This document shows, one piece after another, positions 1-64,000 of a DNA stretch of 64,000 nt; within the stretch, counting starts at the first letter, position 1; each line of letters starts with the position of its first letter. The notes below the pieces were generated by a model, which was given only the letters and a program-made list of their open reading frames with translations, ran no database searches and was not told the origin of the DNA. This stretch comes from Sipunculus nudus (taxonomy: Eukaryota > Annelida > Sipuncula > Golfingiida > Sipunculidae): contig CM049311.1 of NCBI GenBank assembly GCA_026874595.1, positions 7,229,676 through 7,293,675 on the forward strand, read 5' to 3'. The position numbers and the translations under genes were made by a program.

Positions 1-1309
1 TGGGACTGCAGCAGAAATATTTAGATTAATTCTCTTCAGGTACTGCCTGCTCGTGTCTGTATTTTACCTGTCCCACAAGGCTTATGTTTAAGTTGTCTAC
101 TGTTAACAGTTAAAGATATCTATATATATGTATTATCCATATTGATGCAGAATATTGAATTGTGTATGGTGGCAAATAATTATGCCAATTGTTATAAATA
201 CTTTCATCAGAACAATTATTACAAATTCACAAAATTTGTTCACATGTCTTCTGCTAATCATATAACTTAGTCACATATGATGTTTTGGACAAAATACATA
301 ATAATACATAATATTCAACCAAGACCAGAACTTACATCACATACTTTTGTACCTAGTCACTTGAACATGTTTTGAGGATCTATATTGTTGATTACCTTCA
401 TAGTTTCTGTCACCTTCCTGGAGATCCCAGTGAGAGGCACCCATTAAATCACACCATCCTCATCAACAATGGTGAGCAACATCTCATTATTCAGCAACTA
501 TTTGTAGATTGAAAAATTGTGATCAGATACATCTAAGGTACATGCTATTTATTCTCTAGAAATGTAAGTCCTATTCACAAGTCAGTTGTTTCCTGATAAT
601 GCAGGGTTATACGTGTAACACTGAGGCACAAAATTACCTGTTCCACTAATAAAATTGCTTAGACGTAAATAAAGACTTTATTGATCATGAAATGAAAATG
701 TTTTTGTTGAAATTTGTAATATGAAAGTTTTGAATAGCTCAATAAATTGAATGTCACTTCATTTGCTATGTAATGTTGTTTCTAATTATATATTATTATA
801 TGATAACTTTGGATACATGTGTATTGTATAACCTGAACGGCTCGAACATTTTTGAGGTGGTGCACATGTACTTATTAAAAATATTGGGACTGAACTACAG
901 TTATGATTATAACTTATTTGTGAATTAGGGATTCTGCCATGTCTGTATGGAATCCTGACCTTAGAGAGAGAGGATGACACTACAGTAAGTATTTGGTTCA
1001 TTTTATTTTGCTAAGTTTGATATCATTATCATGTAATCAGTGTTTCATGAAGCTAACAAATATGTTGTACATTTTAATTATATAAAATTTAACTTTGATT
1101 AATTTTATAATATCTTTATGTAACCATTAATAAGTGAATCTAACAATTAAAATCTCCTTTTGAATGATATGGTTATAAAAGTATTTACCTAATAGCCAAG
1201 TATCATTTCTATGTATATTATATTCTCAGGAGAACATGACAAAAAGTGTTTTTGGATCAGAGTTTTAGGGAAAGTTTGTATGTTGGATATCAAATATTTG
1301 TGCTTACAG
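1..1309. other. AT-rich presumed intron of the receptor gene
   Basis: I see no convincing exon, RNA gene or repeat here. The stretch is AT-rich and ends in the acceptor (cttacag) of the first recognised receptor exon. Confidence 0.5.
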
Positions 1310-4300
1310 GAGACCCCCTCTGCCAGGCTGGTCATCCAGCACTGCTTTAAGCTGCTACAGCTGCTTGCCAATGGTAACAATGTCACTCAGGAGTACGTCT
1401 TCACCCATCTCAACAACCTGCTGCAGATAAAAGGGTTTGGATCAGAGTTTGGGATGGTTCTTATTGAGGTAAAGTACACAGAGTTTTTTTTCAAGTCAGA
1501 CTTGTGCCTTTCTATATAATTTTTATATTATTCTTTTGGACTACTTCTTAAGGCTGAGATCTCCTATGTTTAGTATATTTATTGAATGATAGTGGTTGGA
1601 AATAATAACCTATCCCTTACGAAAATGGAAAGTACTCACATATATGTGCCTTATATGCCCCTTATAAGGGCCTTATATGTCCCTTATATTTCCCATATAA
1701 GTGCTGTGTATGTGAGTTATATGTATATTGCAGCTATATGTTTAGTCAGGCATTGTTATAAGTGAGTTATAAGGGAGTTGTATGTTTGTTATATGTCAGT
1801 TATAAGGGAGTTGCACATGAGGCCATTCTGTACATTTCATTTATATGTGACTTGTATGGGAGATATAAGGGAGGTGAACGTGAAGGGGTTCTGTATATGT
1901 CAGTTATATGTCAGTTATAAGTTTATTTACTGTGAGCTTACTGTTCTATAAGATAGGACTTAGACATTTTCCAAGGGAACACAAATGCTGCAGAAACTTC
2001 TAAGTCCCAGCTCCATTATGGTTTTAAGAAAATGAATTATAATTGAATAATAAATACTGAAGAAGTATGTTAAAATGGGTATCAAAATAACCAGCTTCGT
2101 CAGAACTTTTATATTAGAAAAATAATACTATAAATAATTTTTTTTTCATCTGACTTATTCATTAAGAAGTGTAAAATATAGTAATCATGCATGCAGTAAA
2201 ACATCATTTACACAAAACGCAATACAAAAAAATAATTTGACTATATTTCACATTGGTTATAATTTGTGCCCTTGATAATTATAAGAAAAAATAATTCTTT
2301 TGGAATGTAGTGTACATACAAGTACTTCAGCATCCAATTGCAATTGATAACTACTTCATAAATACAGAACAAAGGGTACTGATGTAGTGTGCCACTGACC
2401 AATTATGGGAATACATAGGCATTAACCTAATATCATATTGGTTTTAGAAACAGCTCAGCACCCACACATTTTAGCAGTAAAATATTGCCACTGAAAATCA
2501 ACAGCATTGATAAAAGCAGAGGTACTTAAAAAGAATAAGTATCTGCATTCTTATTGTGACAATAACCAGCATTCTAATCAGTAAATTTCACTAGTATATG
2601 TAACTACCCCCCCCCCCCCCCCCAGCAGACAAGCTTGCTGTACAAGCGCTCTCTGCAATTGGCCATTGACCTTACTGTACCCTGCCCTGAAATAGTGGTG
2701 ACGTCACATGAATACTGTACAGGCTGTGCACAACTAAGGCATGCAGAGTCAGTTTACATCTGTGTGATAACATTCGGTAACCGTTAAGGGAGTACACACT
2801 TTGAAGAGAAGTTCTTTGTCAAGCTGCTCAAGCAGAAGGGGAATGTATAGCTGAAAAAATGTCTCATTGGTAAGTAATCTTGCATTATTTAAGTTATTTT
2901 TGCATAGTAAACCAGTGATTGCATAAAAATGACTTCACCTATCTTGGTTTGCCCTGCAAAAACAGAATTTGTGTGTTTCAAGATAACATTTCCTATTTGG
3001 TGGCCCTTTTTTACAAAATACCACATTTTCTACAAAAAGCTGATGCTGTTGCCCCTATATAGTGACAATGTGCATGTTCTATGCACCAACAGGAAGCTAA
3101 GAACATATTCTTTTCAGTGGTGCTATTTGCAATAGGGTGTGGAAAAATCAAGAGTCAGCAGCAGGCCCTAAAGTTACATATTGATTTAATTTCTGAATGT
3201 CCCCTACCTGTGAAGGGTTGATCAGTTAACCTACATAAAGCTTAATCGGCACACAAATGCTATGAGTACCACATACTACCATTTTATTTGTTGAACATAT
3301 ACATGGCTATTGACCATGTTATTATTTAGCTGAACTCTGGGTCATGAAAAGAAAAGCTGCTACAAGGTAATTATGTTCCTTTCCATTTTCCAAATTGACT
3401 TGAATTTTTCTGTCTTGCTAGAGTGCCCAAAAGTTATAATATGATTAAAAATGTTTAATTATACAATATTTATAAGTTTTTTTTTTCAGGCAAAGTAAAC
3501 ATTAACACTGTTGATCATTGCTGAATTTACAGCCACTGTCTCAATTTTGATGAATGCTTTTTTTATAAAATTGAAGAGAGGTTTGCTGTACTCAACCAAA
3601 ACATATCAACTAATCAAATATTTTTTTACTATTGGAGTCTATCACACAAAAGCTCCTAAATTAAGCTTTAATTTGGTAATATGCCTTTCTACATGTCATT
3701 TACATATACTGTAAACACCAATTAATTAACAATTTGACACATAACACACTATGTTTCATAACAATTAACCCATAAACCATTCATAACCATATGTATGAAT
3801 TTAATCTGAATTTGACATCAGAAGATCAAGAACACTCTTTATAAAGGTCATGAGCACTTTAAAGGGCTTGGTCCTCTGACTTTTCTTTTCCTTTGAAGTT
3901 TTTCTGACATATTCACTTTCATCACAAAAGAAAAACCATAATAATTTGGGAATTTGTTTCACTAAGGATCAGATGATTTCATTAGGTACTGTTTTGATTC
4001 CCAAAGAGAAATCAAATCCGGTTCAATTTACAGGTTAATCAAGAGTGGGTTTTTAATCCACCTTGAATGATTTCTTTTTACATGTACATGTATTAGTGCC
4101 ATTTCACCATAAAAGATCAAGACGTCATTTTGAACATTACTGACCACCAATATATCATTGATGTACTGTTTTAGTAATATTATTGATGTGAGGCCCTTTT
4201 TTTGGTTAAATAATTTGTCGACTTAAATGTCAAAATATGCAAGACTCCATGTTCTTAATTATTTATTTCCAACAACCTTTGTTTCTATGATTTGTAATGA

Positions 4301-7300
4301 TTTCGTTACTTTTCTTAGAACCAGTATGAAGAAATGGTGCAGAAAGTATAAGGAGAGCCCAGATATCTCCAGCCCTTGCAAGAATTGTCTGGTAAGCATA
4401 TTCAGTTTATCATATAAAGGAACATTTAAATCTTTTAGCAAATGGGAAATGTTATGAATTGTAGCGTTTTTTTTATCAAATAGCTGGAACTTACCATATT
4501 TGAAGTGCAAATTTGATGGTTAACATTTATTGTGCATATGGGATATTAATATAACTGCTTACATGTTAAAATTGTTTCAACTGAGTAACCTACTTTCTGA
4601 ACCTATGAGCATCTTTAGGCCACAGTGTCTGTCCCGTGACCAGTATATTTAATAATCTGTATGTTTGTATATACTCTGTATAACTGAAAAAACTTCCTCT
4701 GTTAGTAATTGAGAAGTCCAACTGTATTAAATTATAATCCTAAATGTTAAACAGGCATATTTCAGAACATTTAAAACCCCTATATAGAGAGCAGATGTAC
4801 TTTCAGTGAAATAAATTCTTTTCATTTTTTGACTTGTGTGTTGCCTCCAGATAAGGTAAACTAATGTTAATGTTAAGAAAAGCAATACTAAGAATCAATG
4901 TCAAAAGATTATCTTTAAACTTATGTAATAAAATAATTAATTTGAGCAATAATGACTATATGTGTATACTTAGACTGGTAACATTTGTTTTTGCAGGTCA
5001 AACAGGAGGGGACAGAAAAGGATTTAGAGTGTGGCAAGGCTGTATATTTCCTTCCAGCCTTCATTCCCTAAAATGACAACACTCTCAAATCTGACTGAAC
5101 CAGGGAGTTTTAAAAATCTTATGAAAATATTATTTTCAGTTTACAAATGTGTAAATAAACATTAATTTTGGCTATTGTATTTTCTTACTTTTATGTTTCA
5201 TGTGTTTGCGTCCATGTGACTGTGTGAAGTTGATGACCCCCAGTGTGACTGCAGGCCAGCATTGATTTCAAGGAATTGCACAGTGCAGGAAGCTCACCAC
5301 ACACACACACAAAGCTTAATTTCTATCATCTAATGTAATTGCTTGTGGAATAAAGAAAAGAGTAAACACCTTTCAAAACAGAACATACAACAGATAGTAA
5401 CTGAGCTATTGACAAACAGCACAGAAGGTGCATACACTGGACTTGTATGTGAGTTATATGTCATTTATAAGGGACATATATGGCACTTATAAGTCCCATA
5501 TATGTCACATATATGTCACATATATGGGAGTTATAAGGCACATATATGGGAGTTATAAGGGACATATATGGGACATATATGGGAGTTATAGGGGACCTAT
5601 ATGTGGAAGCCTTATAAGTGACATATAAGGCCCATATATGTGACATATAAGGCTCCTACCTAATTTGCATATAAAATCCATATACCAGACATATATGTGA
5701 CATATATGGGAGTTATAAGGTTTGATATAAGGGACATATATGGCACATATATGTGCCTTATATGTGCCATATAACTTTCACATATATGGCACTTATAAAA
5801 ATTTTCGGTAAGGGATGGCTGATGTTCAAATGTTGTATACAATGACCTAAAATAAAACTGAAGTTGTATTTTATTGTATTGTACTCTTATTTAATTTTTT
5901 AATAAATATTAATATGTTTATAATAATGAAGAGACAGCTATAAAGATATTTATTATCAGTTATATATACTTGTTAAATATGTGTTAAAGGCAGTAAATTT
6001 GTTTATAGGTGTTACAGGCAATGAAGAGACTGGTAACAAAACAGAGTGATCACATATGTATAATTATAACATTAAGTAAAATGTGTAATTTGTAGAAATA
6101 AATGTTACAAGCAGGAAAAAGATGAAGGTATTTCTTCCAGGTGTTTACAGGTAACGAGGAGACAGGTATGAAGGTGAGTCCTAAACAGATCAAGAGGATC
6201 ACAGCGCTGGCAGCAGAACACAAGGAGAAGGCTCCTGAGTTCCTGGACGTCCTGTGTGCCATCGTCAAGGTGGAGGAACTCAATCTGCCAATCAAAAAGA
6301 ATCAGGAATACATCATTAAATACCTGATGGAATACTACCTGGACATAGGCTACATCGTGGACAAACCAAAACAAGAAAGGTACCAATTTTTGTTTGTAAA
6401 TTGGTAAGTTGAGAATTTTACCTCAGATTTTATGTACACATTTTTGATCCACAGTTGCTATGTTCATTCTGTTCATCAGGTTCCTGTTTTAGGCATGCTG
6501 GTATGGTGCCTTCCTGTCAGATTTCATCCGAGGAGATATTCTGTTTTAGCCACCCTGCATCTCTGATAAATCACTGAGAAGGGGAAGACCAACTATGCTT
6601 ATCAGACAGCTGTCATCTCAACTTAGTGAATATTTTCAGCTGTCTGTATACAGTTTTTATGAAAACTTCCAATAGTTTTAAGACTCAGTGGGAAAGTTTG
6701 GTATTTACCAAGACCTGACATGACTATATTTAATTCTAATATGACATGTCTCTGCTTTATAATATCTATGTATGTAAATGTCAATAAATGCCTCGTATAG
6801 TCAGTGACCCCAGAGTGATGGGTAGTATAAAATGCTGCATGTTAATTTATATGTCCAGAGACTTCTTTTGAACCATGATCCATTAATCTTTTGTTATATC
6901 ATTGTTGACAGGTTACATGTGTTACTTAATGAACGTGGCCCCTCTCACCTTAGTTACATGATCAGTTTGGTAGAACTGTTGGCAACGTGTGCTGAGGTAG
7001 GTGTGCTCAGTTTTCATGATTGACTTCATCTTCATTGTTGTTAGCTTTATTTTTTTTATTATAAAAAAATGTACATAATTTCTCACAGTACTAAATATAT
7101 GCTAGAAATCTGCTGAGAAGCCAATGGAAATTAAGTAAGATGTTACCTGTAATGTAAATATGAAAAGTACCAGAATGTGTCTTAACTCTTATATGAATCT
7201 GAACTGTAAAGGGCTATTGTATGATAACTTTAACATTCATATTTTGGCAGGGAGAGAATCAGTACATAGAATCAGTAGGACAGACATTGTTTACAGTAGA

Positions 7301-9812
7301 TGACCTGATGGAGATCATCACACACCCCAAAGTCGAGGCCAACCTGAAGCGGCCGTTCCTCAGGTACCTGCTGTGGGTCTATATTGTCATCGGAGGAAAC
7401 CCATATGATGATCCAGCACTGGTAGCACTGCCAAATACATGGTGAGCACCCATAAAGAGGTCTTGGTAAGAGTAACTGCCAATAGACCAGATGGAGAATG
7501 TATAGGTACCAGTCTTGTTTGCAGAATGTACTGAGTTAATCATTTTATTGCTTTTTCTCCCATGGCTTTACCAGAGACTTAGAAGTGTTAGGGTATTCAT
7601 GCTAGGTATTGGAAACAGTTTTATAAACAGGGAAACACATGGCCAGCTAAAATTAAAAAATTTAAATGATGAACGATTTTATATCACAGAACAGTCAAGA
7701 AATACTTATGTGGGCATATAATGTCCAGTGTCAAAAAACAATTGCTTTACTATGAATTCCTGTACCATGAAATTACAATATTAAAAATTGTTCCTCACCA
7801 ATCTGCCACTGTTAGAATTTTTAAATCCAGGATAACATTTATGTTCATACAAATTGTGCTATATGCTTGCCTGTAGTGCCCCTTGGTTCAAACAGCTGGT
7901 GACAGAAACAAAAGAGCTGACTTGGCACATTGGTGCTCACAAGGATAATGTGGCACAGCATCTGAAAAGGCTGCCACCAAAAAGGTAAAGTATACCATCA
8001 CAGGTAAAAGACCGGGACACAACAGTTCTGTAAAATACACAATAGTGGACAGCATGTACTTGTGTAGAATATCAGGGGCGGATCCAGGATATAGGAACGG
8101 GGGGGGGGGGGGGTTCCAGGACAGAAAAAGGCCTGAAACCCTTGACAAAGGTTGCTTCAGATGAAAAAGGGCAGGGGGGGGAGGGGTCTGGACCCTTGAC
8201 CCCTGCCCCCTGGATCCCATCTGAATATAGATCAGTTGGAGATTATATGGCAGCTAACAAGTGTTTGATGAAAATATCCTTTCTCCTACATGTTTAACAC
8301 ATGGCCCTATTTTTGAGATGCTAATGGCTGCACATTACTTGTTAATAATGCATCTTGTGCTTAATTTTTTTCAGTTTTTCATTGTAAAATAATATTTGAA
8401 CAGCAGGTATTTTATTTTCTTGTGACAAACTGATACATGTTAACAAAAATGACTGCATCCTCTAATCCATCTTAGAATTTAGACACTTACAAATTACAAT
8501 TTATACAATGGCTGGGTATACTGGTTTCTCAGGAATGGTATGATGGATTTATATCAAATTTGGTGTTCTAATATTGATCATGAAAATATCACTGCTACAC
8601 AGGATGAATGGTGTAATCAACAATATCTTAATTTTCAAAAAGTTATTTTTATATTTTAAGATTGACTCTATAAAACTGCCAATCAATCTCATCATTAGCA
8701 GTAAACAAACCATAATCTTTAGATCTATTAATTTATTACTTTTCATAAGTAAATGTTTATGTAAAATCTTGGAAAAATTGGTCACTGATTGATATGTATG
8801 TGCTACTGCCTTCAGTAATGTATTCATCTGAGCATTTTAAAAACCCCTTGCTGGGATGTTTAGAATTACTGCTATTCAAATGATGTGCCTCAAACATGTT
8901 TTACTGCATCAGTTCATTTCATCAGCTGAACATCATGACCCAAGGGTCACTTAATATAATTCAGAGGAAAGAAAATGCATGATACCTCATAGTCTCCTGA
9001 TATTACAAAATGTTCATTTGAAGATTGTTGTACTGTATATCCCATGGATGTTAAATTTGTTTTCATTCAGTACTGTGTCCAGTCTGCAGAAGGACCAGAT
9101 ATACGGCAAGCTCCACTTCTACTTTGACGCACTGATGCCATTCCTGAAAGTAAGTGAAAGTATCAGAAAAAAAAGCTCTGTATGATCATGTATAATGAAG
9201 GCTGTAAGGGAATATATTCAAAGTCTTAAAATGCTGATATTTATTTAATTTGTCATATAAGACAGCTAAATGAGGAAAGTTCTCTTGTTCTGAAATGAAC
9301 CTGCAAGTTACTGATGAGAATCAAAATCAATATTTCTTTTTTTTTCCAACCTTTTATGAATTATATCATGCTTACATATTTCATTTTACTTCATGATGAT
9401 TTATGCCTTTAAAGTCAAATCTTTCCAACCTCACTGGCACTACCTGCCAGCGAAGGCTGTCACTGTGTGTGCAAGTCCTTTATATTAACATGAAAGATCA
9501 TATTGTGTTATACTTCAAATGACAACAGTCGCAATTCTCCCTTGTTTGTCTCATATTTAATTTCTGATGACAAAACCCAAAATTCTGGCTAATTGGACAC
9601 AATCACTGCAGACTGTCATTATATGTGGTGCACTTGCACATGGAATAGGTCTGTTGTATACTTTGTTATTGTTTTGTTGTTTGACTAGACCAGATATTTC
9701 TTTTTTTATGTAATAAAACTTTGACTTTTAGAGATTCTTCAAGAAGCTCTATATGTATGAGCGACATGTTCATCTGCATGAAACTGTGGGTCATCTGGCT
9801 GAAGCTTTTGTG
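1310..9812 (+). CDS. Inositol 1,4,5-trisphosphate receptor family protein, seven internal exons (partial)
   Basis: Exons at 1310-1468, 6141-6379, 6912-6996, 7251-7441, 7877-7984, 9071-9149 and 9732-9812. All have AG acceptors and GT donors (gtaaag, gtacca, gtaggt, gtgagc, gtaaag, gtaagt, gtaaga), and the phases join without a stop to give 314 codons. Hallmarks are SLVELLATCAEGENQYIES followed by a (V)DDLMEIITHP stretch and KRPFLRYLLWVY. From memory these match the central cytoplasmic helical region of IP3 receptors (HLVELLA..TEG, DDI..VVTHE), which lies between the ligand-binding core and the channel. IP3 receptors are ER calcium-release channels of about 2,700 residues, so both ends of the gene are missing here. 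The sequence is clearly divergent from the canonical type, so this may be a lineage-specific paralogue. A ryanodine receptor is less likely. No start, stop or channel segment is in the window. Confidence 0.8.
1612..1930 (+). repeat. Palindrome-rich ATATAAGG array, left arm of an inverted pair
   Basis: Short blocks such as CTTATAAGGG, TTATATGTC and CATATATG are tiled for about 320 bp. The outer tip, ATCCCTTACGAAAA, is the near reverse complement of the tip of the array at 5440-5816 (TTTTCGGTAAGGGAT). The two arms lie in the same receptor intron about 4.2 kb apart, in opposite orientation. Confidence 0.75.
2607..2623. repeat. Poly-C run (17 bp)
   Basis: An uninterrupted C homopolymer just before the putative promoter of the nested small gene. 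Its length may be unreliable in the assembly. Confidence 0.9.
2699..2706. promoter_or_regulatory. CRE-type palindrome TGACGTCA, possible promoter of the nested gene
   Basis: A perfect CREB/ATF palindrome lies about 170 bp before the first splice donor (2870) of the nested small gene. The local sequence is less AT-rich than the surrounding intron, as expected for a promoter. No TATA box was seen nearby. The site is seen; its use is inferred. Confidence 0.35.
3344..5071 (+). CDS. Candidate four-exon small gene nested in the receptor intron (56-codon ORF)
   Basis: A leader exon ends at 2869 (donor gtaagt) and contains two tiny upstream ORFs (ATG at 2843 and 2859). Exon 2 is 3330-3366 with the ATG at 3344 and donor gtaatt. 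Exon 3 is 4319-4391 (acceptor ttcttag, donor gtaagc). Exon 4 starts at 4997 (acceptor tttttgcag) and reaches TAA at 5069-5071; AATAAA follows at 5154. Phases agree across both coding junctions. The peptide is basic at its N-terminus (starts MKRKAATR, then MKKWCRKYK), has a PCKNC motif in the middle and a hydrophobic tail ending FLPAFIP. I recognise no family. It could be a small protein gene, a spliced noncoding RNA, or cargo of a mobile element, since inverted arrays flank it. The intron 2 acceptor has a weak pyrimidine tract, which lowers confidence. Confidence 0.4.
5154..5159 (+). terminator. Polyadenylation signal AATAAA of the nested small gene
   Basis: It lies 82 bp after the stop of the nested ORF and is followed by a GT-rich stretch (about 5200-5226) of the kind found downstream of cleavage sites. 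Confidence 0.45.
5440..5816 (-). repeat. Palindrome-rich ATATAAGG array, right arm of an inverted pair
   Basis: About 375 bp of tiled blocks such as GACATATATGGG, GAGTTATAAGG and CACATATATG. It ends in TTTTCGGTAAGGGAT, complementary to the tip at 1612. The open frames seen in it on both strands are a by-product of the repeats and not genes. Confidence 0.75.
8073..8223. mobile_element. Short TIR element (MITE) with 5-bp target duplication
   Basis: The left end CAGGGGCGGATCCAGG mirrors the right end CCTGGATCCCATCTG. AATAT flanks it on both sides (8068-8072 and 8224-8228). It contains a long G run at about 8100. It lies in the receptor intron after the exon ending at 7984 and has no coding capacity. 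GGGGCGGATCCAGG ends are, as I recall, common in invertebrate MITEs. Confidence 0.65.
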
Positions 9813-9954
9813 GTAAGAAAATATTACTACAATTTATTAACAAGATTGGTATAATTCTGTGTTTTCAGGATTTAAAAAGAAAAATTAATAAAAAATCCTT
9901 AGTAAGAAGTCTTTGTCAAGTGGTTAGAATTGTAGGTGTGTTTTTCACTATTGA

Positions 9955-10690
9955 TTTGGTTTTGTTCCATACTTACCTGCAAATGATTATGTGGCAACTC
10001 AATTACCAAACACTCATTGTAGACAGAACAGTTTCAAAGTTAAGGGGTTTGCATTTACTGTCCAGTTAATCAAATCTCATGAAAGCAATTCTTTTAGGTA
10101 AACAATAATTTAATTTCAACCAAGCTATGGACCAGGAGAGTAGCCAGCCAGAAAGAAGGGTTTGATTGGGTCACATGATAATTCTTCTATCTCAGTAGGA
10201 TCCAGAATCAAAAGATACTAATTCAACTTGCTGTCCCTGTACGACACAGATGATCCCAAAGTTTGATTCCATTATTGCATACACATCAACACTCTGGAAC
10301 ATGCACATAAATAAGGCTAAAAATCTATGTTTTATAATTTTATAGTTTATTTACATGTAGTTCAAAATAAATAGTAGGCACTGTGATACATGGTGATATA
10401 TGGGTCTGATCAGTTTAAAATAAATATTCATCATTATGTGTACAATATAAATGTGATTCTGATTGTGATGAATTAACTGATTCTGTGTGTAAACTGAACA
10501 ATATGTCAGGATGAAATCATGGAATAAACAGTTGCATGCATGAAATTATATTTGTGGATTTCCAGGATGTACAAGTGATGTTTACATTACAGTTAAGGCA
10601 GCAGCAGTAAATGGTGACACCTTTGGTTTTGGTGCATCTTGTAGCAAGTGTTATAACATGTCTCTATACTGCTATCTTATAGCAGTTTCT
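9955..10690 (-). repeat. Degenerate remnant of a homeobox-unit 3' flank (unit 0)
   Basis: The segment matches, with many changes, the 3' flank of the intact units. It has a worn 'tttcaacc..gctatggac..aggaga' block near 10115, 'tagtttatttacat..caaaataaatag' near 10345, 'tgatcagttta' near 10410, and 'ggtgcatcttgta.caagtgttata' near 10630. The same blocks recur in the same order just to the right in unit A (10740-11130). No homeobox coding sequence accompanies this copy, so it looks like what is left of an older unit. Confidence 0.6.
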
Positions 10691-10863
10691 GATAAAAAAA
10701 AATTCTGATACAGTTTGTTGTTTCCAGCCCACACACTATACTGAAACTTGATTTCATTATTGACTTTCAAAACATACAAAAGGCATTCACATTATTTATA
10801 TGGTTTATTAACATATCATACAAAATAAATAGCAGGCATGAATGTAGTTCATGATGTGATCAG

Positions 10864-10869
10864 TTTATT
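10864..10869 (-). terminator. Poly(A) signal, unit A
   Basis: AATAAA on the minus strand, about 410 bp beyond the homologous stop position of pseudogene A, in a block conserved in all six units (CAGTTTATTTAACAGTGC on the + strand). Confidence 0.5.
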
Positions 10870-11281
10870 TAACAGTGCAGAATAAATATCCACCAAATAT
10901 ACAACACAGGTGTGAGGGTGTTTATGAATACTACATACAATGAAGTCTCTATGAGAATTGAAATCTATGTCAGTATGAAAAAGGGATGAGTAGTTATATG
11001 AATTAAATGACTTGCATGGATTTGCATGGTTTACAATTCATATATTGGTACAAGGTAGTAAAGAAGACTTGGTTAACCTATGGCGTTGGTGCATCTTGTA
11101 ACAAGTGTTATATAAAGTCCATATACTGATAACTTATGGCACTCTGGAATATACTTTATGAATCACATAGAAAGATGTTAAATGGCCATGCTGGTCCATC
11201 TCATGGAGATATAGAACAAGAATACACAGAAAAAGTCGGATCAAATCAGGAAATTATGAATCACAGGTCACTATAATCACA

Positions 11282-12546
11282 TCAGTGTACTCTGGCTCTC
11301 TTGCTGGGCTGCAAGTTCTGTTGGATGAGGGAGGAGATCTCATGTACAATGACACCAGGAGCTGCCCCGCTGTTACTCGCTGTCAGGTTGTGACACAGAC
11401 TGACCAGTTGCTCCTCCAGCTTCCTCTTCTGTCTCTTTGGGCCAGTGTTTAAGCTGAGGTTACGTCTGTTGTTGAACCACGAGTTGACCTGGTTGATGGT
11501 GATGCCTCCTCGCTGTGCCATGTCTTCCTTCTCCTCCTGATTGGGGTAGGGGTGGGCTATGTTCTTGATGTACCAGCTGTCCATGATGTGTACCGCCTCC
11601 TTGCTCAGGAACTTGGGCTTGCAGCGTGACCTGGTCTTGTTAGTTGCTATTTTGGCTCTGCTGTTGACAGTCTGTAAGTTTGGTACTGACATCTCTGGCT
11701 GTCTGCTTGGTGCTGGTTTCTCAATCTCTGGCTCAGTATCTATGGCTTGTCTTCCAACCACTGGCTGTATGGGTCTGGTTGGTTTCTCTGGAGTTTGGTT
11801 GATGATAGCAGTCGGTGATAATGGTAGCAGGATGTCCTCCTCACTGAAGGATAAAGGTGACAGTGGCAGCAGATCTTCCTTGCTGATGCCAGACAGTGAC
11901 AGTGCTGTAGCGATAGTGCTGACACCTGGCTTCTGCTGACACTGTCAGGGTTGCTTGAACTGTTAACATCATTTGTTGTATTGGAACCTGCAGAGCATGT
12001 TGATTCTGAGACACTGCTGCCCTCTACTGACAGGGATGATGCAGAATGTATCCCAGAATCCCTGCTGGATGAAGGTGTGCTGCTGGAACTCTGTTTGCTG
12101 CAGGACAGATCTTGAGTGAACCTTGACCCCTAACCCCTGGTGAGCTGTGAGGGCCACTTGGGTGTAGAGTGTATGGGTGTGTGGTTCATCATCTGGGGAC
12201 TGCCGGGTACACTGGCTCCTGGGTACAGGTACTGCTGGCTGGGGTAGCTCCACTTGGGGTACATGTAGCTGCTGACTGCAGGTGAGTAGCCTGATGCTGG
12301 ATGAAGCCCTGGCTGTGCAGGTGTGGTGCTGTATCTGTACATGTCCATGTGGTGCAGTTTTGTGGTGACACCTCCATACTGTGGTGAATGGTATCCTGGG
12401 TACCCATAGTGAGGATAGTGCTGGGTACCAGGGACCTGTGCTGCCTGGTGTGAATAACTTAGGTGCTGGTGTCCCACAGATAACCCCTGTGAACTGGTCT
12501 GTGATGTTTGTCCCACAACTTGAGATGTGGCCTGAAGTAAATCCAT
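11282..12546 (-). pseudogene. TALE homeobox copy A, disrupted
   Basis: Homologous over its full length to the intact copies and starts at the same ATG (12544-12546). A CAG-to-TAG change gives a stop at 12130-12132 after 138 codons. A net +2-nt change around 11919-11925 then shifts the frame. The downstream frame (11282-11761 and a little upstream) still encodes the TALE homeodomain with its AHPYP loop and WFNNRRN recognition helix. The residue at homeodomain position 55 is Leu instead of Arg, a position that normally helps contact DNA. The promoter and TATA box are intact. The gene lies at the left edge of the array. As drawn it cannot make the full protein; sequencing error is unlikely because there are several independent lesions. 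Confidence 0.85.
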
Positions 12547-12632
12547 GATGAAGTGATGATTACTAACAACAAGAGCAGTGTTACTTGATGGTTACTCAGT
12601 CACTGTGTGATGTACTCACAACATGAGCTCAG

Positions 12633-12640
12633 TATTTATA
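12633..12640 (-). promoter_or_regulatory. TATA box, unit A
   Basis: TATAAATA on the minus strand, 87 bp from the ATG as in every other unit, preceded by the conserved upstream block rich in TGACA cores. Confidence 0.75.
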
Positions 12641-13229
12641 CTCCATTACACAAACTGACAGGTTTGACACCTGAGTTTTTGTCAACGCCTTACAAGTGAC
12701 ACTAACAAAGACATCACCATTCACAAGTTTGTCATACTCAGCTCTGGGGCCTGGGTTGAGTAAAGTTTGGATTGTTTATTACTGGGATATGTTTGTTTGC
12801 AAGTAGTGTGGGCTCTTAATGAGTTTGTTTGTGAGTAGTGTATGGGCCTGATAAAGATTTTGTTTGGGTCTGATTGGCTGAGACTGACACTATGTGGTGA
12901 GTAGCTGTACTCAGCCAACTGGAACAGGTGAGCAGGTAATGAACTCACCATTGCTTACCTGAGCAGCTGGTGCCAATTAGCTGGTTTTCTTGTGCCCAGG
13001 TATGGTTGTTGTCTGACACAGGTTTGAGTTCATATGAGGTTGAAAATGTTACATTTTGCATTTTCATTTAAACACAGAGCTTAGGGAAAACTGCTTTTAA
13101 AAAAAATGCAGACTGGAGATGTTTGAATTTCTAATTTTCAGGACTAAGAAGGCTTGGGTATGATTTTGCTATCATTTTCAATTGTAGTTATAATCAAAAT
13201 ATACCAGTTCCTTATATTCTTTAGATCAT

Positions 13230-16200
13230 TTTTAGCTCAGCTGACTGGAAGTGATATGAGCTAAAGCCATCACTCTTTGTCTGTCATCTGTCCCTCCATC
13301 CATCCAGTCATTCAATTATAGGGCACAAATCAAAACTGTTGGACCTTAATTTACATGGAGGTCCATAAAAAATCTCCCTGGACACCTGAGATTAGGTCAC
13401 TGTGACCTATATTCTCAGAGTTACAGGGCCTGTTCTTGGGCCTCAGAATAATTCTAAATTTGGCACAAAGCTCCAGTTTCTGAAAAACTAATGCATTGAT
13501 GGCTATGATTTTTCTCCATGCATGTTGATCATGGAGTGATTCTTTATTTCCTGAAGACTGGTGGCACCACCTGTATTTTTTATATAATTTTTACACATTT
13601 TTCCTCTATTTTGAGACCTTCAAATGAAGCAGTAAGGCAGTTATATGGGCACAAACCATAGCAGTCAGACCTAGAAATTTCTAATTGTTTATCCAGGAAG
13701 GTCCTTAGGAAATCTCCTCAGAAACCTCTAATATGGTCATCGTGACCTATATTTTGCAAAGTACGGGCCAAAACATGATTTTGAGCACCCTGTAAGTCAC
13801 TTGGGCACCAATTGTATCCGGTTGCCCTAGAATCTTCTAACGTAACACCCAGGGAAGTCTTGTGCAAATCTCAATGGACACCTAAAATTAATTAGGTCAT
13901 GTTAACCCATATTCTGCAAGGTACATGATAAAAACATAATTTTTAGCACCAAGGCCAATGCATAATGTTGGGCACATGACTCGTATATGAATTTGAGGTA
14001 TTGATGGAGCCACCTGCACCAACTGTTTCTGTGCAAGTGTCATTGGTCATCAGTACATTAACCCATATTTTCTCTGTAATAGCAGGAGCTAGCATCCCCA
14101 AATTTTATGCTAAATTTTTCTCATATCAAATGTGGGATTAAGTGTTTTGTGGTGCCCCCTGCATTAACTTACATTTTATGGAAAAAGCTTAAAAAACCTG
14201 TGAACATTTTCTTCCTAGAAGTTTATCAGCCAGATTGTTCAATATTTCACAGAAATAGTCCCAGAGATAAGCTCTCTCAATTTTATTCAAATGGTTTGGG
14301 TTTGATGAATTTTAGCCGATTCACAGGAATTTGAACTTGGTAATTTTGCCAAGTAAGCATACTGACATAACAATCTCAGAATTGACAAGAGCTAGCATCA
14401 CCAAGTTTTGTGCAAATGTTGGTCATATATGAAATTTGCAGTTTTTGGGCCGCCACCTACATCGACCTGTTTTTTAAGGACAAAAACCTCGTAATTTTAG
14501 TAAGCCTATTTCAAACTGAGGACTGCTAATGACTTCTTCTGCAAAACTGTTGTTTCAACTTTGCAACTTTGCACAAAAATTATTCTTAAGAGGCCTTTCT
14601 TAAGGATTACCTAAATAATTGTTGGCAGAATTATTGGACTTTTAACAATGAAAGGACTACATCTTTTATTATTCTGAACTTTTTGATAAAAATAACTAAT
14701 GGATATGTCAGCTTGAAAAAAGCATCATAGCCAAAGTCTTTTAGTATGTGTAAACAGATTTACCTACAGGCAAAGATTGAGTCTGTATCTATAAATAGCT
14801 TGGCAGACTGCCAACTATTTCAGATTTGGCAACAGGCCAAAGGTCAGTCTCGATCTATTTATAGGTTTGGCAGACTGCCAACTGTGTCAGTTTATGCAAC
14901 AGGTCAAGAGTTCACTCAGTGCAGCCAGGTACAGTTCAAGAGTTCACTCAGTGCAGCCAGGTGCAGGTCAAGAGTTCACTCAGTGCAGTAGCTGGAGATA
15001 GCAATTTGTTCTGGTTCACTCGGGGCAACTGCCTCTCTCACCTAAGCCTGGTTAGCCTAGTTCGCCTGACTCAAGAGATGTTTGATGTATTGGCCTGATA
15101 TTTTGACCTGTCCATGCATCTTATTTGGCTTAATGTTTCAAAAGACTAGTGTCACCACCTACAATGACTTTTGCACAGTGTATGTTCCTGCTTGTTTCTC
15201 AAGAGGGATTTGATATATCAGCCTGGGTATATAGGGTAAATCTATATTCTGTGAGCCACTGGCCAAAATCTTGATTTCAAGCACCTAGCAGTCAGACTTT
15301 GCACAAATGTCAACTGTTGGACTTTGAACTTTGTTACATGACATCCAGGACATCCATGGATGTCCTTGACAAGTCTCCTTTGAATCCTGAAATTAGCCAC
15401 TATGACCTATATTCTGTGAGCTAAAGGGGGAAAAAATGATTTTATCACTGCATGATCAAGTCAGATTAGCACTTATCAATACAGCTGGACCTAGAACCTT
15501 AAAATTCAAAAGGTTGTGGGCAAATCTTCTTCCACACCTGAGATTAGGTCATGATGACCCATATTCTGTGAGCTATGAGTGGAAACTTAATTTTGAGCAC
15601 CCAGAAAGTCATTCAGGGCACAAATCAAAGCTGTTGGATCTGGAAATGTCTTTCTTGATATAGAGGGAACTCATTGTACAGTCTCCTTGGACATCTGAAA
15701 TAAGGTCACAGTGACCTATATTCTGCAAGAAAATTTTAAGCAGATTTTTTGCACAGTTTGTTACAGTTGCATATGAAAATTTTAAATTTGATTAAAATCT
15801 ACCAAGGTCCTCGTAAAATTTCAATCGGAAACCTGAAATAAGGTCACTGTGGCTCTATTCTGTGAGCAGTATGAAAGAACATGATTTTATTACCCTATTA
15901 GTCAGATGGGTAAAATCATATCATTTGGACTTAATGACTTCAATTTTTTATTGAGATCCAGAGAAGGCCCTGCCCTATACCTGTATCACTGTGACCTATA
16001 TCCTGTGAGCATTTAGCACCCTGTAAGTTAGTTGAACATAACTCATAGCAGTTTCACATAGAAACTGAGCATCTAGGAAGTTCCTGATAAAATCATCTTT
16101 GAAACCCAAAATAAGGTCACTGTATCCTATTTTCTTAGGCATATGGCCAATAAGCATTATTTTGTGCACTCTGAAAGTCAATCTATCCATTGTTGAAGGT

Positions 16201-16302
16201 TACTTAACAAATATTTTTCACCAGATCATATTTTATTATTAAAACATGCATCACCAATTTGTCAAATTCAGCTGAGTGTATTGTCCCAAGTGCCATTAGT
16301 TA
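13230..16302 (+). repeat. Unit A spacer: degenerate modular repeat (TTTTAGCTCAGCTGA...CAGCTGAG class)
   Basis: Opens with TTTTAGCTCAGCTGACTGG and closes near 16302 with TTCAGCTGAGTGTATTGTCC. Between these are worn modules that repeat 'gggcacaaatc..aactgttggacct', 'gtgacctatattctg.gagc' and 'actggtggc.ccacctgtattt'. The element inserted cleanly in unit D has the same ends and modules, so the spacer is probably an old copy of that family amplified together with the gene. Perfect AGGTCAnnnTGACCT palindromes lie at 13394-13408 and 15703-15717. The TA-flanked element of units B-E is absent; its empty site is near 14700. No credible ORF is present. Confidence 0.7.
14905..14988 (+). repeat. 32-bp minisatellite, three copies (also in units B-F)
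   Basis: A 32-bp unit beginning CAAGAGTTCACTCAGTGCAG starts at 14905, 14937 and 14969. Equivalent blocks are at 27262-27346 (B), 34779-34863 (C), 45118-45200 (D) and 53247-53331 (E). Unit F has degenerate copies from about 63779 and again at 63963. Confidence 0.8.
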
Positions 16303-16952
16303 GTACTTTGTACATGTACATGTCAGACATGAACAAAGGTAATCAAGAACTATATTCAACTTATAGTCCTGGAAACATGTTGTCGAGGAAGCATTATACC
16401 TCTAGTGTATATCCCATTGCGCAGGTGCGCATTAGGCCTGTAGGCCTTGTTTACGTTTAAAAAAGTTATTTAGAGTCTGCCTCAAGCTGTTATGCTTGTA
16501 GTTGTACAGATGATTTAACTTGGTAGATTTACGTTATATGCAAGTGACAACATGATGACTGTGGACATAATAGTTTAAAGGACTTTATGTTAGAATCCCA
16601 ACTTTATCAGGTCTGCCAAAACCCTTTGGTACATTTCAACTTGGCTATGGACTAGGAGAAATGATAATTAAGAAATAGAATTGGGAATACTATACATATT
16701 TTGCTCTGGAAGAACCAAGCAGTAGTGAATGGTGCATTCACTTATAGGATCAAAAAACATTTTCTGATAAAGCTTGTTGTTTCCAGACCACATACTGACA
16801 GACTATCCTGAAATTTGATTTAACTATTGATACACAACAAATTTTAAAACATACAAAAACCAAAAGACTAGGCATTCACATGTTTTATATGGTTTATTTA
16901 CATAACATACAAAATAAATAGCAGGCATCATTATAGTACATGATGTGATCAG

Positions 16953-16958
16953 TTTATT
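16953..16958 (-). terminator. Poly(A) signal, gene B
   Basis: AATAAA on the minus strand about 298 bp past the stop of gene B, with a second one at 16893-16898. It lies in the conserved 3' block. Confidence 0.55.
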
Positions 16959-17255
16959 TAACAGTGCATAATAAATATCCATCATATATACAATAGAGGT
17001 GTGAGAGTGTTTATGAATACTACATACAATGAAGTCTCTTTGTGAATTGAAATACTATGTCAATATGAAAAAGGGATGAGTATAGTTTCATGCATGAAAT
17101 GACTTGTGTGGTTTTGCTTGGTACAAAGTAGTAAAGAAGACTTGTTTACTCATGGCATTAGTGCATCTTGTAACAAGTGTTATAAATTGTCCATATACTG
17201 ATATCTTATGGCACTCTGGAATATGGTTTATACATCACACGTCTCTATAATCTGA

Positions 17256-18518
17256 TCAGTATATTCTGGCTCTCTTGCTGGGCTGCAAGTTCTGTTGGAT
17301 GAGGGAGGAGATCTGATGTAAAATGACACCAGGAGCTGCCCCGCTGTTACTCGCTGTCAAGTTGTGACACAGACTGACCAGTTGCTCCTCCAGCTTCCTC
17401 TTCTGTCTCTTGGGGCCAGTGTTGAAGCTGCGGTTACGTCTGTTGTTGAACCACGAGTTGACCTGGTTGTTGGTGATGCCTCCTCGCTGTGCCATGTCTT
17501 CCTTCTCCTCCTGACTGGGGTAGGGGTTGGCTATGTTCTTGATGTACCAGCTGTCCATGATGTGTACGGCCTCCTTGCTCAGGAACTTAGGCTTGCAGCG
17601 TGACCTGGTCTTGTTAGTTGCTATTTTGGCTCTGCTGTTAACAGTCTGTAAGTTTGGTACTGACATCTCTGGCTGTCTGCTTGGTGCTGGTTTCTCAATC
17701 TCTGGCTCAGTTTCTATGGCTTGTCTTCCAACCACTGGCTGTATGGGTCTGGTTGGTTTCTCTGGAGTTTGGTTGATGATAGCAGTCGGTGATAATGGTA
17801 GCAGGATGTCCTCCTCACTGAAGGATAAAGGTGACAGTGGCAGCAGATCTTCCTTGCTGATGCCAGACAGTGACAGTGCTGTAGCGATAGTGTTTTCCCG
17901 GCTTCTGCTGACACAGTCAGGGCTGCTTGAACTGTTAACATCATTTGTTGTATTGGAACCTGCAGAGCATGTTGATTCTGAGACACTGCTGCCCTCTACT
18001 GACAGGGATGATGCAGAATGTATCCCAGAATCCCTGCTGGATGAAGGTGTGCTGCTGGGACTCTGTTTGCTGCAGGAAAGATCTTGAGTGAACCTTGACC
18101 CCTGACCCCTGGTGAGCTGTGAGGGCCACTTGGGTGTAGAGTGTATGGGTGTGTGGTACATCATCTGGGGACTGCTGGGTACACTGGCTCCTAGGTACAG
18201 GTACTGCTGGCTGGGGTAGCTCCACTTGGGGTACATGTAGCTGCCGACTGCAGGTGAGTAGCCTGATGCTGGATGAAGCCCTGGCTGTGCAGGTGTGGTG
18301 CTGTATCTGTACATGTCCATGTGGTGCAGTCCTGTGGTGACACCTCCATACTGTGGTGAATGGTATCCTGGGTACCCATAGTGAGGATAGTGCTGGGTAC
18401 CAGGGACCGGTGCTGCCCTCTGTGGATAACTTAGGTACTGGTGTCCCACAGATAACCCCTGTGAACTGGTCTGTGATGTTTGTCCCACAACTTGAGATGT
18501 GGCCTGAAGTAAATCCAT
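17256..18518 (-). CDS. Divergent TALE homeobox transcription factor, copy B (420 aa, intronless)
   Basis: A single open exon runs from ATG (18516-18518) to stop. Residues 1-140 are rich in Tyr, Pro, Ser and Gln, with a HYPHYGYPGYHSPQYGG stretch. Residues 140-300 are Ser- and acid-rich and low in complexity, typical of an activation domain. The homeodomain spans about 304-363. It is TALE type, shown by the extra residues and NPYP loop between helices 1 and 2, and its recognition helix is NSWFNNRRNR with the DNA-contacting Asn51, Arg53 and Arg55. A basic KRQKRK stretch just after it and PSKRAR near the C-terminus could be nuclear signals. It should be a nuclear DNA-binding regulator. It resembles the spiralian TALE (SPILE) class more than PBX, MEIS, TGIF or IRX. 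The short, intronless, TATA-driven, multi-copy design suggests a rapidly expressed early embryonic gene; this is inference. Confidence 0.85.
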   Translation of the reverse strand: MDLLQATSQVVGQTSQTSSQGLSVGHQYLSYPQRAAPVPGTQHYPHYGYPGYHSPQYGGVTTGLHHMDMYRYSTTPAQPGLHPASGYSPAVGSYMYPKWSYPSQQYLYLGASVPSSPQMMYHTPIHSTPKWPSQLTRGQGSRFTQDLSCSKQSPSSTPSSSRDSGIHSASSLSVEGSSVSESTCSAGSNTTNDVNSSSSPDCVSRSRENTIATALSLSGISKEDLLPLSPLSFSEEDILLPLSPTAIINQTPEKPTRPIQPVVGRQAIETEPEIEKPAPSRQPEMSVPNLQTVNSRAKIATNKTRSRCKPKFLSKEAVHIMDSWYIKNIANPYPSQEEKEDMAQRGGITNNQVNSWFNNRRNRSFNTGPKRQKRKLEEQLVSLCHNLTASNSGAAPGVILHQISSLIQQNLQPSKRARIY

Positions 18519-18604
18519 GATGAAGTGATGATTACTAACAACAAGAGCAGTGTTACTTGATGGTTACTCAGTCACTGTGTGATGTACTCACAACATGAGC
18601 TCAG

Positions 18605-18612
18605 TATTTATA
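18605..18612 (-). promoter_or_regulatory. TATA box and TGACA-rich upstream block, gene B
   Basis: TATAAATA lies 87 bp upstream of the ATG. Just upstream are five TGACA/TGTCA cores within about 80 bp (18628, 18637, 18652, 18669 and 18702), the core bound by MEIS and TGIF type TALE proteins. One of them overlaps TGACACCT, a T-box-like half-site. Upstream homology between units continues for about 600 bp. Confidence 0.75.
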
Positions 18613-19872
18613 CTCCATTACACAAACTGACAGGTTTGACACCTGAGTTTTTGTCAACGCCTTACAAGTGACACTAACAAAGACATCACCATTCACAAGT
18701 TTGTCATACTCAGCTCTGGGGCCTGGGTTGAGTAAAGTTTGTGATTGTTTATTACTGGGATACGTTTGTTTGCAGGTAGTGTGGGCTCTTAATGAGTTTG
18801 TTTGTGAGTAATGACGTGGCCTGATAAAGAGTTTGTTTGGGTCTGATTGGCTGAGACTGACATTATGTGGTGAGTAGCTGTACTCAGCCAACTGGAACAG
18901 GAGAGCAGATAATGAACTCACCAATGCTTGCCTGAGCAGCTGGTGCCAATTAGCTGGTTTTCTTGTGCCCAAGTATGGTTATTGTCTGACACTGGTTTGA
19001 GTTCATATGAGGGTGAAAATGTTACATTTTGCATTTTCATTTAAACACAGAGCTTAAGGGAAAACTGCTTTAAAAAAAATGCAGAACTGGAGATGTTTGA
19101 ATTTCTAATTTTCAGGACTGAGAAGGCTTTGGTATGATTTTGCTATCATTTTCAATCGTAGTTATAATCAAAATATACCAGTTCCTTATATTCTTTAGAT
19201 CATTTTTAGCTCAGCTGACTGGAAGTGATATGAGCTAAAGCCCTCACTCTTTGTCTGTCATCTGTCTCTCCATCCATCCAGTCATTCAATTATAGGGCAC
19301 AAATCAAAACCGTTGGACCTTAATTTACATGAAGGGCCATAAAAAATCTCCCTGGACACCTGAGATTAGGTCACCTTGACCTATATTCTCAGAGTTACGG
19401 GGCCTGTTATTGGGCCTCGGAATAATTCTAAATTTGGCACAAAGCTTCAGTTTCTGAATAACTAATGCATTGATGGCTATGATTTTTTTCCATGCATGTT
19501 GATCATGGAGTGATTCTTTAGTTCCTGAAGACTGATGGTGCCACCTGTATTTTTTATATAATTTTTACACATTTTCCCTCTATTTTGAGACCTTCAAATG
19601 AAGCAGTAAGGCAGTTTTATGGGCACAAACCATAGCGGTCAGACCTAGAAATTTCTAATTGTTTATCCAGGAAGGTCCTTAGGAAATCTCCTCAGAAACC
19701 TCTAATATGGTCATGGTGACCTATATTTTGCAAAGTACGGGCCAAAAACATGATTTGAGCACACTGTAAGTCACTTGGGCACCAATTGTATCCGGTTGCC
19801 CTAGGATCTTCTAATGTAATACCCAGGGAAGTCTTGTGCAAATCTCAATGGACACCTAAAATTAATTAGGTC

Positions 19873-20151
19873 ATGTTAACCCATATTCTGCAAGGTACAT
19901 GATAAAAACATAATTTTTAGCACCAAGGCCAATGCATAATGTTGGGCACATGACTCGTATATGAATTTTAGGTATTGATGGAGCCACCTGCATCAACTGT
20001 TTCTGTACAAGTGTCGGTCATCAGTACAATTACCCATAATTTCTCAGTAATAGCAGGAGCTAGCATCCCCTAATTTTATGCTAAATTTTTCACATGTCAA
20101 ATGTTGTGGGATTAAGTGTTTTGTGGTGCCCCCTGCATTAACTTACATTTA
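19873..20151 (+). repeat. 279-bp flanking duplication, left copy
   Basis: Matches 24541-24819 with two substitutions and no indel. The other units have this stretch only once. The right edge abuts the end of the retroelement. Confidence 0.9.
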
Positions 20152-20335
20152 TGACACACACACCACTCACACTAACACAATGAAATTGGGTACGCCGTGA
20201 TATATGGATGAAATGGGCCCAAAGGGCCATGATATTTATTGGTTCCAAAAATTTGGAACTTGATAACACCAAAGAATATTTTTAATTTATGAAGTAGTAA
20301 ATGATTTTCCTAGGTATGGTGGAGTCAAAACCGCC
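20146..20335 (-). repeat. Split direct repeat of the retroelement, outer copy (B2-like)
   Basis: 190 bp, identical to 20822-21011 except for two substitutions. It includes GACACACACACCACTCACAC and a GGGCCCAAAGGGCC block. The first five bases (CATTT) could equally belong to the host. Confidence 0.9.
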
Positions 20336-20821
20336 TATTAATACAACTGAGTCCATTTGGACAACTGAGTCAACACATGATACAACTATTACATGTAAAG
20401 ATAAGTCCATTGAGTGAGCCTCACATAAGGCACAAAGTTCTTTTTATAAACATATATGATTATGCATCTATAATGAATGTAGCTATACTAAAGTAAGAAA
20501 AAATTATTTGCACAAATAAAGCTTTGAAACCACAAGGTGGATGAAGGGGTGGATGGCGGGTTTCAAATGGCGAAGCAGGCAGCACTGAGAGGTCAGATTT
20601 TGTAAACACGGCTTTATATATTGACCCGGGTTCGGCCCGGGCTGCATGGATTCCTGATCGCTGATTGGTTGCAGGCCAAATAGTGAAAACTCGTCAGGAT
20701 GAGATATCGCGAGATTGGCCTGGATAGATAGTGAGGCCACGTGGGTTCTGTTATGGTAAACATACTTGAAAACGCGGTGCGTGCAAAATAAAACTCCTTT
20801 CACCCGGAGGACGAAAGTAGG

Positions 20822-21011
20822 CATTTATGACACACACACCACTCACACTAACACAATGAAATTGGGTATGCCGTGATATATGGATGAAATGGGCCCAAAG
20901 GGCCATGATATTTATTGGTTCCAAAAATTTGGAACTTGATAACACCAAAGAATATTTTTAATTTATGAAGTAGTAAATGATTTTCCTAGGTATGGTGGGG
21001 TCAAAACCGCC
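20822..21011 (-). repeat. Split direct repeat of the retroelement, inner copy (B1-like)
   Basis: Second copy of the 190-bp repeat, in direct orientation, 486 bp from the outer copy. Confidence 0.9.
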
Positions 21012-21169
21012 ACAGGGAACGCAGTGACCCCCCACCGTACCCCCAAGGTTGATTGCTGCCTGCTTCAACAATAAATTTAAATAAACTGAAAGTACGGAAA
21101 TTGTATTGGAGTTATGACCCAACCCCAGCTTGCTGCACTACCAATAGATACGCTTAATAGAGTTGGTTG

Positions 21170-21965
21170 GAACCGAGCTCACCTGAGACATCGGAAACCC
21201 ACCATTACAATCTGACACACCTGAAATATTCATAACATAAATACTGGGATAAGATACCGCATGGAAATTCAATTGCCTTGAGAGATTACATGTAACCTAT
21301 TATATTAACCCAGCTCACTAGAGACATGGGAATCCCCCTATAAAATCTAAAGCATATCTAAAAACCTTAACCACATACAGTAGAAAAATACTAAGTGGAG
21401 ACCAAGCTCACTTGAGACACTGGAAACCATTAGCAGACACAATTATATACAATGACATGTATGACTACAGTAGAGTACACGACTAGGTACCGTGTGCCCA
21501 TTTATTCGACCCAGCTCACTTGAGACATGGGAAACCTACTGTTGAATCTAAAGCACATTAACTGACATAACCTGTCTACCAGCTAAAAGAACAATGTGGT
21601 GACCAAGCTCACTTGAGACATTGGAAACCATTAGCTTACACAAATATATACAATGAGATATATAGGACTAAAGTAAGTTAGATAACTAGGTACTGGTAAC
21701 CTATTTTATTCAACCCAGCTCACTTGAGACATGGGAAAACTGACAACTAAATAGCTAACATCACTATAAATGAAAAATCGATGTTTAGGCAATGGTAAAT
21801 CAATCTAATTCAGCCAAGCTCACATGAGACATTTGCTGTGACCTAAGATTAAGATAGCAATTCTAAGGAAACCTAAAGCCCAAGTGAGGCCCTTGCGTCC
21901 TCTTGTTAATAATTAATCTATACTACCTTGCTCATCACTGCTGGGCTCACATGAGACACCAGCAT
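21170..21965. repeat. Eight spaced CTCACnTGAGAC palindromic motifs in the retroelement 3' region
   Basis: The core (C)AGCTCACTTGAGACATGGGA and variants recurs near 21175, 21307, 21405, 21510, 21605, 21716, 21815 and 21948, about every 90-130 bp. Each core is a near palindrome (CTCA-nn-TGAG). The intervening sequence is partly repeated as well. No ORF is present, so this is untranslated sequence between the recombinase ORF and the split repeats. Confidence 0.75.
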
Positions 21966-22005
21966 GATGTAGGGCTCAGGGTTTGACTAGTAGTTAATGG
22001 GCTGG

Positions 22006-22918
22006 TCAATGAGCAAGATGGAGCCTTATGTACTTCTGAAAGGCGTTAGACTTCCAGCGTCCCATAATACGAATTTGAGTATCAGTTTTGCCATGTGCAG
22101 CAGCATCTGTAGCTGCACCGATCCTAAAACTGTGGCCCTTAAACTTCTTGGTATCAAGTTGACAGAATAGTAGATCTCGTGCCAACTGCTCGTTAAATTG
22201 GGGTCTTGTTATGGGTGTGCCAGAGGGGGAGGCAAACAGTGGCCCGGGTGTATTGCCACGGGCTGAGCAAAATTTTGACAGGAATGACACAGGGCATGGG
22301 GCACCCTGTTTTGACTGGATGTAAACCAACTGGCACTGACCCAAAGGCATGTTTTTTGAATGGCGCAGGGTTATGCTGGCCTGGTATGGGCTATCGGAAA
22401 TTGACACGTCGTTTATTTGTACGACTTGTAAGGCATTGCAAAGTTTTGTTGGGATTAGCTCACCCAGTCTGAACCAACCATAAAAACTGGTGAGGTAGAT
22501 AGCTGAAAACATCAGTTTCTGGTAGTTTGATTGTAAGGTATGCTGCAGAGCTGACACCAAGCGGTGAAGTATATTGGGGGTGATGGGATATCTAAGATCA
22601 ACTGAGGGGGTGAGGCGTTTTGCACCTGCAATTAGCCGTTTGATAGCTTCGGTTGAGGTGGGGTCTGGCTTATTGGCCAGCTTATGCGGGAATGCGATGG
22701 CGGAGCAAAGGGTAGCTAGAGTGCCACCTGAACAGCCGCCCCGGAAACGCTCTGACAGAAAGAGAAAAAACTACCCATGGAGAGACAGGGATCTTTGCCC
22801 AATTTGGTTCGTCATGTTGAAGACAAAATTGTTTTAGCGCCTGCCATACCCGGGCATAAGCCTTCGTGGTTGAGGTGGAAATGCTGTTCGCTATTAGGAG
22901 CTTCCCGAGCTGGATCAA
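22006..22918 (-). pseudogene. Tyrosine recombinase of the retroelement, frameshifted
   Basis: The C-terminal part (22006-22560 and upstream in the same frame) is the catalytic domain. It has Arg in the FYGWFRLGEL motif, a HSFRIGAATDAA motif (the conserved HxxR) and Tyr in KYIRLHLAH near the end, the nucleophile. The N-terminal core-binding part (STSTTKAYARVWQALKQF) is in another frame from 22918 down to about 22770. The two frames meet at a T6 run on the coding strand (about 22766-22771), where one base appears to be missing. A homopolymer sequencing error is a fair alternative. Its job would be to insert a circular cDNA into the target without long target duplications. Confidence 0.8.
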
Positions 22919-24540
22919 ATCAGAGTCGCCGGTAGGGGTGGAAATGGTGTGGGCTTGGGGTTCGCTGCAGGGACCAAGTTCCTGAACTGCTCCACCTGCA
23001 AGTGGGAAAGAGCTTCAACTTCACAATTTTGATAACCAGGAACATATTCTGCCTTGAAAAGGATATTGAATTTTAAAGACGCCAATACAAATCTCCTGAT
23101 TAAGTGCATGGTGTTAGGCTCTGGAGTGGACTGTTTGCTAAGGATGAAAGCAAGCGCTTGGTTACCAGTACAAATGCAGATTTGCTTGTTGGATAGCCGG
23201 TGGCCCCAGACTTGTACTGCCAGGACAAGGGGAAGCAACTGCAGTGAAACTGTGTTATAATTGTTCCATCTCTCAGGGAACTGACCGTAAAACCACTCGA
23301 GTCCGAACAAGGCTCCAAATCCAGATCCTTTAGTCGCATCCGTGAACAGCCTGATATCTTTGGAGCGAACCCAACGATCTTCCATGAAAATACACTTACC
23401 ATTAAACTGATCTAGGAAGTTTTGCCACATGGTCAGATCTAGTTTTACCTGTTTATTAAGGCGAATGTGGAACTGTGGTTTCAGGATGCCCCTAGTTTTG
23501 TCGATTAGGCACCGCAAAAAAGCCCTCCCCGGTAGAACAACAGCGCAAGCAAAGTTTAAGAATCCAATAAGGGATTGGAGTTCTTTCAGTGTCACTTTGT
23601 CTTTTGACAGAAAGGATCCTATCAAGCCCCTGGCTTTACTGAGTTTGTCTAGTGGGAGGCGGGTGGTCTGGGCTATAACATCTATTTCTATACCAAGGAA
23701 GGTGATTTTCTGGCTAGGGCCCTCTGTCTTATCCTCGGCAATTGGGACGCCCACAGTTTGGCACAAACTAATAAATGCATCGAGCATGCATTTTGTTTTG
23801 GAAGGGGAATCACTGATAAATAAAAAATCATCAAGAACATGTACAATTGCTACTGACTGACAGATTTTGCATGCAAGAAATTCTAGGGCTGAACTAAATT
23901 TCTCAAAAATGCTACACGAGGAAGAGCATCCCATGGGCAGGCATTTGTCGTAGTAGAATTTATTCTGCCAGGAGAACCCAAGTAATGGATATGAGGTTGG
24001 GTGTACTGGAATGAGACGAAAGGCGGCTTCAACGTCTGTTTTTGCAAGGAAGGCTGATGCACCAAGAGGCTTTAAGAAACAAATGGCATCCTGAATTGAA
24101 GCGTATGAGACTTGGGCAGCTTCCCGTGGTATGCCCGTATTTACCGAGTCACTATGTGGATAAGACAGATTGTGGATGAGCCTGTACTGGCCCGGCTGCT
24201 TCTTAGGCACTACACCTAGTGGGGATACTCGTAGAGGGACAAAAGGTTTTTGGAAAAATGGACCCGCAACTCGGCCTGCAGCTAATTCTTTTGATAATTT
24301 CTTTGTGACCACATCGGGTTTGGACAGTGCTGATAAATGATTTCTAGAATGCGAGTCAATGAATTTTCCAGTGAAACCTAAATGAAAACCGACAGTGAAA
24401 CCATTGATCAAAGTGGATGCATGCGGGTCTGGATAGCCATACTTGTGGAGCAGGTGGGCCAAAATTTCAGCCTTAACAGGGGTAGGTAGTTTGGAGTTTC
24501 CTTTGCTGAGTGTTTGTAGATCGACTAGGGGCTTGGGTGG
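22915..24540 (-). CDS. Reverse transcriptase-RNase H of the retroelement, 5'-truncated
   Basis: Open for about 540 codons up to the junction at 24540, with no ATG seen, so the true N-terminus is lost. RT motifs in order: LAKTDVEAAFRLIPVHP (first catalytic Asp), KCLPMGCSSSCSIFEKF, the active-site LDDFLF, and TFLGIEIDV. An RNase H-like region follows, beginning LFTDATKGSGFGALF. The end overlaps the recombinase frame by 4 bp, a compact arrangement seen in YR elements. Apart from the missing 5' end the frame is intact, implying fairly recent activity. Confidence 0.88.
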   Translation of the reverse strand, partial: PPKPLVDLQTLSKGNSKLPTPVKAEILAHLLHKYGYPDPHASTLINGFTVGFHLGFTGKFIDSHSRNHLSALSKPDVVTKKLSKELAAGRVAGPFFQKPFVPLRVSPLGVVPKKQPGQYRLIHNLSYPHSDSVNTGIPREAAQVSYASIQDAICFLKPLGASAFLAKTDVEAAFRLIPVHPTSYPLLGFSWQNKFYYDKCLPMGCSSSCSIFEKFSSALEFLACKICQSVAIVHVLDDFLFISDSPSKTKCMLDAFISLCQTVGVPIAEDKTEGPSQKITFLGIEIDVIAQTTRLPLDKLSKARGLIGSFLSKDKVTLKELQSLIGFLNFACAVVLPGRAFLRCLIDKTRGILKPQFHIRLNKQVKLDLTMWQNFLDQFNGKCIFMEDRWVRSKDIRLFTDATKGSGFGALFGLEWFYGQFPERWNNYNTVSLQLLPLVLAVQVWGHRLSNKQICICTGNQALAFILSKQSTPEPNTMHLIRRFVLASLKFNILFKAEYVPGYQNCEVEALSHLQVEQFRNLVPAANPKPTPFPPLPATLI

Positions 24541-24819
24541 ATGTTAACCCATATTCTGCAAGGTACATGATAAAAACATAATTTTTAGCACCAAGGCCAA
24601 TGCATAATGTTGGGCACATGACTCATATATGAATTTTAGGTATTGATGGAGCCACCTGCATCAACTGTTTCTGTACAAGTGTCGGTCATCAGTACAATTA
24701 CCCATAATTTCTCAGTAATAGCAGGAGCTAGCATCCCCAAATTTTATGCTAAATTTTTCACATGTCAAATGTTGTGGGATTAAGTGTTTTGTGGTGCCCC
24801 CTGCATTAACTTACATTTA
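24541..24819 (+). repeat. 279-bp flanking duplication, right copy
   Basis: Starts exactly where the truncated RT frame ends and continues without a break into normal unit spacer sequence after 24819. Confidence 0.9.
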
Positions 24820-25343
24820 ATGGAAAAAGCTTAAAAAACCTGTGAACATCTTCTTCTTAGAAGTTTATCAGCCAGATTGTTCAATATTTCACAGAAATAG
24901 TCCCAGATTTAAAGCTCTCTCAAGTTTGTTCAAATGGTTTGGGTTTGATGAATTTTAGCCGATTCACAGGAATTTGAACTTGGTAATTTTGCCAAGTAAG
25001 CATACTGACATAACAATCTCAGAATTGACAACAGCTAGCATCACCAAGTTTTGTGCAAATGTTGGTCATATGATTCATATATGAAATTTGCAGTTTTTGT
25101 GCCGCCACCTACATCGACCTGTTTTTTTAAGGACAAAAACCTCGTAATTTTAGGAGCCTATTTCAAACTGAGGACTGCTAATGTCTTCTTCTGCAAAACT
25201 GTTGTTTCAACTTTGCACAAAAATTATTCTTAAGAGGCCTTTGTTCAAGATTACTTAAATGATTGTTGGCAGAATTATTGGACTTTTAACAATGAAAGGA
25301 CTACATCTTTTATTATTCTGAACTTTTTGATAAAAAATAACTA

Positions 25344-27050
25344 CCGTAAAAAATCACATACAAGTCGATCTCGCATATAAGTCGAGAATAAATTTTCAGG
25401 GTAAATATGAGGTAAAAATTTTTTCAAGCCATTCTGGAGGTCAAAACAGGTCTGAAACAGCATACATGACCATTGAGTGTAGTGTGACAGGCCACTGGGG
25501 AAAGTTGAATTGTGTGACTGGCCACTCGTTTTTGACATTCAAACCACTCCAGTTTTTTTTAAACTGTAAAAATGTAATTTATTTTGTTGTGCAATCTATT
25601 TAAAAGTTACTGGGCATCATAAAGACTCTAAGATTAATAAATATAACAGGTCCAGACTAAGTATTTTGCAGAAATGAAGATCATCTGACACCCAGAAACG
25701 GCAGGTGCGCGATAATAGAACAGCCAAGGATTTCTCACACTTTCCGTCATTGCTCATTTATTTTAAACTTCTAATGATTGTTTGTGTCAGATATCAACAA
25801 AAACATGACTATTTAAGCGTGTTACTAAAACAGGATTGTCATGGACTTTTCTACATTTTATATAATATAAATTGAAAAGAACAGCGAAGTTGGGACCAAC
25901 AACCATATCCGTGTATCAAGGGCAAGAATTTTATTATCAGAGACTTTGATTATACATTCTGAGAAAACACAAGGCCGTAAACAACAGTTTCATTCAAGTT
26001 TTAATTAATTCCGGTGTTCCTTGCCTCCACAGACGGACGCACTAATGAACAATTACATGTGATATAACTGCAGATATGCAGCGTAGGTATCCAGCATAGG
26101 GAACGGCAGAGTAAGAGCATGGAAGCCAGGGCAACATGTGGACAACACGTCAGTCGTTCTTTGATCTTTTTGATGAAAGTTTTCGTGAATGAATCATATA
26201 TTTCACAATTTTGACTAAGTCTTGCAGGTTTTGTGTTCGTTTGTTCATGGCGAGATCGATGTCAGGTTGAACTTCGGTCTATTTTTTTCCCCGAGCTTTG
26301 CTCAGGGCCGCAGTCATTCACTGCGATTTGGGGTGATTTTTAAGTAGGAACTTCCGAACAGAGTGATAATTTCCCCCGCGTGTAAGTACACAGGTGAACG
26401 GCGTGGCCTAGTTTTGGGCTTCTTGGGACAGGCAGCCATCCCCGTACCGAGTGAGCGCTAATCGGTGCTGTAATCAGCCATTTGTCACCTGTGTGTAGTT
26501 CAGTTACCACGGCCCACAGGCTTTTACCGTTTACGTGTTTGCAAACTTACGCAAGCACCAAATGTTTTTGTGAGGAAATACTGTAACATAATTGGATGTC
26601 AAATAAACAGGGGACGATGCCCTGGATAAAATCCCAACTGATTACGCAATACCCGTGCCTCTTGCTCTCCTACTTAATCGCCCGTGAATGAAGCTCATTA
26701 TAGCTAGACGCGGGTCATTTCCTGGTTGTCATCAACCATGTAAATTGCAAACATTTTAATATACTGCATTATCCAAATGAAAGAACCGCGTGAATTGTCA
26801 AAATTTGAAAAAAAATATTCGGAAACCTTATTAGACTGTATTTTTGGACCAAAGAGGGGACTTGTGTACCTGACTTCACTGGAAACGGATATCTAGTTGT
26901 CGATCAGTTAAGACATTCAGGCCTGCAGTTTGACTAAGTTCGTGCAAAATTTTGCCTCTCAGGCTTAGACCCGCACATAAGTTGACTCCCCTTTCTTGGA
27001 TTAAATTTTTAGGAACAAATTTCTCGACTTATATGCGTTTTTTTTTACGG
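25344..27050. mobile_element. TA-flanked inverted-repeat element, unit B copy (1,707 bp)
   Basis: Starts CCGTAAAAAATCACATACAA and ends in the matching inverted form (ATATGCG, a T run, ACGG). Both ends carry CATATAAGTCGAGA-type blocks. It is flanked by TA (25342-25343 and 27051-27052). The empty site in unit A reads ATAACTAATGGATATG. A TA duplication points to the Tc1/mariner/pogo group. I found no transposase ORF, so it is probably non-autonomous. Confidence 0.8.
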
Positions 27051-29338
27051 TAATGGATATGTCAGCTTGAAAAAAAAGCATTGTAGCCAAAGTCTTTTAG
27101 TATGTGTAAACAGATTTACCTACAGGCCAAAGATTGAGTCTTTATCTATAAATAGCTTGGCAGACTGCCAACTATTTCAGATTTGGCAACAGGCCAAAGG
27201 TCAGTCTGGATCTATTTATAGGTTTGGCAGACTGCCAACTGTGTCAGTTTATGCAACAGGTCAAGAGTTCACTCAGTGCAGCCAGGTACAGTTCAAGAGT
27301 TCACTCAGTGCAGCCAGGTACTGGGTCAAGAGTTCACTCAGTGCAGTAGCTGGAGCTAGAAATTCGTTCTGGTTCACTCGGGGCAACTGCCTCTCTCACC
27401 TAAGCCTGGTTAGCCCAGTTCACCTGACTCAAGAGATGTTTGATGTATTGGCCTGATATTTTGACCTGTCCATGCATCTTATTTGGCTTAATGTTTCAAA
27501 AGACTAGTGTCGCCACCTACAATGATTTTTGCACAGTGTATGTTCCTGCTTGTTTCTCAAGAGGGATTTGATACATCAGCCTGGGTATATAGGGTAAATC
27601 AATATTCTGTGAGCCACTGGCCAAAATCATGATTTCAAGCACCCAGCAGTCAGACTTTGCAATAATGTTAACTGTTGGAATTTGAACTTTGTTACATGAC
27701 ATCCAGGACATCCATGGATGTCCTTGACAAGTCTCCTTTGAATCCTGAAATTAGCCACTGTGACCTATATTCTGTGAGCTAAAGGGGAAAAAAGGGGGGG
27801 GGGGGGGGGAAACATGATTTATCACTGCATGATCAAGTCAGATTGGCACTAATCAATACAGCTGGACCTAGAACCTTAAAATTCAAAAGGTTGTGGGCAA
27901 ATCTTCTTCCACACCTGAGATTAGGTCATGATGACCCATATTCTGTGAGCTATGAGTGGAAACTTAATTCTGAGTACCCAGAAAGTCATTCAGGGCACAA
28001 ATCAAAGCTGTTGGATATGGAAATGTCCTTCTTGATATAGAGGGAATTCATTGTACAGTCTTCTTGGACATCTGAAATAAGGTCACAGTGACCTATATTC
28101 TGCAAGAAAATTTTAAGCAGATTTTTTGCACAGTTTGTTACAGTTGCATATGAAAATTTTTAATTTGATTAAAATCTACCGAGGTCCTCGTAAAATTTCA
28201 ATCGGAAACCTGAAATAAGGTCACTGTGGCTCTATTCTGTTAGCAGTATGAAAGAACATGATTTTAGTACCCTAATAGTCAGATGGGCACAAATCATATC
28301 AGTTTGACTTAATGACTTCAATTTTTTATTGAGATCCAGAGAAGGCCCTGCCCTGTACCTGTATCACTTTGACCTATATTCTGTGAGCATTTAGCACCCT
28401 GTAAGTTAGTTGAACATAACTCATAGCAGTTTCACATAGAAACTGAGCATCTAGGAAGTTCCTGATAAAATCATCTTTGAAACCCAAAATAAGGTCACTG
28501 TATCCTATATCTAAGGCATATGGCCAATAAGCATTATTTTGTGCACTCTGAAAGTCAATCTATCCATTGTTGAAGGTTACTTAACAAATATTTTTCACCA
28601 GATCATATTTTATTATTAAAACATGCATCACCAGTTTGTCAAATTCAGCTGAGCGTATTGTCCCAAGTGCCATTTGTTAGTACTTTGTACATGTACATGT
28701 CAGACATGAACTTGAAAGGTAAGCAAGAACTATATTCAACTAATAGTCCTGGAAACATGTTATAGAGGAAGCATTATACCTAGTGTATATCCCATTGCAC
28801 AGGTGCGAATTAGGCCTGTAGGCCTTGTTTACATTTAAAAAATTAATTTAGAGTCTGCCTCAAGCTGTTATGCTTGTAGTTGTACAGATGATTTAACTTG
28901 GTAGATTTACGTTATATGCAAGTGACAACATGATGACTGTGGACATAATAGTTTCAAAGTTAAAAGGACTTTATGTTAGAATCCCAACTTTATAAGGTCT
29001 GCCAAAACCCTCTGGTACATTTCAACTTTGCTATGGACTAGGAGAAATGAGAATTAAGAAATAGAATTGGGAATATTATACATATTTTGCTCTGGAAGAA
29101 CCAAGCAGCAGTGAATGGTGCATTCACTTATAGGATCAAAAAACATTTTCTGAAAAAGCTTGTTGTTTCCAGACCACATACTGACAGACTATCCTGAAAT
29201 TTGATTTAACTATTGATACAGAACAACTTTTAAAACATACAAAACACAAAAGACTAGGCATTCACATGATTTATATGGTTTATTTACATATCATACAAAA
29301 TAAATAGCAGGCATCATTATAGTACATGATGTGATCAG

Positions 29339-29344
29339 TTTATT
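29339..29344 (-). terminator. Poly(A) signal, gene C
   Basis: AATAAA on the minus strand in the conserved 3' block, about 300 bp past the stop. Confidence 0.55.
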
Positions 29345-29643
29345 TAACAGTGCATAATAAATATCCACCATATATACAATAGAGGTGTGAGAGTGTTTAT
29401 GAATACTACATACAATGAAGTCTCTTTGTGAATTGAAATACTATGTCAATATGAAAAAGGGATGAGTATAGTTTCATGCATGAAATGACTTGTGTGGTTT
29501 TGCTTGGAACAAAGTAGTAAAGAAGACTTGGTTTAATTCATGGCATTAGTGCATCTTGTAACAAGTGTTATAAATAGTCCATATACTGATATCTTATGGC
29601 ACTCTGGAATATGGTTTATACATCACACATCTCTATAATCTGA

Positions 29644-30777
29644 TCAGTGTATTCTGGCTCTCTTGCTGGGCTGCAAGTTCTGTTGGATGAGGGAGGAGAT
29701 CTGATGTACAATGACACCAGGAGCTGCCCCGCTGTTACTCGCTGTCAGGTTGTGACACAGACTGACCAGTTGCTCCTCCAGCTTCCTCTTCTGTCTCTTT
29801 GGGCCAGTGTTGAAGCTGCGGTTACGTCTGTTGTTGAACCAGACGAACTTAGGCTTGCACCGTGACCTGGTCTTGTTAGTTGCTATTTTGGCTCTGCTGT
29901 TAACAGTCTGTAAGTTTGGCACTGACATCTTTGGCTGTCTGCTTGGTGCTGGTTTCTCAATCTCTGGCTCAGTATCTATGGCTTGTCTTCCAACCACTGG
30001 CTGTATGGGTCTGGTTGGTTTCTCTGGAGTTTGGTTGATGATAGCAGTCGGTGATAATGGTAGCAGGATGTCCTCCTCACTGAAGGATAAATGTGACAGA
30101 GGCAGCAGATCTTCCTTGCTGATGCCAGACAGTGACAGTGCTGAAGCGATAGTGTTTTCCCGGCTTCTGCTGACACAGTCAGGGGTGCTTGAACTGTTAA
30201 CATCATTTGTTGTATTGGAACCTGCAGAGCATGTTGATTCTGAGACACTGCTGCCCTCTACTGACAGGGATGATGCAGAATGTATCCCAGAATCCCTGCT
30301 GGATGAGGGTGTGCTGCTGGAACTCTGTTTGCTGCAGGACAGATCTTGAGTGAAACTTGACCCCTGACCCCTGGTGAGCTGTGAGGGCCACTTGGGTGTA
30401 GAGTGTATGGGTGTGTGGTACATCATCTGGGGACTGCTGGGTACACTGGCTCCTGGGTACAGGTACTGCTGGCTGGGGTAGCTCCACTTGTACATGAAGC
30501 TGCTGACTGCAGGTGAGTAGCCTGATGCTGGATGAAGCCCTGGCTGTGCAGGTGTGGTGCTGTATCTGTACATGTCCATGTGGTGCAGTCCTGTGGTGAC
30601 ACCTCCATACTGTGGTGAATGGTATCCTGGGTACCCATAGTGAGGATAGTGCTGGGTACCAGGGACTGGTGCTGCCCCCTGTGGATAACTTAGGTACTGG
30701 TGTCCCACAGATAACCCCTGTGAACTGGTCTGTGATGTTTGTCCCACAACTTGAGATGTGGCCTGTAGTAAATCCAT
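29644..30777 (-). CDS. TALE homeobox paralogue C lacking the homeodomain (377 aa)
   Basis: Same start, promoter, N-terminal region and C-terminal tail as the intact copies. A net 126-nt in-frame deletion near 29840 joins KPKF (about residue 311) through one Val to WFNNRRN. Helix 1, the TALE loop, helix 2 and the start of helix 3 are gone; only the last part of the recognition helix and the basic tail remain. The junction shows a few bases of filler. The frame is otherwise open. The product should not bind DNA as a homeodomain but keeps the putative activation region and nuclear signals, so it could act as a competitor of its siblings, or be a decaying copy. It shares a one-codon deletion (YKW for YPKW) and other substitutions with copy D. 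Confidence 0.85.
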   Translation of the reverse strand: MDLLQATSQVVGQTSQTSSQGLSVGHQYLSYPQGAAPVPGTQHYPHYGYPGYHSPQYGGVTTGLHHMDMYRYSTTPAQPGLHPASGYSPAVSSFMYKWSYPSQQYLYPGASVPSSPQMMYHTPIHSTPKWPSQLTRGQGSSFTQDLSCSKQSSSSTPSSSRDSGIHSASSLSVEGSSVSESTCSAGSNTTNDVNSSSTPDCVSRSRENTIASALSLSGISKEDLLPLSHLSFSEEDILLPLSPTAIINQTPEKPTRPIQPVVGRQAIDTEPEIEKPAPSRQPKMSVPNLQTVNSRAKIATNKTRSRCKPKFVWFNNRRNRSFNTGPKRQKRKLEEQLVSLCHNLTASNSGAAPGVIVHQISSLIQQNLQPSKRARIH

Positions 30778-30863
30778 GATGAACTGATGATTACTAACAA
30801 CAAGAGCAGTGTTACTTGATGGTTACTCAGTCACTGTTAGATGTACTCACAAGATGAGCTCAG

Positions 30864-30871
30864 TATTTATA
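30864..30871 (-). promoter_or_regulatory. TATA box and upstream block, gene C
   Basis: TATAAATA 87 bp from the ATG; the TGACA-rich upstream block is preserved. The proximal sequence (GTTAGATGTACTCACAAGATG on the + strand) is shared only with unit D. Confidence 0.75.
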
Positions 30872-31453
30872 CTCCATTACACAAACTGACAGGTTTGACA
30901 CCTGAGTTTTTGTCAACACCTTACAAGTGACACTAACAAAGACATCACCATTCACAAGTTTGTCATACTCAGCTCTGGGTCCTGGGTTGAGTAAAGTTTG
31001 TGTTTGTTTATTACTGGGATAAGTTTGTTTGCAAGTAGTGTGGGCTCTTAATGAGTTTGTTTGTGAGTAGTGTATGGGCCTGATAAAGAGTTTGTTTGGG
31101 TCTGATTGGCTGAGACTGACACTATGTGGTGAGTAGCTGTACCAAGCCAACTGGAACAGGTTAGCAGGTAATGAACTGCTTGCCTGAGCAGCTGGTGCCA
31201 ATTAGCTGGTTTTCTTGTGCCCAAGTATGGTTATTGTCTGACACAGGTTTGAGTTCATATGAGGTTGAAAATGTTACATTTTGCATTTTCATTTAAACAC
31301 AGAGCTTAAGGGAAAACTGCTTTAAAAAATAGCAGAACTGGAGATGTTTGAATTTCTAATTTTCAGGACTAAGAAGGCTTGGGTATGATTTTGCTATCAT
31401 TTTCAATTGTAGTTATAATCAAAATATACCAGTTCCTTATATTCTTTAGATCA

Positions 31454-34400
31454 TTTTTAGCTCAGCTGACTGGAAGTGATATGAGCTAAAGCCATCACTC
31501 TTTGTCTGTCATCTGTCCCTCCATCCATCCAGTCATTCAATTATAGGGCACAAATCAAAACTGTTGGACCTTAATTTACATGGAGGTCCATAAAAAATCT
31601 CCCTTGACACCTGAGATTAGGTCACTGTGACCTATATTCTCAGAGTTACAGGGCCTGTTATTGGGCTTCACAATAATTCTAAATTTGGCACAAAGCTCCA
31701 GTTTCTGAATAACTAATGCATTGATGGCTATGATTTTTTTCCATGCATGTTGATCATGGAGTGATTCTTTAGTTCCTGAAGACTGGTGGCGCCACCTGTA
31801 TTTTTATATAATTATAACACATTTTTTTTTCTATTTTGAGACCTTCAAATGAAGCAGTAAGGCAGTTAAATGGGCACAAACCATAGCAATCAGACCTAGA
31901 AATTTCTAATTGTTTATCCAGGAAGGTCCTTAGGAAATCTCCTCAGAAACCTCTAATATGGTCATGGTGACCTATATTTTGCAAAGTACGGGCCAAAACA
32001 TGATTTTGAGCACCCTGTAAGTCACTTGGGCACCAATTGTATCCGGTTGCCCTAGAATCTTCTAACGTAACACCCAGGGAAGTCTTGTGCAAATCTCAAT
32101 GGACACCTAAAATTAATTAGGTCATGTTAACCCTATTCTGCAAGGAACATGATAAAAACATAATTTTAAGCACCAAGGCCAATGCATAATGTTGGGCACA
32201 TGACTCGTATATGAATTTGAGGTATTGATGGAGCCACCTGCATCAACTGTTTCTGTACAAGTGTCATTGTTCATCAGTACATTAACCCATAATTTCTCAG
32301 TAATAGCAGGAGCTAGAATCCCCAAATTTTATGCTAAATTTTTCACATATCAAATGTTGTGGGATTAAGTGTTTGTGGTGCCCCCTGCATTAACTTACAT
32401 TTTAAGGAAAAAGCTTAAAAAACCTGTGAACATTTTCTTCTTAGAAGTTTATCAGCCAGATTGTTCAATATTTCACAGAAATAGTCCCAGATTTCAAGCT
32501 CTCTCAAGTTTGTTCAAATGGTTTGGGTTTGAGGAATTTTAGCCGATTCACAGGAATTTGAACTTGGTAATTTTGCCAAGTAAGCATACTGACATAACGA
32601 TCTCAGAATTGACAAGAGCTAGCATCACTAAGTTTTGTGCAAATGTTGGTCATATGATTCATATATGAAATTTGCAGTTTTTGTGCCGCCACCTACATCG
32701 ACCTGTTTTTTAAGGACAAAAACCTCGTAATTTTAGTAAGCCTATTTCAAACTGAGGACTGCTAATGTCTTCTTCTGCAAAACTGTTGTTTCAACTTTGC
32801 ACAAAAATTATTCTTAAGAGGCCTTTGTTCAAGATTACTTAAATGATTGTTGGAAGAATTATTGGACTTTTAACAATGAAAGTACTACATCTTTTATTAT
32901 TCTAAACTTTTTGATAAAAAATAACTACCGTAAAAAATCACATAGAAGTCGAGTATAAATTTTCAGCGTAAATATGAGGTAAAAATTTTTTCAAGCCATT
33001 CTGGAGGTCAAAACAGGTCTGAAACAGCATACATGACCATCTCGAGTGGTGTGACAGGCCACTGGGGAAAGGTGAATTGTATGACTGGCCACTCGTTTTT
33101 GACATTCATACCACTCCATTTTTTTTTAAACTGTAAAAATATCATTTGTTTTGTTGTGCAATCTATTTAAAAGTTACTGGGCATCATAAAGACTCTAAGA
33201 TTAATAAATATAACAGGTCCATACTTTTAGTATTTTGCAGAAATGAAGATCGTCTGACACCCAGAAACGGCAGGTGCGCGATAATAGAACAGCCAAGGAT
33301 TTCTCACACTTTCCGTCATTGCTCATTTATTTTAAACATCTAATGATTGTTTGTGTCAGATATCAATAAAAACATGACTATTTAAGCGTGTTACTAAAAC
33401 AGGATTGTCGCGGACTTCTCTACATTTTATATAATATAAATTGAAAAGAACGCGGGAAGTTGGGACCAACAACCATATCCGGAGATCAAGGGCAGGAATT
33501 TTATTATCAGAGATTTTGATTATACATTCTGAGAAAACACAAGGTCGTAAACCACAGTTTCATTCAAGTTTGAATTAATTCCGGTCTTCCTTGCCTTCAC
33601 AGACGGACGCACTAATGAACAATTACATGCAATATAACTGCACATATGCAGCGTAGGTATCCAGCATAGGGAACCGCAGAGTGAGAGCATGGAAGCCAGG
33701 GCAACACGTGGACAACACGTCAGTCGTTCTTTGATCAAACTCCGTTTTCCTATCTTTTTGATGAAAGTTTTCGTGAATGAATCATATATTTCACAATTTT
33801 GACTAAGTCTTGCAGGTTTTGTGTTCGTTTGTTCATGGCGAGATCGATGACATGTTGAACTTCGGTCTATTTTTTTCCCTGAGCTTTGCTCAGGGCCGCA
33901 GTCATTCACTACGATTTGGGGTGATTTTTAAGTAGGAACTTCCGAACAGAGTGATAATTTCCCCTGCGTGTAAGTACACAGGTGAACAGCGTGACCTAGT
34001 TTTGGGCTTCTTGGGACAGGCAGCCATCCCTGTACCGAGTGAGTGCTAATCGATGCTGTAATCAGCCATTTGTCACTTGTCTGTAGTTCAGATACCATGG
34101 CCCACAGGCTTTTATGGTTTACATGTTGGCAAACTTACGCAAGCAACAAATGTTTTTGTGAGGAAATACCGTAACATAATTGGATGTCAAATACTTAGGG
34201 GCCGATGCCATGGATAAAATCCCAACTGATTACACAATACCTTTGCCTCTTCCACTCCTACTAAATCGCCCATGAATGAAGATCATTATAGCTAGACACG
34301 GGTCATTTCCTGGTTGTCATCAACCATGTAAATTGCAAACATTTTAATATACTGCATTATCCAAATGAAAGAGCCGCGTAAATGGTCAAAATTTGAAAAT

Positions 34401-35995
34401 AAAATATTGGGAAACCTTATTAGACTGTATTTTTGGACCGAAAGGGGGACTTGTGTACCTGACTTCACCGGAAACGGATATCTAGTTGTCGATCAGTTAA
34501 GACATTCAGGCCTGCAGTTTGACTAAGTTCGTGCAAAATTTTGCCTCTCAGGCTTAGACCCGCACATAAGTTGACTCCCCTTTCTTGGATTAAATTTTTG
34601 GGAACAAATTTCTCGACGTATATGCGTTTTTTTACGGTAATGGATATGTCAGCTTGAAAAAAAGCATCGTAGCCAAAGTCTTTTAGTATGTGTAAACAGA
34701 TTTACCTACAGGCCAAGATTGAGTCTGTATCTATAAATAGCTTGGCAGACCAACAACTATTTCAGATTTGGCAACAGGCTAAGAGTTCACCTAGTGCAGC
34801 CAGGTACAGTTCAAGAGTTCACTCAGTGCAGCCAGGTGCAGGTCAAGAGTTCACTCAGTGCAGTAGCTATAGCTAGCAATTTGTTCTGGTTCACTCGGGG
34901 CAACTGCCTCTCTCACCTAAGCCTGGTTAGCCCAGTTCACCTGACTCAAGAGATGTTTGATGTATTGGCCTGATATTTTGACCTGTCCATGCATCTTATT
35001 TGGCTTAATGTTTCAAAGGACTAGTGTCGCCACCTACAATGACTTTTGCACAGTGTATGTTCCTGCTTGTTTCTCGAGAGGGATTTGATACATCAGCCTG
35101 GGTATATAGGGTAAATCTATATTCTGTGAGCCACTGGCCAAAATCATGATTTCAAGCACCCAGCAGTCAGACTTTGCAATAATGTTAACTGTTGGAATTT
35201 GAACTTTGTTACATGACATCCAGGACATCCATGGATGTCCTTGACAAGTCTCCTTTGAATCCTGAAATTAGCCACTGTGACCTATATTCTGTGAGCTAAA
35301 GGGGAAAAAAGGGGGGGGGGGGGGAAACATGATTTATCACTGCATGATCAAGTCAGATTGGCACTAATCAATACATCTGGACCAAGAACCCTAAAATTCA
35401 AGAGGTTGTGGGCAAATCTTCTTCCACACCTGAGATTAGGTCATGATGACCCATATTCTGTGAGCTATGAGTGGAAACTTAATTTTGAGCACCCAGAAAG
35501 TCATTCAGGGCACAAATCAAAGCTGTTGGATCTGTAAATGTCCTTCTTGATATAGAGGGAACTCATTGTACAGTCTCCTTGGACATCTGAAATAAGGTCA
35601 CAGTGACCTATATTCTGTAAGAAAATTTTAAGCAGATGTTTTGCACAGTTTGTTACAGTTGCATATGAAAATTTTTAATTTGATTAAAATCTACCGAGGT
35701 CCTCGTAAAATTTCAATCAGAAACCTGAAATAAGGTCACTGTGGCTCTATTCTGTGAGCAGTATGAAAGAACATGATTTTAGTACCCTATTAGTCAGATG
35801 GGCACAATTCATATCATATCATTTTCTAAGGCATATGGCCAATAAGCATTATTTTGTGCACTCTGAAAGTCAATCTATCCATTGTTGAAGGTTACTTAAC
35901 AAATATTTTTCACCAGATCATATTTTATTATTAAAACATGCATCACCAGTTTGTCAAATTCAGCTGAGCGTATTGTCCCTAGTGCCATTTGTTAG
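31454..35995 (+). repeat. Unit C spacer repeat with TA-flanked element inside
   Basis: Same layout as the unit A spacer. It lacks about 200 bp near 35820 (a deletion joining 'cacaattcatatcat' to 'tttctaaggcatatgg'), as does unit D. AGGTCAnnnTGACCT palindromes are at 31619-31633 and 35595-35609. A G run sits at about 35310. Confidence 0.7.
32928..34637. mobile_element. TA-flanked inverted-repeat element, unit C copy
   Basis: CCGTAAAAAATCACATAGAA to TTTTTTTACGG, with TA on both sides. It lacks a short internal stretch of the left end (the 'atctcgcatataagtcga' block) that the B and E copies keep; D lacks it too. Confidence 0.8.
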
Positions 35996-36647
35996 TACTT
36001 TGTACATGTACATGTCAGACATGAACTTGAAAGGTAATCAAGAACTATATTCAACTAATAGTCCTGGAAACATGTTGTCGAGGAAGCATTATACCTCTAG
36101 TGTATATCCCATTGCACAGGTGCGCATTAGGCCTGAAGGCCTTGTTTACGTTTAAAAAAGTAATGTAGAGTCTGCCTTAAGCTGTTATGCTTGTAGTTGT
36201 ACAGATGATTTAACTTGGTAGATTTACGTTATATGCAAGTGACAGCATGATGACTGTGGACATAATAGTTTAAAGGACTTTATGTTAGAATCCCAACTTT
36301 ATCAGGTCTGCCAAAACCCTTTGGTACATTTCAACTCGGCTATGGACTAGGAGAAATGATAATTAAGAAATAGTATTGGGAATATTATACATATTTTGCT
36401 CTGGAAGAACCAAGCAGTAGTGAATGGTGCATTCACTTAAAGGATCAAAAAACATTTTCTGATAAAGCTTGTTGTTTCTAGACCACATACTGACAGACTA
36501 TCCTGAAATTTGATTTAACTATAGATACACAACAACTTTTAAAACATACAAAAAACAAAAGACTAGGCATTCACATGACTTATATGGTTTATTTACATAT
36601 CATACAAAATAAATAGCAGGCATCATTATAGTACATGATGTGATCAG

Positions 36648-36653
36648 TTTATT
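36648..36653 (-). terminator. Poly(A) signal, gene D
   Basis: AATAAA on the minus strand in the conserved 3' block, about 300 bp past the stop. Confidence 0.55.
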
Positions 36654-36950
36654 TAACAGTGCGTAATAAATATCCACCATATATACAATAGAGGTATGAG
36701 AGTGTTTATGAATACTACATACAATGAAGTCTCTTTGTGAATTGAAAAACTATGTCAATATGAAAAAGGGATGAGTATAGTTTCATGCATGAAATGACTT
36801 GTGTGGTTTTGCTTGGTACAAAGTAGTAAAGAAGACTTGTTTACTCATGGCATTGGTGCATCTTGTAACAAGTGTTATAAATAGTCCATATACTGATATC
36901 TTATGGCACTCTGGAATATGGTTTATACATCACACGTCTCTATAATCTGA

Positions 36951-38210
36951 TCAGTGTATTCTGGCTCTCTTGCTGGGCTGCAAGTTCTGTTGGATGAGGG
37001 AGGAGATCTCATGTACAATGACACCAGGAGCTGCCCCGCTGTTACTCGCTGTCAGGTTGTGACACAGACTGACCAGTTGCTCCTCCAGCTTCCTCTTCTG
37101 TCTCTTGGGGCCAGTGTTGAAGCTGCGGTTACGTCTGTTGTTGAACCACGAGTTGACCTGGTTGATGGTGATGCCTCCTCGCTGTGCCATGTTTTCCTTC
37201 TCCTCCTGACTGGGGTAGGGGTTGGCTATGTTCTTGATGTACCAGCTGTCCATGATGTGTACTGCCTCCTTGCTCAAGAACTTAGGCTTGCACCGTGACC
37301 TGGTCTTGTTAGTTGCTATTTTGGCTCTGCTGTTAACAGTCTGTAAGTTTGGTACTGACATCTCTGGCTGTCTGCTTGGTGCTGGTTTCTCAGTCTCTGG
37401 CTCAGTATCTATGGCTTGTCTTCCAACCACTGGCTGTATGGGTCTGGTTGGTTTCTCTGGAGTTTGGTTGATGATAGCAGTTGGTGATAATGGTAGCAGG
37501 ATGTCCTCCTCACTGAAGGATAAATGTGACAGAGGCAGCAGATCTTCCTTGCTGATGCCAGACAGTGACAGTGCTGAAGCGATAGTGTTTTCCCGGCTTC
37601 TGTTGACACAGTCAGGGGTGCTTGAACTGTTAACATCATTTGTTGTATTGGAACCTGCAGAGCATGTTGATTCTGAGACACTGCTGCCCTCTACTGACAG
37701 GGATGATGCAGAATGTATCCCAGAATCCCTGCTGGATGAGGGTGTGCTGCTGGAACTCTGTTTGCTGCAGGACAGATCTTGAGTGAACCTTGACCCCTGA
37801 CCCCTGGTGAGCTGTGAGGGCCACTTGGGTGTAGAGTGTATGGGTGTGTGGTACATCATCTGGGGACTGCTGGGTACACTGGCTCCTGGGTACAGGTACT
37901 GCTGGCTGGGGTAGCTCCACTTGTACATGTAGCTGCTGACTGCAGGTGAGTAGCCTGATGCTGGATGAAGCCCTGGCTGTGCAGGTGTGGTGCTGTATCT
38001 GTACATGTCCATGTGGTGCAGTCCTGTGGTGACACCTCCATACTGTGGTGAATGGTATCCTGGGTACCCATAGTGAGGATAGTGCTGGGTACCAGGGACT
38101 GGTGCTGCCCTCTGTGGATAACTTAGGTACTGGTGTCCCACAGATAACCCCTGTGAACTGGTCTGTGATGTTTGTCCCACAACTTGAGATGTGGCCTGAA
38201 GTAAATCCAT
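36951..38210 (-). CDS. Divergent TALE homeobox transcription factor, copy D (419 aa)
   Basis: Intact single-exon ORF with complete N-terminal, Ser-rich and homeodomain regions. The homeodomain, at about 303-362, has the ANPYP loop and NSWFNNRRNR. It is one residue shorter than B, E and F because Pro is missing in the YMYKWSYP segment, as in C. Distinctive residues are ENMAQRGG in helix 2 and SHLSFSEED in the acidic region. It is the closest full-length relative of the homeodomain-less copy C and shows what C has lost. Confidence 0.85.
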   Translation of the reverse strand: MDLLQATSQVVGQTSQTSSQGLSVGHQYLSYPQRAAPVPGTQHYPHYGYPGYHSPQYGGVTTGLHHMDMYRYSTTPAQPGLHPASGYSPAVSSYMYKWSYPSQQYLYPGASVPSSPQMMYHTPIHSTPKWPSQLTRGQGSRFTQDLSCSKQSSSSTPSSSRDSGIHSASSLSVEGSSVSESTCSAGSNTTNDVNSSSTPDCVNRSRENTIASALSLSGISKEDLLPLSHLSFSEEDILLPLSPTAIINQTPEKPTRPIQPVVGRQAIDTEPETEKPAPSRQPEMSVPNLQTVNSRAKIATNKTRSRCKPKFLSKEAVHIMDSWYIKNIANPYPSQEEKENMAQRGGITINQVNSWFNNRRNRSFNTGPKRQKRKLEEQLVSLCHNLTASNSGAAPGVIVHEISSLIQQNLQPSKRARIH

Positions 38211-38296
38211 GATGAAGTGATGATTACTAACAACAAGAGCAGTGTTACTTGATGGTTACTCAGTCACTGTTAGATGTACTCATAAGATAAGCTCAG

Positions 38297-38304
38297 TATT
38301 TATA
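38297..38304 (-). promoter_or_regulatory. TATA box and upstream block, gene D
   Basis: TATAAATA 87 bp from the ATG. The upstream TGACA cluster is preserved, and the proximal sequence matches unit C. Confidence 0.75.
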
Positions 38305-40141
38305 CTCCATTACACAAACTGACAGGTTTGACACCTGAGTTTTTGTCAACACCTTACAAGTGACACTAACAAAGACATCACCATTCACAAGTTTGTCATA
38401 CTCAACTCTGGGTCCTGGGTTGAGTAAAGTTTGTGTTTGTTTATTACTGGGATAAGTTTGTTTGCAAGTAGTGTGGGTTCTTAATGAGTTTGTTTGTGAG
38501 TAGTGTATGGGCCTGATAAAGAGTTTGTTTGGGTCTGATTGGCTGAGACTGACACTATGTGGTGAGTAGCTGTACCAAGCCAACTGGAACAGGTTAGCAG
38601 GTAATGAACTGCTTGCCTGAGCAGCTGGTGCCAATTAGCTGGTTTTCTTGTGCCCAAGTATGGTTATTGTCTGACACAGGTTGGAGTTCATATGAGGTTG
38701 AAAATGTTACATTTTGCATTTTCATTTAAACACAGAGCTTAAGGGAAAACTGCTTTAAAAAAAAGCAGAACTGGAGATGTTTGAATTTCCAATTTTCAGG
38801 ACTAAGAAGGCTTGGGTATGATTTTGCTATCATTTTCAATTGTAGTTATAATCAAAATATACCAGTTCCTTATATTCTTTAGATCATTTTTAGCTCACCT
38901 GACTGGAAGTGATATGAGCTAAAGCCATTTCTCTTTGTCTGTCATCTGTCCCTCCATCCATCCAGTCATTCAATTATAGGGCACAAATCAAAACTGTTGG
39001 ACCTTAATTTACATGGAGGTCCATAAAAAATCTCCCTGGACACCTGAGATTAGGTCACTGTGACCTATATTCTCAGAGTTAGAGGCCCTGTTATTGGGCC
39101 TCACAATAATTCTAAATTTGGCACAAAGCTCCAGTTTCTGAATAACTAATGCATTGATGGCTATGATTTTTTTCCATGCATGTTGATCATGGAGTGATTC
39201 TTTATTTCCTGAAGACTGGTGGCGCCACCTGTATTTTTATATAATTTTAACACATTTTTTTCTATTTTGAGACTTTCAAATGAAGCAGTAAGGCAGTTAA
39301 ATGGGCACAAACCATAGCAATCAGACCTAAAAATTTCTAATTGTTTATCCAGGAAGGTCTTTAGGAAATCTCCTCAGAAACCTCTAATATGGTCATGGTG
39401 ACCTACATTTTGCAAAGTACGGGCCAAAAACATGATTTTGAGCACCCTGTAAGTCACTTGGGCACCAACTGTATCCGGTTGCCCTAGAATCTTCTAACGT
39501 AACACCCAGGGAAGTCTTGTGCAAATCTCAATGGACACCTAAAATTAATTAGGTCATGTTAACCCTATTCTGCAAGGAACATGATAAAAACATAATTTTT
39601 AGCACCAAGGCCAATGCATAATGTTGGGCACATGACTCGTATATGAATTTGAGGTATTGATGGAGCCACCTGCATCAACTGTTTCTGTACAAGTGTCATT
39701 GTTCATCAGTACATTAACCCATAATTTCTCAGTAATAGCAGGAGCTAGCATCCCCAAATTTTATGCTAAATTTTTCACATATCAAATGTTGTGGGATTAA
39801 GTGTTTTGTGGTGCCCCCTGCATTAACTTACATTTTTTAGGAAAAAGCTTAAAAAACCTGTGAACATTTTCTTCTTAGAAGTTTATCAGCCAGATTGTTC
39901 AATATTTCACAGAAAGAGTCCCAGATTTAAAGCTCTCTCAAGTTTGTTCAAATGGTTTGGGTTTGATGAATTTTAGCCGATTCACAGGAATTTGAACTTG
40001 GTAATTTTGCCAAGTAAGCATACTGACATAACAATCTCAGAATTGACAAGAGCTAGCATCACCAAGTTTTGTGCAAATGTTGGTCATATGATTCATATAT
40101 GAAATTTGCAGTTTTTGTGCGGCCACCTACATCCACCTGTT

Positions 40142-43050
40142 TTTTAGCTCAGCTGACTGAAAGTCATCTGAGCTATAGCGATCACTCTTTGTCCGTCGTC
40201 TGTCTGTCCGTCTGTCCGTCCGTTAACCAGGCACAAATCGTAACCGCTGGACCTAGAACCTTGTAACTTGGCATTCTGAGAGGTCCATGAAAATCTCCTT
40301 GGAAACCAGAAATTAGGTCTCTGTTACCCATATCCTTCGAGCTATGGGGCCCCAAAGTACCCCCCAGTAAAGTCAAAAATTTCATACAAAAACATCAATA
40401 TCTCATTAACTACATCACTGATGGTCATGATTTTTGCATACATATTGATCATGAGATGTTCCATCATTTCCTGCAGACTGGTGGCGCCACCTGTATTTTT
40501 CGATTTTTTACGAATTTTTTTCTCTATTTTTGAGACCTTTAAAAATGTGAACATCTGTTAACAAGGCACAAATTGTAAAGACTGGACCTAGAATCTTCAT
40601 TCTTGAGACATTGAGAGGTCAATGAAAAAATGTCCATGGAAACCAGAAATTAGGTCTCTGTTACCCATATCCTTCGAGCTATGGGGCCCCGAAGTTCCCC
40701 CCAGAATAGTGAAAAATTTTATACAAAAACTTCAATATCTCATTAACTACACCACTGATGGTCATGATTTTTGGCATACTTATTAATCATGAGATGTTTC
40801 ATCAGTTTCTGCAGACTGGTGGCGCCGACTGTATTTTTCGATTTTTTACGAATTTTTTTCTCTATTTTTGGGACCTTTAAAAATGTGGACATCTGTTAAC
40901 AGGGCACAAATATTAACCACTGGACCTGGAATCTTCATTCTTGATATTCTGAAAGACCTATGAAAAGTCTCAATGGAAACCAGAAATTATGTCTCTGTTA
41001 CCCATATCCTTTGAGCTATGGGGCTCTGAAATACCCCCCAGAATAATGAAAATTTGATACAAAAACTCAAATATCTGAACAACTAATGTATTGATCACCA
41101 TGATTCTTTGCATGGATATTGATCATGGGGTATTTCATCGGTTTCTGCAGACTGGTGGCGCCACCTGTATTTTAACAATTTTCTTTCTCTATTTTTGATA
41201 CCTTAAAAGATGCAGTCATCTGATAACAGGGCACAAATCATAACACTGGACCTAGAATCTTCTTTCTTGACATGCAGAGAGGCCAATGAAAAGTCTTCTT
41301 GGAAACTGAAAATTAGGTCTCTGTTACCCAAAACCTTAGAGCCATGGGGCTCTGAAGTATCCCCCAGAATAATGCAAAATTTGATACAAAAGATCAAGTA
41401 TCTGAATAACCACTGCATTGATCACCAAGATTCTCTGCATGAATATTAATCATGGGATGTTCCATCACTTCCTGCAGACTGGTGGCGCCACCTGTATTTT
41501 TTTTCATTTTTTTTGCAAATTTTTTTCTCTTTTTTTTCAAACCTCAATGAAACTGTCATCTGTTAACATGGCACAAATCATAACCATTGGACCTGGAATC
41601 TTCAAACTTAATATCCAGGGAGGTCCATGAAAAATCTCCTTGAAAACCTGAAATTAGGTCTCTGTTACCCATATCCTTGGAGCTATGGGGCTCCAAAGTA
41701 CCCCCCCAGAATAATGCAAAATTTGATACAAAAGCTCAAGTATCTGAATAACCACTGCATTGATCACCATGATTATTTGCATGAATATTGATCATGGGAT
41801 GTTCCATCATTTCCTGCAGACTGGTGGTGCCACCTGTATTTTTCGAATTTTTACAAATTTTTTTCTCTTTTTTTTCAGACCTCAATGAAACTGTCATCTG
41901 TTAACAGGGCACAAATCGTAACCACTGGACCTGGAATCTTCAAACTTAATATCCAGGGAGGTCCATGAAAAATCTCCTTGAAAACCTGAAATTAGGTCTC
42001 TGTTACCCATATCCTTGGAGCTATGGGGCTCCGAAGTACCCCCCAGAATAATGCAAAATTTGATACAAAAGCTCGTCTCTGAATAACTACTGCATTGATC
42101 ACCATGATTCTTTGCATGAATATTGATCATGGGATGTTCCATCAGTTCCTGCAAACTTGTGGCGCCATATGTATTTTTTTTTCAATTTTTACGAATTTTT
42201 TTCTTTATTTTTGAGACCTTCAAAGAAGTTGTCATTTGTTAACAGGGCACAAATCGTAACCGCAGGACCTAGATTCTTCTTACTTGACATCAAGGGAGGT
42301 TCATGAAAAGTCTCTGTGAAAACCTGAAATTAGGTCTCTGTTACCCATATCCTTCGTAGTAAGTACCCCTCAGGATAATTAAAAATTTGATACAAATTTA
42401 AACTCCAGTATCTGAATAACCAATGCATTGATCTCCATGACTCTTTTCAGGCATATTGATCATGGAGTGTTCCATCAGTTCCTGCAAACTGGTGGCGCCA
42501 CCTGTATTTTTTTCAATTTTTAAAGCATTTTTTCTCTATTTATGAGACCTTCAAATGAAGTGGTCATCTGTTAACATGCCACAAACTGTAACTGCTGTAC
42601 CTAGAATCTTCTTACTTGACATCCAGGGAGACTAATGAAAAATCTCCTTGGAAACCTGAAATTAGGTTTCTGTTACCCATATTCTCCGAGCTATAGGGCT
42701 CATAAATACCCCCAAGAATAATTAAAAATTTGATACAAACAAAAGCTCCAGTATCTGAATAGCTGATGCCTTGATAGCCATGATTCTTTGGATATATATT
42801 GATCATGCAGTGTTTCATCAGTTCCTGCAGACTGGTGGCACTACCTGTATTTTTTCCAAATTTTTACACATTTTTTTTTCTGTTAATGAGACCTTCAAAT
42901 GAAGTTGTCATCTGTCCAAAAGCCCACTGAAACCCATTTCTAAGGACTTTTCACAAAATTCATGATTTGTTTGCACTCTGGCAGTCATTTTGCTCATTGT
43001 TCAACATTCTTTGACTTCAGCTGAGCGTCATGGCCCATGGGCCACTTGTT
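40142..43050 (+). mobile_element. 2.9-kb modular repeat element, clean insertion in unit D
   Basis: Opens TTTTAGCTCAGCTGACTG, has a GTCCGTCGTCTGTCTGTCCG tract, and closes CAGCTGAGCGTCATGGCCCA followed by TGGGCCACTTGTT. Inside are eight modules marked by 'gCACAAATCgTAACC..TGGACC' at about 40231, 40564, 40902, 41230, 41570, 41908, 42246 and 42579, each about 335 bp, containing GGTGGCGCCACCTGTATTTT. Units B, C and E show the uninterrupted site (CCTGTTTTTTAAGGACAAAA). No long ORF or RT was found, and I cannot place its transposition mechanism. Confidence 0.75.
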
Positions 43051-43266
43051 AAGGACAAAAACCTCGTAATTTTAGTAAGCCTATTTCAAACTGAGGACTG
43101 CTAATGTCTTCTTCTGCAAAACTGTTGTTTCAACTTTGCACAAAAATGATTCTTAAGAGGCCTTTGTTCAAGATTACTTAAATGATTGTTGGAAGAATTA
43201 TTGGACTTTTAACAATGAAAGTACTACATCTTTTATTATTCTAAACGTTTTGATAAAAAATAACTA

Positions 43267-44974
43267 CCGTAAAAAATCGCATAGAAGTCGAGTATAAATT
43301 TTCAGGGTAAATATGAGGTAAAAATTTTTTCAAGCCATTCTGGAGGTCAAAACAGGTCTGAAACAGCATACATGACCATCTCGAGTGGTGTGACAGGCCA
43401 CTGGGGAAAGGTGAATTGTATGACTGGCCACTCGTTTTTGACATTCATACCACTCCATTTTTTTTTAAACTGTAAAAATGTCATTTGTTTTGTTGTGTTA
43501 TCTATTTAAAAGTTACTGGGCATCAGAAAGACTCTAAGATTAATAAATATAACAGGTCCATACTTTTAGTATTTTGCAGAAATGAAGATCGTCTGACACC
43601 CAGAAACGGCAGGTGCGCGATAATAGAACAGCCAAGGATTTCTCACCATTCCGTCATTTCTCATTTATTTTAAACATCTAATGATTGTTTGTGTCAGATA
43701 TCAATAAAAACATGACTATTTAAGCGTGTTACTAAAACAGGATTGTCGCGGACTTCTCTACATTTTATATAATATAAATTGAAAAGAACGCGGGAAGTTG
43801 GGACCAACAACCATATCCGGGGATCAAGGGCAGGAATTTTATTATCAGAGATTTTGATTATACATTCTGAGAAAACACAAGGCCGTAAACCACAGTTTCA
43901 TTCAAGTTTGAATTAATTCCGGTCTTCCTTGCCTTCACAGACGGACGCACTAATGAACAATTACATGCAATATAACTGCACATATGCAGCGTAGGATCCA
44001 GCATAGGGAACCGCAGAGTGAGAGCATGGAAGCCAGGGCAACACGTGGACAACACGTCAGTCGTTCTTTGAACAAACTCCGTTTTCCTATCTTTTTGATG
44101 AAAGTTTTCGTGAATGAATCATATATTTCACAATTTTGACTAAGTCTTGCAGGTTTTGTGTTTGTTTGTTCATGGCGAGATCGATGACATGTTGAACTTC
44201 GGTCTATTTTTTTCCCTGAGCTTTGCTCAGGGCCGCAGTCATTCACTACGATTTGGGGTGATTTTTAAGTAGGAACTTCCGAACAGAGTGATAATTTCCC
44301 CTGCGTGTAAGTACACAGGTGAACAGCGTGACCTAGTTTTGGGCTTCTTGGGACAGGCAGCCATTCCCGTACCGAGTGAGCGCTAATCGATGCTGTAATC
44401 AGCCATTTGTCACTTGTCTGTAGTTCAGATACCATGGCCCAAAGGCTTTTATGGTTTACATGTTGGCAAACTTACACAAGCACCAAATGTTTTTGTGAGG
44501 AAATACTGTAACATAATTGGATGTCAAATACTTAGGGGCCGATGCCATGGATAAAATCCCAACTGATTACACAATACCTTTGCCTCTTCCACTCCTACTT
44601 AATCGCCCGTGAATGAAGATCATTATAGCTAGACACGGGTCATTTCCTGGTTGTCATCAACCATGTAAATTGCAAACATTTTAATATACTGCATTTTCCA
44701 AATGAAAGAGCCGCGTAAATGGTCAAAATTTGAAAATAAAATATTCGGAAACCTTATTAGACTGTATTTTTGGACCGAAAGGGGGACTTGTGTACCTGAC
44801 TTCACCGGAAACGGATATCTAGTTGTCGATCAGTTAAGACATTCAGGCCTGCAGTTTGACTAAGTTCGTGCAAAATTTTGCCTCTCAGGCTTAGACCCGC
44901 ACATAAGTTGACTTCCCTTTCTTGGATTAAATTTTTGGGAACAAATTTCTCGACGTATATGCGTTTTTTTACGG
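43267..44974. mobile_element. TA-flanked inverted-repeat element, unit D copy
   Basis: Same ends and TA flanks as the copy in unit C, with the same internal loss near the left end. Confidence 0.8.
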
Positions 44975-46976
44975 TAATGGATATGTCAGCTTGAAAAAAA
45001 GCATCGTAGCCAAAGTCTTTTAGTATGTGTAAACAGATTTACCTACAGGCCAAGATTGAGTCTGTATCTATAAATAGCTTGGCAGACCGCCAACTATTTC
45101 AGATTTGGCAACAGGCCAAGAGTTCACTCAGTGCAGCGAGGTACAGTTCAAGAGTTCACTCAGTGCAGCCAGGTGCAGGTCAAGAGTTCACTCAGTGCAG
45201 TAGCTATAGCTAGCAATTCGTTCTGGTTCACTCGGGGCAACTGCCTCTCTCACCTAAGCCTGGTTAGCCCAGTTCACCTGACTCAAGAGATGTTTGATGT
45301 ATTGGCCTGATATTTTGACCTGTCCATGCATCTTATTTGGCTTAATGTTTCAAAAGACTAGTGTCGCCACCTACAATGACTTTTGCACAGTGTATGTTCC
45401 TGCTTGTTTCTCGAGAGGGATTTGAAACATCAGCCTGGGTATATAGGGTAAATCTATATTCTGTGAGCCACTGGCCAAAATCATGATTTCAAGCACCCAG
45501 CAGTCAGACTTTGCACAAATGTTAACTGTTGGACTTTGAACTTTGTTACATGACATCCATGACATCCATGAATGTCCTTGACAAGTCTCCTTTGAATCCT
45601 GAAATTAGCCACTGTGACCTATATTCTGTGAGCTAAAGGGGGAAAAATGATTTTATCACTGCATGATCAAGTCAGATTGGCACTAATCAATACATCTGGA
45701 CCTAGAACCCTAAAATTCAAGAGGTTGTGGGCAAATCTTCTTCCACACCTGAGATTAGGTCATGATGACCCATATTCTGTGAGCTATGAGTGGAAACTTA
45801 ATTTTGAGCACCCAGAAAGTCATTCAGGTCACAAATCAAAGCTGTTGGATCTGGAAATGTCTTTCTTGATATAGAGGGAACTCATTGTACAGTCTCCTTG
45901 GACATCTGAAATAAGGTCACAGTGACCTATATTCTGTAAGAAAATTTTAAGCAGATTTTTTGCACAGTTTGTTTCAGTTGCATATGAAATTTTTAATTTG
46001 ATTAAAATCTACCGAGGTCCTCGTAAAATTTCAATTGGAAACCTGAAATAAGGTCACTGTGGCTCTATTCTGTGAGCAGTATGAAAGAACATGATTTTAG
46101 TACCCTATTAGTCAGATGGGCACAAATCATATCATATCATTTTCTAAGGCATATGGCCAATAAGCATTATTTTGTGCACTCTGAAAGTCCATCTATCCAT
46201 TGTTGAAGGTTACTTAACAAAAATTTTTTTTCACCAGATCATATTTTATTATTAAAACATGCATCACCAGTTTGTCAAATTCAGCTGAGCGTATTGTCCC
46301 TAGTGCCATTTGTTAGTACTTTGTACATGTACATGTCAGACATGAACTTGAAAGGTAATCAGGAACTATATTCAACTAATAGTCCTGGAAACATGTTGTC
46401 GAGGAAGCATTATACCTCTAGTGTATATCCCATTGCACACGCATTAGGCCTGTAGGCCTTGTTTACGTTTAAAAAGTTAATGTAGAGTCTGCCTCAAGCT
46501 GTTATGCTTGTAGTTGTACAGATGATTTAACTTGGTAGATATACGTTATATGCAAGTGACAGCATGATGACTGTGGGCATAATAGTTTCAAAGTTTAAAG
46601 GACTTTATGTTAATTAGAATCCCAACTTTATAAGGTCTGCCAAAACCCTCTGGTACATTTCAACTTGGCTATGGACTAGGAGAAATGAGAATTAAGAAAT
46701 AGAATTGGGAAAATTATACATATTTTGCTCTGGAAGAACCAAGCAGCAGTGAATGGTGCATTCACTTATAGGATCAAAAAACATTTTATGATAAAGCTTG
46801 TTGTTTCCAGACCACATACTGACAGACGATCCTGAAATTTGATTTAACTATTGATACACAACAACTTTTAAAACATACAAAACACAAAAGACTAGGCATT
46901 CACATGATTTATATGGTTTATATACATATCATACAAAATAAATAGCAGGCATCATTATAGTACATGATGTGATCAG

Positions 46977-46982
46977 TTTATT
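46977..46982 (-). terminator. Poly(A) signal, gene E
   Basis: AATAAA on the minus strand in the conserved 3' block, about 300 bp past the stop. Confidence 0.55.
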
Positions 46983-47279
46983 TAACAGTGCGTAATAAAT
47001 ATCCACCATATATACAATAGAGGTATGAGAGTGTTTATGAATAGTACATACAATGAAGTCTCTTTGTGAATTGAAATACTATGTCAATATGAAAAAGGGA
47101 TGAGTATAGTTTCATGCATGAAATGACTTGCGTGGTTTTGCTTGGTACAAAGTAGTAAAGAAGACGTGTTTACTCATGGCATTGGTGCATCTTGTAACAA
47201 GTGTTATAAATAGTCCATATACTGATATCTTATGGCACTCTGGAATATGGTTTATACATCACCCGTCTCTATAATCTGA

Positions 47280-48542
47280 TCAGTGTATTCTGGCTCTCTT
47301 GCTGGGCTGCAAGTTCTGTTGGATGAGGGAGGAGATCTCATGTACAATGACACCGGGAGCTGCCCCGCTGTTACTCACTGTCAGGTTGTGACACAGACTG
47401 ACCAGTTGCTCCTCCAGCTTCCTCTTCTGTCTCTTGGGGCCAGTGTTGAAGCTGCGGTTACGTCTGTTGTTGAACCACGAGTTGACCTGGTTGTTGGTGA
47501 TGCCTCCTCGCTGTGCCATGTCTTCCTTCTCCTCCTGACTGGGGTAGGGGTGGGCTATGTTCTTGATGTACCAGCTGTCCATGATGTGTACGGCCTCCTT
47601 GCTCAGGAACTTGGGCTTGCAGCGTGACCTGGTCTTGTTAGTTGCTATTTTGGCTCTGCTGTTTACAGTCTGTAAGTTTGGTACTGACATCTCTGGCTGT
47701 CTGCTTGGTGCTGGTTTCTCAGTCTCTGGCTCAGTATCTATGGCTTGTCTTCCAACCACTGGCTGTATGGGTCTGGTTGGTTTCTCTGGAGTTTGGTTGA
47801 TGATAGCAGTCGGTGATAATGGTAGCAGGATGTCCTCCTCACTGAAGGATAAAGGTGACAGTGGCAGCAGATCTTCCTTGCTGATGCCAGACAGTGACAG
47901 TGCTGTAGCGATAGTGTTTTCCTGGCTTCTGCTGACACAGTCAGGGCTGCTTGCACTGTTAACATCATTTGTTGTATTGGAACCTGCAGAGCAAGTTGAT
48001 TCTGAGACACTGCTGCCCTCTACTGACAGGGATGATGCAGAATGTATCCCAGAATCCCTGCTGGATGAAAATGTGCTGCTGGAACTCTGTTTGCTGCAGG
48101 ACAGATCTTGAGTGAACCTTGACCCCTGACCCCTGGTGAGCTGTGAGGGCCACTTGGGTGTAGAGTGTATGGGTGTGTGGTACATCATCTGGGGACTGCT
48201 GGGTACACTGGCTCCTGGGTACAGGTACTGCTGGCTGGGGTAGCTCCACTTGGGGTACATGTAGCTGCTGACTGCAGGTGAGTAGCCTGATGCTGGATGA
48301 AGCCCTGGCTGTGCAGGTGTGGTGCTGTATCTGTACATGTCCATGTGGTGCAGTCCTGTGGTGACACCTCCATACTGTGGTGAATGGTATCCTGGGTACC
48401 CATAGTGAGGATAGTGCTGGGTACCAGGGACTGGTGCTGCCCTCTGTGGATAACTTAGGTACTGGTGTCCCACAGATAACCCCTGTGAACTGGTCTGTGA
48501 TGTTTGTCCCACAACTTGAGATGTGGCCTGAAGTAAATCCAT
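47280..48542 (-). CDS. Divergent TALE homeobox transcription factor, copy E (420 aa)
   Basis: Intact single-exon ORF. The homeodomain has the AHPYP loop, where B and D have ANPYP, and the invariant NSWFNNRRNR. Differences from B and F are scattered single substitutions, for example NSASSPDC and SRSQENT in the Ser-rich region, with no indels. This near identity to B and F over 1.26 kb suggests recent duplication or gene conversion. Spacer and indel patterns pair this unit with B. Confidence 0.85.
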   Translation of the reverse strand: MDLLQATSQVVGQTSQTSSQGLSVGHQYLSYPQRAAPVPGTQHYPHYGYPGYHSPQYGGVTTGLHHMDMYRYSTTPAQPGLHPASGYSPAVSSYMYPKWSYPSQQYLYPGASVPSSPQMMYHTPIHSTPKWPSQLTRGQGSRFTQDLSCSKQSSSSTFSSSRDSGIHSASSLSVEGSSVSESTCSAGSNTTNDVNSASSPDCVSRSQENTIATALSLSGISKEDLLPLSPLSFSEEDILLPLSPTAIINQTPEKPTRPIQPVVGRQAIDTEPETEKPAPSRQPEMSVPNLQTVNSRAKIATNKTRSRCKPKFLSKEAVHIMDSWYIKNIAHPYPSQEEKEDMAQRGGITNNQVNSWFNNRRNRSFNTGPKRQKRKLEEQLVSLCHNLTVSNSGAAPGVIVHEISSLIQQNLQPSKRARIH

Positions 48543-48628
48543 GATGAAGTGATGATTACTAACAACAAGAGCAGTGTTACTTGATGGTTACTCAGTCACT
48601 GTGTGATGTACTCACAACATGAGCTCAG

Positions 48629-48636
48629 TATTTATA
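48629..48636 (-). promoter_or_regulatory. TATA box and upstream block, gene E
   Basis: TATAAATA 87 bp from the ATG, with the conserved TGACA-rich block upstream. Confidence 0.75.
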
Positions 48637-49435
48637 CTCCATTACACAAACTGACAGGTTTGACACCTGAGTTTTTGTCAACACCTTACAAGTGACACTA
48701 ACAAAGACATCACCATTCACAAGTTTGTCATACTCAGCTCTGGGGCCTGGGTTGAGTAAAGTTTGTGATTGTCTATTACTGGGATAAGTTTGTTTGCAGG
48801 TAGTGTGGGCTCTTAATGAGTTTGTTTGTGAGTAGTGTGGCCTGATAAAGAGTTTGTTTGGGTCTGATTGGCTGAGACTGACATTATGTGGTGAGTAGCT
48901 GTACTCAGCCAACTGGAACAGGAGAGCAGGTAATGAACTCACCAATGCTTGCCTGAGCAGCTGGTGCCAATTAGCTGGTTTTCTTGTGCCCAAGTATGGT
49001 TATTGTCTGACACTGGTTTGAGTTCATATGAGGGTGAAAATGTTACATATTGCATTTTCATTTAAACACAGAGCTTAAGGGAAAACTGCTTTAAAAAAAA
49101 TGCAGAACTGGAGATGTTTGAATTTCTTATTTTCAGGACTGAGAAGGCTTTGGTATGATTTTTCTATCATTTTCAATAGTAGTTATAATCAAAATATACC
49201 AGTTCCTTATATTCTTTAGATCATTTTTAGCTCAGCTGACTGGAAGTGATATGAGCTAAAGCCCTCACTCTTTGTCTGTCATCTGTCTCTCCATCCATCC
49301 AGTCATTCAATTATAGGGCACAAATCAAAACCGTTGGACCTTAATTTACATGAAGGTCCATAAAAAATCTCCCTGGACACCTGAGATTAGGTCACCTTGA
49401 CCTATATTCTCAGAGTTACAGGGCCTGTTATTGGG

Positions 49436-50040
49436 TACGCTCCCGAGGCAGCGGAAATCTTGCCCTTCTAAAGAAGCAACCGATTTTCACGCTGCCAGCT
49501 TTGACCGTTTATGATATATTTAGACACCAGATGGCGGTTCGTTTTCCACTGAAATAAACGTGCGTATCATGTGACGAATTTAAATTGCTCACTCTGCATT
49601 CTCGCATCATCGACCGATTCGATTATGACATTATGACTATGTTAGCGTAGCCATGTATCTGTTGTCTGCAGAACTGAAACCAGCAAGCGAGGTGTGCACA
49701 CAGCCTTTGTTGTTACGTTTCGTTTGAATTACAGCTCACCGGCTGAGCATCCTATGTGCCCAAGGCCCTAAGCAAACCAGGTCAGGGGCAATTCTCTCTG
49801 AGCCTGTGGCCTGTTCAGACGGTTACGCTGGGGGATGAGCTGTCACTCAAAAAGAAATTAATATGATTGGCTCTGTGTATTCCTCGCTTGGCTTTGTCTT
49901 CCAGCACAAGGTCTCATCTGATTGGACAAAAATACAGTGCTCCCCTCTGGTGTTGCAATTCAGGATACGAGGTCATAACAAACAGCGCCTTACGATATAG
50001 GTAGTAGCCCTATAGGTAAAGTGCTGTGTAAAGAGCGTAG
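49436..50040. mobile_element. 605-bp element with 8-bp target duplication (hAT-like MITE)
   Basis: TTATTGGG flanks both ends (49428-49435 and 50041-50048). Short inverted tips TACGCTC and GAGCGTA(G) are visible. The other units read straight through (CCTGTTATTGGGCCTC). The base composition is more GC-rich than the spacer. An 8-bp duplication fits the hAT superfamily. No transposase ORF is present. Confidence 0.75.
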
Positions 50041-51308
50041 TTATTGGGCCTCAGAATAATTCTAAATTTGGCACAAAGCTTCAGTTTCTGAATAACTAAT
50101 GCATTGATGGCTATGATTTTTTTCCATGCATGTTGATCATGGAGTGATTCTTTAGTTCCTGAAGACTGGTGGTGCCACCTGTATTTTTTATGTAATTTTT
50201 ACATATTTTTCCTCTATTTTTGAGACCTTCAAATGAAGCAGTAAGGCAGTTATATGGGCACAAACCATAGCAGTCAGACCTAGAAATTTCTAATTGTTTA
50301 TCCAGGAAGGTCCTTAGGAAATCTCCCCAGAAACCTCTAATATGGTCATGGTGACCTATATTTTGCAAAGTACGGGCCAAAAACATGATTTGAGCACACT
50401 GTAAGTCAGATTGGCACCAATTGTATCCGGTTGCCCTAGAATCTTCTAATGTAACACCCAGGGAAGTCTTGTGCAAATCTCAATGGACACCTAAAATTAA
50501 TTAGGTCATGTTAACCCATATTCTGCAAGGTACATGATAAAAACATAATTTTTAGCACCAAGGCCAATGCATAATATTGGGCACATGACTCGTATATGAA
50601 TTTTAGGTATTGATGGAGCCACCTGCATCAACTGTTTCTGTACAAGTGTCGGTCATCAGTACAATTACCCATAATTTCTCAGTAATAGCAGGAGCTAGCA
50701 TCCCCAAATTTTATGCTAAATTTTTCACATGTCAAATGTTTGGGATTAAGTGTTTTGTGGTGCCCCCTGCATTAACTTACATTTTATGGAAAAGCTTAAA
50801 AAACCTGTGAACATCTTCTTCTTAGAAGTTTATCAGCCAGATTGTTCAATATTTCACAGAAATAGTCCCAGAGATAAGCTCCCTCAAGTTTGTTCAAATG
50901 GTTTGGGTTTGATGAATTTTAGCCGATTCACAGGAATTTGAACTTGGTAATTTTGCCAAGTAAGCATACTGACATAACAATCTCAGAATTGGCAAGAGCT
51001 AGCATCACCAAGTTTTGTGCAAATGTTGGTCATATGATTCATATATGAAATTTGCAGTTTTTGTGCCGCCACCTACATCGACCTGTTTTTTTAAGGACAA
51101 AAACCTCGTAATTTTAGTAAGCCTATTTCAAACTGAGGACTGCTAATGTCTTCTTCTGCAAAACTGTTGTTTCAACTTTGCACAAAAATTATTCTTAAGA
51201 GGCCTTTGTTCAAGATTACTTAAATGATTGTTGGCAGAATTATTGGACTTTTAACAATGAAAGGACTACATCTTTTATTATTCTGAACTTTTTGATAAAA
51301 AATAACTA

Positions 51309-53036
51309 CCATTAAAAAATCACATATAAGTCGATCTCGCATATAAGTCGAGAATAAATTTTCAGGGTAAATATGAGGTAAAAATTTTTTCAAGCCATTC
51401 TGGAGGTCAAAACAGGTCTGAAACAGCATACATGACCATTGAGAGTAGTGTGACAGGCCACTGGGGAAAGGTGAATTGTATGACTGGCCACTCGTTTTTG
51501 ACATTCATACCACTCCAGTTTTTTTTAAACTGTAAAAATGTAATTTGTTTTGTTGTGCAATCTATTTAAAAGTTACTGGGCATCATAAAGACTCTAAGAT
51601 TAATAAATATAACAGGTCCAGACTTTAAGTATTTTGCAGAAATGAAGATCGTCTGACACCCAGAAACGGCAGGTGTGCGATAATAGAACAGCCAAGGATT
51701 TCTCACACTTTCCGTCATTGCTCATTTATTTTAAACTTCTAATGATTGTTTGTGTCAGATATCAACAAAAACATGACTATTTAAGCGTGTTACTAAAACA
51801 GGATTGTCATGGACTTTTCTACATTTTATATAATATAAATTGAAAAGAACACGTGAAGTTGGGACCAACAACCATATACGTGGATCAAGGGCAAGAATTT
51901 TATTATCAGAGACTTTGATTATACATTCTGAGAAAACACAAGGCCGTAAACGACAGTTTCATTCAAGTTTCAATTAATTCCGGTGTTCCTTGCCTCCACA
52001 GACAGACCCACTAATGAACAATTACATGTGATATAACTGCAGATATGCAGCGTAGGTATCCAGCATAGGGAACGGCAGAGTAAGAGCATGGAAGCCAGGG
52101 CAACACGTGGACAACACGTCAGTCGTTCTTTGATCAAACTCCGTTTTCCTATCTTTTTGATGAAAGTTTTCGTGAATGAATCATATATTTCACAATTTTG
52201 ACTAAGTCTTGCAGGTTATGTGTTCGTTTGTTCATGGCGAGATCGATGTCAGGTTGAACTTCGGTCTATTTTTTCCCCCGAGCTTTGCTCAGGGCCGCAG
52301 TCATTCACTACGATTTGGGGTGATTTTTAAGTAGGAACTTCCGAACAGAGTGATAATTTCTCCCGCGTGAAAGTACACAGGTGAACAGCGTGACCTAGTC
52401 TTGGGGTTCTTGGGACAGGCAGCCATCCCCGTACCGAGTGAGCGCTAATCGGTGCTGTAATCAGCCATTTGTCACCTGTGTGTAGTTCAGATACCACGGC
52501 CCACAGGCTTTTACTGTTTACATGTTTGCAAACTTACGCAAGCACCAAATGTTTTTGTGAGGAAATACTGTAACATAATTGGATGTCAAATACACAGGGG
52601 ACGATGCCCTGGATAAAATCCCAACTGATTACAAAATACCCGTGCCTCTTGCACTCCTACTTAATCGCCCGTGAATGAAGCTCATTATAGCTAGACGCGG
52701 GTCATTTCCTGGTTGTCATCAACCATGTAAATTGCAAACATTTTAATATACTGCATTATCCAAATGAAAGAACCGCGTGAATGGTCAAAATTTGAAAAAA
52801 AATATTCGGAAACCTTATTAGACTGTATTTTTGGACCAAAGAGGGGACTTGTGTACCTGACTTCACCGGAAACGGATATCTAGTTGTCGATCAGTTAAGA
52901 CATTCAGGCCTGCAGTTTGACTAAGTTCGTGCAAAATTTTGCCTCTCAGGCTTAGACCCGCACATAAGTTGACTCCCTTTTCTTGGATTAAATTTTTGGG
53001 AACAAATTTCTCGACTTATATGCGTTTTTTTTACGG
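51309..53036. mobile_element. TA-flanked inverted-repeat element, unit E copy
   Basis: 1,728 bp. The left tip is mutated (CCATTAAAAAATCACATATA) and the right tip is intact. It keeps the left-end block missing in C and D, like the B copy. Confidence 0.8.
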
Positions 53037-55317
53037 TAATGGATATGTCAGCTTGAAAAAAAATCATCGTAGCCAAAGTCTTTTAGTATGTGTAAACAGA
53101 TTTACCTACAGGCCAAAGATTGAGTCTTTATCTATAAATAGCTTGGCAGACTGCCAACTATTTCAGATTTGGCAACAGGCCAAAGGTCAGTCTGGATCTA
53201 TTTATAGGTTTGGCAGACTGCCAACTGTGTCAGTTTATGCAACAGGTCAAGAGTTCACTCAGTGCAGCCAGGTACAGTTTAAGAGTTCACTCAGTGCAGC
53301 CAGGTGCAGGTCAAGAGTTCACTCAGTGCAGTAGCTGGAGCTAGAAATTCATTCTGGTTCACTCGGGGCAACTGCCTCTCTCACCTAAGCCTGGTTAGCC
53401 CAGTTCACCTGACTCAAGAGATGTTTGATGTATTGGCCTGATATTTTGACCTGTCCATGCATCTTTTTTGGCTTAATGTTTCAAAAGACTACTGTCGCCA
53501 CCTACAATGATTTTTGCACAGTGTATGTTCCTGCTTGTTTCTCAAGAGAGATTTGATACATCAGCCTGGGTATATAGGGTAAATCAATATTCTGTGAGCC
53601 ACTGGCCAAAATCATGATTTCAAGCACCCAGCAGTCAGACTTTGCACAAATGTTAACTGTTGGAATTTGAACTTTGTTACATGACATCCAGGACATCCAT
53701 GGATGTCCTTGACAAGTCTCCTTTGAATCCTGAAATTAGCCACTGTGACCTATATTCTGTGAGCTAAAGGGGAAAAAAAAAGGGGGGGAAACATGATTTA
53801 TCACTGCATGATCAAGTCAGATTGGCACTAATCAATACAGCTGGACCTAGAACCTTAAAATTCAAAAGGTTGTGGGCAAATCTTCTTCCACACCTGAGAT
53901 TAGGTCATGATGACCCATATTCTGTGAGCTATGAGTGGAAACTTAATTTTGAGCACCCAGAAAGTCATTCAGGGCACAAATCAGAGCTGTTGGATCTGGA
54001 AATGTCCTTCTTGATATAGAGGGAATTCATTGTACAGTCTCCTTGGACATCTGAAATAAGGTCACAGTGACCTATATTCTGCAAGAAAATTTTAAGCAGA
54101 TTTTTTGCACAGTTTGTTACAGTTGCATATGAAATTTTTAATTTGATTAAAATCTACCGAGGTCCTCGTAAAATTTCAATCGGAAACCTGAAATAAGGTC
54201 ACTGTGGCTCTATTCTGTTAGCAGTATGAAAGAACATGATTTTAGTACCCTAATAGTCAGATGGGCACAAATCATATCAGTTGGACTTAATGACTTCAAT
54301 TTTTTATTGAGATCCAGAGAAGGCCCTGCCCTGTACCTGTATCACTGTGACCTATATTCTGTGAGCATTTAGCACCCTGTAAGTTAGTTGAACATAACTC
54401 ATAGCAGTTTGACATAGAAACTGAGCATCTAGGGAGTTCCTGATAAAATCATCTTTGAAACCCAAAATAAGGTCACTGTATCCTATTTTCTAAGGCATAT
54501 GGCCAATAAGCATTATTTTGTGCACTCTGAAAGTCAATCTATCCTTTGTTGAAGGTTACTTAACAAATATTTTTCACCAGATCATATTTTATTATTAAAA
54601 CATGCATCACCAGTTTGTCAAATTCAGCTGAGCGTATTGTCCCAAGTGCCATTTGTTAGTACTTTGTATATGTACATGTCAGACATGAACTTGAAAGGTA
54701 ATCAAGAACTATATTCAACTAATAGTCCTGGAAACATGTTATAGAGGAAGCATTATACCTAGTGTATATCCCATTGCACAGGTGCGAATTAGGCCTGTAG
54801 GCCTTGTTTACATTTAAAAAATGAATTTAGATTCTGCCTCAAGCTGTTATGCTTGTAGTTGTACAGATGATTTAACTTGGTAGATTTACGTTATATTCAA
54901 GTGACAGCATGATGACTGTGGACATAATAGTTTCAAAGTTAAAAGGACTTTATGTTAGAATCCCAACTTTATAAGGTCTGCCAAAACCCTCTGGTACATT
55001 TCAACTTGGCTATGGACTAGGAGAAATGAGAATTAAGAAATAGAATTGGGAATATTATACATATTTTGCTCTGGAAGAACCAAGCAGCAGTGAATGGTGC
55101 ATTCACTTATAGGATCAAAAAACATTTTCTGAAAAAGCTTGTTGTTTCCAGACCACATACTGACAGACTATCCTGAAATTTGATTTAACTATTGATACAG
55201 AACAACTTTTAAAACATACAAAACACAAAAGACTAGGCATTCACATGATTTATATGGTTTATTTACATATCATACAAAATAAATAGCAGGCATCATTATG
55301 GTACATGATGTGATCAG

Positions 55318-55323
55318 TTTATT
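55318..55323 (-). terminator. Poly(A) signal, gene F
   Basis: AATAAA on the minus strand in the conserved 3' block, about 300 bp past the stop. Confidence 0.55.
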
Positions 55324-55621
55324 TAACAGTGCATAATAAATATCCACCATATATACAATAGAGGTGTGAGAGTGTTTATGAATACTACATACAATGAAGT
55401 CTCTTTGTGAATTGAAATACTATGTCAATATGAAAAAGGGATGAGTATAGTTTCATGCATGAAATGATTTGCGTGGATTTGCTTGGTACAAGTTAGTAAA
55501 GAAGACTTGTTTAACTCATGGCATTGGTGCATCTTGTAACAAGTGTTATAAATAGTCCATATACTGATATCTTATGGCACTCTGGAATATGGTTTATAAA
55601 TCACACATCTCTATAATCTGA

Positions 55622-56884
55622 TCAGTGTATTCTGGCTCTCTTGCTGGGCTGCAAGTTCTGTTGGATGAGGGAGGAGATCTCATGTACAAAGACACCTGGA
55701 GCTGCCCCGCTGTTACTCGCTGTCAGGTTGTGACACAGACTGACCAGTTGCTCCTCCAGCTTCCTCTTCTGTCTCTTTGGGCCAGTGTTGAAGCTGCGGT
55801 TACGTCTGTTGTTGAACCACGAGTTGACCTGGTTGTTGGTGATGCCTCCTCGCTGTGCCATGTCTTCCTTCTCCTCCTGACTGGGGTAGGGGTGGGCTAT
55901 GTTCTTGATGTACCAGCTGTCCATGATGTGTACGGCCTCCTTGCTCAGGAACTTAGGCTTGCAGCGTGACCTGGTCTTGTTAGTTGCTATTTTGGCCCTG
56001 CTGTTAACAGTCTGTAAGTTTGGTACTGACATCTCTGGCTGTCTGCTTGGTGCTGGTTTCTCAATCTCTGGCTCAGTTTCTATGTCTTGTCTTCCAACCA
56101 CTGGCTGTATGGGTCTGGTTGGTTTCTCTGGAGTTTGGTTGATGATAGCAGTCGGTGATAATGGTAGCAGGATGTCCTCCTCACTGAAGGATAAAGGTGA
56201 CAGTGGCAGCAGATCTTCCTTGCTGATGCCAGACAGTGACAGTGCTGTAGCGATAGTGTTTTCCCGGCTTCTGCTGACACAGTCAGGGCTGCTTGAACTG
56301 TTAACATCATTTGTTGTATTGGAACCTGCAGAGCATGTTGATTCTGAGACACTGCTGCCCTCTACTGACAGGGATGATGCAGAATGTATCCCAGAATCCC
56401 TGCTGGATGAGGGTGTGCTGCTGGGACTCTGTTTGCTGCAGGACAGATCTTGAGTGAACCTTGACCCCTGACCCCTGGTGAGCTGTGAGGGCCACTTGGG
56501 TGTAGAGTGTATGGGTGTGTGGTACATCATCTGGGGACTGCTGGGTACACTGGCTCCTGGGTACAGGTACTGCTGGCTGGGGTAGCTCCACTTGGGGTAC
56601 ATGTAGCTGCTGACTGCAGGTGAGTAGCCTGATGCTGGATGAAGCCCTGGCTGTGCAGGTGTGGTGCTGTATCTGTACATGTCCATGTGGTGCAGTCCTG
56701 TGGTGACACCTCCATACTGTGGTGAATGGTATCCTGGGTACCCATAGTGAGGATAGTGCTGGGTACCAGGGACCTGTGCTGCCCGGTCTGAATAACTTAG
56801 GTACTGGTGTCCCACAGATAACCCCTGTGAACTGGTCTGTGATGTTTGTCCCACAACTTGAGATGTGGCCTGAAGTAAATCCAT
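55622..56884 (-). CDS. Divergent TALE homeobox transcription factor, copy F (420 aa)
   Basis: Intact single-exon ORF. N-terminal residues YSDRAAQVPG resemble pseudogene A (YSHQAAQVPG), whereas B-E have YPQ[R/G]AAPVPG, which suggests the two outer copies keep an older state. The homeodomain has the AHPYP loop and NSWFNNRRNR, unchanged at the key contacts. Other substitutions include VGRQDIETEP before the homeodomain and GVFVHEISS in the conserved C-terminal tail. It is the last complete copy in the window. Confidence 0.85.
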   Translation of the reverse strand: MDLLQATSQVVGQTSQTSSQGLSVGHQYLSYSDRAAQVPGTQHYPHYGYPGYHSPQYGGVTTGLHHMDMYRYSTTPAQPGLHPASGYSPAVSSYMYPKWSYPSQQYLYPGASVPSSPQMMYHTPIHSTPKWPSQLTRGQGSRFTQDLSCSKQSPSSTPSSSRDSGIHSASSLSVEGSSVSESTCSAGSNTTNDVNSSSSPDCVSRSRENTIATALSLSGISKEDLLPLSPLSFSEEDILLPLSPTAIINQTPEKPTRPIQPVVGRQDIETEPEIEKPAPSRQPEMSVPNLQTVNSRAKIATNKTRSRCKPKFLSKEAVHIMDSWYIKNIAHPYPSQEEKEDMAQRGGITNNQVNSWFNNRRNRSFNTGPKRQKRKLEEQLVSLCHNLTASNSGAAPGVFVHEISSLIQQNLQPSKRARIH

Positions 56885-56970
56885 GATGAAGTGATGATTA
56901 CTAACAACAAGAGCAGTGTTACTTGATGGTTACTCATTCACTGTGTGATGTACTCACAACATGAGCTCAT

Positions 56971-56978
56971 TATTTATA
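56971..56978 (-). promoter_or_regulatory. TATA box and upstream block, gene F
   Basis: TATAAATA 87 bp from the ATG. One of the five upstream TGACA cores is lost here (TGAAACC at about 57003). Conserved upstream sequence runs to about 57320, where a 3.1-kb insertion separates it from the rest of the unit. Confidence 0.7.
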
Positions 56979-57320
56979 CTCCATTACACAAACTGACAGG
57001 TTTGAAACCTGAGTTTTTGTCAACACCTTACAAGTGACACTAACAAAGACATCACCATTCACAAGTTTGTCATACTCAGCTCTGGTGCCTGGGTTGAGTA
57101 AAGTTTGTGTTTGTTTATTACTGGGATAAGTTTGTTTGCAAGTAGTGTGGGCTCTTAATGAGTTTGTTTGTGAGTAGTGTGGCCTGATAAAGAATTTGTT
57201 TGGCTCTGATTGGCTTAGACTGACACTATGTGGTGAGTAGCTGTACTCAGCCAACTGGAACAGGTGAGCAGGTAATGAACTCACAAATGCTTGCCTGAGC
57301 AGCTGGTGCCAATCAGCTGG

Positions 57321-58892
57321 TTTTTAGCTCAGCTGACTATAAGTCATCTGAACTATAGTCGTGGTCCTTTGTCCTTTGTCGCCGTCTGGCCGTCCGTCCG
57401 TTAACAGGGTACGTTTTAAAACCGTTAGACCTACGAATCTAAAATTCTGCATACCAATAGATGTCCCCAAAATCTCCTACCATCCCAAAAATTGGGTCAT
57501 TAGGACTTCATTCCTTTGAGATATTAAGGAAAAACCTCTGTTTTCCATAAAAAAAGCCATTGTTACACTTCAAAGCTGCCTAATATCAAAACCACTGATC
57601 TGTTTTTAATCATATTTAGTATTCATATTTTCCCATACATTTTCTGTGCACATACCAAAAATTAGGTTAGTATTGGGTATTATTTTGAAGTTATGGGCCC
57701 AAATATAATGCAGTTTCTTAAAAAACAGGAAATATATTTGCTCACTTAACATGAGAATTGCTGAGGCTGGAGACTTTTTTTCAGGAATATAACTTTATTT
57801 AATCAAGATTCAATTGTTTACCCAAAATTAGATCTGAATTTTGCAAATTTTTCAAGTTATTAGCATAAATAAAAAATCAGTACCTTAATTTTTGTCCAAC
57901 TTTGGCAATGGCACGTTTTTTCCCTGTAAGCACTGTTGATTTAATTTTCACAGCATATATACATAAGGATTTAATCTGTTGTTATCTGAAATTTCAAAGG
58001 AATTGTTTGAAAAGAGTAGCTTTTATTCAAGTTTTCATACACCATGTCAAGTGTTGTTTACATCTGGCCCACCTAGTAATACAGTCTTCACTTGCATTAT
58101 GTAACCCACCCCAGGCAGCTTGCCTTGGCTTAGCTTGGCCACTACTAGCAGGCTTCCCCTCTGCCCTGCACTCCCAGCCCCCCCCCCCCCCCCAGGCTGG
58201 TGCATAAACTAGATGAATGTTATAATTTTCTGTATTTTATTTTATTTTTGGCTATGCTACATTTTAGATTTTGTATTGTACCACCAGGGTTACAATGATT
58301 AAAGTGCACATTTAATTGTGTCCACAAAGTGATGTATTGCTATGAAAGTGTGGATGTTCATCAGAGTGCTCATTAAAGATTTTAATTTGTTTGACTTATA
58401 ACTCATGGTTGTATCAGTTGTTACATGATACTGGCTAAATAATCAAAGTTTATATTGCTGATCCTTTATTTCAGTTCATAAAATTAAACATTCCCAACTC
58501 CAGTTTGCTCCTGGTATAATATATTGGGTGTTTTGATCCTTGGATTAATTTTAACACGTATTAGTTTCATAGTTGAGAATACTTTTCTTTTTTTCCTGAT
58601 ACCATTTAAATAAATAAAAATATTTAAATTTTTCCTGTTAGTGCTGTAGATTTAATTTTCACAGCATGCACACATTAGCATTTCATCTGTTAAAATCTGA
58701 AATTTGAAAATAATTGATCAAAAACTGTAGATTTTATTCAAGTTTCCAGGTACCAATTCTTCATTATTTACATCAGGTCAGTATAAATGCAGTGTACTGG
58801 GCAGTTACATAACACCTTCAGGTCTGACCTACTGCCACTGTGAATGTCTGGGTCAGGCTGGGTCAGGCAGTAATTACCAGAAAGCCTCTCTT

Positions 58893-58945
<53 letters not shown>

Positions 58946-60430
58946 GGCAGTCCAGCTCTCTCTTTCTCTTTCTCTCTCTCTCTCTTTCTATCTCTCTCTG
59001 TCTCTCTCTCTCTCCTCTGCTTTTTCTCTTTCTCTCTCCATCTCTCTCTCTCTCTTACCCTTATTGCCTCCCTTCCTCCCTCCATCCCATTCTGTTGACA
59101 GGTACTATAAACTAGATACATTAGCTATAAATGTTGATGCAATTTAGAAATGTGAATCAACTGAAATATTCAAAATCACATGTATGTTATACTGTAAATT
59201 TATAGTAACATTCGTAAACCTGGATAAAAATTATGTAATGAAAAAAAGGATTAAATGCAAATATTGTTAATTTTTTATTGGCTCTGTAGAATGGGGAAAA
59301 AATGATTTGCTTTGTTTCTTCATCTTTCTGTCTGTTTTAAATATTTAATGTTCATGTTTTTAAAAAAAAAAAGCACTGTTGAATTCAATTTCATATCCTG
59401 TATGTATATGCAAGGGTGTTGTAACTCTTACCATCCCCTTCTTCATCCCACTGAGGCTTTGCTCCTTGGCACTGTGAACAATAGTTCTATGGCTATAGCA
59501 TAAAATTTAATAATTAAAGAAAATATCTGCAGAGAGACAGAGGCGTTGTAACTCTGATCATAACACCCCAACCCCCCCCCCCCCATCAAGTCATTGCACC
59601 TGTGGAGTGGGGACGTTATGGCAACTGTATACATATCATAAAATTGATAAAAAAGGTTTACCAAATAAATTGGATCTCATCAGACAAATGTGTAAACTGT
59701 TGAACTGTCAACAGCTTATCAAAAATGTAACCAATGGAAAAGCATGGTCAGATCTCAAATATTATTTGCAACATTTTCTTCAATCATATAAACCAACCAT
59801 GGCCCAAATAACCTCTTCCTCTCAAACTTTATCTACATTTCATCATATTTTTAATATTTTAACCTTCTAGGTGGTTCAGTAATGTTGACCATTTGTCCAT
59901 AGGTACCTATGTACATGCCAGAAATTATGTCAATATTGTGTAATATGTAGATGTGAGGGTCATCAAAATAATGTACCTTGTCAAGACCGATCTTGTCAAG
60001 ATATCATGTCATACAGTCACAAATTCATAAATCCCCTCATCAGCATAGTTAATCATAACCTTGTATCAGTCAAATTGAAAGCTTGCAGTTTTCCATACAC
60101 TATAGATCCTTCAATAAATAGCCTTATCATCATTATACCACTGCTTAGTATACTGTCATTGCATTCATATTTGCTCAAATAAATTGTTTTTTTTCGACCC
60201 CTCCCAAATAAATAAAAAATAAACCACTATATTTTACTCCATATTAATCCTTTAGTCAGATTATTTCATATATCATTTACTCACATATTACATTATATTC
60301 CTTTATAAAAGCCCAACATGACCATGATATTCATAAGCTTTTTCTACTCAATATAGTATAACAACAATGGTGATACATTTATAGTCCAATCATGATCAGC
60401 TGAGCGCCATGACCCATGGGTCCCTAGCTT
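57321..60430 (+). mobile_element. 3.1-kb repeat element of the TTTTAGCTCAGCTGA class inserted upstream of gene F
   Basis: Opens TTTTTAGCTCAGCTGACTAT with a GTCCGTCCGTTAAC tract and closes CAGCTGAGCGCCATGACCCA followed by TGGGTCCC. Unit sequence stops at AGCTGG before it and resumes at GTGCTCAGGTATGGTTATTG after it. The inside differs from the unit D element and is highly diverged. It contains a C run (58178-58193) and a CT-rich microsatellite. No convincing ORF was seen. Confidence 0.65.
58887..59060. repeat. CTCTCTTT microsatellite
   Basis: Alternating CT and CTTT blocks with short interruptions. The Arg/Glu-rich and Leu/Ser-rich frames over it are products of the repeat and not genes. Confidence 0.9.
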
Positions 60431-60669
60431 GTGCTCAGGTATGGTTATTGTCTGACACAGGTTTAAGTTCATATGAGGTTGAAAATGTTACATTTTGCAT
60501 TTTCATTTAAACACAGAGCTTAAGGGAAAACTCCTTAAAAAAAAATGCAAAACTGAAGATGTTTGATTTTCTAAATTTCAGGACTAAGAAGGCTTGGGTA
60601 TGATTTTTTCTATAATTTTCAGTTGTAGGTATAATCAAAATATATCAATTCCTTATATTCTTTAGATCA

Positions 60670-63600
60670 TTTTTAGCTCAGCTGACTTGAGGTGATATAA
60701 GCTAAAGCCATCACTCCTTGTCTGTCATCTGTCCCTCCATCCATCCAGTCATTCAATAACAGGGCACAAATCAAAACCTTTGGACCTTAATTTACATGGA
60801 GGTCCATAAAAAATCTCCCTTGACACCTGAGATTAGGTCACTGTGATCTATATTCTCAGAGTTACAGGGCCTGTTATTGGGCCTCAGAATAATTCTAAAT
60901 TTGAACAAAGCTCCAGTATCCAAATAACTAATGCATTGATGGTCATGTTTTTTTTCCATGCACGTTGATCATGGAGTGACTTTTAGTTCCTGAAAACTGG
61001 TGGTGCCACCTGTATTTTTAGCGAACCTGTGAGCTTATGCGATGGTGTGGCGTTGTCCGTTGTCTGTACGTTAACCTATACTATCTTGAAAACGGCAAGA
61101 GTTAGTATCACAAAATTTTATGCAAAAGATTAGTCTTCTAAGAAACTCTATCAGATTTTGCTTATTTTTTTGGCTAATTGCATTTTCTTAGATTTTATAG
61201 GGAAAAAGCTTTAAAAATCTTCTTCTCCGAAACTGTTCAGCCAAATTGTCCAATATTTCACAGAAATGATTCCTGGAACAATCTCTCTCAAGTTTGTTCA
61301 AATGGTTTAAGTTCGGTGATTTTTGGCCAAGTTGAACTTAGTCATCTGTCCAAAAAAGCATTCTAAAATTGCAATCTCAGAAATGGCTGGAGCTATCATC
61401 ACCAAATTTTATGCCAATGTTGGTCACATGAGTCATATCTGAAATTGAGGTATTGGTGGCGCCACCTGCATCGGCCTTTTTTGTACGGGGGTCATCAGTG
61501 CCCGTATCATACTGACTGCTACAAAAACTTTCTTCTCTGAAACCATTTGGCCAAATTGTTTAATATCGCACAGAAATGATCCTAAGGCAGTCCTTTCTGA
61601 AGTTTGTTCAAATGGTCTCAGTTCAGTGACTTTTGGCTGAGTTATGGGAAGCTGAATTTAGTCAAATGCCATAACAGCCCATTTTAGCTCAGTGGCTACA
61701 AAGAACTTCTTCTCAAAAACCACTTGGCCAAATTCTTAAATCTCACACATAAATTATCCTTAGATGTTGATAATATAAGTTTGTTCCAATGGTTTTGGTT
61801 CAGTAAAGTTTGGCTGAGTTATGGGAAGCTTAACTTAGCCATTTTGCTGTATTTTCCCATATGAGTTATAAACCTGCAAAACCTTTTTTGACTGATGCCA
61901 CTGAGGCCAATTTGTTTAATATTTTACATGAATAATCCCCTGAATAATTCTTATAATAATTGTCTTTTATGGTTCCGAGGAATGAATTTTGGCTGAATTA
62001 TAAAGATTGAATTGAGTCATTTTACCATATATGTTAGCTGTGTGAAGCAGATACATGTAGCCTGGCACCAGTTTATCAGCATCCGTTTAATAATGCCTCT
62101 AGACATTTAGATTTCAGGTTATCTATGGTTAATATTGAGAAGAATGTTTTTTTAAAGCTTTTAAAAAATGTAGATTCATGATTTTAGATATTCCTCATGC
62201 CAGGCAATGTTTACTATCACAAGTATACAGCACTCTGTGGGTGTATAAAGATGGCTGTACATGGATTATAAATAATTGGTATCCATACTCAACTTTATTC
62301 AAGATTTTGCCATCAGTGAGATGTATCTGTATTATAATTTTGCATTCATTATGCATCTGTAGTAATTTTTAGCGAACCTGTTAGCTAATGCAATGGTTTG
62401 GCATTGTCTGTCGTCGTCGTTAACCATACTATTTCAAAAACAACTGTTGCTAGTATCATGAAATTTAATGCAAAAAATTAGCCATCTGAAAAACTCTGCA
62501 TATTCTTAGATTTTATAGAGAAAAACCTAAAAAACCTTTAAAAATCTTTTCCTCCAAAACAGTCAAGCCAAATTGTTCAATATTTCACAGAAATAATCTT
62601 TTATACCATCTCTCTCAAGTTTGTTTGAATGGTTCAAGTTTGGTGAATTTTGGCCGAGTTAAAGGAAGTTAAACTTAAATAAATTGTTGAAAAAAGCATA
62701 CTAAAATGGCAATCTCAGAAACGGCCAGAGCTATCATCACCAAATTTTATGCCAGTGTTGGTCACATGAGTCATACATGAAATTCAGGTATTGGTGGCAC
62801 CACCTGCATTGACCTTTTTTTGTACGGGGGACATTGGTCATCTGTACATTAACCCATAATTTCTCAGGAATAGCAGGAGCTACCATCCCTAGATTTAATG
62901 CAATAATCTGTCACATATCAAATATTGTGGGATTCAGCTTATTTTTTTGCTATTTGCATTTACTTAGATTTTATAGGGAAAAAAGCTGAAAAAACCTTTA
63001 AAAGTCTTCTTCTTGTTAACGGTCTAGCCAAATTGTTCAATATTTTACAAAAATGATCCCAGAGGCAAGCCCCTCTCAAGTTTGTTGAAATGGTTTGCAT
63101 TTGATGAATTTTAGTGGTGTTACACAAATTTGAACAGTCATTCGGCCAATTAAGCATACTGACATAGTAATCTCAGAAATGACAGAACCTAGCATTACCA
63201 AGTATTGTGCAAATGTTGGTCACATGACTCATATTTGAAGTTGCAGATTTTGTGGTGCCACCTGCATTGACCTGTTTCTTTAAGGGCAAAAACCTCATAA
63301 TTTTAGCCTCTTTCAGCTTATAATGTTTATGATGAAACGATCAAGTTGAAATGTTCAATTTTTCAAAAAAATTATCATAGGACATGGTTCTTTCAATCAT
63401 ATCAGAAAAGCTTAAGTTGGTCTTATGGCAATTATTATGTCTATTTCAAACTGAGGATTGCAAAACTGTTCTTCTACAAAATTATTGTTTCAATTATAAC
63501 TTCTGTAACATTGCACAAAAATTATTCTTAGGTGGCCTTTGTTCAAGTTTACTTGAATGATTTTTGGCAGAATTATTGGACCTTTAACAATGAAAAAACT

Positions 63601-64000
63601 GCATCTTTTATTATTCTAGATATTTTGATAAAAAGTTTATGAATATGTCAGCTTGAAAAAAAAGCATTTTAGCCAAAGTCTTTCAGTATGTGTAAACAAA
63701 TTTGCCAACAGACCAAGATTGTGTTTGTATCTTTAAATAGGTTGAGAAACTGCCAGCTGTTTCAGATTTGGCAACAGATCAAGAGTTCATTCAGTGCAGC
63801 CAGATATAGGTCAATAGTTCAATCAGTGCAGCCAAGCACAAGACACGTGATCACCTCATGGGTGACATGTGAACACCTCATGGCCACCATGTGATCACCT
63901 CATGGGTGTCATGCCCCTCAGGGCTGCATGTGGACTACCAACTGTGTCAGGTTATGCAACAGGTCAAGAGTTCACTCAGTGCAGCCAGGTACAGGTCGAA
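60670..64000 (+). repeat. Unit F spacer repeat, diverged and running off the window
   Basis: Opens like the other spacers (TTTTAGCTCAGCTGACTTGA) but is much more diverged. It carries two extra blocks starting AGCGAACCTGTGAGCT (61019) and AGCGAACCTGTTAGCT (62370), each followed by GTTGTC/TTGTCTGTC and GTTAAC, and each restarting the same module text, so it looks internally duplicated. It lacks the TA-flanked element (site near 63640). The first AGGTCAnnnTGACCT palindrome is degenerate here (60835). No gene was seen. Confidence 0.6.
63847..63912 (+). repeat. 22-bp minisatellite, three copies
   Basis: GTGATCACCTCATGGGTGAC-type units start at 63847, 63869 and 63891. They are present only in the unit F spacer, between degenerate copies of the 32-bp minisatellite. 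Confidence 0.8.

Follow-up and report, generated by a model that had tools for sequence, protein, structure and literature searches.

We consider it probable (roughly 0.6) that the array described here comprises eight tandem copies of a lineage-specific SPILE-like gene, belonging to a family of 22 loci, and that it serves to supply the early embryo with more of a single regulator. Duplicated DNA blocks holding both the gene and its promoter would have given rise to the 22 promoter-bearing loci. Each working copy would encode a transcription factor in a short unit with one exon and a TATA-type promoter. Several near-identical copies sharing this promoter type would most likely raise the dose of the regulator in the early embryo, in which short cell cycles are expected to penalize long genes.

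Organization of the array

One TALE homeobox gene occurred six times in the window (the whole stretch of 64,000 nucleotides analyzed), arranged head to tail and always on the minus strand. Copies 2, 5, and 6 (17256..18518, 47280..48542, and 55622..56884, respectively) were intact single-exon ORFs of 420 amino acids, and copy 4 (36951..38210) was an intact single-exon ORF of 419 amino acids; the TALE homeodomain of copy 6 was located at approximately residues 307-367. Copy 1 (11282..12546) was broken by one in-frame stop (codon 139) and a frameshift near codon 205, while copy 3 (29644..30777) retained an open frame of 377 amino acids, from which an in-frame deletion had removed most of the homeodomain (about 43 residues). 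Ungapped 300-bp blocks were 95-99% identical among the window copies, and the value was 73-77% where an indel interrupted the match. AATAAA was found 298-413 nt past the last codon in all six copies. The copy-to-copy spacing was 6.0 to 12.3 kb with differing insertions, and the spacers contained a satellite and a retroelement.

The count of six is a product of the window edge: two additional copies were found beyond it on the same contig, and the array in the assembly consists of eight copies in about 70 kb, five of which are intact. Copy 7 is intact, and in copy 8 the first ~30 codons are separated from the remainder by about 1.5 kb and the C-terminal end is altered. Damage was therefore present in three of the eight copies, different in kind for each, as expected of the ordinary birth-and-death of duplicates. 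The coding sequence is one open frame, and the gene is apparently intronless, judged on DNA alone; the TATA box (see below), if used, would leave little space for an intron in the 5' UTR. The initial annotation had described a minus-strand array of six near-identical intronless TALE genes, four of them intact and each with its own promoter. This description was borne out by the six located genes, their block identities, the ORFs of copies 2, 4, 5, and 6, and a TATA-bearing core ahead of every window copy, with the absence of introns read from the single open frame.

Promoter and distribution of the family

A 35-bp promoter core with a TATA box was found in all six window copies on the minus strand (12633..12667, 18605..18639, 30864..30898, 38297..38331, 48629..48663, and 56971..57005 for copies 1 to 6, respectively), and the TATA box began 94 nt before the ATG. 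The proximal regulatory region of copy 6 (56885..57284, minus strand) contained ten ACTCA/TGAGT motifs and one CTGTCA site together with the TATA box, and the matching stretch of the other five window copies contained 8-10 of these motifs. Counted per 200 bp over seven array copies, ACTCA/TGAGT motifs averaged 5.1 and 4.0 in the pair of bins that make up -400 to -1 and 0-1.0 in the remaining bins, compared with 0.5 window-wide.

When the 35-bp core was searched for in the genome (1.43 Gb; up to three mismatches), 21 matches were obtained, all of them upstream of family genes, and the reversed control gave none. BLAST with a 166-bp block also returned 21 places, gaining one on C5 and missing one C2 locus; the 22 promoter-bearing loci are thus the 21 core matches and the C5 locus, which was found with the wider block by BLAST only. 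These loci are distributed on five chromosomes, with separate multi-copy clusters on C1 and C2; an intact ORF was present in 15 of the 22, and seven were damaged by sequence reading. One extra N-terminal piece, without a promoter of its own, was found at C1:11.5135 Mb. Since the promoter block precedes family genes at dispersed loci, the family spread as DNA together with its promoter, and retroposition was ruled out as the route because this upstream block was kept at the 22 loci. Gene conversion confined to the coding sequence was not needed as an explanation, since the synonymous divergence among intact array copies (0.025-0.036; six pairs computed of ten possible) resembled that of the flanks (2.7-6.2% per bin upstream to -440 and 2.9-4.3% downstream to about +2050).

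Across the genome, ACTCA clusters were too common to be informative, with 1141 matches versus 826 in the reversed control, and many of the listed ones were in satellites. The cluster was also present in the promoters of two A/C-like SPILE arrays. On the other hand, neither TCF nor ACTCA enrichment was found in the promoters of the C15 genes, B-like L019, and D-like L020, the C11 promoters were without ACTCA enrichment, and TCF sites were looked for in L103 and L105 with none found; these results speak against a shared promoter code.

Protein features and selection

The protein matched PF05920 (Homeobox_KN) at 8.5e-13, over the cut-off of this family, and the homeodomain showed the features by which the TALE class is recognized, a KN-type profile and a loop lengthened by three residues (PYP). 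The best solved relatives by sequence and fold were PKNOX1, Exd/Pbx, and Meis, in agreement with the TALE assignment made at the outset. The homeodomain blocks of the predicted structure had pLDDT values of 84-91, and position 50 of the homeodomain was Asn. The N-terminus is disordered with conserved patches, and the conserved C-terminus is probably helical.

The pooled nonsynonymous/synonymous ratio per site for the five intact array copies was 0.49 (p 0.016). The ratio was 0.22 for the homeodomain and C-terminus (p 0.002), and 0.74 for the N-terminus within the array, with no difference from 1 (p 0.41). Purifying selection acts on the homeodomain and C-terminus. The ratios for four C1 and four C2 paralogues of the family were 0.31 and 0.34, respectively.

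Phylogenetic placement

A homeodomain tree was built with 31 rows, comprising 23 divergent TALE and eight canonical rows; four of the canonical rows came from PDB and were named by the database, and two others were L114 and L111, which we take to be Irx-like and Mkx-like, respectively. The divergent rows were separated from the canonical rows with a moderate support of 83/88, below the strong mark of the program; the window family was accordingly placed outside the eight canonical rows and within none of the Pbx, Meis, Pknox, Tgif, Irx, and Mkx families, consistent with the divergent TALE gene originally proposed. In the best tree, it was the divergent group adjoining the canonical rows (74/88), with a support as a group of only 49/20. 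The A/C-, B-, and D-like genes of this genome lay with it on the divergent side of the 83/88 branch, and constraint tests on homeodomains gave p-AU values of 0.35 for its union with L020 and 0.34 for that with A/C, favoring neither.

A PADRE-like region marks three of the four SPILE clades. Profile comparison of the window family with 13 A/C-like proteins aligned the homeodomain only; since the same test gave the homeodomain only for B-like L019, a modified PADRE such as that of B genes may escape it. Of the remaining divergent genes in the genome, L020 (C12:10.99 Mb) was the most similar to the window family (53% over 80 residues, the C-terminal extension included); its PADRE-like region is partial, suggesting that it is a D-like gene. 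The Lox5 peptide KLTGP was found at positions 64-68, and on this sequence evidence the genome is lophotrochozoan. The Egg_lysin family had no match in the genome, and the controls were equally silent; the 18 tyrosinase matches had no diagnostic value. The full-length COX1 matches look bacterial, judging by translation of the one on C123 and by a search with the one on C60, for which the 80 listed of 582 records were 52-58% identical, a listing that may miss nearer records. The interpretation proposed at the outset was supported in part: the divergent, single-exon, tandem TALE genes, the large TALE expansion, the lophotrochozoan genome, and the position outside the canonical rows agree with it, but the PADRE-like region was not found. 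Judged from published clade descriptions, the window family is likely a SPILE member, and we infer an expanded E- or D-like branch from the absence of a PADRE-like region in the above profile comparison and from Asn50.

Near-identical tandem SPILE genes are already known from the limpet Lottia, with eight near-identical tandem homeodomains of the A/C clade, and from a chiton, with seven on one scaffold (PMC8524836). The window family shares with these arrays a divergent TALE homeodomain, lophotrochozoan origin, near-identical tandem copies, and lineage-specific expansion; however, most A/C genes have a PADRE domain, with no counterpart in the window family, and this genome has separate A/C-like arrays elsewhere. 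By description, the E clade (TALE-III) is similar in its divergent TALE homeodomain and lack of a PADRE domain, but is single-copy in five species (PMC8524836 Table 1), an observation in those species and not a defining trait, against 22 loci here. The D clade (TALE-XVIII) is linked through L020, in which the PADRE-like region is partial as in D genes, while the window family is without this region and possesses a long N-terminus peculiar to itself.

Possible role of the copy number

We infer that the family is expressed early in embryogenesis and that dosage accounts for its multiple copies. Fast zygotic output would fit the architecture of one exon, a TATA box, several copies, and a promoter motif cluster. 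High-rate early genes of Caenorhabditis elegans are reported to be enriched in clusters, to have shorter lengths and fewer introns, and to stem more often from recent duplication (PMC10446496). The transcription factor genes of this type, med/end among them, are like the window family short, intron-poor, recently duplicated, and clustered, although the proteins are unrelated and the parallel is one of gene design without kinship.

The copies may instead load the egg with transcript, which we regard as rather unlikely. SPILE D and E genes are maternally expressed in mussel and limpet, both species described (PMC8524836), and this would argue against zygotic output, given that the window family resembles SPILE E in lacking the PADRE-like region and that its closest other divergent gene, L020, looks D-like. 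However, the single-exon TATA structure does not favor maternal loading, nor does the ACTCA/TGAGT cluster common to the two A/C-like arrays, since the A/C clade is reported to be zygotic from 4-16-cell stages. Passive copy-number drift, in which birth-and-death duplicates accumulate in a recombination-prone region without selected dosage, and perhaps with expression outside the early embryo, is unlikely. It would account for the damage in three of eight array copies and seven of 22 family loci, the satellite and retroelement in the spacers, and the N-terminal ratio not significantly below 1, but not for the constraint on the homeodomain and C-terminus of the five intact copies, the ratios of the C1 and C2 clusters, or the promoter core retained in 21 of 22 loci. 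That the array is an artefact of assembly, made from one copy or from two haplotypes placed end to end, is highly improbable in spite of the 95-99% identity of most coding blocks because there are eight copies, the window spacing and insertions differ, the three damaged copies are each damaged differently, and similar clusters occur on other chromosomes.

A possible link with β-catenin

A more doubtful reading starts from the N-terminus of the protein. The peptide DSGIHS, which is the phosphodegron of β-catenin, did not vary there among the 16 family members aligned. For two A/C-like SPILE arrays, the promoters contained 3-4 TCF/LEF-type sites within 400 bp (5 of 14 and 1 of 19 members tested), whereas none was found in the seven window-family promoters tested. 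It is conceivable, but improbable, that the window family represents a new expanded branch of SPILE, that the β-catenin route removes its protein, and that it and the A/C-like arrays read β-catenin/GSK3 activity oppositely; this activity would control transcription for the A/C-like arrays and protein stability for the window family. If true, this reading would connect the animal-vegetal β-catenin signal with SPILE patterning directly at the molecular level. SPILE genes help to specify early blastomeres in limpets. With a family promoter conserved on five chromosomes and separate A/C-like arrays, two with TCF-type sites, this genome is an unusually clear case in which to study the regulation and repeated multiplication of such genes. 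Testable predictions follow on dosage, on control from upstream, and on turnover of the protein, and the known SPILE expansions may extend to a PADRE-less branch. A TALE-type CTGTCA/TGACAG site was present in all seven window-family promoters tested.

Array structure and distribution of the family

One gene was found in six copies, all encoded on the minus strand; they extend from 11282 to 56884, with start-to-start distances of 6.0, 12.3, 7.4, 10.3, and 8.3 kb in order. Within the window, which corresponds to C6:7229676-7293675 of the 1.43-Gb assembly, this agreed with the six minus-strand copies proposed in the initial annotation; as a total, six was too low, because copies 7 (intact) and 8 (damaged) lie to the right of the window, extending the assembled array to eight copies, of which five are intact. 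The four intact copies claimed for the window itself were recovered as ORFs of 419-420 amino acids (copies 2, 4, 5, and 6). Copy 1 contained one stop codon and one frameshift, most of the homeodomain was missing from copy 3 by an in-frame deletion, and in copy 8 the first ~30 codons were located ~1.5 kb away from the remainder and the end was altered.

Complete or partial versions of this gene were detected elsewhere in the genome: three loci at C6:27.6 Mb, four at C1:8.76-8.80 Mb, three at C2:88.6 Mb, one at C2:8.84 Mb, one lacking the start codon at C12:4.06 Mb, a degenerate locus at C5:70.98 Mb, and N-terminal pieces at C1:11.51 Mb. By inspection, the ORF was intact in 15 of the 22 promoter-bearing loci of the family, the exceptions being copies 1, 3, and 8 of the array, the copy at C6:27.59 Mb (two stop codons), and the C12, C1:11.51, and C5 loci. 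Copy 6 was 69-97% identical to 15 relatives. Of the ten pairs that the intact array copies can form, six were compared and gave synonymous divergences of 0.025-0.036; for copy 6 against two C2 genes, the values were 0.575-0.586. The ratio of nonsynonymous to synonymous change per site, pooled over the five intact array copies, was 0.49 overall (p = 0.016). The homeodomain plus C-terminus gave 0.22 (p = 0.002), whereas the N-terminal part gave 0.74 (p = 0.41). Among the C1 and C2 genes, four of each, the corresponding values were 0.31 and 0.34.

Protein features

The assignment as a TALE homeobox gene was borne out by a Pfam Homeobox_KN match at residues 323-362 (the query began at residue 2, so residue numbers here and below fall one short of those in the full 420-aa sequence), and the closest solved relatives were PKNOX1, Exd/Pbx, and Meis. 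In the AlphaFold model, the homeodomain alone was confident (blocks at 84-91); the helices C-terminal of it were less confident, and residues 1-309 scored below 50. The 55 residues C-terminal of the homeodomain were strongly conserved. With numbering anchored on the invariant WF-N motif, position 50 of the homeodomain was Asn (N357) in all 16 aligned proteins; PMC5322547 names I, A, or G at this position as the TALE diagnostic. DSGIHS (D162-S167) was also invariant in 16/16 family proteins, and 26% of 80 columns around it were invariant among seven representatives. This motif is described as the β-catenin phosphodegron (PMC12907494), and a working phosphodegron in the present protein is a guess.

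Placement among divergent TALE genes

In a homeodomain tree of 31 rows, the 23 divergent rows from this genome were separated from the eight canonical rows with moderate support (83/88), as expected from the annotation as divergent TALE genes; the family itself formed a weak clade (49/20) adjoining the canonical rows (74/88). The rows resembling SPILE (spiralian TALE) clade A/C formed a strong clade (100/99). Their proteins had a common conserved region N-terminal of the homeodomain, which was taken to be PADRE, the region marking three of the four SPILE clades, by position and length rather than sequence comparison. No alignment to this region was obtained for the window family, nor, in the same test, for L019, a B-like gene with two homeodomains, a landmark for SPILE B/TALE-IV (PMC8524836, PMC6118893). 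Part of the region aligned in the D-like L020, which had the homeodomain and a C-terminal extension in common with the window family (53% over 80 residues). The best reading is that the window family is an expanded, PADRE-less SPILE branch, E- or D-like. Titles and abstract openings of the SPILE and TALE literature, mostly outside subscription papers, made no mention of a comparable PADRE-less array, which may exist in print.

A/C-like homeodomain matches numbered at least ~63, damaged ones included (19 on C3, 19 on C15, 14 at C6:5.3 Mb, 5 on C11, and 6 elsewhere), and 11 were entered in the tree; 4 to 12 A/C genes are reported for bivalves (PMC8524836). Three A/C-like genes on C15 (L127, L129, and L135; 15.60-15.73 Mb) contained what resembles a splice acceptor at a point where the reading frame of the C6:5.3-Mb genes continues uninterrupted, and an intron may therefore have been gained in the former or lost in the latter.

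Promoters

Approximately 150 bp upstream of the ATG were conserved among 15 aligned loci (8 of them displayed). The proposal that each copy has its own promoter held for the window, a TATA box starting 94 nt upstream of the ATG in 6/6 copies. The 35-bp TATA-containing core occurred 21 times in the genome at ≤3 mismatches (reversed control, 0), in 21/21 cases upstream of a family gene or gene piece, and BLAST of the 166-bp promoter block likewise gave 21 places, with the C5 locus among them and one C2 locus absent.

The promoters examined were a sample, and those within one array are not independent. Seven promoters of the family contained 7-12 ACTCA/TGAGT motifs per 400 bp (first-order Markov controls, ~2.4; P ≤ 0.0095) and no TCF/LEF-type sites; in the array beyond -400 to -1, the density of ACTCA/TGAGT was 0-1.0 per 200 bp. 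ACTCA/TGAGT was also enriched in five tested promoters of the 14-member A/C-like array at C6:5.31-5.39 Mb and one of the 19-member array at C3:59.196-59.262 Mb (L143-L160), and these six had 3-4 TCF/LEF-type sites each (Markov expectation, 0.07-0.08). Neither motif was in excess in the promoters of the C15 genes, L019, and L020. TCF-type sites numbered three in one C11 promoter and one in each of two others (P = 0.09), and two in the C1:97.9 promoter; they were absent from the L103 and L105 promoters. "TCF/LEF" and "TALE-type" (the latter for CTGTCA/TGACAG) serve here as motif names.

Potential expression

Short, single-exon, TATA-type units in multiple copies would suit a need for large amounts of transcript within a short time. 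Early C. elegans genes show such an association, and single core promoter motifs contribute little in them, according to PMC10446496. SPILE D and E are described as maternal, and A/C and B as zygotic from the 4-16-cell stages (PMC8524836); the output of the array, initially proposed to be zygotic, could thus be maternal or zygotic.

Repeats and other observations

A reverse-transcriptase element, presumably DIRS/Ngaro-like, occupied 20152-24540 in an array spacer and had a weak tyrosine-recombinase match (E = 0.05). It was flanked by 279-bp direct repeats (19873-20151 and 24541-24819; 277/279 identical), and the flanking-repeat stretch was matched once in each of three other array units. Eight copies of a 338-bp satellite (40222-42915) were ~69-78% alike to array spacer (e.g., 13229-13753), which suggests derivation from spacer DNA. 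Degenerate TATATG-type 11-bp tandem repeats were present at 1641-1919 and 5466-5773. In L009 and L011 (C1:8.76-8.79 Mb), the stop codon was followed by a minisatellite repeating the gene's final coding codons.

Nine Hox-like homeobox matches, all on the minus strand, spanned ~1.9 Mb of C12 (56.36-58.27 Mb); one carried KLTGP at positions 64-68 of the homeodomain, a signature by which Lox5 of lophotrochozoans and flatworms is recognized (PMC5431905). Bacterial-looking COX1-type genes gave nine near-equal matches on eight small contigs (C60-C89) and a further one on C123, that on C60 being 52-58% identical in the 80 of 582 matches listed; these contigs look like assembled genomes of cobionts or contaminants.
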